This document shows, piece by piece, positions 1-64,000 of a stretch of 64,000 bases of DNA. Both the position numbers and the translations under genes were made by a program. Source of the stretch: Patiria pectinifera (Eukaryota > Echinodermata > Asteroidea > Valvatida > Asterinidae); contig CM057129.1 of the NCBI GenBank assembly GCA_029964075.1, positions 11,027,430 through 11,091,429 on the forward strand, read 5' to 3'. The number at the start of each line of letters is the position of its first letter. Within the stretch, counting starts at the first letter, position 1. The notes under the pieces are model-generated. The model searched no databases, was not told the DNA's origin, and saw only the letters and a list, made by a program, of their open reading frames with translations.

Positions 1-238
1 GTTGGAATTTTGCTACCCTTTTGGGGTAGCAAAAATCGAGATAATAAAGAAAAACATAAAAAAAAAATTCTTGATGAGTTGGAAAAGGCCGTGGCTTCGC
101 CACTCGCGTGTGTGGTCTTTCGCTTCAGTCGCTTTGCGCTTTTCGCCGCTTTGTGTGATGCCGGCAGATTAAGCCACTATGGCCTTGGCGAAAGGCTAGA
201 GCGAACTGTGATTTGAATTGATTATCTCCAGTGAACTA
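1..238. other. Unit F intron-side sequence, partly replaced
   Basis: From about 196 the sequence matches the intron-1 side of unit D (near 20,195). Before that the match stops and unrelated sequence begins, with a perfect 11-bp-arm hairpin at 8-34 (TTTTGCTACCC arms). Exon 2 of unit F would be expected hereabouts by analogy with unit D but is not visible, so it is either left of the window or was displaced by an insertion. The short open frame here has no recognisable features. Confidence 0.5.
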
Positions 239-240
239 TA

Positions 241-853
241 CAGCGTGTCCCCAAAAAAATGTCCCTCTGATAGACTGCTTAATTAATTCCAAAATCAAGT
301 ATTATTCTCAATTTAGTGTTCAGATTTAGAAAGCCCATTTAATTTTGTAACTTTTGTGAAAATTTCATTGGTCTCGCTTCATTGGTTTTGAATACACAGT
401 CTATTATGTAACAGCAGTGCTTTTCAGCCCATTCCAAGTTTGCAGGTGGAAGGACGTGCAGGGGGACAATAAAGGTTTACAAGCTGGACATTGAAGGACA
501 CACCATAAGTGAAACACACCCTGTGAAAGCAAACACGACCAGTGGAACTGAACTTTGGTTAGTTTTCATTTAAACAAGTACCGGTAAATGAACTTGACTT
601 TAGTTACTCCATGGAGGAATGGTTACTCAATAACAAAAACATTTCTTTTCATCAAACTTGGAATGGGCCGGAAAGCACTGCTGTTACATACAAGCCTGTG
701 TATTCAAAACCAATGAAGCGAGACATTTAAAATTTTCACAGGAACTACAAAATAAAGTGGGCTTTCTAAATATGTAAACTTAATTGAGTATAAAACTTTA
801 TTTTAGTAATTATTCTGTGGTCTATGAGAGGGACATTTTTTTGGGACACGCTG
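241..853. mobile_element. Mariner-type MITE with long terminal inverted repeats
   Basis: The ends are CAGCGTGTCC and GGACACGCTG, and the inverted similarity runs inward for about 200 bp on each side, with the arm sequences around 360-445 and 650-730 still pairing. A TA dinucleotide flanks each end (239-240 and 854-855). The paralogous site in unit D, at 20,241-20,242, has a single TA and no insert, so the 613-bp element and its TA target duplication are defined by an empty site. There is no transposase frame, so it is non-autonomous. Assignment to Tc1/mariner rests on the TA duplication. Confidence 0.9.
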
Positions 854-2012
854 TACAACGGCCTGAATGGACTCACGCAAAAGTTAACAAAAATAGTTTC
901 TCACAAATAGGATTATATCCTTTTTTTATCTTAAAAAAAAAAAAAACAACAACATCAAGCTTAAGCAGTGCAAGTTTATTTGCAAATGCCCGGAAAAGTA
1001 ACTACCCGTTAAAAAAAACAATTATCATATTGCGGCCATCTTGAGTTTTTCCCTTTTAAATCAACGTAAGCAAAGCGAGGCTGGAGGAAAAAATCGTCTG
1101 GTTCCTTTTTGCACACAATTATTCGCTACTGTTATTGGATACAGGGAATATGACTTAAATTGTGGCAGCATGATAAAGGTCTTTGACAGAATCTCAATGC
1201 TCAAAATGAAGATAGGACTGGAATCAAATACCCTGTGAAAATTGTATAAAAAACCTTAACATGGAATGGGTTTTCAAAATAATGTCCCCGCGTGCACATT
1301 GTTTTTAATACGTGTGTTTGCAACGGGATCCTTTTCCAAGACTGAATTTCAGACCAGTACATTGTGCATACATTTTGCTCATCGTGCAGGTTAGTTGTTA
1401 TGCACCCTACTTCAGATTCTATGTAATTTGGCTGCATCTAACAAAATAGCAATGAAGAAAAATGATCCTATATTCCTCTAAATTTGCTTGAATTTGTTGT
1501 ATGAATCACAATAAGCATACATTTTCTTCATTGTTAAGGAAGTCGATGTCATACCAAGGAAGTAGAGGCGGTAATATTACAGGTGGACTACCACAATCAA
1601 GTTACAGTCGTAAAAAATAATGAATATTTTGGTATGAGAACTCAGGGTACTGGTTTGACTATAAGCGTCAGCCACCATCTGTCTGTCAACTGAATGTGTA
1701 TTAAAATCTTCAGGAATTGTGAACATCTGTACAACCACTCAACATTCCAAATGTTAATCAAAATACCACTATCGTTGTTCGTAAAAAAAAAAAAAAAAAT
1801 CAACAGAATCTCAGTGGCATGCTGAGTCGAACCCTACATGTAAACATGACTGAATTCATGCGAGAGCTTGCGCTTCATTTTTTTTAGGGGGTCAGTTCAG
1901 CAGAAGGCCCGCATAAAAAAAAATATGTACAAACATCACCTGCATACACTGATTTCTACAAATGAATCCCAGCGAGAACTATAAAAGTAAAACAATTGTT
2001 TGTAAAACTCAC

Positions 2013-2098
2013 CTAGCAAATCTCGTTCTTGTTGTTCTTACAGTTAGGTCTCTCTCGGCTTGTTGTCAGAGGCTGAAAAGGAGCTACGGTTGCCTGTG
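2013..2098 (-). other. Unit F exon 1 (5' UTR), C1q gene off left edge
   Basis: On the minus strand the exon ends in a strong donor (GATTTGCTAG then GTGAGT, donor GT at 2,011-2,012). It matches the first exons of the other five units and contains no ATG. The 5' end is estimated at about 25-30 nt past the TATA-like box. The coding exon belonging to it is not in the window. Confidence 0.65.
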
Positions 2099-2122
2099 AG
2101 GGGAAAAGCGGGCGCTCGTGCC

Positions 2123-2460
2123 TTAAATATTACCATCGATTTCCTGAGCAGTGACTGAGGAAAATGGCTCGGTTTGTGATTGGTCCCTGCGCACTGTCAA
2201 TCACACACCACTGACTCGCTTCATATTAATGAGACGGATATTATAAGTTGATGTGGTCCAGGCTATATAGTCACTATAAAAACTTAGATCACCGACACTG
2301 AAATAGTCGCATCTTATTGGCAAATATCGTATGGATGTCGGTAACACATCCAAAACACGTGATTTGTGATTGACACAAACAACCTGTCGATCACAGACCA
2401 CTCACTTGTGGTCACCGACTTGGGTGACTAACTTCAATTGGTGGATAGAGAAGTGACGTA
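2123..2460 (-). promoter_or_regulatory. Unit F promoter
   Basis: Reading on the minus strand, a TATA-like AATATTTAAG lies at 2,123-2,131, a CCAAT box (ATTGG on plus) at 2,179-2,183, and a PBX/MEIS-like TGTCAATCA at 2,195-2,203. The distal module has an E-box CACGTG at 2,356-2,361, TGATTGACA at 2,367-2,375 and a CRE-like TGACGTA at 2,454-2,460. Its second PBX/MEIS half is mutated by one base (TGTCGATCA). Sites are recognised by motif and by conservation between units; binding is inference. Confidence 0.6.
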
Positions 2461-4275
2461 CACCGGCCGTGATTCATTCAATTGGCACTTCAGTCTATTA
2501 AATTGTGAGGAAATGTTCTAGATTTTATTTGCAATTAAATCTTAGCCAAGTCAGCGGCAATACTAGGGTTAAACTTCGCGGGGGGGGGGTAGTGAGAACT
2601 CGTGATGTTTTTTATTTTCAAATGGTGCATTTAATACATTCAAATAAAACGTATTATTACAACAGTGCATTTCCACATAAGGATTTTAAAATGTGGGGGG
2701 GGGGATGGGTGGGTGGGCGGGCACAGGCTTTCACTGGAGGAGGAGGGGAAGAACATGTCCCCCGTGTCCCCCATAGTTGTGCGCCTGGGTAAGGCTTTGC
2801 TATTTAATTGAGACTTTAAGGAAATAAAATAAATACGAGTTGGAAGAAAGTTAAATGAACTTCGATAAACTGTACACATCATTCGGTCTGCGTATCACTG
2901 CGGCCCTCTTACGGTGGAAGTGAGTTTTTTAGCTTGTGTATTTCTAAATCCGAATAATCAGTCCCAAAAATGTAAAAATGTATGACCGGTGATGATCAAC
3001 CTGAAAACCACCCATTCACGAGCTCAAATAATGACAAGGTTCAACAATAGCATGTACAATATTTCAAGATAATTACCCCCTCTCTCGATATAATAACAAA
3101 AAAACATGTATGCTTTTTGAGCAGATTTCCGGTGTTTGTTATTGTATGACTTCCGCATAACGATTCACGATTCACGATTCTTAACTAGGTTTGGTGATAT
3201 CCGGACAAATACTTATCACATGAGAATGTGCAATTCTGTATATTTATCATCATCAAATTATAACAATCTCTTAAGCAAAGGCTTGCAGCGATGGGGGTCG
3301 GGTGGAAGTTGAACGACCACACGCCCCCCTCCCCAACCCGTTGGTAGAAAAAGGATAATGACGAAGCTACTGATCTAATTAGGGCCTAAAATGAATGGCC
3401 ATGTTCCCGACCGGGGACGAAGCCTAGGTTTACAAAACACTCAAAGTCACAAGACCTAAAACGGTGTTTTCCAAACGTTCTGTTTCCAGCTTCGGGTATG
3501 CGGTTTTCCAATGAAGCTGGATATGAATATGGAATGAAGCCGGGATTTGAAAAAGTCACTCTCTTGGCGTGTATAATAGTCTTCGTTCAAAACGCCTGGC
3601 TGTTCCGCCACTCGGTCAAATACCGGCGCGAGTCAGGTTGACCTTGTGAAAAGGCTACAGTTAGGTCATTAATTTTGACCAGCAGAGCAACTTCCTTGTT
3701 ATTATTTGGGGAACCACCAAATTGGAAAATGAGAAAACCCGGGGGTGGGGAGAGTGTTGGATGGGGTGGACGCTACCTGACTATTGAGGGCACTGTTGTA
3801 AAATGCATGTACATACGCGTACGTATAGTGTTAAAAAATATCGTATGCAAACAAAGCCTGTAAAGACTGTCAAAATCTTGGAACGATTGCGTCATTTACA
3901 TTTATGAGCTCCAGGCTCTCGCCAGCATGCATGTTACTATAAATGAAAATTGAGCCGATAATGGATCCATTGCCCAGGATACCTGCCCAAACAACAAGTG
4001 TTTCCTTTGGTTGTCGGGAATGTCATAATGTGAAGTCCCTTGGTGAGTTGTTCATTTAAACATATCTCCTGACATTGTGTGTGTGTTTACGTTTCCCTCT
4101 ATTGGAATATGTAGCCTCATTCCCACGATGTCCCAAAGGAATCTGTCTGTGCGATTTGTTAATAGCCATTGACAATACGGCATTCTTCTTCGAAGATTCT
4201 TCTTCGTGGAGAGCACTCCTGCATGACGTAGGGTGCCAAATCCAGTCTTGTGATCCGGTAAAGGTCACTGAGCTG

Positions 4276-4360
4276 ATATTAGGCCCACAAAAAGTCTCCG
4301 GTTTCTGGTATGCGCGCGCGTCGCCGTAGCCATGCGCGTCGGCAAAATGAAAACGTTTTT
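4276..4360. mobile_element. Left end of AGGCC-type MITE
   Basis: TTAGGCC followed by AAAAAGTCTCCGGTTTCTGG and a GCGC-rich stretch matches the ends of the complete element at 27,962-28,366. The right end is not found, so this is a truncated copy sitting at the edge of the F duplication. Confidence 0.6.
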
Positions 4361-4458
4361 TTTTTTCACCCTATGAGCTTGCTTGTTTTCTCTCGCAGCT
4401 GCGTTGTCTGGGTGCTTCGACTGAAGAGATTTCTTTACCCTCTTCGTCTTAGGTACCA

Positions 4459-4800
4459 CTACACTATCTCGTTCGCTTTGATGAACCTTCCGCACCTCTC
4501 AGTAGGGTCCTGTTGCTCCTCCATCAACTGGCAGTAGTTGCGCATCACCACCGTGTAGCGTTTTTGAATATCAGGGCTTGATGAGAACTCCTTCCCGTTA
4601 TACCTAGTCCTACTGCTCGGCTTTGGTACTCTGAGACTTAGACGCACCCTCATGGAGACTACTCTGAGGTCTGAGCCGACGGAGTTGAATGACGAGCACG
4701 GTTCAGAATTCAGAATGCTGTTCCTCCACTTGCTCCGCATTAGAAGGACGTAGTCTAGTTGTCGCCTCATCCCCAAGCCTCTGTCTTGGAAGGTCCACAT
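4459..4800 (-). mobile_element. RTE-like LINE endonuclease remnant
   Basis: The minus-strand frame reads QLDYVLLMRSKWRNS followed by SVGSDLRVVSMRVRLSLRV, which is the C-terminal part of the apurinic endonuclease domain of RTE-like retroelement polyproteins (the S-D-H motif region; here the usual His of SDH is Leu). The frame opens without a natural start and no reverse transcriptase follows. It is a dead fragment. Clade assignment is from memory of the family and is moderately sure. Confidence 0.7.
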
Positions 4801-6836
4801 CTTTCCTCGTAAATTTTCTCAACCTGTTCTTGTGGTGCAGCGTTCGTGGGCAAGTGGAACCTTCTGGATATGCCACTGCCCACATTATACCCCCACCAAC
4901 AATAGACCTAGCAACCCACCTACTCCCACCAATATGGTCGTAAATCAGGAGTGGCGTTAGGAAAGATTTATCCCCACACTTTATTTTAATAAGGGGGATG
5001 ATTGGCCATTGGATCACCCCCCTCCCGAGTGTTGTGATGAGAATAAAAAAAATAATCAAACAAATAAGTTTAGGTAAATACAAACAAGAACAAACAACAC
5101 ACACGCATAATGTGTTAATGGACGTAAGCGCGTAAGTTTGCATTGCACGTGCATTTTTATCCTCAACAGCGCCCCTAGTGTCCCCTGCTGTCCATCCTCC
5201 ACCGATTTTCGAATTTCCAAGGTTTGCTGGCAATAGCATTAGGCCTCCCCCACTCGCTTATACGGATTTATGCCTCTGCCCACCGACCCTAACTGTACCC
5301 CCACCCACCCTCAACCCAATCTCTGCATCAGATCTTTAACCCCAGCCCCAAATGTAATCATCCTGACTTGCAAAAAGTTGAAACCTCAAAAACATACACA
5401 ATAAACAACTGGACTTTGTCTGCATAACTTTTAATAGCAAAGCTTTATTGATAAATCAATTACAGATTAAACATTACTTCTAAAAAATGTGTTCGCGAGA
5501 GTCAGAATAGTATCTCATCATGTAATACTGTAACAATCGATTTCAATCCAAGTGCAATGATTGAAAAGTATTTTTACTTTTCCGTAAATTCGATTGAATT
5601 CTTCAAAACATGGAGTGTAAAACAAGCGTGGTTTTTGGTACTAATGAAGTCCAGCTGAAGGAGCTTTAAAAACGCGACATGTAGTTTTCAACATTATCAA
5701 ACGCTGGAGTTTTATTAATTGTTTACATTTTCTGAATTACAACACGTAATTTATTGAAACTGCCAAACAGAGCTATGATAATCAAACTGTACTAAACAAA
5801 TTAAGAAACATTTTTCTGAGGACCAATTATAAACTGTTGCTGTGTTACAGGCCCTTCCTGATAAGCGTTAGACACCAATTTTTATTTTATTTTCTGTAAT
5901 AGTGTTACATTTAAAAACAAACATTGCAATAAATCAAAAACAATTATTTGATACGAATTCCCACAGTCAATACTATAGCTGCAATTAAACAAATCACGGG
6001 AGGAAAATAATAAAATAAATGATGACACTTGAGAATGTTATGGGTCATATTGTGCAATTAAAATGCAAGCTTATTAAAAACATCAAAACTTGTGAATTTC
6101 AAAAATGATAATGGGGCGTGTCCACGCCCGCCCAAGGAAGAGCCTTGAGCTCCTTATCTGGTAAGTGAAGTTCGGATGATTAGAGAGAAGTTACTGGGAA
6201 ATCGGTTTTGTGCTGATGTCTGAGGCATGCATGATCAAACAACAAAACTCAGAAACCTGAGAGAACGTTCGCAATCTCTCAGCGCATCTTGTCAAAAGGG
6301 CAACCGATACGTTTGTTTTCAGGTGAATGGTAATTACAAGTGACAGATTTATTGATTTGTATTTATTTTGAACTTGAACTTTGGTAAACTAATCGTCGGC
6401 TGCCTAGTCAGGTTTTAAATTCATTTCCTATAAAGAAAAAAAATCCATGACCAAAATGCATTTGAATATACAGGAGTATCTCTCAAATAACAATGTATGC
6501 TTGACAGTGAATGTAATGTTTACCTTATTCGAACAAAAAGGAAAAACATACTATACGATTTTTTTGAATGACAACTCTTCTATTTCTACATTATTAGACA
6601 TACATACAAACGTTTCAATCAGGATAACATAATTTCAGTACTTTTAAGTACGCTGTAAGATTTGTTTTAAATGATACTTAAACGATACCATACGGTGCTA
6701 CTATTAAGCATTCAAAACCAGGTGTTAATCCAATGCCGTAAAACCGTTCTGCGTTTGAACTTATTAAAGTTCATGTAACACAGTATTCAACTGAATTATT
6801 TTGATAAAATTGAAAGAATTTTAATTTTACACTTAC
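4801..6836. other. 3' flank of unit E gene; no separate gene seen
   Basis: Positions 5,270-5,350 are C-rich low-complexity sequence. From about 5,300 to 6,930 the sequence matches the 3' flank of unit B (35,330-37,085) and, in part, those of units D (14,140-14,400) and C (26,600-26,940). A block at 6,110-6,300 recurs downstream of units A (49,385-49,640), B (36,010-36,230) and D (14,770-14,960), so it may be a 3' exon or other functional element. No protein-coding signal was seen. Confidence 0.55.
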
Positions 6837-6933
6837 TCATTAATTAGATGTTGTTTCGGATAGACGGTGGAGCGATTGAAAATTCGGCGATGCGCGTGAT
6901 CGTGTATATACTGGGCGTGGTTATTGTGTTTGA
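6837..6933 (-). other. Unit E 3' UTR ending in a conserved donor-like site
   Basis: About 97 nt after the stop codon the minus strand has ATGA followed by GTAAGTG. The same GTAAGTG follows the stop of unit B (exon end 36,991) and unit A (exon end 50,267). It may start an intron in the 3' UTR. No acceptor was assigned. Confidence 0.4.
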
Positions 6934-7751
6934 CTATTCGGGGTAAAGGAGGAAGCCACTGAATGAGGTGTAGTGATATGAACTACTACCCGCCTGACCT
7001 TGTATGGTAAGATACACCGTGTCTTCACGGTGCAGCACCAGCACCGCGCTCCCAGACACCTGCTCTTGATTAGATGAATCCCCGCTATGTCCAGTGACAA
7101 CCCAGTCGTTGTTTTTCTTCAGATGTATGTTCAGGATAGTGCTTGGAGTATAGCCAAGCACAGAAAATGTAAACACGTAGGTGCCCGGCACTGTACAGGT
7201 AAATGTGCCAGTCTCGAGATCGAAGCTGGTACCCGGCAAAAGCGTCTCGGTCTCCTGGAATGGCAAACGGGTTTCGTGACTCGTAGAGGTTTCCGAGCCG
7301 CTCGTCCTCACCACGGTGAACGCTTGCCGCTGGTTGAAGCCGTCTGGTGTTTGTCCTGGCTCACCCTTCTGACCTTTGACACCAGTTTCTCCGATTCTTC
7401 CAACGATACCTGGTATACCTCTGGGACCTATCTTGCCGGGCAGGCCAATCCCATCATCACCTTTATACCCAGTGTTCCCAGGTGCTCCCCGCTCACCCAT
7501 AGGTCCAATCGTCCCAATCTCACCTTTTTGACCTGCATCGCCCGCTGACCGTACGGCCCCATCGGTCCTACTGGCCCAGGCAGACCTGGTATGCCGGGTA
7601 TTGCAGAAGGTCCCTGGCAGCACTGCTGACACACCTGAGACGCAGGACCATCACCGTCCGAGGAAACCGGCCCAGTAACGGAAGCTCGGAGCTTGACAGA
7701 GTTACACAGAAGGAGGGCGATTGAAATAATGGTTGCCATGCAATTGTTCAT
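6934..7751 (-). pseudogene. Unit E collagen-C1q gene, frameshifted
   Basis: The coding exon starts right at an acceptor (TTTTTTAACAG then ATG at 7,751) and encodes a signal peptide (ISIALLLCNSVKLRA), the VCQQCC cysteine cluster and the first collagen triplets. At 7,543/7,544 ten bases present in the other copies are missing, between CGCCC and GCTGACCG on the plus strand. The frame then runs to a stop at 7,428, giving a 107-residue truncated product. The remaining collagen stalk and a complete C1q domain ([26 protein letters not shown]) continue open in another frame down to a TAG at 6,934. The conserved downstream frame suggests a recent lesion. An assembly error is the main alternative. Confidence 0.85.
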
Positions 7752-8752
7752 CTGTTAAAAAAAAAATAAATAAATAAATAAATACAAAAAAATATGGAAA
7801 ATAATAGGAAAAGATGAGATAAACAAAATTGAGGTCAGAGAAAACTGGAGAAATTGAATAAGAGTTAGATTTTTGAAACTTTGCGTCGTTTAAATTAAAA
7901 ATAAATTCATACATTATTAACATGTGAAAAATGTGAAGATTTTCTCAAACATATCACTGATCAAGTTCGAAAAGCTTCTCTTTAAACATTCTCATTAAAG
8001 GGAATTCATTATCCGGAGACGAAAATGAAGGTAACAGTTTGGCAAACATCGCCGAATTATTTAAGACGAAAATCTATCTATGCTGCATGGAAATAAATAA
8101 AAAAACTCCGCCTGTGCACGAAATACGTACAGAGCCAGCTTCTGAACCAGTTGTTAGGGGGTATTTGTACACTATTCTGTAATATAATTTTAATAATCGT
8201 CGGGTTTGAAGGCACCAACAATTGAAGTAATTTACGACCCCCCCCCCTCTTGATTTTATGGAGTCAAGTGTCTGGACAAACTAAAACCTGTCTACATATC
8301 AGCGTTGATTTGCTGATGGAACCCCCTCCCGGCCAAAAATCCTGAATCTGCCCATGGTTCCTCCTACTTATTTTACGTAATGACCGATATTTCTTAAATT
8401 TAAAAGGACTTTAGGATGATGGCCAGTTCTCTATATTTTAACATTTACATTTATTTTATTTTTCGGGATACATTTCGTTACAATAGACAACAAAATTAAA
8501 TACTCAGAAACACACATAAACATTTGAGACAAAACATACACAGTATAATATTTAACCAGCTCCCGCTGGATTGCCGTAAAGAAACATGGTTTCTGTCGAG
8601 GCTCTCCAACTGATTAAATATGACATAATAAACACAATCTGTAATAGTTTTGACTCAAAATGTATCAATGCATATGAAAAGATAATTATTCATTAAATCA
8701 TCTCTCTATTGAGATGCTTGATTGAGGTAATTATTAAATACTATTCACTTAC
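7752..8752 (-). other. Unit E intron 2
   Basis: It runs from donor GTAAGTG at exon 2 to the acceptor AACAG that abuts the ATG. It contains an (AAAT)n microsatellite at 7,756-7,786 next to the acceptor polypyrimidine tract. A poly-C run lies at about 8,236. No other gene was seen. Confidence 0.7.
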
Positions 8753-8815
8753 CTTGAAGTAACGTTTTGGAATTCTATCAGGACAGGAATCCTCGACAGT
8801 CGAGCAAATTGCTAG
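8753..8815 (-). other. Unit E exon 2 (5' UTR)
   Basis: A 63-nt exon bounded by acceptor TTTTCAG and donor CAAG/GTAAGTG, lacking ATG, and matching the second exons of units A-D. Here CTCGAG of the other units has become CTCGAC. Confidence 0.75.
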
Positions 8816-10769
8816 CTGAAAATAATACCCCAAAAAAATTGTCATTCCAAACTCACTCGGAGATGACTTGGGGACTGGTAGGAGAGGCATAGCTTAATTT
8901 CACACGAAAACACCGCAACAAATCTCTGTGATTGCGGATTGAGTTCTTTTTTTCTTTTTCTTTTTATTTCAAGCGAATTGTGTTTTCCAACGGCTCTGAC
9001 TGGACTTACGTTTGAGCAACAATCGTCTTTGTTTGAGGATTTACTAGTTTGGAATCGAACGAATTGATCACAAAATGAGAATTTTGTCAAAATATGTCAC
9101 CAAAATCAAGTTAAAGTCACGTGAGATCATATTGCAATGTCCGGACAAGTACCTATATCGTGACAGAAACTTTGCAATGTCAAATGTGAAGATATGACCG
9201 GTTTCTAATTCCCTTAAATCGTTCGGAAAACCCTTGTATAGATTTGGTTTAAAAAGTGACCCCACGTTCACGTCACGCTGTTGTACGTTGTTGGAGACGG
9301 AATTCCATTACGAGAATCAAAACATTTCGCTTACATATTCCTCAAAATGTACACATCTTCTTTCTGAGCTGAATCTTCAACAGGTTCCTCAAAATGTACG
9401 TATCTACTGAGCTGAAACTTCAACAGGTTAAATAGATGTTGAGGACCTTACTAAAGATATTAAGAAATTATGTTGCTTCTAACAAACAAAATGCACCAAA
9501 AGTAGATGATCCTATGTTTCTTTAATTCATTGGCTCAAAATGTGCTTGAATTTGTGGTTGTGAGAATTACAGTGAGCTTACAATTTCTGCATTAATAACT
9601 GAAAATGATCTGATACCAAGGAAATAGTGGCGAAATGTTACAGGTGGCATTCAAGTTAACAGTCGTTACAAAAAGATTAACTATTTAACCGGGTGGGAAA
9701 TTAGAACACCGGATTGGCTATTAGCATCAGCCACCATCTGTTTCTGAACAAAGTATGTCCCAGAAAATATGTCAGATTTACTGCACAATAATTTAGTGTT
9801 CATATACATGCATGAAGCCAAATGGGCCTTATTCACGACTTGGCCATTTTTGTCGAGTTCCCTGAATGAATTTTATTAATTGTTAACTGTTGAATGGGAT
9901 GGCGCCAGACTTTTTATGCAGGCATAATGCAGCCTTACTTTACTGTCAGTTTTTTTTTTTTAATCTGGCTTTTCACATTAGGGAACGTTAAATTACAAGT
10001 TTGAAATTATTCACTGAAGCAGAATGGACTTCATTAGTAATTAACGTGCTTTCATTTCTCTACACAAGTTCCAGAAATCAAGATTTTACCTCGCTCTCAA
10101 TACAATATGGCCGAGTCGTCAATACCACTATCGGTGTCTCAAAAAATATTCAACAGAATCTTAATACATGTAGTTGCATGTTGAGTGGAGCCCTTTACAT
10201 GCAAACATCACTAAATTCAAATTCATGTGTTTCGAAGTTTTAAGGCTGAGAGCAGAGCATGCAGCAGGGCCGAATAATGTCTACAAATATCAACTCTATA
10301 CATGATCAGAAATGAATCCAGTTATTTAAAGCAATTTGAACTAGAATAAAACTGTTTGCATAATCATCCGGTCCGTTCATATTTGCGCCTTCTAATAGTG
10401 AAACCATAGAGCGTTTGTTTCCGACTAGCCACACTGTTATTAGCAATGTTTGAATGTAATTATAAATCATTGACAGAAAAAGGCGCGGATCGAATATTAG
10501 CGCGCTTGTTTGGCTGTGAACATCCGTGTATCAGTAGTCACGCAATATCAGTTTCAATTGAAGTTTTGTACAGAAAAATCGTGTTTTTCAGTCCTCCAGC
10601 AAGTACAGTTAGAGAAAGTGGAAATTTCAAGACGGCTACCGCGCTCAGCAATAATCTTAAAAAGAACCCCACGCTGACTGAAATAACACTATGTGCAAAA
10701 AAGGCAACTTTTTTGTTTCTGAAAAAGAAAAGAAAAAACAACAAACAATTAATTGTTTCAAACACTCAC
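8816..10769 (-). other. Unit E intron 1
   Basis: Its 1,954 nt match intron 1 of units F and D in patches (for example 9,480-9,780 and 10,120-10,340). No independent gene was seen; the short open frames lack codon structure or domains. Confidence 0.6.
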
Positions 10770-10840
10770 CAAGCAAATCTCGTTCTTGCAATCAGTTCGC
10801 TCGGGTTGTCGTCTGAGGATGAAGAGAAGCTGCGGTCTTG
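10770..10840 (-). other. Unit E exon 1 (5' UTR)
   Basis: The donor GTGAGT (GT at 10,768-10,769) follows GATTTGCTTG. The exon is ATG-free and matches the other first exons. The 5' end is estimated from the TATA-like CTATTTAAG at 10,866-10,874. Confidence 0.7.
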
Positions 10841-10865
10841 TGAGGAGTGAAGAGGCCGCTCGTGG

Positions 10866-11240
10866 CTTAAATAGTGCCTTAGATTTCCCGAGCAGTGACT
10901 GGACCGGTAAGTGATTGGCCCCTGCTCGCTGTCACTCATACATCACCGACTCGCTTCATGTTAATGCGACGGAAGTGATGTCAATGTGGTTGATGCTATA
11001 CAGTCAGAATCAAAACTTGTGTCACCAACACTGAAATAGCCGCATCTTAGTGGTGGATATGGATGTCGGTGACACGTACATCTAAAACACACGATTTGTG
11101 ATTGACACATACAACCTGTCAATCACAAACCACTCACTGGTGGTCACCGACTTGTTGGGTGATTTACTTTGATTGGTGGATTGAAAATTGACGTACACTG
11201 GCCGTGATTCATTACATGTGCAGTTGGCACTTCAGTCCAT
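10866..11240 (-). promoter_or_regulatory. Unit E promoter
   Basis: On the minus strand there is CTATTTAAG as TATA box and a CCAAT box near 10,915. The inverted PBX/MEIS-like pair TGATTGACA (11,099-11,107) and TGTCAATCA (11,117-11,125) is intact. The E-box of other units is lost (CACACG instead of CACGTG), and the proximal TGTCAATCA is mutated to TGTCACTCA. Confidence 0.6.
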
Positions 11241-12840
11241 TGAATTGTTTCGATTTATTTAGGATTGCACGAGGAATCAAATCATAGTCAAGATGGCGGC
11301 CAAAGTAGATTTAACTTAAATCTGGGTGCGCCTGGGTGCATTATATGAATGCACTTAACTCAGATGAAACGTACTGTTATACAACAGTGCATTTTGTTCA
11401 AGTCAGCCTCTCAAATTGGAGCACAAGGGAAGAGGAGAGGGGCCAAGGTCCTCCACTGGCGGGGGCAGTGAGGGGAAGGGGGAAGAAGTGGAGGGGCAAG
11501 CAGTGAGATGGGAGGGGGAGAAGGGGGAAGGGGAAGGGGGGCTCATGTACCCCGTGTCTATAGTCGTGCCATGGGTAAGGCATTGCTATTTATTATTGGG
11601 GATTTTAAAGACTGAGATACATTACATACAAGTTGAAAGAAAGTTAATTGAACTTCGATGAACTTTGCGTCAGCCTTGTATCATATTTCAGCAGTCTCGT
11701 ATTGTTGGACGTGCGTTTTTAGAATTGTGTAAAACCCAGTCCGAATGAACATTCCCAGAAAGGCAGGAATGTATGAAGTGCTTTGATTGACCTACAAATT
11801 AGCTAAACTAATGACACAGTTCAACAAGAGAAGGTAAAATGAATTAAGATGAATATCCCTCCATATAGACAAGATAGGCATGTTTTGCATGACCAGATTT
11901 CCTGTGTTTGTTATTTATTGACTTCCGCATAACGAGTCATCCTGAACTTTAGCCTTGGTGATATCCGGACAAATTAATCACACCAGAAGGTGTCATTCTG
12001 TTTGTTTAATCATCTCGACATTTAATAATCTCTTAAGCAATGGCGTAGCGCCGATATAAGTGTGGGGTGCGGTCGTTGAACGACCACAAGCCCTTCCCCC
12101 TCTTCCCAAACCCGGTGGAAAAAAGCCACTGATGTGTTTAGGGGCTTCACATTGATGGCCATGTTCCGAAGCCAGAGACGAAGCCTAAACTTACAAAGCG
12201 CCCGAAGTCAAATTAAGGCCTACTGTAGTAAGGTGTTTCCTAAACTGCGGCTTCGTTCCGTGTTCGGCTTTGGGCATGCGGTTTTGCAATGGAGCTGCAG
12301 CTGTATATATGGAATGAAGCCGGGACTTGGAAAACCCCGCAAGTCACTTTCTCGGCATTATAGTCTCCGATCAAAACGCCTTGCTGTTTCGCCTCACGGT
12401 CATATACCGGTGAGAGTCAGGTTGAACTTGTGAAAAGGCTTCAGTTAGGCCATTATTTTGACCAGCAGAGTTAATTCCTTGTTATTATTTGGGGAACCGT
12501 CAACTTGGAACTGGTGAAGATCTGGGGATGGAGAGGATGTCGAGTGGAAATGGACGTTACGTAGCTATTGAGGGCATTGCTCTAGAATGTATGTACATGT
12601 TGTAGCATACACGCGTGCGTTGATTGTTAATACTTAAAAAAAATGTTGATGAAATACACAAACAAATTGAAACTAAAACTCTATTAATGCAAACATAAAC
12701 AAAACAATTTGTTTATGGCTGTCAGATAAGAGAAACAGTCAATTAATACGGTAATGTATTAAATAGGCAATACTAAATGTGAATATGAGAGGTGCAGAGA
12801 ATTACATGTTAATAGTCAATGACGAAAATATAGAATAATA
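11241..12840. other. Unit E 5' flank
   Basis: Diverged copy of the 5' flanks of units F (2,470-3,870) and D (21,900-23,400). It includes a purine-rich low-complexity stretch at 11,420-11,550. The open frames over that stretch are composition artefacts. No gene was seen. Confidence 0.6.
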
Positions 12841-12841
12841 A

Positions 12842-13012
12842 GGGAATAAATGTGTGCTTGCGTGGTGTCAAACACTAGTTTATTTAAGACTGATTGGAGT
12901 CTGGAATGCTTATAATTACCCAAGGCGAAGCAGAAGGCAATTATCAGCATTCCAGACACCAACCAGTCTTAAACATGGTGTTTAATACCGACCTAGCACA
13001 TATTTATTCCCA
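12842..13012. repeat. 171-bp foldback hairpin element
   Basis: GGGAATAAA at the left pairs with TTTATTCCC at the right, and an inner pair of roughly 37-bp arms (TCTGGAATGC region against GCATTCCAGA) surrounds a 16-nt loop near 12,923-12,938. Target duplication was not resolved. It is probably a small non-autonomous DNA transposon. Confidence 0.75.
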
Positions 13013-13110
13013 TTCATATATAACCTTTCGGTCAAAAAAATAAAAACTTTTCGGTTCAAAAGTCAAATCTCGTTTTTCCAGAGGCTGGCTCGAGTAGGCC
13101 TATGGATTTT

Positions 13111-13440
13111 TCACTTAATTCTGTCCCGCACGAGGGGGGCCAGTTTGTCTGTCGATTCTACATCGGTGTCCTTTTGCAACACCCCGGTGTAAGATATTTT
13201 CGATCTTCCTCGTCTCCTGTTGGTTTCCAGAGAATGACTTTGTGTGCCTCCAGCTGCGAGTGCTGGTAACAGACGCCTGCTAACTGCACCCGACCGGCTG
13301 TGATTTTGTCTCCGACTCGTAGGAGTTAGAGTCCATGTTTCGCATCCATACAGTAGCACTGATCGATGGCTGCTCGATAAGTGTTTGAAATCGGAGTTGC
13401 TGTCTCCACCTGCCCGGAGCAAACTGGTTTTAAGGCGCAA
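13111..13440 (-). mobile_element. RTE-like LINE reverse-transcriptase C-terminus remnant
   Basis: The minus frame contains VLLYGCETWTLT, the signature just past the reverse-transcriptase core, and then RRRGRSKISYTGVLQKDT and a D-R near the end, matching the RGRP-K-TY-D-L-x-D-T tail of RTE-like polyproteins. The sequence that should lie between them is shortened. It is a decayed fragment. Confidence 0.7.
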
Positions 13441-16400
13441 GAAACCCGCCTTCAGACCTCAAGCCCTCATTTCTAAACGGAGATCGGCAAGTGAAGCCGG
13501 GCAGTAGGAGTTTGAATTAGGAAAGGCTATTTGAGACATTGATTACAATTATGGAACATTTCATGGAAGAGGAGTGGCTCAATCCTCCTCACCGCCCCGA
13601 TCATCCTAAGACATTTAGACCCCATTATTTAGTAGCTCTGAGATCCATTTTCTCACCTCTTTCATCTGCAGCGTTGTGCACTGATTACGATTGCTAAACT
13701 GCTGTGCTACCCTGTCGCAAATTGTGAGTGTTCTACTGGATATCAAATAACCTCCTTAGGGTACCCCAGTAAATAGGCCAGAGATCCATCCCCTGAGCTC
13801 ATGAATAAAAGTTACACATTCAAATTATTCTATATTTGAGAGCCATGGAATTAGTGGATTGAAGATTATGACATTGTACCTCTGGTCTGGACTTTTTTTT
13901 TGGGGGGGGGGGTTCCGACTTATTTTTTAGGAATTTGTATGATCATTTTTTTTGACACAGCTGTGGGGAGGGGGGTTGACCCCCCCCCCGGATCCGCGCC
14001 TGGACAGGTTGTGTGCCATAAACGTCAAAATATGATTCCAACCGGGAGTAGGCCTATATGTCAAAATGGTTTTGTGCTTTTACTTCCCTGTGAAATCGAT
14101 TGACGTCTTTAAAACAAAAGGTTTTTTTTTTAAGTGTTTGAAACACTTGAAATAAAGTGTAACAATAGGATCGGAGTTGAAAATACGGAAGGTAGTTTAT
14201 TAAATCATCAAAAGCTAGAGTTTTGAATAATATTAAATTACTTTTTCTAAGTAGTTACATTCGATACATCTGACATTATGATTACTTCGTGTTGTAAACA
14301 CTTTTCTAACAACCAGTTTGTGTATTGTAACTGACAAGCGCTACATTTTATTACGTGATAGTGTCGTATTTTTCCAACAAATATTGGCGTAAAATCATAA
14401 ACGGGTATTTGATAAGAATTAAACTCTCAAAGTCAATTTGGTCTAACTTTAATTCAAAAACCACATACTAAATTGTCTGAATTCCAATTAAAATGTTTGA
14501 GGCAAAACATAAAGTGTACAGTGAAATCTCGATAAGTCAAACTCTGATTACTCGAAACAACTGTCAAGTCAAGCAAAGAATCCATTCCCTTCAGTAGTAT
14601 AACATTAATATACATAGTTGTTTCACTCAAAACTCTGCAGAAGTCAAATTTTGGTCCTGTTCCTTTGAGGTTTGACTTTTAGGACATTTAAGATTTTTTT
14701 CTGAGTCCATTTTGGTGCAATTCAAATACAACCTCGTTTTAAAAAGAACATTTTGAAGATTTATAAATGATTTGGGGGCGTGTCAACTATGGTTTTTTTT
14801 CTCGGAAACACACATTTTCAAGTGTTTCTGGAAATATTTTTGGAAAATCAATGTTTGAAAACGTGTCTGAAGACAAGCTTCTGATGACAAAATGCTTGCA
14901 TTGTTAGCACGAGTGGATCCAGAGGCCGTGATCCTACAACAAAACTTTAAAACCAAAAGAATAAGCAATCCCACCGCTCCCGCATCGTCTGCACTGTTAT
15001 ATGCGTTTTTGTCGCATTCTGCTTCGTGGCATTATTAAGTGTAATCAGTGGGGTTGTATTTTGACGAATAAATGTTCAAAAATTACATTCTTTTATTTCC
15101 CCTTTTTAGATTTTATTTGATGTTCTTTTACTTGGCTGTTGCCTTGATATATCTCAGAGGTGATTTTGAATTCATTTATATCAAAACTATAGATACACGT
15201 GTGTTGAGTTATAAACCCGGAGTAATTGGGTAGACACGTTTTTCATTGGATATTGCCCAGTTTAGTTGTGAATATATTTATGTGGAAACAGAACAAGATT
15301 CACGAAATTTAGCTTTTCTTCAGAAGAACCATTTGTATAATTTTTTTTTTTTTAAAGAAAATGCACATTTTGGCCGGTCAAATTGTCATCGATGTCACGA
15401 AGAGCCACACCTGTGGATTTTGAAGAAAAAGCGTTTTTGAGATAATCGTAAAAGAAATTCCTCAAATTTAAAACTGCAACAACAACTGCTGCTTTGTAAC
15501 ACCTTTCACACGATTCATTTGAACATTCACATGATTCTTTGAACGGTAAACGTTTATGTAAACCCATTAATTAGATTCAACATAATAGTTAATTAGCCAA
15601 CACCAATTAGTAAAGATGCGTGTCCCTTCGTAAAAACGAATATCCAGGTTTCTTACATTTAGGCCCTTCTGTTGAACGTGATTTTCCACAGGCAAGAGGC
15701 GCGCGTATTACACGCGCAACTGATAATGTAATAACGATGTGTGGCTCTTCGTCAAAACGAAAATCTCACTTAACCTGCTTCTATGCCTTTTCGTCCAACC
15801 GATACGTTTTGTACGCGTTCAAGACACGTCCGTGTATCTACGTGATAACACAAAATGCACTAATTGAGATGCCTGTCCTTTGCATCATCAATGAAATCAA
15901 GAATTTAATGATGTTTTACTTACAGAAGCATGTCAAAATGGTTTACGGTACAATATTTTCAAGTAAAGTAGTGAAAAAAAACCTCGAAATCAAAAATGGT
16001 CATTTTTGACATATGTGGCTCTTCGTAAAAAACGGTGAAAAAATTACATGTATGTATACGCACACATTACTTCCGGTTTAATGATGTCCACAGTAAAAAA
16101 AAAGCTGAATATTGATTTGTTTCAGGGACGATACCTACTGCTTCATGACGTGAGGAGAACTTCTACAATACAAAACATGACAATGAATGAAGAAGTGTAT
16201 GTATTAATAACATGTGACTTCTGGTTAAATGACGTCACAGCATTTGGCAGCCGAAGCCCAAATTTGTACAGCAAATCGTTATTTTGTTACGTACATAGTC
16301 ATGGATACTGATCAAATAATTGACTGGCATAAAAAAGCCGAAACTCGATTACTTCAAATTCTTTCTACAACAACTTCCAGTCAGTCGGATTTTGAAACCT

Positions 16401-16778
16401 TGAAACAAGTGATTAAAAAAATGTCTTTTACGTGCCTCTAGAGGGCGTCCTTTGTGAGGATGACGTCATCGTGGCGTTTTTTTTGGTGTTTAGCATCCCT
16501 CACTAAACATTTCCATCATTTGATTTTAGTAAAACGCTTCCGTTTTCAAATTACATTTAATTCTCAATGCACTTCCAGTAACACCGGAAGTAAATACCAA
16601 GCGATTGAATGTGTTCGGAAATGAGACATGTTTCCCAAGGCATCATGTACATCCACAGTGAAATGAACAAGGTGCTATTTAGCATGTCAGTGCAGTTCAA
16701 ACGATATAGTTCAAACTATTTTGTCAAATTTTAAACATATCATTTGATGTGCAAGGACATCGTGATGACGTCACAAAA
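13441..16778. other. Intergenic and 3' flank of unit D
   Basis: G- and C-runs flank 13,900-13,990. Positions 14,140-14,960 match the 3' flank block of the other units. Three copies of a TGTGGCTCTTCGT-like motif occur at 15,740-16,030. No gene with supportable coding features was found. Confidence 0.5.
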
Positions 16779-17314
16779 GCTTGTAAACACCATCAATTCC
16801 AGGAGAGGTCAACGACCAACTCCAGGCTGGAGACGACCCCGTGGCCGTCCCAGATCATCATGGTTGGAACAACTCGGACGGCCTAGCCAGATTGACTGCA
16901 TGTGGAATGAGGCTGTAGGACGTGGACACAGGAGATCGGCGCGATGGACCTATGATGTCTATGCAGACGAGTGAGTGAGTGAGTGAATGACATCATGATG
17001 ACGTCACAAAACGTCAAGATATTTTACACAGTTGACTAAAGTTCAAATTCGTACCAGGATTCATCCTTCTCCATTGATCCGTTACGTAGAAATTAGTCGT
17101 TTTTTTTAGGCTTCTCTGTGCATTTTATATTTAGATGACTTTTACCCTCCAGTTCCCCCGGCTTTGCATTTGGTAATCAAAATGTGAATCAAATATGATC
17201 ACAAAGTGCTGTTCATTTTGTTCACGAGTTATAAAATGATAGGAAATAGTGATACATCTATTTTGAACCAAACTTGCTTGTAATTTGATAGCCAATGGCG
17301 ACATCATGACGTCA
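16230..17314. promoter_or_regulatory. Cluster of full CRE palindromes (TGACGTCA)
   Basis: Perfect 8-mers lie at 16,230-16,237, 16,461-16,468, 16,766-16,773, 16,999-17,006 and 17,307-17,314. Two of them (16,766 and 16,999) are copies made by a LINE target-site duplication, so four are independent. The octamer is the canonical CREB/ATF site. The cluster lies 0.5-1.6 kb 3' of the unit D coding exon; function is inference. Confidence 0.45.
16779..16988 (+). mobile_element. 5'-truncated LINE with (GTGA)n tail and 23-bp target duplication
   Basis: The plus frame reads RRPRGRPRSSWLEQLGRP and ends in stop TGA, matching the very C-terminus of non-LTR retroelement polyproteins. A short GAGT/GTGA microsatellite tail follows at 16,969-16,988. 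Flanking direct repeats at 16,756-16,778 and 16,989-17,011 agree at 22 of 23 positions. This is a clear target-primed insertion of only about 210 bp. Confidence 0.85.
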
Positions 17315-17812
17315 GAGTAATATCACACGCCTGGGATCAGGTTTGAGGTTTGTTCTAAGTTTCACGTGAATGTTGTGTACAGTTAAGAAGAAAATTTGCA
17401 AAGAAATATCTTCATGGACAAAAGGACGAGAAAATCGATTGAAATTATCTGTATTAACCGCCAGTATCAATGTCCGCTTGACAGTCGTTATTATTATTAG
17501 GCATGTTGAATTCATAATTGTACTAAGATAGTATAAATGAAATATTCAAGATATTTTCATAAGAAATTTTTTTTATTCCACAGTGTATACAAAACCGTTG
17601 TCAACAAGTGTAAGTATCATTTTTAATGTCTATCAATAATATATCTAGTGTATACAAGATGTGCGTGTGGGTAACGCAAAACAAATAATGACAGTTCAAC
17701 AACAATTTCTCTTAATTCGGTGGTTATTTTTTCCGCAAAATGGAATGCAATTTTTTTTTTAAGTATTCAGCAACACGATGCTCTTATGTATTTATGTGTG
17801 GTGATATTTTAT
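17012..17812. other. 3' flank of unit D; no gene seen
   Basis: AT-rich sequence with one CRE palindrome (17,307). A TTTATT (AATAAA on minus) at about 17,573 could be a polyadenylation signal for the unit D gene. The downstream donor-like GTAAGTG of units A, B and E was not seen here. Confidence 0.4.
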
Positions 17813-18634
17813 TTATTCGGGGTAAAGGAGGAAGCCGCTAAATGAGGTGTGGTGATTGGAAGGACCACTCACTCTACCACTCATGGTAAGATACACCGTG
17901 TCTCCTTGCTGCAGAACCAGCACCGCGCTCCCAGACATCGGCTCCCAGTGACTTGCAGTGCTATAGCCAGTGATAACCGCGTCGTCGTTCTTCCGGAGCT
18001 GGACGTACAGTGAGCTGCTGGAAGGATATTTGGTCATAGAAAACATGAACACGTAGGTGCCCGACACACTACACGTAAATGTGCCAGTCTCGAGATCGAA
18101 ACTGGTACCCGGCAGTAGCGTCGCGGTCTGCTGGAAGGGCAAACGGGTGTTACTGCTCGTAGACACATCTGAAGCACTCGACCTCGTCACGGTGAATGCC
18201 ACCCGCTGGTTGGAGTCGTCTGGTGTCTCCCCTGGCTCACCCTTTTGACCTTTGACGCCAGTCTGACCGGTTGCTCCAACTAACCCTGGTGTACCCCTCG
18301 GACCTACCTTGCCGGGCAACCCTACCCCGTCGTCCCCAGGGTTCCCAGGTGTTCCCCGCTCACCCATAGGTCCAATAGGCCCAATCTCACCTTCGTGACC
18401 CTGCTGACCTGCATCGCCCTTTGACCCCGGCTGACCGTACGGCCCCATCGGTCCTGCTGGTCCAGGCAGACCTGGTATGCCGGGTATTGCGGCAGGTCCT
18501 TGGCAGCACTGCTGACACACCTGAGAAGAAGGACCATCACCGTCCGAGGGAACCGGCCCAGTAACGGAAGCTCGGAGCTTGACAAAGTTACCGAGGAGTA
18601 GGGCGATCGATAAAATTGCCACACAGATCTTCAT
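17813..18634 (-). CDS. Unit D secreted collagen-C1q domain protein (273 aa)
   Basis: One coding exon encodes a signal peptide ([18 protein letters not shown]), a VCQQCC cysteine cluster likely to cross-link chains, an unbroken Gly-X-Y stalk of about 28 triplets ending KGQKGEPGE, and a C-terminal C1q domain of about 130 residues ([37 protein letters not shown]). C1q domains form trimers and bind varied ligands in secreted recognition proteins. The start was placed at 18,634 because CTGTACAG directly before ATG is a splice acceptor; an open frame extending 33 codons further is intron. The stalk differs from other units by one lost triplet and one gained triplet. The stop TAA overlaps AATAAA. 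Ligand unknown. Confidence 0.9.
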
Positions 18635-20032
18635 CTGTACAGAAAAATAACAATAAAATACGTAAACATGAGAACAAATTAAATGCCGGGAAAATGATCT
18701 ATGAGAGAAAAAATATTGAAAGCATGCAGACAAACTGGGGAATCACATCTTGGCCGGAGTAAGACTTATGAAAAGTTGCCGTTGTTTGAAAAAAAAGAAA
18801 GAATAATTATGGATGTTAACATTTTTTGTATGCTGAGTCAAAACTAATCTAATTTGAAAAGCTTCTATTTAACTATCTCACTGAACGAAATTCATTTTCC
18901 TAAATGCAGGTGGATTTTCTTTAATGTCTCATCCAAAAGTTCAAATCAGAAATCAGCGCTGATCAGTTTATACATTAATTGCTTATAAAAGTAGCCTAAT
19001 AATAAAGCCGGAATTGCGCACTGTGAAAGATGTCTTTGTTCCAAGACGTTACTACCTGCGTTTGTGTACGTGTGTAATCATACTACTAATGAACACTTTA
19101 GCAAAACAATTGTTTTCAATCAACAGAGGGCGCACTTCAATGCATTACAGAAGTGGAAGTAAGAGATTGATCGCACTTTAATCTACACTCGTTGAATATA
19201 CACAGTGAATAGGAATCAAATACGTTGCAGAATCGATAATAGATTTTTATTGCGGGCCTATAGTGCAATATAATTTTTGCGCGGAAAAAAAAAATATATT
19301 CAACGAACGTCTTGGAACCAAGTCTAACTGTGAACTACCAAACTGACAAAGTTCAAAAGTGCAAAAGGTATTGCGATCCGACTCATTCATAACTCCAATA
19401 AGACAGCCATGTGTTAGGGGTCCGGATTTCCTGCATCCGTTCTTCCGTGACCAACTTTGCATCCAAAATTGTTTAGAGTGATTGCTGAAAACATGTTTCA
19501 ATGTACATCGCAAAATATATTGGTGTTTGAATAGGAAGGGTTTGAATCAACAGAGAAAAATAAACGAGGTAGAATATACGGTGATATTTGATTTTACAGG
19601 TCGGAATATTCAGGGTAGAGCTTATCCCAAAACAATGTTTTATTACATGTGAAAGAATGACAGTGCACAAATTTCGATCACCAGGAACCATTCTAAATTG
19701 TAAACTATTCGTAAATTAGCCGAAAATTTGAAAGGAATGCAGTCAAACCTTAATAGCCATGTTTTGTCAATGAAAAGTACCGTGACTGTGATTCTGTACA
19801 GTAATGCGCTATTATTGCAACGAGATATCAAGTGAGTTTTCAAGACCCATAAAGCAACCAGTCATGTAGTGTTTGGTTTTTTTTTAAAAGAATTTACGAT
19901 CGACGTTTTATTTTATCATTTTAACCCAAAAGGTTTAGAAATGAACATAAACAAAACGACGAAGTCTCCCACCTCATCACATCTCTATTATGATGCTTGA
20001 TTTGTGGTAAATGCCAAGTAACAGACACTAAC
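18635..20032 (-). other. Unit D intron 2
   Basis: It begins with GTTAGTG after exon 2 and ends with CTGTACAG next to the ATG. No independent gene was seen; the open frames near 19,247-19,843 carry no recognisable domain. Confidence 0.7.
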
Positions 20033-20095
20033 CTTCAAGTAATGTTCTTCAAACCTATCACCAAAGGAATCCTCAACACTCGAGCAGATTGCTGG
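20033..20095 (-). other. Unit D exon 2 (5' UTR)
   Basis: A 63-nt ATG-free exon, with acceptor TTTCAG and donor GAAG/GTTAGTG. It contains CTCGAGTGTTGAGGATTC, the segment best conserved between units. Confidence 0.75.
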
Positions 20096-20426
20096 CTGAA
20101 AAACATAGCAACAACAATGATTTACTAAAAATCCGCTCGGAGATAACTCCGGAGGAGGAGGCATAGCTGAATTTCACAAATAAAACTCTCTCTGTCGGGG
20201 CAAACTGTCATTTGGATTGATTATTTCCAGTGAAGAACTATACAACGGCTTGAATGGATTCACACAAAAGTTTACAAAAAATAAGTTCTCACAAACAGGA
20301 TTCTATTCTTTTTTTTTATCTTTAGAAAAAAAAAAACAAGTTTAGGCAGTGCAAGTTTATTTGCAAATGCCCGGAAAAGTAACTAACGGTTAAAAAAAAA
20401 AACAATTATCATGTTGCGGCCATTTT

Positions 20427-20611
20427 GAGTTTTTTTCCCCTTTTAAATCAACGTTTACGTTGATTTAAAAGAGAAAAAATAACTCAATAATAATTGTGTG
20501 CAAAAAAGGAACCAGACTATTAATTTTCCTCCAGCCTCGATTTGCTTACAAGCAAATCGAGGCTTGAGGAAAATTAATAGTCTGGTTCCTTTTTTTGCAC
20601 ACAATTATTAT
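20427..20611. repeat. Two adjacent palindromes created inside intron 1
   Basis: The first has arms of 15 perfect bases around a TT loop (20,440-20,471), with weaker pairing outward to about 20,427-20,487. The second has about 60-bp arms meeting at GCTTACAAGC (centre near 20,549). Copy F (1,041-1,115) has a single un-inverted version, so the inverted copies arose after the duplication. Confidence 0.85.
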
Positions 20612-21420
20612 CATTCAGGACTGTGATTGGATACAGGGGGACATGACGTAAATGGTGGCAGCATGATAAAGGTCTATGACAGAAACTCAATGCTCAAAAG
20701 GACGATAGGACTGGAATCAAATACCCTGTGAAAATTGTATAAAAAACCTTAACATGGAATGGGTTTTCAAAATAATGTCCCCGCGTGCACATTGTTTTTA
20801 ATGCGTGTGTTTGCAACGGAATCCTTTTCCAAGACTGAATTCCTGACCAAAACATTGTGCATACATTTTTCTCAGAGTGTATATTACCCACTGGGCTCAA
20901 ACTTCAACAGGTTAGTTCTTATACACCCTACTTCAGATTCTATGGAATTTGGTCTCATACCAAGGAAGTAGTGGCGGTAATATTACAGGTGGACTACCAC
21001 AATTAAGTTACAGTCGCTAAAAAATAATGAATATTTTGGTATGAGAACTCAGGGTACTGGTTTTACTTTTAGCGTCAGCCACCATATGTCTGTCAACTGA
21101 ATGTGCATTAAAATATTTAGAAATTCTGAACATTTCTGTACAACCACTCAACATTCCAAATGTTAATCAAAAAACCACTATCGTTGTTCGTAAAAAAAAA
21201 AAAAAAATCAACAGAATCTCAGTGGCATGCTGAGTGGAACCCTACATGTAAACATGACTGAATTCATGCGAGAGCTTGCGCTTCAGTTTTTTTTTAGGGG
21301 GTCAGTACAGCAGAAGGCCCGCATAAAAAAAATTGTACAAACATCAACTGCATACACTGATTTCTACAAATGAATCCCAGGGAGCACTATAAACGTAAAA
21401 CAATTGTTTGTAAAACTCAC

Positions 21421-21508
21421 CTAGCAAATCTCGTTCTTGTTGTTCTCACAGTTAGATCTCTCTCTCGGCTTGTCGTCAGAGGCTGAAGAGGAGCTACGGT
21501 TGCCTGTG
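21421..21508 (-). other. Unit D exon 1 (5' UTR)
   Basis: Donor GTGAGT with GT at 21,419-21,420 after GATTTGCTAG; ATG-free. The 5' end is estimated from the TATA-like box at 21,533-21,541. Confidence 0.75.
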
Positions 21509-21531
21509 AGGGGAAAAGTGGGCGCTCGTGC

Positions 21532-21900
21532 CTTAAATATTACCATCGATTTCCTGAGCAGTGACTGAGGAAAATGGCTCGGTTTGTGATTGGTCCCTGC
21601 GCACTGTCAATCACACACCACTGACTCGCTTCATATTAATGAGACGGATGCTATAAGTTGATGTGGTCCAGGCTATATAGTCACTATAAAAACTTAGATC
21701 ACCGACACTGAAACAGCCGCATGGTATTGGTGGACACTGTATGGATGTCGGTGACACATCTAAAACACGTGTTTTGTGATTGACACACACAACCTGTCAA
21801 TCACAGACCACTCACTTGTGATCACCGACTTGTTGGGTCACTAACTTCAATTGGTGGATAGAGAAGTGACGTACATCGGCCGTGATTCATTCAATGAGCA
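21532..21900 (-). promoter_or_regulatory. Unit D promoter
   Basis: TATA-like AATATTTAAG and a CCAAT box near 21,590 lead a proximal TGTCAATCA. The distal module has CACGTG (21,766-21,771), TGATTGACA (21,777-21,785) and TGTCAATCA (21,795-21,803), then a CCAAT box and TGACGTA near 21,850-21,875. Confidence 0.65.
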
Positions 21901-24058
21901 GTTTGCACTTCAGTCAATAATTGTGAGGATATGTTATTCGGGATTTTATGTGGAATTAAATCTTAGTCAAGCCAGCGGCAATACTACTAACTTCGTGGGG
22001 TGTCAGAACCCGGGGTGTTTTTGTTCTTCATATGGTCCATGCAATACATTCAAATGAAAGGTGTTATTACAACAGTGCATTTCCAATAAGGATTTAAAAA
22101 TGGGGGGGGGGCGGGCACCGGCTTCCACTGGAGGAGGAGGGGAAGAACATGTCCCCGTGTCCCCCGTAGTTGTGCCCCTGAGTTAGGCTTTGCTATTGAA
22201 GACTTGAAGAAAAAAACAACAAATAAATACGAGTTGGAAGAAAGTTAAATGAACTTCGTTAAACTGTACGCATCATATCCGGTCCGCGTATCACTGCGGC
22301 CCTTTTACGGTGGAAGTGCGTTTTTGAGCTTGTGTTTCTCTAAGTCCCTATAATCAGTCCCCAAAATGTAAGAATGTATGACCGGTGATGATGAACCTTA
22401 AAACCACCCATTCACGAGCTAAAATAATGACACAGTTCAACAATAGCATGTACAATATTTCAAAATAAATACCCCCTCTCTCGATATAAACAAAATAGGC
22501 ATGTATGGTTTGACCAGATTTCCGGTGTTTGTTATTGTATGACTTCCGCATAACGATTTATTCTGAAGTAGGTTTGGTGTATCCGGAAAAATAAATCACA
22601 CTAGAATGTGCAATTCTGTATATCCAACATCATCAAATTTTAACAATCTCTTAAGCAAAGCATTGCGATGATGGGGGTCGGGTCGGGTAGTTGAATGACC
22701 ACACGCCCCCCTCCCCAACCCGGTGGGGGAAAAAAAGAAAACGACGAAGCTACTGATCTAATTAGGGCCTAAACTTAATGGCCATGGTCCCATGCCGGGG
22801 ACGAAGCCTAGGTTTACAAAACGCTCGAAGTCACAAGACCCAAACTGGTTTTTTCTAATCTCCGGCTACGTTCCTTTTCTGGTTTCGGGTATGAGGTTTT
22901 GCAATGGAGCTGGATATGGATATGGAATGAAGCCGGGATTTGAAAAAGTCACTCTCTCGACGTTTATATAGTCTTCGTTAAAAACGCCTGGTTGTTTCGC
23001 CACTCGGTCAAATACCGGAGCGAGTCAGGATGACCTCGTGAAAAGGCTACAGTTAGGCTATTAATTTTGACCAGCAGAGCAACTTCCTTGTTATTATTTG
23101 GGGAATCGCCAACTTTGAAAATGAGGAAACCTGGGGGTTGGGAGAGTGTTTGGTGGGGATGGACGCTGCCTGACTATTGAGGGCACTGTTGTAGAATGCA
23201 TGTACATACGCCTACGTATATAGTGTTTATGCTTGAAATAAGAATGTAATGCAAACAAAAACAAAACAATAAACATGTTTATGGCTGTCTTATTTGAAAT
23301 CCGGTCAGTGAATAAATTATCATGTGGGCAAAAAAAAAATAATGTGAATGTGATAGGTGCAGAAAATCATATGTCAATAGTCAATGACGAAAATAATAGA
23401 ATAATAATAAATAATTATAAGTAATTGAGCAGATGTTCGTTTACATGTGCAGCGTTTCTTAACAAAATGTAGTAGGCAAAAAACATTTTTTTTCTGAGGA
23501 AACTATCTATATATATTTTAAACACCATGTGATGATTGAGTTTCTCAACCAAAACAAGATTTTTGTTCTGTGATTTGGACCTTTTGTTTAAAAATTACGT
23601 ATGCAAAGCCCGTAATGACTGTCAAAATCTTGGAACGATTGCGTCATTTACATTGATGAGCTCCAGGTTCTCGCCAGCATACGTGTAACTATAAATGAAA
23701 ATTGAGCCGATAATGGATCCATTGCCCAGGATACCTGCCCAAACAACAAGTGTTTCCTTTGGTTGTGGGGAATGTCATAATGTGAAGTCCCTTGGAGGGT
23801 TGTTGATTTGAACATAATCTCCTGACATTGTGTGTGTTTACGTTTCCATCTATTAGAATGTAGCTTCTTGCCCATGATGTCCCGAAGGAATCTGTCTGTG
23901 CGATAAGTTAGTAGGCCCCGTGGGTTAATTACAAGATTCTTCTTCGTCGATAGCACTCCTCCTCTGCATGACGTAGGGGTGCCAATTCCAGTCTTGTGAT
24001 CCGGTAAAGGTTACTGGGCTGATGTTAGGCAGCGTATTTACGCCTCGCACTCACCACT

Positions 24059-24450
24059 GGAGCAGCTTCCAGTTGAAGGGCTCGACGCAACGAACTAAAC
24101 TTGTGTCCTTGCTCTTCTTCGTCTGCCGCTGTTTCCATGGCTTCTATATTGAGACTTGTACCATATCCCTGAGTATTTATCGACATAACTCCTACTCGTT
24201 GTTCTGCTTGGTACTCTGGAATGAGGAAATTGCAATGTAAACTGTCGGAAGGTCTCTGCAATATTTTAAGTTTTATAGTAACAAACTTCCATAAGAACCC
24301 CTTTATCCGCTGAAACCTGGGCTGCAAATTCGGCCAGCCATCTTTGGTAGCAGAAGCATTGATATACTGCATAGGCCTAACACCTGGAATTGAATTTAAT
24401 TGTGAAGTACCTATCATTGTTTGGTCTAATTGGCATGGATTAGCTTGCAT
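24059..24450 (-). other. Possible orphan coding exon(s), unrecognised
   Basis: A 141-codon open frame begins with ATG at 24,450. Inside it, on the minus strand, an acceptor-like CTCATTCCAG precedes about 155 nt reading MSINTQGYGTSLNIEAM and then TAADEEEQGHKFSSLRRALQ, ending at a strong donor, CCAGTG/GTGAGTGCG, near 24,059. Composition looks more protein-like than its neighbours. I do not recognise the protein, no partner exon was found, and chance remains a real possibility. Confidence 0.25.
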
Positions 24451-26559
24451 TTTTGTTTACGTAATCCAACACACCTTCCTTTGAAGTGAACCTACATACC
24501 TTCTTGGTGTATCAAAATGATGTCTTTCATTAGTCACCAGATAATCTGAAAAAGTACACAACTTGAATTCAAGTCCTTTCGTTCAATAAGCTGCATATCT
24601 GGACTGGGGTGCTCAAATGAGATGGGATGAAGATCATTGTGTAGTCAAGTATTACCTATACCTTCAAACCCCATAGGTAAGTTTACACACCAAAAAAGAG
24701 GGTTAGTATTTTTAATATTTGTGGATTGACTGCTCCATATTTATTTTTTAAAAGTTACACAGTAATACCAAAATAAAAAAAAAATATAATAAATATAAGT
24801 AACTAAGCTGTTTTTTTTTATTAAAAATCAAATTTTAAAAGGTAATCATATTGTTTTACATTGTAAAAGTCTAATATCAATATCCAATAAAAGTATTATA
24901 ATAGAACATAACATAAGTAAATGAACTGATTTTAATAAAGTAAATGTTCTGATAATTAAATTTAAAAAACAGAAAACGTGCACACCGAAAATGGCAGGTA
25001 AAGTTAACATTTAATCCCGAGAAATATTTTTAATATTAGCACGTCTTGTTTTTTTTTTTTGTAAATTGCCGAGAACACGCTTTTTTTGGCATATCTTTGT
25101 TGCCCCCAGACTTCCATGGGTACGGAAGATGCCCGAATTTAGGCGCGAACCGCGGGTAATTATTGTTTAATTGTTGATGCATTCGTTTTGTATTTTGTAT
25201 TTTGATGATTTTGTAAAGTATTTTTTTTATTCGTTATTCTGTATTTTGTACATTGACTCTGTTGAAGAACAAAGACCGTTGTTACTTGATCTTCGACCGA
25301 AAACAAAATCAATCTTCAAAAAACAAAATAAATTTGCAATAAATAAAGGATCTCAAGTCAATCAATATTCCAAAATCGACAAAATAATGACCAAAGATCG
25401 AGGAAAACACATGAGACCAAAGGAAAGTACTTGCTAACTGTGAATTAATATGTTTTAATTATTGGAAAGAATGAGATGAAAAAAAAAAAGATCGTTACCT
25501 GATGAGGAATGAAGACAGCGTGTTTCTTGCTCTTCGACCGAAACATTATGAAGCGGAAAGCGCACGAACTGGTTTACAAAACTAAGAGGGCGCTGGCCAA
25601 TTTAAATAACAGACGATTACGTAATTCAACCATAAATAGAGGTGGTCTGCATCGCAACTGTCACGGTAGAGTGCCCGTTTTTGCGTTGATTTGAAAAATC
25701 AAAATTCTGATTATGATGTCCTCGCTCTTGTCATGAGAATTGCATTTGTCCTTTGAAAAAAAATTATAGCTAAAATACAAGATTTTTTCATAACTTTATA
25801 AAATGGCGGTCTTTTCTTGTTATTCTACCTATTTGTTTTCAAAGGACAAATATGCGATCGCCATTATAACGAATTATCTATACTTCTTTATATCTTCAAA
25901 GGGACCTCACTTATCTGCCGTACTATCAAACCCAAACTATTACCAAACGAAGCCGGACGCACATTCCCCCTCCCTGCCTTTCACCGGTGGATCTATTATA
26001 TAACTATTTTGGGGTTGAGGAGGAGGGGACAATTTTAATTAAATTGGACATCCAAACTGGAAAGGCGTGGGGTCGCGGGCTTTCTAAAGAATTGGTGGAT
26101 TTCGAGAATCAGTGGAGGGAAACTAGACGAGTAGACAACATCGTTTTTGATATGCTGTACATGTAGTGGGTTGAACTTGTTCTCTTATTTATTGAAAGTA
26201 ATTAACATGGTTTGTTGGGGTGGGGGAGGTTCTCAAGTCTCAACCCCAACTTCTTATCCTCAACCCTATCAGCCTTTATTTAACCGGCCCTCAAACCCCA
26301 CCCATCTGTAACATATCAAGTATCTTCCTGACATTAATTCGAACCCATCCTGGCTTTCAAGAAATCAAAACACGCAACAACATTCCTATATGATCAACAA
26401 CATTCCTATATGATTGACATACACTAATTGTAATGATAGGCATTTTTTTATTTTATTCAGTTTAGACATTCAATACAAACACTTTGTAAGAAATGAGTTT
26501 TATGAGTCACAAACGGCAAACGATTCCAAAATCAAGCCAAAAAAAATATTGGCTTCTTC
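24451..26559. other. Intergenic, no gene seen
   Basis: Very AT-rich at 24,700-25,100. A perfect 20-bp tandem duplicate lies at 26,375-26,414. Two similar segments with CTTCGACCGAAA occur near 25,290 and 25,530. The open frames here show no domain. Confidence 0.5.
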
Positions 26560-26948
26560 TTCTTTCCATGAATTCGATTGACGTCTCCCAAACACGGAGT
26601 GCATTTCAAAAGTGTTTGACACGATTTTACAACTAAAGTACAACCAAAGATTTTTAAGAAGCGGGGTTTAATTTTTGATCGAGATTTTTTCGTCATAGTT
26701 TTCGTACATTTTCTTAGTAGTTATATTTCACACTTATCAGCTACTATGATTACTTCGTGTTGTCAACTATTGAAGCCGTTAATCAGAGCGATATAATCAG
26801 GTGTACTTGAAATTAAGCAACTCTTATCTTAAAACATTTATAAACTACTACTGTATTCTATACCTGACAAGCGATGGGGAAAATGTATTTTTTCCCCGTG
26901 ATAGTGTCACATTTAACAACCAACATTGTATTAAATCATAAACAATTA
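26560..26948. repeat. 3' flank block of unit C, interrupted
   Basis: Matches 5,560-5,945 (unit E) and 14,140-14,400 (unit D). MITEs inserted at 26,949-28,366 now separate it from the unit C coding exon, and the downstream donor seen in A, B and E is missing. Confidence 0.6.
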
Positions 26949-27293
26949 GGGCGATTCACACTGCAGTGCGCCACCAAGAGTTTGCCATGGATAATCCTCT
27001 TTTTTTTTCAAGTTTACGGTCGACAAAACATGGCCCATTTGAATGAGTGTCAGTTGACAACTTATGCTTATTTTTATCTATAGACTGCAGGGCCATAGCG
27101 TTCTGCCGCCTTACAAAAAAAAACACCATATTGATCAAAAGAAAAAAAGGGCAAACAGAACTACAAACCGGAAAAAAACGAACAATTTCAAATGTCCCGC
27201 CCTGCAAATTTGTCGACCATCTCCCACAATGCACTGGGAAAAAGGAACTCTCCTTTTTAAACTCTTGGTGGCGCACGGCATTGTGAATCGCCC
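26949..27293. mobile_element. GGGCGATTCAC-type MITE, copy 1
   Basis: Terminal inverted repeats of about 37 bp start GGGCGATTCAC and run through GTGCGCCACCAAGAGTTT. A second copy lies at 34,705-35,041 in the opposite internal orientation. No transposase. The target duplication is not clear (AATTA/AAATTA at best). Confidence 0.85.
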
Positions 27294-27544
27294 AAATTAT
27301 TTATGCAAAGAAAACTCCCCAAGTGAATTAGCTGCAATTACTAAAAAAAAAAAAAAATACATGTATGTAGGCCCCCTAGATATTTTCATTAGCATGTGAG
27401 AAAATATTAAAGTGAAGTTATGTAATTTCAGAATGTTCTTAGTCATGTGGTGCACTTCAAATGTATACATGTAATGTAAATGTAATGTGAAATTTTACTG
27501 AGGCTAGCTCAAACCCGCGACCAACAGCTGTTCAACACAAACAG

Positions 27545-27775
27545 CTGTTCAACACACAAAAATTGCGCAGCACAAAGCAAATCCGGTTTATGAAATCAGC
27601 TTACCAGCCAAAACTCCACGTGATGTATATTGCTCGTGATCGTTATTCAGCTGTTGTTTGCTTAGCATGAAAATCACATGCAGTTTCGGCTGGTAACCTG
27701 CTTTTATAACCCACATTTTGTTTGTGCTAAGCAAATTTGTGTGATTAGCAGCTCCATGAAATTGGCCCCTGGTGA
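27545..27775. mobile_element. hAT-like MITE with TTAGCAGCTCCATGAAATTGG end, left end lost
   Basis: The right end reads GAAATTGGCCCCTG. The interior pairs with itself: TTACCAGCCAAAACT with the complement around 27,680-27,700, and GCTTAGCATGAAAATCACATG. A second copy is at 62,820-63,030 and has the opposite end preserved. Superfamily is inferred from the CAGGGGCCAA-type terminus only. Confidence 0.65.
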
Positions 27776-27961
27776 TAATTTACAGTGGCACGCTTCACCA
27801 AAGCACGCTGGCCGTTGCAAACCTTAAGAACGTATTTCAAATCATGTGACACGCATATTTATTCATTCACGTAATGTGTTTCACGCATGTGCAATACGGC
27901 CAATAACTTTAAAAGCCTGCAGAAATGCAGCGGGAATGATCCCAAAACAAAACTTAGTATA

Positions 27962-28366
27962 AGGCCAAAAAGAAATAAGTCTCCGGCTTCTGGTATGCGC
28001 GCATGCGCATAGCGCGTAGCCATGCGCCGTAGCCATAGCCGTAGCCATGCGCGTCGGCAAAATGAAAAAAAGTTTGTTTTTTTTCCAATGAAAGATGATG
28101 TCTCAAAACCACCAAACTCACCGGTTTGACTGGAATCCTGCTGCTGCACAATTTTAACGTGTTTTTAGATGGGGTTATGATCTAGAATAAGCTTTATGTG
28201 GCCTCTTTGGACTCCCATATATTTGCACTAAGTTTAGTCGGGCACCATTTTGCAGTCATCCGCCGACATTTGAAGCAAAAAAAAGACAGGTAACAAAAAA
28301 AAAGCCGCGTCGCCGCACCACTTTTTGGGCAAGCTCCAACCAGAAACCGGAGACTTTTTTTGGCCT
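27962..28366. mobile_element. AGGCC-type MITE, complete copy
   Basis: Ends AGGCCAAAAA and TTTTTGGCCT are followed inward by GTCTCCGG and CTTCTGG/TTTCTGG in inverted orientation. The GC-rich left interior (GCGCATGCGCATAGCGCG) recurs at 4,300-4,350. Target duplication not resolved. Confidence 0.75.
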
Positions 28367-28640
28367 AAGAGAACGTACGTAGGCTAATATATTGATGTTG
28401 ATTTGTTCATTTATTAAATCTATTTATTTAAATGATCGCCGGCCACCTTGTTAGATTTCGGATCTATACAAAATTGCTTGGCATAGACCTCTGTATGTGA
28501 TGTAGGCCTATGCCAAATCGAAATATAAAAGATATTAATTAGTTGTTTGGTAATTTAAGCAAAATACGGGTGGTGTAATGGAGAAAAAAAACACTCGGCA
28601 ACACCCGTTCGACATCATCCGCGTATTTTTTTTTCGCGCT

Positions 28641-29478
28641 TTATTCGGTACCGGCGTAAAGGAGGAAGCCACTGAATGACGTGAAATGCTCGCGTTGGTG
28701 ACCCTGCACAGTTCCGAAAAATGTAATATACACCGTGTCTCCTCGCTGTAAAGCCAGCACCGCGCTACCAGACACCTGCTCATATGTACCGGAATTACCG
28801 CTACCGCCAGACACAACCCACGCGTCGTTATTTCTGAGATGTATGTTCAGGTAATTGCCGGAAGAATATCTACGCGCGGAAAACATGAACACGTAGGTGC
28901 CCGGAATATCACACGTAAATGTACCAGTCTCTAAGTCGAAGTTGGTACCCGGCAGAAGCGTTTCGGTCTTCTGGAAGGGCAGACGGGTGTCGTGACTCGT
29001 AGAGGTATCCGAGTGGCTCGTCCTCGTCACGGTGAATGCTACCCGCGGGTTGGAGTTGTCTGGAGTCTCCCCTGGCTCACCTTTCTGACCTTTGACACCA
29101 GTTTCCCAAGTTCCTCCAACAAAACCAGGTAGCCCTCTCGGACCTATCTTGCCGGGCAGACCAATCCCATCATCACCTTTAGACTCAGTGTCCCCAGGTG
29201 CTCCCCGCTCACCCATAGGCCCAATAGGGCCAATCTCACCTTGCTGACCTGCATCGCCCTTTGACCCCAGCTGACCGTACGGCCCCATCGGTCCTGCTGG
29301 CCCAGGCAGACCTGGTATGCCGGGTATTGCAGCAGGTCCCTGGCAGCACTGCTGACACACCTGAGACGCAGGACCATCACCGTCCGAGGGAACCGGCCCA
29401 GTAACGGAAGCTCGGAGCTTGACAGAGTTACCAAGAAGAAGGGCGACTGAAATAATGTTTAACCACAAAATCTTCATG
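28641..29478 (-). CDS. Unit C collagen-C1q domain protein with damaged stalk (278 aa)
   Basis: The coding exon begins one base before ATG (29,477), directly after acceptor TTCTTCTGTGCAG. It encodes a signal peptide (IISVALLLGNSVKLRA), VCQQCC, a collagen stalk and a C1q domain ([40 protein letters not shown]). Within the stalk, two obligate glycines are replaced: Gly to Glu in GDT-ESK and Gly to Trp in GGT-WET. The same positions are glycine in A, B, D and E. Such changes normally destabilise a triple helix, so the product may fold poorly or be an intermediate on the way to a pseudogene. The stop TAA overlaps AATAAA. The C-terminal residues differ from the LYPE/LYPK/LYSE of the other units. 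Confidence 0.85.
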
Positions 29479-30093
29479 CTGCACAGAAGAAAAAAAATGA
29501 AATAAAAAAAGATGAAAGAGAACGGGGTAAAAAGAGTTCAGAAATAGGTTAAAGTAAAGAAAAATGTTCAGTAATCTTTTCTTTTAAATTACTGAATAAG
29601 TCAAAAAGTAATGAATTTTTGCGGTAATATGAAAACCGTGCACAGCTATTGATATTTGAGAAATCATTATTCAGATAATGTGTTCGCCGTGATATATAAG
29701 TGGCGATTCAGTGGACACGGAATTAAACCTTGAACATGCGTAGTTTGAATCGGTTGCCAAGGGTAACCCGTTGAATATATTTTGTTATTATTTTGCCTGC
29801 CGATGAAAGTTAGAAAGGTCACCAAAGTCCATGCCGATCAAGCGAAGCTTTCCGGAGCTTTTTTTTGGAGGGGGGGGGGGAGTGTGGGTGGTTTCAATAT
29901 CAACCATAAATTAAACATCACCACACCCACCTCTAAGGTTCGTTCTTGAAGATCAGGTCCAAGAAGAGATCACAAGGAGTTCAGTGTAGGCTAAAAAAAA
30001 CATACCAACGAAGACCGGTTACGTGTACACTTTAGTAAGGAATCAATAAAATACTTTAGTAAGGAATCGATAAAATTGTATTATCAATCAATA

Positions 30094-30568
30094 CAGGGTG
30101 GGAGTCATAAGGAGCGAAACCGAAATGTCAGGACCATTGTTGTAGTGAAGTTGTGTATGTAGTGCCTCCAGAGTCTTGGATATGAAAGCCTAATTAATAA
30201 GGTTTATTTTAGTGGGGGAATCATTCAAATCACATATACGTACTTATTTTTAAGTACCGTTTTAAAGTTCTGTTCACGGATCACAAGAAGTTTAGTGTTC
30301 ACATACAGAAATGTGTAAATTGTTTTCGTTTTGCTGAAAGAACGCACACCTTTTTTTGTGATCCGAGGACAGAACTTTAAAACGGTAATTGTGTTTAAAA
30401 TTCCGTAGCTTGCAAAGTACATAAGTGATTTGAATTATTCTTGTACAAACAGATGGCTTATGAATTGGGATTTCATGATTATATCCTTTATTTTGAAAGT
30501 GCTACATGCCGAACTTCAGTTAAACAATAGTCCCAACATTTGGGTTTCGCTTTTTTTGACTTACCCTG
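30094..30568. mobile_element. Mariner-type palindromic MITE in unit C intron 2
   Basis: Ends CAGGGTGGGAGTC and GACTTACCCTG, flanked by TA at 30,092-30,093 and 30,569-30,570. The two halves are inverted copies through most of the length, including GTTTTAAAGTTCTG and its complement near the centre. The orthologous insertion is in unit B at 38,457-38,942, so it predates that duplication. Confidence 0.88.
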
Positions 30569-30918
30569 TATACGACATAGCGAGATTCATTTCCATGCTG
30601 ATGAATAGTAACTTTGAATGTCAATTTGAAAAACTCGGCCGGAAATACCTAATGTTTGTAATTGAAATAAAGAGCTGTGCTCACCTTCAAAAAGTTATGA
30701 TTTATAAAGAATATCGTAAAACTCAGGCAAAGTTATATGATAGGTGTAGGGGAGGGGATCCAAAAATTATGTAAATGTCTCTCTTTTATTTTTTCATGGA
30801 GTGAAGGTTTCTGTCATAATTTTACCAAAATAAATGCATAGAAACTAGTCTTTTAACGAATCATCGCTCTTTTCTGATGCTTGATTGGGTAAATGCCACA
30901 GTTTGAACAGACACTCAC

Positions 30919-30976
30919 CTGGAAAAAAAGGTCTTGAATCTATCACGAAAGAAATCCCCAACACTCGAGCAGATTG
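30919..30976 (-). other. Unit C exon 2 (5' UTR)
   Basis: 58 nt, ATG-free, acceptor TTATTCAG and donor CCAG/GTGAGT. It is 4-5 nt shorter than in D and E because the acceptor sits closer to CAATC. Confidence 0.75.
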
Positions 30977-31184
30977 CTGAATAACAAATATACCAACAAA
31001 ATAAGTGTAAGTTAAATCCGATCGGAGATAACTGCTGTGGAGTCAATATTTGAATTTCACAAATAAAACACACTCTGCGCGCAAAGTGTGATTTGGATTG
31101 ACTATACCAAGCGGAATGCGTTCTTCAACGGCCCTGACTGGACTTAACCTAAAAGGGCCGGGTTATTTTGACCATCTCTCAGCC

Positions 31185-31204
31185 GGGGGGGGGGGGGGGG
31201 GGGG
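31185..31204 (+). repeat. 20-base poly-G tract
   Basis: Twenty consecutive G within intron 1 of unit C. The paralogous position in unit B (39,558-39,563) has six. Confidence 0.9.
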
Positions 31205-32221
31205 ATTTCGCCCCCCTAAGATATCGGTCATCGAGTGACCAAAAATGTTGAAGCTCGGTACATGCATAGAGCAACTCATCATGAACATACCCAAGAAATT
31301 GTATGACTGTACTCTCTAATTTCCAAAGAGTGAAATTCACTCTATTCGAGTGAAGATTCAATTCCACCAACTGCAACCAAAAAAGTTCAAACTGTTATAC
31401 AAAACAATGCAAAAGAATCTAAGTGGCATGCTGAGTGGGACCGTTCATGCAAACATGACTGAATTCATGCGAGAGCTTGTGCTTCAAACATATCAGGAGG
31501 GCCGAATAATTTTACCAACATCAACTCTACACATGATTTCTACAAGTGATTCCAGCCAGATAAAGCAATTTGGACTCGAATAAATCTGTGTGCATGATGA
31601 TCCTGTCCCTTTATATTTGCGCCTTCTCACAGCGAAACTAAAGGATGTTCATTCCGACTAGCCACACATTTATCAACAATGTTTGAATGTAACTATAGGA
31701 AATGATGGAACCAAAATTAATGGCGGGGATCGGAATATTAGAGAGCTGGTTTGGTTGTATACGCAAGCGTGATTCAGTATCGTAGTCACGCAAGATTAGT
31801 TTTAATTGAAGTTTTGTTCCTAAAAATCTTGTTTTTCGGTCCTCAAGCAACTACATTTTACAAGCTTGCAGAGAAGGTGTTATGTGTCTGGCAGAAGGGC
31901 GTATACGCGAAAGCCGTATCACCAAAATCTTTCCACCAAAAGGGAGTAAAGCAGAAAACGTCCTTCGTTTTAATAAATTTGAAACTTTTCAGAGGAAACA
32001 CAAGTTGCTTCAAAAGGTATTATTCATGCGTGTGACAAATTTAGAATTCATACTATTTAGAATAGTTATGCCTGACAAATAATGGATAGTACGCATGGGG
32101 GAGTTTCAACGCAATTTTTTTAAAAGTATTAATAATCTTAACAAGTGATTATTCAGCGTTAGAACGGTCCCTGCCCTACTGCCGGGCATTCGACAAAATG
32201 GCAACATCAAACCGAATACAA

Positions 32222-32452
32222 CTCTAAATTCCGAAGAGTGAAAATTCACTTCATTCAAGTGAAGATTCACTCCCACAGTCGGAAACTAGGGACTAGACGT
32301 TTTAGAGTGAAATTTCTTCAATCGTATAGATCGAGTTTTCACTCGAGCTTCGACTGAAGTGGATTTTTTTTTCAGACTATTTCAATCAAAAATGAGAGGG
32401 ATTTTCACTCTAAAACGTCCAGTCCCTAATTTCACTCTTTGGAATATAGATA
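32222..32452. mobile_element. GAGTGAAAATTCAC-type MITE
   Basis: Left end CTCTAAATTCC-GAAGAGTG pairs with right end CACTCTTTGGAAT. An inner arm with GGGACTAGACGTTTTAGAGTG pairs with its complement, which ends in CAGTCCCTA. The unit B copy (40,550-40,650) has lost the left arm. Single-end copies occur at 31,312 and 39,668. Confidence 0.75.
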
Positions 32453-32589
32453 GCACGCTCGTTGTTCGGAAAATAATTGTGTCAGCAACAATTATCAGAA
32501 TCTAGATCCGACGCTGATTCAAACGCTATGTGCAAAAAGGCAACAATCATTTGATTGCGCAGGGTTAAATTATTGTTTCAAAGACTCAC

Positions 32590-32674
32590 CGAGTAAATCC
32601 CGTTCTTGTCGTTCTTGCAATCAGTTCTCTCTTGGGTTTTCGTCTGAAGATGAAGATGAGTTTCGATCGTTGTG
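32590..32674 (-). other. Unit C exon 1 (5' UTR)
   Basis: Donor GTGAGT (GT at 32,588-32,589) after GATTTACTCG; ATG-free. The 5' end is estimated from the TATA-like box at 32,699-32,707. Confidence 0.75.
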
Positions 32675-32697
32675 AGGAGTGAAGTGGCCACTGCTGT

Positions 32698-33060
32698 CTT
32701 AAATATTACCATTGATTTCCTGATTAGTGACTTTATGGCTTGGCCTGGTTTGTGATTGGCCCCTGCGCGCTGTCAATCTCAAATCACTGAATTGCTTCGT
32801 ATTAATGAGACTGAATATAATGCTGTTGCCGTTGAGGCTATAAACTCACGATCAAAACGTGGACCACCGACACTGAAATAGCCGCATCTTATTGGTGGAC
32901 TGAGCGCTATGTCGGTGACACATCCAAAACACGTGAAATGTGATTGACACAAACAACATGTCAATCACAGACCACTTGCTTGTGATCACCGATTTGTTGG
33001 GTGACTAACTCTGATTGGTGGATTGAAACATGACGTACACCGGCCGTGATTTATGCGGAT
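32698..33060 (-). promoter_or_regulatory. Unit C promoter
   Basis: TATA-like AATATTTAAG, CCAAT box near 32,755, then CACGTG (32,930-32,935), TGATTGACA (32,941-32,949) and TGTCAATCA (32,959-32,967), followed by a CCAAT box and TGACGTA near 33,015-33,035. Confidence 0.65.
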
Positions 33061-34704
33061 GTTCGTTGCACCTGGTGCTATTGAATTGCACGCATATAGA
33101 CGAACCCGTGTACGTGATCACATACACTCGCGAGGCCCCTTCAATGGAAAAAGAAATATGCACGATTTTGTACAAAGCAACTGCCCCATGATGGAATAGC
33201 TGAACAATAGCTAGCATAATGCTTTTGTCATTGACGGGGGCCGTCGTGATTAAAGTGATAGTGCCCGGTTGAGTCTATACATTTGAACATTTTGGTATTA
33301 TCGTACTGCAGTTAAAAGATCTGATTTTGGGAGGAAAACATCACAAGCAATCATTAATAAGGAACAATTCACTTCAATATTTCACTATGCCTCACACATT
33401 TCGCAAACCCTCGTTGAACTGGTGGGGGGTGTGACAACAAGTTTGTCAACAGTTGTGCTAAAAGATGTAATTTTTCTGCACGAAAGAATCCCTTTGCAGT
33501 TCCACACAGCGGGGGTGGGGAGGGAGACTGGGAGGGGTGGGGGGGGCTTCACAGCATCTTCACACAGACGCAAGTTCGACTGGACACACAATGTTGCTTG
33601 CAGGACAACGATGTAGCCGACCACAACTATGGTGTCACGCCCCCACACCCCTCTAGCGACGCCCGTGAAATTACCACCTTAAAGGTGGAACTATATAAAG
33701 TGTCAATTACGACTTCTGATACTAAAGTTTTGCATTCAGCAATGCTTGAATGTAACTTGATGTACCCATCAATGGCGCAACTGAACTACTAGAATGACAC
33801 AGTTTACAGCAAAGTGCGAATTTCATTGGGTTTGTAAAGGAAGTTTGACATGTCCGCATTTCCGTAATAGGTCTCCACAAGTCATGACCAACTTCCGCAT
33901 AACAATTCACCGGGGATAGGTTTAATAAATTACACCAGCATGTTATATTCTGGATTTCTTGACCGCCGTGACTTACCAGCTAATATGTTAAAATTAAAAC
34001 CATGATAGGTTCATATTTTTCGCAGCTCAATTTGATTCATGCCAATCAGCCTGCAGAGAAATGAGCGTCGGGACAACGACAGAGGGCGCAACGTGACGAC
34101 AGCTAGGGATGCACTTTTCTATTAAATTCCCCATAGACACAAGTGTCAAATGCCGATACTTCAAAATTCTTTAAAACAAGAATCTTGAAAATTTACAGAA
34201 TCCGTGAAAGAAGAACTTGCTATAATCTAAGGAATGGCAGCGTAAGCCTCGGACACTCCGTCTTATTATCAACAATTTCTTCCGAAAGAGGGGGAGCTGC
34301 ATAAATACTGCTCATCGCGAGCCGACTTCTGTCCATTTGCGATGTAAACCCATTAAGTGTCAGCAAATACACACTTGTATGAGTTGTCTAGTCAGCTGTC
34401 TCGTCATTATTGGAGGGCAGGGAGATAAATCAGAGGGAAGGGAAAAGGGGGAGGCGCACATCATTCACATCGGCATTGACAGCGGAGTAGTTTCAGTCGT
34501 CGCAGAACGTTACCGGACGTGGGGGCGCACAGTTAAAGCGTTTCTTTAGCGATGTATCCAAAGTGGGTTGGAAAAAAAACCAAAAAAAAATTCAAAACGT
34601 GGGTGGGGAAATAAACCCTCTCCCACCCCGACTTCCGCCGACTATGAAAGTAATTTTCCAGCTGTTTATATTCACGGATTGCCGACAAGACCACTTTCCA
34701 ACTC

Positions 34705-35041
34705 GGGCGATTCACAATGCAGTGCGCCACCAAGAGTTCGCCACGGAGAGTTATTTTCCCCAGTGCATTGTGGGAAATGGTCGACAAATTCGCAGCGCGG
34801 GCATTTAAAATTGTTAGTTTTTCAGGTCAGTACTTTCGTAGGTGTACGATTCGAGGATCTGTTTTCCCTTTTCTTTCCTTGTTATCAATATGGTGTTTTG
34901 TAAGGCGGCAGAACGCTATCCCCCAGTCATTCAAATTCAAATATCCCCTCATTCAAATGGGCCATGTTTTGTCGACCGTACACTTGAACAATTGACTCTC
35001 CTTGGCAAACTCTTGGTGATGCACTGCATTTAGAATCACCC
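34705..35041. mobile_element. GGGCGATTCAC-type MITE, copy 2
   Basis: Ends CGGGCGATTCAC and GAATCACCCG. The interior (TGGTCGACAAATT and GGGCCATGTTTTGTCGAC) is that of copy 1 at 26,949 in reverse order. Confidence 0.82.
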
Positions 35042-36990
35042 GAATCAAATGAGCTAGGTGTCTCACCTCTCTCCCATCCCCAACTGAAGCGAACCCCCTG
35101 CCCCTGAGAGCTAGTTGGTCAGACAGGTCCGTAAGCTGAGCTTTAAATTAAGGGTCGCACTCTCGTACCTATTGTCAACCACCCCACGATAATCCCTATG
35201 AATGTCCCCGCCCTAAATCAAACTCAGTCCCACCCACGCTAAATCCCAACGCCTCTACCCATATCTATACCCTAAACCATAGCCTACCCTCTGCAACCCA
35301 CGCCAACCCTTTATTTGTTCACCACTCAACCCGACCCACCTCGTCCCCCACCCACCCTTAACAACCCATCCACTTTCAATCCCACCCATCCTCAAACCCC
35401 ATCCACCATCAAACCAATCTCTGCCAGACCTTAACCCCAGCCTCAAAATTAAAATATTTTATCCTGACTTGCAAAAAATAGAAACAAATATCCAAACGCA
35501 CAAACTTTGACTCTGTTTGCAATAAATTGTTTACTACCGCAGCTTTAATTATAAATCTAACAAAGATTAAACATGATTACTTGTAAGAAAAGTGTTAACT
35601 AAAGCAGATTTTGGATGGTATCGTTTCATGACATCATCAAACGATTCAAGTATTGGAGAATTGTCTTCAAAAATAGTGTGTTATGAAAGTGTTTGGAACC
35701 ACTAAGTGTGAATAGATCTCTTCTCTCTTTGTAACTTTTTTCTATATACTTTCCTTTGTAGCTCGCAACTTGAGCACCTCGAATGGCCTTGAGTGGGCTT
35801 GTAATGGGCTATGCCCATAAAAATTGTATTAAATTATAAACAACTATGGTTTTATAAGAAATAACCTCAAATGAACTATACACAAGATCTACTTAAAATA
35901 TGCCAAGTAAAAAAATAAGGAAAGAATTAATTGAATTATGAAATTTGGAATCTTCTGGGTCATGTGGGGCAATTCAAAATGCACACTTTGAAAAAAAAAA
36001 AAAAAATAATACTTGGTATTTTGGCGTGTCGCCGCCCATCTTATGAAAAGCCTTCAACCCCTTTTCCGGAAACACACCTTTTTTCAATTAATAGAAGTTT
36101 GGACGAGAGACATGTTATTGGGAAATCTGAGGACATGTTTCACAGGACAAATGCTGACATTGTGACCATGCGTGGATCCATGCGTGGAACCACACAGATG
36201 CACACACCGATCCGTGCACTATCAGCGCACACACTCTTATTTTACTTTACTCCCGAGGACAATGCTTTGTGTTTTCCTTTGTCCCTGTAGTATAACACTT
36301 TCCCATAGACAAAGCACACAAACCTACCACAGAGGACCGTTTTGTACAAAAGACCCAAGGATCTGTTGTTCCCCTTTGTGTGTCTGTCGTCGGGGAAATG
36401 GGGGAGTTATGAAGAACAAGTTCAGACAAACGTGTGTTCACCGTCGATCGTGGACGTCCTATTGTCCCTCTTTTGTTAGTACTTTAACTTTTTAGGAAGA
36501 CTCCCATAGATTTTGTACGCGACCTCAATCGCGAACGTATGCTGGGAATCGTAGACGATATTGTTCTCTCTAGTTTTTTGTCCACGGTTTGAAAATATAA
36601 ACACATACTTCTTAACGTCTTAACCAAAAGGATTGTACTCATGCAAATAACGTTTACACAACGTCGAAAACCTGGTCAAATTTTTAATCAATTTTATGTA
36701 AAGAATAAAACAGTAACAAGAATGCATGTGTATAATAGTGAAATACCAATGTATTTTTGACAGTCAATATAATATTCGCCCTATTCGCAAAAAACAATTA
36801 CAGACAATAATGAGATACGATAATTTCTACTGACAATTTTTCTATTTCTACATTACACTCAAATAAGATAGTGATTATGTTTAGTATGAGTATGTATGAT
36901 TTTCTAAAGAGCCATATGCTTGTTCACAATGCTACAGTATCGAAATATTAAGTATTTCGATAACATTGACAAATTTTGATTTACACTTAC
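35042..36990. other. 3' flank of unit B, C-rich tract and conserved block
   Basis: 35,150-35,440 is C-rich and low in complexity; the long minus-strand frame there is a composition artefact. 35,410-36,980 matches the 3' flank of unit E. A block at 36,010-36,230 is shared with units A, D and E. A donor-like GTAAGTG lies 95 nt past the unit B stop. No gene was seen. Confidence 0.55.
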
Positions 36991-37085
36991 TCATTGGTTA
37001 TTTGTTTCCGGTAAACGGAGAAGCGATTTGAACTTCGGCAATGCGTGTGATCGTGTATATGTATTATGCGTGGTTACGTGTTTGT

Positions 37086-37917
37086 CTATTTGGGGTAAAG
37101 GAGGAAGCCACTAAATGATGTGTAGAGCTTAGAGGAATCACCATGCGCCCTACCGTCAATAGTAAGATACACCGTGTCGCCTCGCTGCAGAACCAGTACC
37201 GCGCTCGCAGACAACTGGTCACGTTCACTTGCGTTATTGCTAAAGGTAGAGACAACCTTGTCGTTGTTTTTGACAAGATGAACCCAAAGGTTGCCGCTGT
37301 TTTGAACTTTGAGCACAGAAAACGTAAACACGTAGGTGCCCGGAACATTACATGTAAATGTACCGGTCTCTAGATCCAAGCGGGTACCCGGCAAAAGCGT
37401 CTCGGTCTCCTGGAACGACAAACGGGTGTCGTGACTCGTAGACGTATCCGAGCTGCTCGTCCTGACCACAGTGAATGCTACTCGCTGATTGGAGTCGTCT
37501 GGTGTCTCCCCTGGCTCACCCTTTTGACCTTTGACACCAGTCAGCCCGGTTGTTCCAACTAAACCTGGTATACCTCTCGGACCTATCTTTCCGGGCAGAC
37601 CAATCCCATCATTACCCTTCGACCCAGTGTTCCCAGGTGCTCCCCTCTCACCCATAGGTCCAATAGGGCCAATCTCACCTTGCTGACCTGCATAGCCCTT
37701 TGACCCCGGCTGACCGTACAGCCCCATCGGTCCTACTGGGCCAGGCAGACCTGGTATGCCGGGTATTGCAGCAGGTCCCTGGCAGCACTGCTGACACACC
37801 TGAGACGCAGGACCATCACCGTCCGAGGGAAACGGCCCAGTAACGGAAGCTCGGAGCTTGACAGAGTTACCCAGAAGGAGGGCGATTGAAATAATGTTTA
37901 ACCCCAAGATCTTCATG
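37086..37917 (-). CDS. Unit B secreted collagen-C1q domain protein (276 aa)
   Basis: The exon begins one base before ATG (37,916) after acceptor TTCTTCTGTGCAG, so this ATG is the first AUG of the predicted mRNA. Residues 1-23 are a signal peptide ([16 protein letters not shown]), Cys41/44/45 form the VCQQCC cluster, residues 53-136 are Gly-X-Y collagen, and 145-276 a C1q domain ([38 protein letters not shown]). One short triplet at Gly104-Ile105-Gly106 breaks the repeat register, as in every unit. A possible N-glycosylation site is NAS in the C1q domain. Expected to be secreted as disulphide-linked trimers or higher oligomers. Specific ligand unknown; TNF-like CTRP or complement-type roles cannot be separated. 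Confidence 0.92.
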
Positions 37918-38456
37918 CTGCACAGAAGAAAAAAAAGAACGGGGCAAAAAGAGTTTTTACTTTTTAACTACTGAATTAGTAAAAAGGTAATGAATTTCGC
38001 GGTCATTTGAGAAACCGTGCATAGCAAAAGATTTGAGAAAACATTATTCAGAAAATGTGTTCGCCGTGATGTTTAAGTGGCGAATCAGTGGACAAGGAAT
38101 TAAAACTTATTAAAAAGCGTAGTTTTTTAAATCGCTTGCCAAGGGTAACCCGTTGGATATATTTTGTTATTATTTTGCATGCCGATGAAAGTTACAAAGG
38201 TCACCAAAGTCCATGCCGATCAAGCGAGGCTTTCCGGAGCTTGTTTTTTTTTTTGGGGGGGGGGGGATGGGTGGTATCAATATCAACCATAAATAAAACA
38301 TCACCACACCCACCTCTGTGGTTCGTTCTTGAAGATCAGGTCCCAGAAGAGATCACAACGAGCTCAGTGTGGGCTAAATAACATACCAACGAAAACCGGT
38401 TAGTTTACAATTTAGTTAGGAATCAATGAAATTGTATTATCCTGTATTAATTAATA

Positions 38457-38942
38457 CAGGGTGAGTCAAAAAAAGCGAAACCCAAATGTCGGGACCATTG
38501 TTTTAGTGAAGTTCTGCATGTAGCGCCTCCAGAATCTAGGATATAAAAACCTAAATAATAAGGTTTCTTTTAGTACAAGAATCATTCAAATCACGTACTA
38601 CGTACTTTTTAAGTACCGTTTTAAAGTTCTGTCCACGGATCACAAGAAGGTAAGTGTTCTTTCAGGAAAACGAAAACAAATCACATACAGATGTGTGTGA
38701 ATTGTTTTCGTTTTTCGAAAGAACGCACACCTTTTTCGTGATCCGTGGACAGAACTTTAAACCGGTATTTGTGTTTAAAATTCCATAAATTGAAAAGTGC
38801 ATAAGTGATTTAAATGATTCTTATACTAACAGATGGCTTATGAATTGGGCTTTTATATCCTAGATTGTAAAAGTGCTACATGCAGAACTTCACTAAAACA
38901 AAATTCCCGACATTTGGGTTTCGCTTTTGTTGACATACCCTG
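38457..38942. mobile_element. Mariner-type palindromic MITE in unit B intron 2
   Basis: Ends CAGGGTGAGTC and GACATACCCTG flanked by TA (38,455-38,456 and 38,943-38,944). The element is nearly one long inverted repeat of 486 bp. It is the counterpart of 30,094-30,568. A related central segment without ends lies at 63,380-63,490. Confidence 0.9.
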
Positions 38943-39296
38943 TATATGAAATAGCGAGTTTCAATTTCATGTTGATGAATTGTCGTTTTGAATGTTAATT
39001 TGAAAAACTCGGCCGGAAATACCCGATGTTTGTACTTCAAATGAAGAGTTGTGCTAACGTTCAAAAAGGTATGATTTGTAGAGAATAGCGTACAACTCAT
39101 GCAGGCAAAGGTATACGGTAGGTGTAGGTGAGGGGAACCCGAAATTATGTAAATGTCTCGCTTTCATTTGTCAATGGAGTGGAGGTTTCTGTCATAATTT
39201 TTACCCAAATAAATGCATAGAAATAAGTCTTCTAACAATCATCGCTCTTTTCTGATGCTTGATAGGGTAAAAGCCACAGTTTCAACAGACACTCAC

Positions 39297-39354
39297 CTGG
39301 AAATAACGGTCTTGAATCTATCACGAAAGAAATGCCCAACACTCGAGGAGATTG
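39297..39354 (-). other. Unit B exon 2 (5' UTR)
   Basis: 58 nt, ATG-free, acceptor TCATCCAG and donor CCAG/GTGAGT. Confidence 0.75.
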
Positions 39355-40785
39355 CTGGATGACAAAAATAACAACAAAATAAGTTTCCGTCGGAGATAAA
39401 TGCTGGGGAGGCAATAATGAATTTCAGAAGTAAAACACACTCTGTCGCGCAAAATGTGATTTGGATTGACTATACCAAGCGGAATGCGTTATCCAACGGC
39501 CCTGACTGCACTTGTTTAACCCTAAAAGGGCCGGGTTATTTTGACCATCTCTCAGCCGGGGGGATTCCGCCCCTAAGATCTCTGCCATCGAGTGACAAAA
39601 AATATTGAAGCTCGGTACATGCGTAGAGCAACTCATCATGAACATACCTACGAAATATTGTGACTATACTCTCTGAATTCCAAAGAGTGAAAATTCGCTC
39701 CGTTCGAGTGAAGATTCAATCCCACCAACTGCAACCAAAGAAGTTCAAACTGTTATACAAAACAATGCAAAAGAATCCGAGTGGCATGCTGAGTGGGACC
39801 GTTCATGCAAACATGACTGAATTCATGCGAGAGCTTGTGCTTCAAACATATCAGAAGGGCCGAATAATTTTACCAACATCAACTCTACACATGTTTTCTA
39901 CAAGTGAATCCAGCCAGATAAAGCAATTTGGACTTTAATAAATATGTGTGCATGATTACCCTGACCCTTTATATTCGCGCCTTCTAACAGTGAAACTAAA
40001 GAATGTTCATTCCAATTAGCCACATATTTATCAACAATGTTTGAATGTAACTATAGGAACTGATGGAACCAAAATTAATGGCGCGGATCGGAATATTAGC
40101 GAGCTGGTTTGGCCCTACGCAAGCGTGTATCAGTATCGTAGTCACGCAAGATTAGTTTTAAATGAAGTTTTGTTCCTAAAAATCTTGTTTTTCGGTCCTC
40201 AAGCAACTACATTTTACAAGCTTGCAGAGAAGGCGTTGTGTGCCTGGCAGAGGGGCGTAGGCGCGAATGGCGTATCACCAAAATGTTTCCATCAAAAGCG
40301 CGTAAAGCAGAAAACTTCCTTCGTTTTAATGAAATTTGAAACTTTTCAGAGGAAACACAAGTTGCAGCTTCAAAAGGTATGATTCATGCGTGTAACAAAT
40401 TTAAAATTCATACTATTTAGACTAATTATCCCTGACAGATAATGGATAGTACGCATGGGGGAAGTTTCAACGCAATTTACTTAAAAGTATTATAATCTTA
40501 ACAAGTGATTATTCAGCGTTAGAACGGTCACATGCCCTACTGCCGGGCATTCAACGAGTTTCAATTTCACTCGACTTTTTCAATCGAAAATGAGAGTGAT
40601 TTTCACTCCAAAACGTTTAGTCCCTAATTTCACTCTTTGGAATTTAGAGAGAACGCTCGTTGTTCGGAAAATAATAGTGTCAGCAATTATTATCAGAATC
40701 TAGATCCGACGCCGATTCAAACGCTATGTGCAAAAGGCAACAACCATTTGTTTGCGCAAGGATAAACTATTTTTCAAAGACTCAC

Positions 40786-40870
40786 CGAGTAAATCCCGTT
40801 CTTGTCGTTCTTGCAATCAGTTCTCTCTCGGGTTTTCGTCTGAAGGTGAAGATGAGTTTCGGTCGTTGTG
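40786..40870 (-). other. Unit B exon 1 (5' UTR)
   Basis: Donor GTGAGT (GT at 40,784-40,785) after GATTTACTCG; ATG-free. The 5' end is estimated from the TATA-like box at 40,895-40,903. Confidence 0.75.
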
Positions 40871-40893
40871 AGGAGTGAAGTGGCCACTGCTGT

Positions 40894-41250
40894 CTTAAAT
40901 ATTACCATTGATGTCCTGATCAGTGACTTAATGGCTTGGCCCGGTATGTGATTGGCCACTGCGCGCTGTCAATCTCAAATCACTGAATTGCTTCGTATTA
41001 ATGAGACTCAAGATAATGCTGTTGCCTTTGAGGCTATATATTCACGATCAAAACGTGGACCACCGACACTGAAACAGCCGCATCTTATTGGTGGACTGAA
41101 CGCTATGTCGGTGACACATCCAAAACACGTGGTATGTGATTGACACACACAACATGTCAATCACAGACCACTTGCTTGTGATCACCGATTTGTTGGGTGA
41201 CTAACTCTGATTGGTGGATTGAAACATGACGTACACCGGCCGTGATTTAT
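40894..41250 (-). promoter_or_regulatory. Unit B promoter
   Basis: TATA-like AATATTTAAG, CCAAT box near 40,950, then CACGTG (41,126-41,131), TGATTGACA (41,137-41,145) and TGTCAATCA (41,155-41,163), with a CCAAT box and TGACGTA near 41,210-41,235. Confidence 0.65.
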
Positions 41251-42601
41251 GCGGATGTTCGTTGCTCTTGGTGCTATTGAATTGCATGCATATAGACGAA
41301 CCCGTGTACGTGATCACTGTACTCTCGCGAGGCCCCTTCAATGGAAAAAGAAATATGCACGATTTTGTACAAAGCAACTGCCCCGTGATGGAATAGCTGA
41401 ACAATAGCTAGCACAATGCTTTCGCCATTGACGGTGGCCGTCGTGATTGAAGTGATAGTGCCCGGATGAGTGTATACATTTGAACATTTGGTATTATCGT
41501 ACTGTAGTTATAAGATCTGATTTTGGGAGGAAAAAAACACAAGCAAGCATTAATACGGAACAATTGTCACTATGCCTCATGTATTTCGCCAATTTCGCCA
41601 ATTGGTGGGGGGGGGGTGGCAACAAGTTTGTCAATAGTTGTGCTAAAAGATTAATTTTTCTTCACGAACGAATTTCTTTGCATTTCCAAACAGCAGGGGT
41701 GGGGGTGGAAGGGAGACTGGAAGGGGTAAGGGAGGACACACGATTGGACACACAATTTTGCTTGCAGGACAACGATTTAGCCGACCACAACTATGGTGTC
41801 ACGCCCCCACACCCCTCTATCGACGCCCGTGAGATCACCAGCTTAACGGTGGAACTATGTAAAGTGTCAATTACGACTTCTGATACTAAAGTTTTGCATT
41901 CAGCAATGCTTGAATGTAACTTGATGATTACCCATCAATGGCGCAACTGAACTACTACAATGACACAGTTTACAGCAACGTGCGAATTGCATTGGGTTTG
42001 TGAAGGAAGTTTGACATGTCCGCATTTCCTGAAAAGGTGTCAACAAGTTATGACCAGCTTCCGCATAACAATTCACCGGGGATAGGCTTAATAAATTGCA
42101 CCAGCATGTTCTATTCTGGAGTTCTTGACCGCCGTGACTTACCAGCTAATTAGTATGTTAAAATTAAAACCATGATAGGTTCATATTATTCGCAGCTCAA
42201 TCTGATTCGTGTCAAGCAATACTGAGAAATGAACGTCCGGACAACGACAGAGGGCGCAACGTGACGACAGCTCGGGATGTACTTCTGCATTAAATTTCCC
42301 ATAGACACTTGTGCTAAATGCCCGTATTGCAAAATTCTTTTAAAAATACTCAAAACTCTCACAGGTTAACATGTCGTCTGTCATTTTGTTTTTATTTTTG
42401 TTGGGTAATTGACCGTTGAATTGTTTTGAATTTTTTTCCCGAAGACGACGACCCCTATGTCGCCAAAGCAGAAAAGTAGCCATCTTGAGAAAAAAAAGAT
42501 CCCTCCACAACATGGGAAAACAGCGCCATTTGTTAGCCCAATTGCATCCAAAAAGCTCAGAATTTTTTGATATAGAATATTTGAGGATATAACTTTAAGG
42601 G

Positions 42602-42651
42602 ATTTAGGCCTATTAACCGGTGTGCATGCACACCGGTTAATAGGCCTAAAT
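42602..42651. repeat. Perfect 50-bp palindrome
   Basis: Arms begin ATTTAGGCCTATTAACCGG and meet at TGCATGCA with no loop. It lies in the segment present in unit B but not in unit C. Confidence 0.95.
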
Positions 42652-42740
42652 TCCTCATAAGCGCACTCCCGTACATTTTAACCAACATCAATTTCTTCCG
42701 AAAGAGGGCGCGCTACACAAATACTGGTCACCAACCGTAT

Positions 42741-44247
42741 TCATCACGATTTGCACAAATGAAGTAGGCTTTCAATATTTCTCATTTATAAAAACGACTA
42801 CACTTCTAAGTTGCTCTACTGAATTATATCCGGACCATTGACTTCCCCCTAAATATTTAATTGCCCCCCCCCCGCCCCCCCCCCCCAAAAAATAAATAAA
42901 TAAATAGAGTCTGGTGCCGCCACTGGTTGCACCCAATAGTCTGTGATGCAAACGAGCGTGGGGATTGGTGATTGCGCCATCTCCTGTACTTTTATCTAAA
43001 CAAAATGAGGCCACTATATTTGACCCACTATAGATAGATCCGTGGGTTTGGACTTCTCGACAGCATTTTTGAATGAATGACCATAATGCGCAGGCGTCAG
43101 ATGGCATATACGGAATACTTGTTGGACTAATCTCCCCTGAAACAAAATCCACAGACATAAATCAAAAGAAAGGTGAAATTCATATCGTCGATTAGTAGGA
43201 CTTAATTAAACACAATATAAGAAAGAAAATTACTTATTTGCAGCACTGTGACCACCAATCTAGCGCAACTAGTAGGCCACCCATCGACACGACGGTACAA
43301 TGACAGGTCTCTGAGTAGACACTTAATTGGTACATTGTACTTCCATTGCCCTCTGTGCACGATGACAATCAGGTTTATTTTGAACACTATTCTTGTCTTC
43401 TCAAGACTTTGCTGTCAATCTAGAGGTGTGCGCTACAGTTACAACACCCCCAACCCTCGCCGTTCAGCCGCTGACTAATGTGTTGATACTCATAAAATGT
43501 AAAAAAAAAAAATTAAAAAAAAGAAAGCTAAAGTTCCTCAATGTATTCAAAAATTGCATTAGGGTGTAGGATATATTTCCCTGGGGGCTGACCCAGGACC
43601 TCCCCCCCCCCCAGCAAGACATGAATTTGACGCGCCTTCACACACCCCCTCTTGATATCTCTCCCCACCCCCTGCCCGTTTACAGATCGATACGCCCCTA
43701 AACTGGAGGGATTTTTTTCTCACAAATACTCCGAACATCTGACCCTTTATTAGCCCTGATACAGGGGCGCTACATAAAAGTCCAAGGCCAGAAATCCCAA
43801 CTAGTTTGGTAAATGAGCAGATGGACAATGGAAACTTTTACAGTTCACTCGGCTTCGCCTCGTGACATGGAAAAGTTCAGATTTTACCTTGCGATAATAC
43901 CTCCCCTTTCACTCTGAGCCACTCAATATTTGTATACTTTAACACACCTCTTGCTGGTTCTTCATCCTGGTTGGCTGAAACACGATCACGTGTGATTCAC
44001 AAATATAGGCTATATGCATGCAATTCGTGTCAGCGTAAACTAGACGCGTGTCAAAACGTCGCGCGCGCGTCATTTCCGGAGATACTCGAAATGTGTGACT
44101 GGTTGCCCTCTAAAAAACTCAAACTCAACAACTGAATCTAGAATAACTAAAATCGTTCCTTTAATTGTTGAATTGCTCATGATTGAATTGCTTATGAGTT
44201 AGATGTTGAATTGAAACAGTTGAATCATAAAACTCTGAAAAGTGAAT
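42741..44247. other. Intergenic, no gene seen
   Basis: Contains C-runs at 42,865-42,886 and 43,602-43,612, an (AAAT)n stretch near 42,890 and a GCGCGCGCG run near 44,060. The short open frames lack features. Confidence 0.5.
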
Positions 44248-44365
44248 GTCTATGCCCCCTCAGGCCTGTGAGTGACCAGAAGAGGGTCCTATTTCCCTCA
44301 ACCCTCGGCCTCGGGAAATATAGGACCCTCTTCTGGTCACTCACGGTCCCTCGGGGCGCATAGAC
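44248..44365. repeat. 118-bp inverted repeat
   Basis: GTCTATGC at the left pairs with GCATAGAC at the right, and the inner 30-bp arms (GAGTGACCAGAAGAGGGTCC against its complement) flank a loop near 44,300-44,313. Pairing is interrupted only at a few positions. Confidence 0.85.
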
Positions 44366-45112
44366 GTGCAGTAGTGACCTATTAACAGTCTATATGTGTA
44401 TACTATTACACTTCCAATATCTTTCTTTATGAACTTTTTAAAGATCACACAAAGAGAAAAGTGATGTCACGAGACTTTCCCATTGTAAAACGAACAACGC
44501 AATTGAACACAGAGAGGGCGCATGACTTTGATAAAGTCATTTCCCAAATCTCGGTCAAGTATCGAGCTTAAGTTTTTGCCCGCGATACACAATTTTGAAA
44601 CCTTGTATAACCGCTTTAAAAAGCATTGCATTTTGAAACATGATGCATGCGCTCCATTGCAAAATAGATCATATTAGGGCCCAATTTCATCTGAATTTTA
44701 CAGAATACGAGCTCGCGCCTCTTTCCCCGCTTGCACCCATCAAGTTCATGGCCCACAAAATGGTATAAATACTGGATAATTTGAGGGCATTTCAAATCAC
44801 GATTTCACCGGTGTAGGCAATTTTGGGCATATTTACTGGCCTGCATGTATAGGTACAGTTCTAGTTAACCTCCTTAGCAAATATGAGGGGTCGCTTTTGA
44901 AAGGAGACAGGACCTGATACGGTCCGACTCTAGATGCAGCTGACGGTTGACATTTTGCCGACAGTAAGCCGGTGTTTTGCCGACAATAACCTGGTGGCAT
45001 GGCAAGAGTGCCATGAGCGCTGTCACATGCACACCACACTTCCTCCATCTCTCTGGCACCATCGCCAAGCCGAGATTGACAGGGACTCCATGGGCCTTCT
45101 TCACAAGTCGGC

Positions 45113-45842
45113 CATATTGAAATTCCACCCATCACCATCGACAATTCTTCTCTTCAACCAATTCAAAGTGCACGGAAGCTTGGCGTAATCATCGATGAAC
45201 ACCTAACTATGGAAAAGCACATCAGTAATATATGTCGTGCTTCTTCCTTTGGCTTACATAAAATTGGAAAAATTCGAGAATTTTTGGATCAGTCAACAAC
45301 AGAAAGGCTGATCCATGCATTTGTGACAAGTTGCATCGACAACTGCAACAGTCTCCTTTACGGATTGCCAGATTCCCAACTTAATAAACTCCAACGGATA
45401 CTGAACTCTGCGGCGAGGCTTGTCACCAAAACACGCTTGCATGAACCCATTTCATCAGTTCTGCATGACCTGAATTGGCTACCAGTGAAATCCCGCATAA
45501 CTTTCAAATTACTGGTTCTGATTTACAAATGCATACACGGATTAGCCCCAATTTACCTCCAAGAATTAATCAATAAATATCAACCACCAAGAACCCTCCG
45601 CTCTAGTTCCAAAGATCTTCTCACTCCTTATCCAGTTACCACCAAATCATACGGTCAACGTGCCTTTCAATTCACTGCTCCCAAACTATGGAATGATCTC
45701 CCTAACCATATCAAAACCTGTCCCACCTTGGATCAATTCAAACAACTTGTTAAAACTCACTTGTTCACTCGCACAAGCGCATAGAGACTTAATTGTATTA
45801 TGCGCTATATAAGAACTGTTTATTATTATTATTATTATTATC
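45113..45842 (+). mobile_element. 5'-truncated CR1/L2-like LINE 3' end
   Basis: The open frame from about 45,113 to the stop at 45,784 reads ARKLGVIIDEHLTMEKHI, NSLLYGLPDSQLNKLQRI, KCIHGLAPIYLQELI and WNDLPNHIKTCPTLDQFK. These are the thumb and C-terminal motifs of CR1/L2-type reverse transcriptases. The 3' UTR is very short, contains GCGCTATATAAG, and ends in a (TTA)n tail at about 45,817-45,842. The catalytic FADD-type core is absent, so it cannot be autonomous. The reading frame is intact over about 220 codons, so the insertion is fairly young. Confidence 0.88.
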
Positions 45843-47429
45843 CCCTAATGTTTAAAGCCATATTGAACAAACAAACAAAAAAGACAGTAAAATAAGGCTG
45901 CATTGTGACTGCATAAATAGTCTGGCGCCATCCCATTCAACAGTTAACAATTAATGAAGTACCTTTAGGGAACTCGACAAAAATGGGCAACTCGTAAGTA
46001 TAGCCCATCACAGCTTTCCCTCATTCAGCCTGACTCTCTCATCATCTTTTTGAAACTCATCAATCAATTAATCATAAACGCATCCGCCTTTTAACTAGTC
46101 TGAGTGTCACCCGTTTTCCACGCAGCCCATCTCCGGTAAAACGTCTGATATATCTAAGCATGCATGACGTCATTTCATTCCGAAATCAGCACTATTACTG
46201 TGATTGGTCAATTTCGATGCCACTTTTTTGTAATACAACAACCTGTAAAAAAAAAAATGCTCCTCATCGTGGGCGTGATGTTGACGCACGCGGGGCGCCC
46301 GCATAAAAGGCCCCCCTGATTGGTCAGTCTCTCTCGAGGTCATACGCAGTTTATAGTTGCATATTTAATCGCCAAAACTGCTCACATACCATAGACTATG
46401 GTCGGCTATACCGGGGCCAGGGTCTATTACATTTAACTTCCTTTAAACTCAGGCCCAGATTAAGTGTTTCGTAGGCCCTAGGCACCAGTGTTCCGAAGAA
46501 TGCAGATCGAAGGGGAAAGGAAGAGGAAATAAGAACATAGTGGAGAATGTAAATAATAAACACCGCTGCTCAAAACTCCGCATAGCTAAAATTAAGTTCT
46601 GCAAGGCGAAAGATTGTACATTATGTAATGTCGGCACAAGTCGCTTCATATAACGGCGTTGACCAAGGTGACCGTACGGTTATGGCAAAATTCTGCTAAG
46701 TGCACTTCAAAAATCTGTCAGATTTATCAAAAATCTTCCAAATTCCCCAAAATTACTCGAAATACACTATAAACACTTAAAATCACGCGCAGATGTTGTA
46801 GTATTGCTTTAATTAATCTACCAAAAAATTCCGTTCAAATTTTCTGTCAAACTCGTTTTTTAACAAAAGAATCTGTCAAAGTTAGCGGGAAATCGGCTAA
46901 AACGGTCACCATGGCGTTGGCAGCTACAGCTGTGCGAAATTCAAGCACGTGCTCGCTCGCAGGCAGTATCGAATTAAGCTGATTCTTATTAGTAACGACT
47001 CAAAATAACAAGGACATATTTCGATAGAGAGTCAAGCTAAAAGTTTGATATTTGCGCTACAGAGCATCTGCAATCCAAAAATTCCCCGGGGCTCTTAGTG
47101 TCCCAAGACCCCACAACCTCAGGGCTTCGCGCTCGCATATCGAACATTCCACTATATAGGATTTAAAGATTAAAGAACACCACCAGCCCCACCCGGCCTG
47201 CAGTATGGGATTAGGGAACAGGCCTGAACAAGGTATGCGCAAAGATACTGAACATGTACATGCAGTTTTGCGACAATGAAATAAAAACATTATAGCTGGA
47301 TTGAATTTTGTATTTTCGAGCAATTTCAAAAATTTATTTCGAACGATTACAGTACAATTGCAAGCTCTCAATATAACACATTAATCATTCTTGCAGTATT
47401 GTCCTCCGATAGAAAAAAGAAAAAGAAAA
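45843..47429. other. Intergenic, no gene seen
   Basis: One CRE palindrome occurs at 46,165-46,172. A TATA-like GCATAAAAGGCC and ATTGG pair near 46,301-46,322 is promoter-like, but no gene follows. Confidence 0.4.
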
Positions 47430-47888
47430 TAAAACAAAAAGTTATGTGGCGATGGCCAAGTCTTCAGGAGTCGGACTTATGACCCTAACTCAATGAGCCC
47501 CTTACCGACTTCCATATAGAACTCTTCTGGGACTCGGTACCCGGCCCACCACACCTCCTTCCCTGTCCATCCATGTAACTCGAAAGTCAGGCACCATAAA
47601 GGGAGGAAACGAGGTGGCACCCTAAGCCTTGCTGCCGAGTCAGCAAAAGAACCCCGTACCTATACGCAGATGCCAACCTGGACTTCGCAGACAGTCCCAA
47701 CTTGTGAGTCAGCTTACCGACCGACCGAGCTAACTTCTGTTGGTGAATGACGACGGGGAATTAATACTCTTAAGTGACAGAACCGCAGGCATCCAAAACC
47801 AAAAATGACAACAAGCAGGCTCGAACCCCTAACCCTGGGTCCGCTGTCAGACAGCTTAACAACTAGGCTGTTTGACTAGGTGCTTTTC
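47430..47888 (-). mobile_element. tRNA-derived SINE-like element
   Basis: The minus strand starts with AGCCTAGTTGTTAAGCTGTC (A-box-like, Ser/Leu-tRNA style) and, about 40 nt on, GGGTTCGAGCC (B box). About 370 nt of non-tRNA body follow and end in an A-rich stretch near 47,410-47,445. No second copy is in the window, so boundaries are approximate. Confidence 0.55.
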
Positions 47889-50266
47889 TCTTTGCGTTTA
47901 AAACATAATCCTTATTTCCGCAGTGGGAGAGTTACTCGGTGTTTCATAGCTGCACGAAATCAGCATCGCGCTATACACATGAATGATGTTACGTAACTCT
48001 TTTCTTATCATTCTTATGTACCAAGCAGTTAACTATTCAGAGTCACTACGAGCAATTAACCTTACCAAGCTCGTCCTTATTCTGTCTTATGTTATTGTTT
48101 CGCGGCGCGCTACTTTCGACGGGCAATGACCTATCGCGCTGATTGAGTGAAATTCTAGCAAGTTTCCCTTACCTCATTATATTTATATCAAACTACTGAC
48201 CCGTTTACAAATATTTACGAAGGAATTTTATTTGTTTGATTCTAATTCAGCTCCCTTAAACATTCATCTGTTCTTGTACTTACGCTAAGTCTAGGGAATG
48301 ATGCCATTATAATACAATGTCATGTTAACGTCAGCCGGTGGCATTCGTGAACGCGGGAGTGCAATGACAACAAGTGGCGTAAATGTGTGTAGGCGAGTGG
48401 GGGACCGGGGGGGGGGGGTGACCAAAGCCCGGTCGTGGACATTCCAAAAGCTTCTCAGACGTGGGGGTGGTACATACATATGTATCTTGATCAGTACTAA
48501 TTAAACGGCGTGGGGTTTTTAAAAAAATGGATTCTAGGCGCACTGTGGTGCGATCTGAGGTAATTTCTGACAACTACCAAAGTTTTACCACAAGATCATC
48601 ATTTAAACGTTTTTTTTTTTTCGAGTTTGGAGTCATTAAATCAGCTGTTTTGAGCTAAGTAATCAAATGTAGGCTACATTTGTTTTTCATCCAGGGACGA
48701 AAATCGTTGGGGATTGTCATGTCCCCCAGTTCCCCACCGATCGACACCCATGGTTGGCACGTGCTTCAGAACTACAGACTTTACACGTACATTTTATACG
48801 TAGGGCCTGCGCATACATGCTGTATAGCGTCATTGGTGAACTCGAAAATTCTGAGAGAGACCCGAAAACTTTTGTAAAAGCTTTTCTCTGCGCTTGGGTG
48901 TGTGGGTGGGTAGGGCAATGTGTTTTATCGCACACTGCGGTATTTTCGTAGGCCCCCCCCCCCCCCCCCCCTCTCAAGTTTTCGTAGGCCCCCAAATTGT
49001 TCGTAGGCCCTAGGCACAGTACCTAAACCCCATCAACCCTCAAAATAGAACCCCACCTGACACCCACTATCACTCCTGGATCCTAAACCGAATTTGGAGG
49101 CGAGGGGGATCGGAGTGGTTATTAGTGGATTTGACCTTCGGCAAGCTGGCCGTTGCAAAATTCGGGAGGGGGAGTGGGGACTCATTTGACACTAGGGGGC
49201 GCTCTCATTCTTTCATGTTTTGGTCAATTGAGATTTCAGGAATCAGTGGAGGGAAATTAGACGAACATTCAAGATCGCTTTAATGCCTTGTACCATAAAC
49301 ATTAAGAATAGAAATACTTGAGAATGGTCTGGGTCAATTGTGATGCAATTCAAATGCACGGTTGTCTTTTAAAACCTTTTGAAAAAATGTCAAATGATTT
49401 AGAGGTGTGTCGCATGCCTTTCATCCGAAAACACGGCTTTTTAAGATGAGCAAAGTTTATTCGAGAATCACTTTTGAGCCGGTGTCTGAGGTCATGTTGC
49501 AGAGGACAGATACTGACATTTTGAGCTTGGGTGCATGGATCCAGAGGGCACAATCCAAAAAACAAAACTGAGAAACCTAAGGGAACGTACGCAATCCGCA
49601 CCGATCCGCATCAATCCGCACTGATCCGTTCACTCTGAGCGCATCTTAATAGCGAAACTGTTAAATTGAATGACGTTTTCACATAATTTATTTACTTGTT
49701 AAGTAATAGGAATTCTACGAACTGCTTACTGACTGGATTGACCTGAAATATACAAATATTATAAAAAACGTATGCGGCCTGACGTTGCGGACTTAAACAA
49801 GTCCTTCTGCAGTGGCAAAATAAATGTTTTTTTTAAGTCCGCAATGTCCGGCCGCATTCATTCTTTTAGCAATTTATTTGTTGTTTATATACCTAAGTTG
49901 AATTTGACCTTTTGGAAACTTATCGTCGTCGAATTTTAAATAAATTTCATTTCAATAATAAGAAATGACCAGAATGCAGGTGCATAACAGGATATCTCTC
50001 AATAATTATTTTCGTGCATTTCAATATTTGTCATATTCAAACAAAAACTAATACAATCACACAAATTGTTTAATAACAATCGTCGATTTTTATAGCATAA
50101 ATATTTCCCCAGTACTTTTAAATAAACTGTGCTATCAGATTTTGGTTAATAATGATTGTCCACTGTGCTACATTTCAGTACTTCAAACATGTTGTGAATC
50201 CAATGGCTCAAAACAGATTTATGAATGTGCAAACAATTTGTATTGTCGAAATAATTTTACACTTAC
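47889..50266. other. 3' flank of unit A and intergenic DNA
   Basis: Contains a C-run at 48,954-48,972 and a block at 49,385-49,640 shared with the 3' flanks of B, D and E. An 86-bp hairpin lies at 49,772-49,857. GATCCGCA repeats occur at 49,595-49,630. No gene was seen. Confidence 0.5.
49772..49857. repeat. 86-bp hairpin repeat
   Basis: ATGCGGCC-TGAC-TTGCGGACTT pairs with AAGTCCGCAA-GTCC-GGCCGCAT around a loop of about 33 nt. Confidence 0.85.
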
Positions 50267-50404
50267 TCAATTCATAGTTGTTTCAGGTAAACGGAGGAGC
50301 GATTGAAAAATTGGCAATGCAAATACACACTTCTGTGATCGTGAATATAACACGATAACACGCAATGCCAAACTTTCAATTGCATTTGGGGTGGTTAATG
50401 TTAG

Positions 50405-51247
50405 TTACTCGGAGTAAAGAAGGAAGCCACTGAATGAGGTGAAGCGATTGGCACTACTACTCGACCTACCCTCCATGGTCAGATACACCTCATCTCCGAC
50501 CTTCAGAACCAGCACGGCGCTCCCAGACACCTGCTCTTGACTACTGGTATCACCGCTGTGGCCAGTGACAACCACACCGTTGTTTTTCTTTAGATATATG
50601 TAAATGGTAGTGCTTGTACCATACTCGAGCACAGAAAACGTGAACACGTAGGTGCCCGGCACAGTACAGGTAAATGTACCGGTCCCTAGGTTGAAGTTGG
50701 TACCGGACAGAAGCGTCGTCGTCGCATCGAAGGGCAAACGGTAGTCGCGATTCGAAGAATCAGCCGAGTGGGTCGTCCTCACAACGGTGAACGCTACCCG
50801 CTGGTTGGAGTCGTCTGGTGTCTCCCCTGGCTCACCCTTCTGACCTTTGGCACCGGTTGGCCCGGTTACTCCATCTAAACCTGGTGGCCCTCTCGGACCT
50901 TTCTTTCCGGGCAGACCCATTCCGTCGTCACCTTTAGGCCCAGTGTTCCCAGGAGCTCCCCGATCACCCATAGCTCCAATCGGCCCAATCTCACCTTTCT
51001 GACCTCGATCACCTACATCACCCTTTGACCCCGGCTGACCGTACGGCCCCATCGGTCCTGCCGTCCCAGGCAGACCTGGTATGCCTGGTGAGGCAGCAGG
51101 TCCCTGGCAGCACGTTGGACACACCTGAGACGCACGACTATCACTATCACCGTCAGAGGAGACCGGCCCAGAAACGAAAGCTTGGAGCTTGACAGAGTTC
51201 CCCAGAAGGAGGGCGATTGAAAGAACAGTTGCCACGCAGGTCTTCAT
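50405..51247 (-). CDS. Unit A secreted collagen-C1q domain protein (280 aa)
   Basis: ATG at 51,247 directly follows acceptor TTTCTGTTTACAG; a nine-codon open extension upstream is intron. The protein has a signal peptide ([16 protein letters not shown]), a cysteine cluster changed to VCPTCC, an unbroken collagen stalk with an extra triplet (DVGDRGQKG) ending KGQKGEPGE, and a C1q domain ([39 protein letters not shown]). It is the most divergent copy and its promoter lacks the distal module. A GTAAGTG donor-like site lies 138 nt after the stop. Expected to be a secreted oligomeric recognition protein like units B and D; ligand unknown. Confidence 0.92.
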   Translation of the reverse strand: MKTCVATVLSIALLLGNSVKLQAFVSGPVSSDGDSDSRASQVCPTCCQGPAASPGIPGLPGTAGPMGPYGQPGSKGDVGDRGQKGEIGPIGAMGDRGAPGNTGPKGDDGMGLPGKKGPRGPPGLDGVTGPTGAKGQKGEPGETPDDSNQRVAFTVVRTTHSADSSNRDYRLPFDATTTLLSGTNFNLGTGTFTCTVPGTYVFTFSVLEYGTSTTIYIYLKKNNGVVVTGHSGDTSSQEQVSGSAVLVLKVGDEVYLTMEGRSSSSANRFTSFSGFLLYSE

Positions 51248-51995
51248 CTGTAAACAGAAAAAAAATATGGGCACTCAAGGGGGAAGACGATGGAAAAATA
51301 TTGAAGTGGCATGTATAAGACTTAAATATAAAAGGTTGTCGTCGGTTGCAAAAACAACGCACATGAGTATGGGAAGATTTCACGTCTTCAATATTAACTG
51401 ATCAAGTTCGAAAAGATTCTCTTGAAGCTTCCCATTACTGAACACAATATTTATTGACCGTGTACGAAAATGGAAAATATTTTGGTGTTAGTAGTCGCCG
51501 AATACTTTAAACGAATCCGCCTTTTGACTCATTTGAATGATTGGCAAAGGATCTAGTTTGGCGTACGATAAATTTTGATTTCTTAGTGTCGTCGCAGCAT
51601 GGGTGAGGGATAAGTGTTTAGAGCTAAAGGGGTATTTTTGCCCAGCAAAAATGTTGTGCACGTGTTTCACGAGCACCATTTTTTTCACAACTGCTGTTTT
51701 GTGAACGTCGCGCGAACGTTGGCAATTGTACCGCTATAAAGAGCGCCCCATATTGTCCGATAGTGTCCACGATCGCCCAATTAAGCGCCCTCAGAGGAAG
51801 ATGGTGTCCAGCCTAACCACTCTGCCCTCCCTCATTTCAGCTTCGATTTTATGGAGGTTGGATGACCGGTGAAAGCTTTAATCGTTTTCCTTTCGGCATG
51901 GATAAGGAGTGTGCCCTTGTTGAAGTCTACCCCAACAAAAATCACCTTTCTACGCCACAGTTTCTTAAAAACATTCCTTTACTACGAAAGCTCAC

Positions 51996-52057
51996 CTTAC
52001 TGTAGCTTTCTTAAATCTGTCCGGAAAGGAGTCTTCAACACTCGAGCAGATTGCTGG
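51996..52057 (-). other. Unit A exon 2 (5' UTR)
   Basis: 62 nt, ATG-free, acceptor TTTCAG and donor TAAG/GTGAGC. It carries CTCGAGTGTTGAAGACTC. An alternative donor, CAG/GTAAGG, would need an A-to-G change and is not present. Confidence 0.7.
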
Positions 52058-53373
52058 CTGAAATTAATAAAGCGAAAATGAGCAAAATGTTATTGAATTC
52101 GTTTAGGGATAACTTGGGAGCTGATGGTGTGAGGCATATCAGCTACATTTCAATTGTGAACACAAATTAATATGTACGATTCTCAGTTGAGTGAAATGTG
52201 ATTCGGATTGATTATTGTTAGACTCTAGTGATTGTGTTTGCGTTCAATTCACCAACAGCTTTGACGATTTATTTTATTGGATTAAAATGTTGGCACGATG
52301 TTAAGCCTGACTGGGATGCAACACAAGACTGTTAAACCTTGAGAGAAAAAGTAGAGATTATCTGCGTCAATTTCGCTTTTGTAATTACACCGACAAAACT
52401 GTCAAAATGAAGTCACGGTGTCCAGTAAATCGGCCCAACCACTAAACAGACAAAACCTTTGTCGAACGATAACTAAAACTATTAATTTTATCGGATAGAA
52501 ATGTTGGCTGCATGTTTAGGATGACTGGCAAAACAAGCCTATTAAGTATTGAGAGAAAATACACAGATATCGGCGTCAGTACAATTTTTAAAATAGCAAA
52601 TGCCACGTTCTGTTTGTCAATCGAATGTGTCTCAGAATTTATTGAGGATTTGTAAAATCTGTGTCAACCGCACTGCCAAAATATTCCAAATGTTACACCC
52701 AATTCCACTCTCGCTGAATCCAAAAATATTGAACAGAATCCAAGTTGTATGCTGAGTGGCCCCCTTCCTGCAAACAAGACTGAATTCGTACAGAACCTGA
52801 GCTTAAAACTGTTAACAGCAGAGTATAATAGGGCCGAAAGATTTGTTCAAACATCCACTCCATACATACACGAAATCTACATTCAGCTGAATACATCTAG
52901 ATAAGACAATAAAGACAACTGTGTGCATTGTGTCCGTTTGAAACTTCGCCCTTAAAGAGAAAAGTGTACAGAGTGTATTCTGAATATAGTCTCACTTTTA
53001 TTCAACAATGTTTGAATGTAACTACATGTATAAAATTGTGGAACCAACATGGCGAGGATCGGAACTCAGCGCGCTGGTTTGTCTGTTAGAAAGCTTGTAT
53101 TAGTATCAGAGCCACGCGAGCTAGATCAGTATCAAATGAAATCGTGTTTATAAAATAAACGTGTTTTCTAATTCTCAGTCCAAACAACCAGTGCGGTAGT
53201 ATGCTTGATTTTTCCCCGTTTTGTATGCTTGAGACACAAGCATATAAAGGGCAAAACAACTGTCAGCACTAACCTTCCCATTCTAAATCCTACGTTGATT
53301 AAAAAAACAAAACTGTGCGAAAACTGTGCAACTTTTTCCTGGGGGAAAAACACAATTTTTTTCAAACACTTAC

Positions 53374-53447
53374 CGAGCAAGTTTTGTCTTTGCAGTCACT
53401 TCTCTCAGATTATCGTCTAAAGATGAAGAGAGCTGCACGGTCGTTCT
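53374..53447 (-). other. Unit A exon 1 (5' UTR)
   Basis: Donor GTAAGTG (GT at 53,372-53,373) after CTTGCTCG; ATG-free. The 5' end is estimated from the TATA-like box at 53,472-53,480. Confidence 0.7.
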
Positions 53448-53470
53448 GAAGAGCAGAGCGCCGTTCGTGT

Positions 53471-53560
53471 CTTAAATATTGAAATCGATTCCCCGAGCAG
53501 TGACTGAGCAACTCGGCCCTGCTTGTGATTGGCCCCTGCGCGCTGTCAATCATGCATCAT
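53471..53560 (-). promoter_or_regulatory. Unit A core promoter
   Basis: TATA-like AATATTTAAG, a CCAAT box near 53,527-53,531 and one TGTCAATCA near 53,545. The similarity to the other units then stops, so the distal module is absent. Confidence 0.6.
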
Positions 53561-54220
53561 CGTTTGAAGAAATTACTTGGCTACGGTGATTGAAATTACA
53601 CGCGTGTCTAATCATAGTGAAAAATCGTTTGAATAAAGAGACGATGAATTTGAATAACTAACTGTCTTCAACGAAGACACGATTTAAGACAAAAATATAC
53701 GAATTGGCCAAGAAACAAAAGGAACTGATAAAGGCAAAGTTTCTATCTCACTTCGTGAGAACTTATGAGCCACGGTTGTTTCAAATATAATGACAACACA
53801 TACACGCGACCATGATAACGGTAACGTTGTTCGAACGGCGGTAAACTGATTAGTAGCACAGATGGCGGCGAATGTTTGTAACGCTGACAAATTCCCATCG
53901 GCTATTAGAAGTACAATATCATCAAAGCGAAGGGGACGCAATCTTTGGCGCGTGCTGTTTACACTAGAATCGACTTCTAGATCGAGTCCAAAGGCCAACC
54001 CGATAACCCAGTTTTACCATTCACACAATCTTTGTATAGGCTTTGAGACCCAATATGATTCCGAATCTGGATGACGCCACCTCGGCATCCTTGGAGAAAT
54101 TGAGATATCCAAGATAGCCGCCAATATGGCCTTCAGCTTAATACATGTGTACCCATTGCTAGGCCCTGCAACATTTTGGATATAAAGGGAAGATCTTATT
54201 ACCAGTAGGAGTGCTTTGCC

Positions 54221-54494
54221 GCCAGGCAGCCCACCAGCCGGCCAGGAAGCCCGACAGGCAGCCAGCCGACCAACCAGCCAATTGATCTGAGGAGCCAGTC
54301 AGCCAACCAGCCAGCCAGCAAGCCAGCAAGCCAGCATATCAGCCATCCAACCAGCCAGCCAGCCAACCAGCCAGCCAACCAGCCATCCTATCAGCCAGCC
54401 AACCAGCCAGCCAGCCATCCAGCCAGCCAGCCATCCAACCAGCCAGCAAGCCAGCCATCCAGCCAACCAACCAAACAGCCAACCTATCAGCCAT

Positions 54495-54529
<35 letters not shown>

Positions 54530-54775
54530 TCCATCCAGCCATCCAACCAGCCAGCCAGCCAACCAAACAGCCAACCAGCCAACCAGCCAGCCAACCAGCA
54601 ATCCAGACAGCCATCCAACCGGCGATCCAGCCAGCCAGCCAGCAAACCAGCCAGCCAGCCAACCATTCGGGGAGCCAGCTAGCCAACCAGCCAGCAAGCC
54701 AGCCAACCAGCAGCCAGCCATCCGGGGAGCAAGCCAGCCAGCAAGCAAATAGCCAGTCAGCCAGCAAACTCTGAG
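54221..54775. repeat. CCAG/CCAA tetranucleotide-based satellite
   Basis: About 550 bp of imperfect CCAGCCAG and CCAACCAG units with interspersed CCATCCAG. Minus-strand frames read WLAGWLAGW endlessly in two frames, which identifies them as repeat translation, not genes. Confidence 0.95.
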
Positions 54776-56742
54776 ATCAACTGTTGTTCTTTCTGCATTC
54801 AAAATATGCATTTTAAACAAAAACACTCAAGGCATTTGAATATATTATTTACATTTTATTTTCCAACATAAAGGGATTTTATCGAGGCAATGTTCACACA
54901 CGCGTACACCAAATGGGCCGCTAACTGCAATAAACACGGCAATAAATACACTTCAGCATCAGTAAATAACTTAAGTAAGAACATTTATGATAACAATATA
55001 ATATCCACAGCATCATTGTATTACCAATAAATGAACTTTACATAAAGTACAGGCGTGGTTTTATTATTATTATTTTTTCTTAGGGGGGGTGGTGCAAGGA
55101 ATTTTGTCTTGAAAATAGTGTACATTTTACCCATCTCCGTTAAATATATATCTCAAGTGCAATGAACACGACTACAAAAGTATACTACTAACAGTGCATA
55201 CTGAACCCTTTTAGTCTACAATAATATAGTCAGTCTACAGAATACTAGAAGTGAAACTATTAACTACCTACGCTATTACAACACAAGGCAATTTCAGGTG
55301 CGCGGATTGGCTTGCAAGCATGAGTAGTTGCTCCTATATTTGGTGCTCGTGGTCTAATTAGTAAACATACCGAAATTCGTGGGAAAAGGACAAGGGACTT
55401 TTGGGTTAGGGCACATTTAAGTTTGAAAAAGAATTGTGCACAAGTCTATGGGGATGTCTCTTAAATGTCCAATCCAGGGTAATTATTATATATGTAGTTA
55501 TATATATAGCTATCCACACCAAGTTGCCTACAAGTACATGTATTTTAAAGCGAAATGCCTGTGTTTTATATTACAGCGTGCATACTTGAGCACAATCTAA
55601 CTCTACGATTCGAATTGCATTGGAACCGTTGCATTTTATTTACAGAAGGGAAGCCCATTCAAACAAATTAACGTCAAGCTTTTCAAACCATTTCAGGAAG
55701 GAATTAAATAAAGAACTGTACAGTCAAAGTAATGATAACAAACATGGAATAACATAAATAAGTTATATGGCGTGTCACCTATTCACTATACCAACGCTGT
55801 GATGTATATTTGTTATAACATAATGTAATTCTTTTCTGCTACCATTCTTTAATCATTAATCATTTGTATAATTATGTACAACAAAAATATGCTACAACAT
55901 ATTTCATTGTTTATAAATATATCTCGCTCTAGAATCAAAAGCAACAATTGAAAATATATAATAATTCAAATGCCACATCACTCAAAGCAAAACTGGTTTC
56001 CATTGTAGATCAGCATTTGTCTGTACATCCCTTTGTGCATTTTTTTAAGAGCCTACATTTGTTTACAGTTTTATAGAGTTAACTTTACATTAGTATGTGA
56101 CAACCCTATAAACAAAATAAATCTCTACTGTTTTTAAAACAAAAAGGTACCCTACTGTACACAGGCACTACGTCATGTCTGATATAAAACTCCATCCCTG
56201 TTCCATTCTGACCCCACCCCATTGACATGACCCACTCCTTCCAACCCACCCTAACCCCCAACCCTACCCTACCCTCCCCATAACACCCCTACCCCCACCC
56301 ATTCTGGAATTTGTATTCCTGTGGAGACATTTCTTTGTTCTCGTGTAGTAAAGTTTTCGAGTGTGAAATTGAAGTTTCAAAATGCTCTTATTTTAACCAG
56401 AATTAATTTCCTGGGCTGAAATTTGGACTAAATATCCCTTTTCTAAAACTCTTCCATTTGCGACCGATCAACCTACCTTGGAAATTCCTAGTTTTTGAGT
56501 AAAATCCATATATCTATTTCGTGAAATTCTTGTGGAGACTTATTCATCTATAGAAATGTTCTTCTGGAGACGTATACAATCTTTTGTTCCCTATTGTGTT
56601 CATGTCTCCGTAAGGTAGTAAATTCCAGAACTTGTTTAACAGACACAAATTCAAGTTTGGTATTCCACAGGCTTGTAGACCTGTGGCACATTCAATAGTG
56701 CTATACGTATACATTGTACCAGGACTGGGAATCCCTGTATAT
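54776..56742. other. Intergenic, no gene seen
   Basis: AT-rich, with a C-rich tract at 56,200-56,310. It contains no frame of note on either strand. Confidence 0.5.
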
Positions 56743-57132
56743 TAGGCGTGGGCAACTAGTGAATATCGATATTCACGACCAGTTGTGATAAAACGTTGGA
56801 CTAGTCGCGATGAGCATCACGTTATTTATTTTAATAGCCAGTGTGACTGTCAGCGCGTGCTGCGCTTCATTACGCAAGCAAAATTCATGGACTGTGTAGA
56901 TTGTTTCAGACTTACCGGTACAGTGCAGTGCCGCGGTACGACTACAACGTCGCGGGGAAAAGATCACGGCACAACCGCTAGTTGCATGCGGCATAGCGGA
57001 ATGACTATTCGCGGCAGAACAACTAGTCCCGGCATAACACCTAGTCGACTATTTGGAAATTGATAGTCGTGACTACCAATGCGTTTCAGCTTTGGCGTGT
57101 AGTCGACTAGTCGCACTACTTGAACACGCCTA
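56743..57132. mobile_element. hAT-like MITE rich in ACTAGTCG motifs
   Basis: Ends TAGGCGTG and CACGCCTA. The flanking 8-mers CTGTATAT and ATGTATAC agree at 6 of 8 positions, consistent with an old hAT-type 8-bp target duplication. The interior repeats GACTAGTCG-like palindromes (near 56,800, 57,020 and 57,100). No transposase. Confidence 0.65.
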
Positions 57133-57350
57133 ATGTATACCTTCATCGTTGAAGGTATGCGAGAATGGCATACGTATTACACTATTGAACACACCCCAGA
57201 ATGCTTCAAAACAACGCCAAACTACTTGTTCAATTTTGGAGGGTTATTTTTAATCAACTATTCTGATCAGTGTTCTTCAACCCGCAATACCAAAAACAAC
57301 GCAAAATATATATTCATAATATATATGTCTATTTTTTCGCGAGGAAATAT

Positions 57351-57595
57351 AACCTCAAACACTGCACCTTTGGTGCAAATATAAATCTGCAGTACACATA
57401 AATGCTCGCAACAATTAAGACATTCGAACATCTGCAGGTGAAAACAGGTTATTTCACACGGACAAATCAAATCTCTTAGAAACCTCAAATACTGCACCTT
57501 TGGTGCAAATATAAATCTGCAGTACACATTGACATGTACATACGCAGAACTATTAAAACAATTGGACATCTGCAGCTGAAAAAAGGTTATTTCAC
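57351..57595. repeat. Two-copy tandem repeat, unit about 130 bp
   Basis: AACCTCAAA-ACTGCACCTTTGGTGCAAAT begins both copies (57,351 and 57,481), and both end with a CATCTGCAG-TGAAAA-AGGTTATTTCACA segment. The copies differ mainly by an insertion and a few substitutions. Confidence 0.88.
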
Positions 57596-57937
57596 AAGAA
57601 AGAAAAATATATTTTAGAAATCATCTGCCTTTAAGTTTTCCCTTTTTTTAAAAAATGCTTTATGCAAACGCTCACATTATTCATTAAACACTCACAACAA
57701 CGAATAGTTTCTTTTGTCATTTGTCACAAAAAGACTTTGAAAGTCACAAAACTTTGGTTTTCTTTGTGGTATCTATTTCACACAACACGTACAGCTGCAT
57801 GTCACGGTAAATGACGATAAAGCAATGATCGATTTCCAACACAATACAATGTAGAATGGTTCTTCTGACAATATACTTGTGGAATTTTGTTTTCTTAAAG
57901 TTGCATTCCCTGTGGTATTTGGGAGATTCATCTCGCA

Positions 57938-57991
57938 AATAGATTCCTTTTTCTAAATTGCTTAATAGCAATTTAGAAAAAGGGATCTATT
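57938..57991. repeat. 54-bp hairpin
   Basis: AATAGATTCCTTTTTCTAAA and its complement flank GCTTAATAGC, with two mismatches. Confidence 0.88.
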
Positions 57992-58089
57992 GTGTTGTCA
58001 GAATAATTTCTAGCAACACAAAAGTTATTCACTTTTGAATGAGACATGGATCGAAAAACATCAGCCCATGTTTAGATATTGAATTATTA

Positions 58090-59174
58090 TAGGTTTTCCC
58101 GGCTATTTTAACTCTTGTATCACACGAATTCCCTATATCGATACTTTAATTTCGTCCTCGAACATCACCAAGCTCAACTCTCAATTTGAATTTCAAAAAG
58201 CCACCACTAGATTTCATTTAAGGTTCAGTATAGTTCAAACTGTTACCATTCCGATTCGTCCAAAATCTTTAAAATTCGTCTCGTGAAGCAATCGGCGTTC
58301 AATTGAAAAAGCAAATTCGTTTTTTGTCATTCGTTTTAATGTTCTTGTCGTTACATTTCGTCTCTGGTGACTTAAAACGTTATGATTACAAATGTGCACT
58401 GTCTTTGGACTTGTTTGCGCATTAATTAAATTGTAATTTTTAACAAATATTTCCTTATTAAAGGAAATTATAGCTGTAAGTTGTGAATTTTCTTTGACAA
58501 TTAACATTAAAATCAGAAATTGAACTTTCACAATATGGTCTTTGCTAAGCATATGGAATTTAAGCATTAAGATCAAACACCTTCGTAATGTTGCTCCTTT
58601 ATATATGTATATGAATAAAACAATAGAAATAAGGTATGTCTATCAAAGAACAACATTAAGAAAGTCTTTGAACTTAATGCTTAGTGTCCATGTCATAAGT
58701 GCATATTGTGAAATGTAAATTCCTGACTCTGATGTTAATTGTGAAACACAGAAATAAAAATTCATACCTTACAGCTAACTACTTTTATTTATACATACAG
58801 TAAATAAATGTTGAATTATCATTGTTTTAATACGCATAATTCTTCAAATAAGTCTAAGGATTGGGCGCATTTTCTAATCGTATACAATTTAGGTCACCAG
58901 GGACGAAATGTAATGACAAGAACATGAAATCGAATGACAAAAAACGAATTTGCTTTGTCAATTCAACGCCGATTGCTTCACGAGACGAATTTCAAAGATT
59001 TTGGACGAATCAGAATGCTAACAATTTGAATTATACTGAACCTAAAATGAAATCTAGTGGTGGCTTTCTGAAATTCAAATTGAGAAGTGAGCTTGGTGAT
59101 GTTCGGGGACGAAATTAAAGTATCGATATAGGGATTTCGTGTGATACAAGTGTTAAAATAGCCGGGAAAACCTA
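58090..59174. mobile_element. 1.1-kb long-inverted-repeat element
   Basis: Arms of about 285 bp (58,090-58,375 and 58,890-59,174) start TAGGTTTTCCCGGC and are roughly 90% complementary by eye, separated by about 515 bp of AT-rich sequence. TA flanks both ends (58,088-58,089 and 59,175-59,176). The open frames in the arms mirror each other and carry no domain. Mariner-like or foldback element; superfamily uncertain. Confidence 0.8.
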
Positions 59175-59219
59175 TACTATACAATTTCGAATTATTGGCT
59201 GCTAGAAAATAATTCCCTT

Positions 59220-60150
59220 CTTGCAGGGTAGGCTGGTTCCTGCCCCACAATCAGTATCGGTAATGTATGGACTGGGAGCCAGTCTACTCGCAAAGCAGTA
59301 CAAACCCCCTTTATTTAGAGAGTTGCAGATGTCCCAAAAAGAAAGGGAAAACAGAGGGTTTTTTTTGTTTTAATAAAACATACAAGTTGAAGAGCACGGG
59401 AACGCAACTTTAACTTTACTGCATTGTTTCAATACTCAGGTTTGATGATTGTTTCTTCCAACTATCATAAAAAAATTAACGCACCACTTAATTGTGGTAA
59501 TGTTTGATAGAGATGGTTGTATTTTAATGGAAACAAGATGCTTTTCTTTCAAGTTATCATATATAAATTTTGCAAATCTAAGCGAACACAAGAAAACAGG
59601 GCTTAATAATAACACAATGCGCACGAATTAAGATAAGTAGGCTGGTTCCTGGTCTCACTCCATTTCACTCCCAACCTCAGAAAGAGAAGGTTGGGAACAT
59701 GACTAAGAGTGAGAGCCCTTATGTAGTGGCGTAAATAAGGGGGGGGGGGGGCACGTGGCACATGCCCCCGATTTAAAATCTTGAATTGCACAAAACAACA
59801 TATCTCTTGCCTTCAGTGACCCCCTTGAAAAAATTGGTTCATCCCAGGTGCCCCCTAGAAGTTTAACCCTTGTTACACCATTCCCCTTAATTACATGTAT
59901 GTAGCCTGCAATATGAACTCTGCGCACAAGTTCCCTGGACAAAAAAAAAATATATGATAGGCCCTTATAAGATGTACCATCCATTCTCTTTAACATATTC
60001 ACTTTTTTTTCAGTCAACAACATTGACTTGTTGACTTTTGATTGTTACCAAAAAAAAGGTTACTTGTTCACACAAATGAATCCGCCCTGGGAGGAGACTG
60101 GTTCCTGATCCCCACATGATCTTCACTAACAGGGGTACGAAACCAGTCTA
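59220..60150. repeat. Three short GGCTGGTTCCTG hairpin modules
   Basis: AGGCTGGTTCCTG or AGACTGGTTCCTG occurs at about 59,230, 59,640 and 60,100. The first and third are followed within 60 nt by a complementary CCAGTCTAC. The middle copy has its own CCCAACCT/AGGTTGGG hairpin. They may be very short transposon-derived modules in the 3' region of the Ig gene. Confidence 0.5.
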
Positions 60151-60489
60151 CCTAGTGAAAAAATGACTCATTGTCAGGCCGCATGTACATTAACTGAACA
60201 TGGCCTGGTCTAGTTTGGTCAATGTCTCATTGAAAAGTTTAATAACGTTTTTTTATTGCTAGTAATTAAACAACACTTTTTTTAAGAATTTAAGAACAAA
60301 CTTGAAAAAAAAAATGGCCATTACATTGTACATAACCAAAAGTCAATCATTGATTTAAGCTTTTTTTTTATATGTTTAAGAGCCAGAGAAGTCTGGGTAC
60401 TAGATATATACCAACGAACCAGCGCACAAGACACATTCTTAATTTGGAAAATCATAACCATATTGACAATTGTCTCTGACATGTTTTAC

Positions 60490-60788
60490 CTATACAATGT
60501 CAACATCTTCAATGATTCCTTCCTGCATCTCCCGTTCTTCCTTGGCTTTCTGTTTCTTGATCTCCACGTAGCTACTCCCATTGGTGCGCTCGGTGAATAT
60601 GACCCCCAGAGCTGACTTCTTAGGGCTGCGGTTGAGACGGGAGTGGTTGAAGAGGGCCTGCTGCTTATGGCGTCGCCGGAGGACCACGCCCACAATCACG
60701 ACGATGATCAGCAGGAGGATGATGATGACGACGATAAACAGCCACATGATGCCCACTGGTTGCACTTGCTGATTGCCGAAAACTGGGG
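60490..60788 (-). CDS. Ig-superfamily membrane protein, last coding exon (TM and tail)
   Basis: The exon follows acceptor TTTTGAACAG at 60,789-60,790 and begins with two bases of a split codon. It encodes a short juxtamembrane stretch (FGNQQVQPVG), one very hydrophobic helix (WLFIVVIIILLLIIVVIVGV) and a basic stop-transfer RRRHKQQ. A tail of about 58 residues follows, with YVEIKKQKAKEEREMQ and C-terminal EDVDIV, then TAG at 60,490. The C-terminus could be a class III PDZ ligand (D-x-V). No kinase or ITIM is present in this tail. Neighbour exons splice in frame. A candidate AATAAA lies about 235 nt downstream (60,252-60,257). I do not recognise the exact family. Confidence 0.8.
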
Positions 60789-61666
60789 CTGTTCAAAAAA
60801 AATATAATAATAATTATAATAATTACGGGAAATGGGTCATTAGGGAGACATTCCCACCGATATGTGCACAGCATTTTTTCTATCTTTGACCCTAACTACC
60901 AAGCCTAAATTACTAGGAACAATACCCACTCTGGCAAATTCCAACACCCACACGGGAAATTGTACACACACATACTGTTGGACTTAGTTTCTGGAAGTAT
61001 GCCAACCCCAGTGTAAAAGACCATCTGTTTAGGGGTACTGTACCTATCCCAACAGATTTAAAACAAAACCTGCTGTTGGGCTTTGATGGGTTGAGTTCGG
61101 TTAGGGTTAATAACATCTGACCCCAATAGACTTGAGACCAAATGACGTCATGCTTTGTTTTTCCTATGTGTCAGACGGTCCCTACTTCGTCTGGCTGCCC
61201 GACTTCGCTCCCATAGGCAAGCGCATATGTAAACAAAGCCATTATGTCTTAGGTCTATTTTACCCTATCATACCCCCACAAATTTCGGTACATTTATGTT
61301 TTGGACCATGAGCAGTCCATCTACAGGCATGCACCTGGGAATTTCGAAAAAAAAACGAGGAAACTCCAAACCACACAAGACTTTGTACAGCATTTTTCAA
61401 TTTGTAATGCATTCGTGGAAGTGAAAAATGAGGAAATCAACGGATCCGAGGAAAAGTTTCATGCCTGGATCTAGCTTATTTGCGACAACACACTTTTGCC
61501 TCTCAATATATATTTTTTTTCATTTAAGCATTTCTTTTCTTTATTGTTTTGATTTGGCTGCTTGCAAAAAACGCAGCTTTTGAATATTAATAAAAAAGTT
61601 TAAAAAAATAATCTTTTTTTCACTTAACTAGTTTGGATTTTTAACATTCACCTGAAAATGAACAGC

Positions 61667-62036
61667 ATACTTCCACTACCTTGAGACTCAAACCACCTGT
61701 ACCTATGGACGGAGAATCTTTTTAGAAGAAATATGATACCACAATCTCCCGATTCGGTTCAGTAATTTTTCCTGCAGAGCCTATTTTGTGAAGCATACAC
61801 CTTTCAAGTGGGTATTACATAGCAATCATTATCCAATTACTTCAAATCAATTTTTCGGACAAAATGACTCCCGACTTTATTTCACAAAATAGGCTTTAGA
61901 ACAAAAACTACTGAACCGAATTGGACAATCTTGGTATCATTTTTCTTTTGACAAAATTCCCTATGCATTGGTATAGGTTGATGGAGTCTCAGGGTAGGGC
62001 AAGTACGCTATTCCGGGTTTTTTGGGGGGGTCACCC
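61667..62036. mobile_element. Truncated palindromic MITE in Ig gene intron
   Basis: CGGTTCAGTA and GCCTATTTTGTGAA at 61,750-61,790 pair with their complements at 61,880-61,915, and CTTGAGACTC pairs with GAGTCTCAGG further out. The right end is GGGTCACCCTG followed by TATA. The matching left end is missing. Confidence 0.65.
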
Positions 62037-62437
62037 TGTATATATGTTTTCGGTTTGTAAGTGAAAACGTCATTCATGCGCGCGCACCACTGATTACTTG
62101 CACCCATTGGATAAATGCTCGAGTTGCGTTAACTTCTGGTTCCAATCGTGCTATGCTACACCGTGTGAAGAACGCACGGTTGAATTGAGATGACATCACA
62201 CTAACGAACGGGATTATTTTGGGTACATGTACATGTAGTCAGTTAGTTTTAATTTGGATGCAAAACCAGGCGACTGGTTTCGAGGCTGGATGATTGCCAA
62301 AGCTTTGCTAAGTTTGATTATTCTCAAATCTTTCTTTATTTACATCTTTCAACCTCTTATTCTGCAATGAAAAGATACTTTTCTTTGATACAGACAAACG
62401 ATGAAATGAATAAAGTTGTCAGAAACGTGACTCTTAC

Positions 62438-62704
62438 CACTAACTGTGACGTAGGCTGAACTCTTTACGCTGCCTTCGGCGTTGCTTCCAATGCAGGTGT
62501 ACTCCCCGGTATCCGCCTGGGTTACCGACTTGATCTGGAGCCCGTCTTTGCGCAGGTTGTAATGGTCTCCGGACTGGACAGCATTGCCGTCCTTTTCCCA
62601 AGTCACGACGGGATTGTGGGTTCCCATGACTTCGCATTGGAGGACTATAGTTTCGCCAGTAGACAGTGTATGGTTAGACGGTACTGTCTTGAAAACCGGA
62701 GGCC
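62438..62704 (-). CDS. Ig-superfamily membrane protein, I-set Ig domain exon
   Basis: A 267-nt symmetric phase 1-1 exon between acceptor CATTTTCAG and donor GTG/GTAAGAG encodes one whole I-set domain: GPPVFKTVPSNHT, the first cysteine in VLQCEVMG, the tryptophan in VVTWEKDG, the D-x-G-x-Y-x-C motif in QADTGEYTCIGSNAEG, and YVTVSG. NHT is a possible glycosylation site. It joins the TM exon as G plus CC (Ala) and the upstream exon as G plus GG (Gly) without a frame break, so this is probably the membrane-proximal Ig domain. Confidence 0.9.
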
Positions 62705-62819
62705 CTGAAAATGACAGTTATGACAAGACAAGATAAGCTTAGTACAGTAGCTCCCAGGTGCACAATATTCCATTCAGTTGATTCAGAATAGCTTTTCACT
62801 GGAGGTCTTGTCATGCACA

Positions 62820-63030
62820 ACTGGGGCCAATTTCAAGGCGCTGCTAAGCACAAAAGTTTGCTTAGCACAAAAAAGTCTGGTTTATAAAAAGCAGGTTACC
62901 AGCCAAAACTTCATGTGATGTATAGCCAGCTCTTGATTAGTAATTTAGCTGTTGATTGCTTAGCATGAAAATCACATGGAGTTTTGGCTGATAACCTGCT
63001 TTTATAAGCCAGACTTTTTTTGTGCTATAG
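62820..63030. mobile_element. hAT-like MITE, second copy, right end lost
   Basis: CTGGGGCCAATTTCAAGGCG begins the element. The interior GGTTACCAGCCAAAACTT pairs with the complement near 62,980. Related to 27,545-27,775. Confidence 0.65.
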
Positions 63031-63119
63031 GTGGATTTTGATGGACTTAGTATGGCTTGTCTGCCAAAATCCCCAAAATGGGGGGAATGCATTTTGATGG
63101 AGTTGGGAAGGTTAGGGTT

Positions 63120-63290
63120 AATAGAATGACTGACTCGAGTCACAAAATACAGATTTGTTACACTGTACACTGCAAAGAATGCAAATGTGACTTGACTCAA
63201 TTTGACTTGATTTGAGTCACTGTCTAAATGATAGAATAATGCAACTCGAGTCACAAAATAGTGACTCGTCACACTGAGCACTGCAAGGGG
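63120..63290. repeat. GACTCGAGTCAC-containing repeat
   Basis: GACTCGAGTCACAAAATA at about 63,132 and a near copy at about 63,244, with further GTGACT/GAGTCAC pieces between. The palindromic core suggests a decayed inverted-repeat element. Confidence 0.5.
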
Positions 63291-63687
63291 GTGTAGTTAT
63301 AGGGCCTAAAGGGCAATTACAAAAAAAAGTCCTAAATGGCAGGACCAAATTCTGAATAAAGTTTTGTTTTGAAAGATACCGTTTTAGAGTTCATTCCAAG
63401 GATCACAAAAAAAGCATGCGTTCCTACAGCAAGATCAAAACAGTTAACTTGCATCCCTATGAGAATTGCTTTCGGTTTGCTGAAAGAACACTTACAAACC
63501 AAGCAAAACTTCATACAAATACATTTTCGGAATAAAAAAAGACAAAAACATTTCAGCTTTATACAAAGTTATGCACAATTTTGTTGGCCCTTTTGATCCT
63601 ACCATTTGGGATGCGTTTCTTAGGATGTGTTTTTTTCTTTTTACTCATACTGTCCCTTCCGTCTTCAGCCTTTCAGGTGGGACTTAC

Positions 63688-63815
63688 CGTTGACGAGAAG
63701 TTGCATTGAGAGGGAGCTGGATTGGACCGAGTTAACTGCGATGCAGGAATAGACTCCCATGTCGCTAGTGTCCACATTCGCTAGCCGCAAATCTCCAGTC
63801 GGCATTACCGTAAAC
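63688..63815 (-). CDS. Ig-superfamily membrane protein, partial Ig domain exon
   Basis: A 128-nt exon between acceptor TTTCTTCAAG and donor AACG/GTAAGTC encodes the second half of an Ig domain: GDLRLANVDTSDMGVYSC with the D-x-G-x-Y-x-C motif, then IAVNSVQSSSL and LLVNG. It begins in phase 2 and ends in phase 1, matching the next exon. The first half of this domain and the rest of the gene lie beyond the right edge or in the unread upstream intron. Confidence 0.88.
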
Positions 63816-64000
63816 CTTGAAGAAAAAAAGAGGGTCAAACTTGTCAGAATACAAAGTTGTCAACTACAGGATTTCGTGGAGATGCACATTTCTGCATAAA
63901 AGGAAATTTAGGGTTATTCAAAATGTTTGTTTTTCTTAGAGAAACAACTTACGGGGAGTGACAGTGATTTAAAGGGAATATACAACATGTTCAATAGCTG

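Follow-up and report, generated by a model that had tools for sequence, protein, structure and literature searches.

A head-to-tail array of collagen-C1q genes with a predicted uniform non-coding leader in the sea star Patiria pectinifera

Introduction

Do the collagen-C1q genes that lie together on contig CM057129.1 of Patiria pectinifera (GCA_029964075.1) form a genuine family with a common leader, and what might their products do? Collagen-bearing C1q proteins have been reported from vertebrates, cephalochordates, urochordates, hemichordates, echinoderms, molluscs and annelids (PMC11312191, in the accessible part of that source). Tandem C1qDC clusters are known in oysters. In the accessible part of the oyster study, C. 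virginica is described as being without the collagen-tailed type, and the collagen tail is called extremely rare in bivalve C1qDC families, which are the known large tandem clusters (PMC6835236). A non-coding exon 1 is described for ADIPOQ (PMC5485524, in the part available). We analysed a stretch of 64,000 nucleotides (11,027,430 to 11,091,429 of the contig), here called the window, and all positions given below are those of the window.

Results

Layout of the array

The window is animal-like DNA with a GC content of 40% and a CpG observed/expected ratio of 0.84. We observed that its minus strand carries, head to tail, six modules of promoter and first exon, along with five second exons and five exons coding for collagen-C1q (Table 1). 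The exon-1 donors (G of the GT) are at 53373, 40785, 32589, 21420, 10769 and 2012, all on the minus strand, and successive donors are 12.6, 8.2, 11.2, 10.7 and 8.8 kb apart. The five coding exons keep one order and orientation, the same as that of the leader exons. The preliminary description had proposed exactly these numbers of exons in constant order and orientation, with units 8.2-12.6 kb apart, and both the arrangement and the spacing were confirmed as sequence. For unit 6, exon 1 and the intron-1 block are visible, and the window edge is reached before exon 2. No further coding copies in the window were found with tblastn, the sole match outside the five coding exons having an E value of 0.32.

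Table 1. Positions of the array features in the window
Feature	Position	Strand	Remark
Unit 1 exon 1, non-coding	53374..53448	-	start predicted from TATA
Unit 1 core promoter	53471..53552	-	TATTTAAG, CCAATCA, TGATTGACAG
Unit 1 intron-1 conserved block	52700..52870	-	present in 6/6 units
Unit 1 exon 2, non-coding	51996..52053	-	
Unit 1 coding sequence	50405..51247	-	collagen-C1q, intact
Unit 2 exon 1	40786..40871	-	
Unit 2 intron-1 conserved block	39750..39910	-	
Unit 2 exon 2	39297..39354	-	
Unit 2 coding sequence	37086..37916	-	intact
Unit 2 block common with unit 3	37318..42345	-	28879-34176 in unit 3; stops inside C1q coding
Unit 3 exon 1	32590..32675	-	
Unit 3 intron-1 conserved block	31392..31552	-	
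Unit 3 exon 2	30919..30976	-	
Unit 3 coding sequence	28641..29477	-	open; two stalk glycines replaced
Unit 4 exon 1	21421..21509	-	
Unit 4 intron-1 conserved block	21190..21375	-	
Unit 4 exon 2	20033..20091	-	
Unit 4 coding sequence	17813..18634	-	intact
Unit 5 exon 1	10770..10843	-	
Unit 5 intron-1 conserved block	10130..10290	-	
Unit 5 exon 2	8753..8811	-	
Unit 5 coding exon	6934..7751	-	frameshifted (10 nt missing, collagen part), likely pseudogene
Unit 6 exon 1	2013..2099	-	remainder of unit outside window
Unit 6 intron-1 conserved block	1770..1977	-	

The predicted non-coding leader

Each gene would be transcribed from its own TATA promoter, with two short non-coding exons spliced to one coding exon. 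The transcription starts are predicted ones, set 30 nt past the first T of TATTTAAG. The leader (exon 1 plus exon 2) measures 133-148 nt in the five complete units, where introns 1 and 2 span 1320-1958 and 748-1440 nt, respectively. Exon 2 could be located in five of the six units and is 58-59 nt long. All 11 donors have 7-9 matches to the 9-base consensus, and 7 or more matches occur in 3.7% of the 3917 minus-strand GTs. The five exon-3 acceptors all rank in the top 0.15-2.6% by score among 3326 minus-strand AGs. Acceptor scores at exon 2 are ordinary (9-14), with a second AG lying 4 nt upstream in units 1, 4 and 5.

ATG is absent from all five complete leaders and from the exon 1 predicted for unit 6. 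The start codon follows the last acceptor at an offset of 0 nt (units 1, 4 and 5) or 1 nt (units 2 and 3). Both observations bear out the earlier statements that the leader exons are ATG-free and that the start codon sits at, or one base past, the last acceptor. The absence of ATG is by itself weak evidence, since it is seen in 9.5-24.5% of trials with shuffled leaders and in 10.3% of random 150-nt intron stretches, and since the units are not independent. Stronger evidence comes from the conservation of exon 2 and of the promoter/exon-1 part amid introns that align in blocks only. Comparison of unit 1 with unit 5 gives 81% identity over 57 nt for exon 2 (E 6e-10) and 77% over 62 nt for the promoter/exon-1 part. 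The uniformity of the leader appears to be best explained by common descent, with one gene as the source. The earlier claim that the units are a real gene family, and that their non-coding leader is uniform, is supported.

The position of the AG, 0-1 nt ahead of the ATG in all five units, would also suit a trans-splice site for a spliced leader, exons 1 and 2 then lying outside the mRNA. We regard this as very improbable, since it leaves no place for six TATA promoters with a kept exon-1 donor, nor for a kept exon 2 with a donor of its own. A common RNA fold for the leader was also considered and rejected, as the five predicted leaders, folded singly, look unlike each other. Rfam gave no matches at gathering scores.

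Core promoter and intron-1 block

The region adjoining exon 1 has, in all six units and in constant order, a TGATTGACAG-like site, CCAATCA and TATTTAAG. We take the TGATTGACAG element to be similar to a PBX-MEIS composite site, and CCAATCA is presumably similar to an NF-Y site. With at most one mismatch, TGATTGACAG occurs 21 times (5.5 expected), a number reached by none of 100 shuffles, and 16 of the 21 sites fall inside the six promoter regions. TATTTAAG occurs 9 times against 3.5 expected, with six of the nine at promoters. The enrichment of CCAATCA by itself is not clear (19 occurrences, 12.6 expected, reached by 5 of 100 shuffles), yet it is present in all six promoters.

All six units also keep, in intron 1, a block about 180 nt long, which may be regarded as a candidate enhancer. 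It was considered as a possible exon and rejected since, as judged by eye, its indels disrupt every reading frame and it lacks clear splice sites. The conserved core promoter and intron-1 block would fit the earlier hint at shared regulation.

The predicted proteins and the PGKxGP motif

All five coding pieces contain a Pfam C1q domain (PF00386, E 3e-21 to 7e-27, above curated cut-offs), preceded by a Pfam Collagen match (PF01391) above its curated cut-off; for unit 5, only the piece past the frameshift was included in the scan. The matches to solved structures include cerebellins, C1q chains, C1q-like proteins and adiponectin. In the prokaryote and viral collections we observed 4 loci, and at least 79 loci kept from at least 478 relatives among the 600 stretches listed, the matched residues being mainly in the collagen part.

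The coding exon would specify a hydrophobic N-terminus (visible by eye), a CxxCC cluster ahead of the stalk (five of five), and a C1q head borne on a collagen stalk that has one conserved G-x-G break. From the hydrophobic N-terminus together with the collagen and C1q domains, the products are likely to be secreted, and they would probably assemble into disulfide-linked trimers and into larger bouquets. With the break and the last step included, the four open genes have stalks of 29-30 Gly-led steps. The break is the sole irregularity in the stalks of units 1, 2 and 4; the unit 3 stalk also has a Gly to Glu and a Gly to Trp replacement. In all five stalks the break is followed directly by PGKxGP (GLP GKx GPR), with the lysine and the flanking residues invariant. 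The residue at Xaa is K in unit 1, and I, I, V and I in units 2-5.

PGKxGP is the published MASP-binding motif of MBL and ficolins, with an aliphatic residue at Xaa (PMC2592599, PMC5902488, in the parts available). The motif occurs in C1q, MBL and ficolin chains, and its lysine was shown to be critical in ficolin A (PMC5902488, likewise in part). In the array, the head would bind a target, and the motif just past the break would probably dock a MASP-type protease, as in MBL and ficolins. Shuffling of the X and Y residues yields PGKxGP in 4.5-6.9% of trials per protein, and the motif is therefore suggestive only; the five copies are related.

The genes could also be ordinary tandem collagen-C1q duplicates with no complement link, having an adiponectin/CTRP-like or matrix role, and the motif a chance occurrence kept by common descent. 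The shuffle rate and the dependence of the five stalks on one another would allow this, and a non-coding first exon suits adiponectin too. We nevertheless consider it unlikely, since the motif stands directly past a conserved break in five of five stalks with its lysine and flanks invariant, just as MBL places the motif beyond a break. We rather favour, with fair though not high confidence, a tandem family of complement-type recognition proteins with a putative immune role, in which the 5' side is constant and the heads diverge, in one pair via recombination inside the coding exon.

The block common to units 2 and 3

When units 2 and 3 were compared in 200-column windows from about 42345 downward, we observed 82-98% identity through the promoter, leader and introns. 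In the coding exon the identity is 96, 89 and 86%, and then 64, 54 and about 40%. The shared block is about 5 kb long and stops within the part that codes for C1q. Position 37318 gives the best split, with 61 differences in 599 positions before it and 86 in 232 after it, and none of 2000 shuffles was as extreme. Among the ten pairs, units 2 and 3 rank 1 to 3 in similarity in the six segments up to codon column 200, and then 10, 8 and 7. Over the whole second half of C1q they are 66% alike, the lowest of the ten pairs. Just past the stop (about 150 columns), units 1, 2 and 5 are mutually 79-86% alike, and unit 3 is 45-52% like these three. These data suggest that recombination inside the coding exon may have joined near-identical 5' parts to different head ends and 3' flanks. 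Such a boundary, which would mark a common front part with an exchanged head, was seen in this one pair.

Several observations are against a single clean junction. The dS of this pair rises stepwise along the exon (0.07, 0.27, 0.43, 0.61), a sister relation of units 2 and 3 was not rejected by trees of the C1q part, and none of the ten pairs gave a significant silent-site run test. In the promoter, the intron block and exon 2, tree tests rejected other pairings. The stepwise dS would also suit a fast evolution of the second half of C1q as the sole cause of the different heads, with no exchange, and this half is the least conserved in most pairs. Such an account seems improbable to us. Silent divergence rises too, yet the introns of the pair are near 82-94% identical and the 3' flank goes down to about 40% at once; the pair also falls from ranks 1-3 to the last of ten at codon columns 201-230.

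A second recent shared 5' block was seen between units 4 and 6, where 1549-3827 aligns with 20955-23220 at 88%, plus neighbouring pieces; this comparison covers the 5' side, the 3' side of unit 6 being outside the window. The description of the family as 'expanding' is partly upheld. It is favoured by the two recently copied 5' parts (units 2/3 and 4/6); against it stand unit 3, with its two lost stalk glycines, and unit 5, where the 10-nt deletion stops the frame after 107 codons. The earlier hint at recombination was also supported, but the clearest signal stops in the coding exon, outside the leader.

Variation and selection

Only 19 of the 286 columns have four or more residues, and 12 of these 19 are in the last 86 columns. 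Variable stretches lie at columns 211-217, 228-240 and 262-271. The dN/dS over the ten pairs is 0.45-0.76 in the second half of C1q (0.21-0.80 in the first half), and therefore no positive selection is shown. In the first 74 codons, dS is 0.04 for pairs 2-5 and 3-5, as against 0.32-0.59 in later segments. Gene conversion as the source of this low dS was not supported by the run test, and constraint on the DNA is therefore equally possible. In the same codons dN/dS exceeds 1 in three of the ten pairs, which we read as an effect of the very low dS and not as selection. At codon columns 140-154 the run test also flagged pair 1-4, with p 0.0008 when uncorrected for the ten pairs and p 0.27 for silent sites.

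Discussion

MBL and ficolins carry heads other than those of the array. The array shares with MBL, ficolins and C1q the N-terminal cysteines, a stalk with a break, and Hyp/Pro-Gly-Lys-Xaa-Gly-Pro beyond it (PMC2592599, PMC5902488, in the parts available). It differs from C1q in that its motif begins within one triplet of the break, whereas the C1q motif is described as lying six triplets past the link region (PMC5902488, in the part available). It also differs from the MBL/ficolin motif, as published in those parts, in having K at Xaa in unit 1, Xaa being aliphatic in units 2-5, and it differs from all three in its copies, at least six in tandem.

In having a C1q domain with a preceding collagen stalk in five of five coding pieces, the array resembles the collagen-tailed invertebrate C1q (C1q-like type I). 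Like the bivalve tandem C1qDC clusters, it has same-strand tandem paralogues whose splice sites are conserved and whose introns change faster (PMC6835236, PMC10672478, in the parts available). The oyster clusters, as described there, are without the collagen tail, whereas the array has collagen stalks; the six oyster paralogues compared consist of two exons with a single intron, whereas the array units have two non-coding exons and one coding exon. ADIPOQ is likewise a collagen-C1q protein gene with a non-coding exon 1, but part of its exon 2 is also 5' UTR, with the coding sequence in exons 2-3 (PMC5485524, in the part available), and the array has two wholly non-coding exons and one coding exon. 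Tandem C1q clusters and a non-coding first exon are already known. The points worth following are the proposed exchange between units 2 and 3 and the kept protease-site motif. A narrow literature search found no matching paper on gene conversion among immune C1q domain paralogs, which does not imply absence from print.

The promoter, leader and stalk remain similar as the second half of the head diverges. With stalk, break and protease-site motif maintained in the five copies seen, and with heads that vary, the array would be a place to test how the range of recognition widens with the link to complement fixed. A bolder possibility, which we put forward only tentatively and think unlikely, is that the array is a head-diversifying system, in which a constant 5' module (promoter, leader and stalk with the protease site) is copied from unit to unit, and recombination within the one coding exon joins it to different C1q heads. 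If this were true, new recognition specificities would be connected in a single step to an unchanged expression and effector.

Other features of the window

The intron-1 block, a conserved segment of intron 1 present in all six units of the collagen-C1q array, is open on the plus strand in units 1, 2 and 3, which may be due to chance. The peptides of these frames were observed to be alike.

Unit 4, which has a recently copied 5' part in common with unit 6, lacks a counterpart of the unit 6 inverted repeat region; the repeat pair is perhaps a mobile-element insertion. The two palindromes are perhaps foldback elements, and several reading frames are open across the AGCC array. The 234-aa frame looks to us like the terminal part of a non-LTR retrotransposon reverse transcriptase; it gave no Pfam match at E 0.01.

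Upstream of the array, one exon matched the I-set immunoglobulin domain (Pfam, E 5.5e-22), and the open stretch showed, by eye, a membrane-like hydrophobic segment with a basic tail. Together, these perhaps form a single Ig-type membrane receptor gene.

Additional features, in window positions
Feature	Position	Strand	Detail
Open frame opposite intron-1 block, unit 1	52656-52901	plus	
Open frame opposite intron-1 block, unit 2	39642-39935	plus	
Open frame opposite intron-1 block, unit 3	31320-31580	plus	
Inverted repeat pair	239-855 (239-442 with 653-855)		85%; inside unit 6 intron 1
Large imperfect palindrome	58062-59201		self-inverted matches 80%
Large imperfect palindrome	38454-38945		self-inverted matches 78%
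AGCC tetranucleotide array	54293-54765		~119 copies, 73% matches
Open frame, 234 aa	45080-45784	plus	reverse transcriptase likeness by eye
I-set immunoglobulin exon and open stretch	60493-60792 and 62349-62717	minus	upstream neighbour of array
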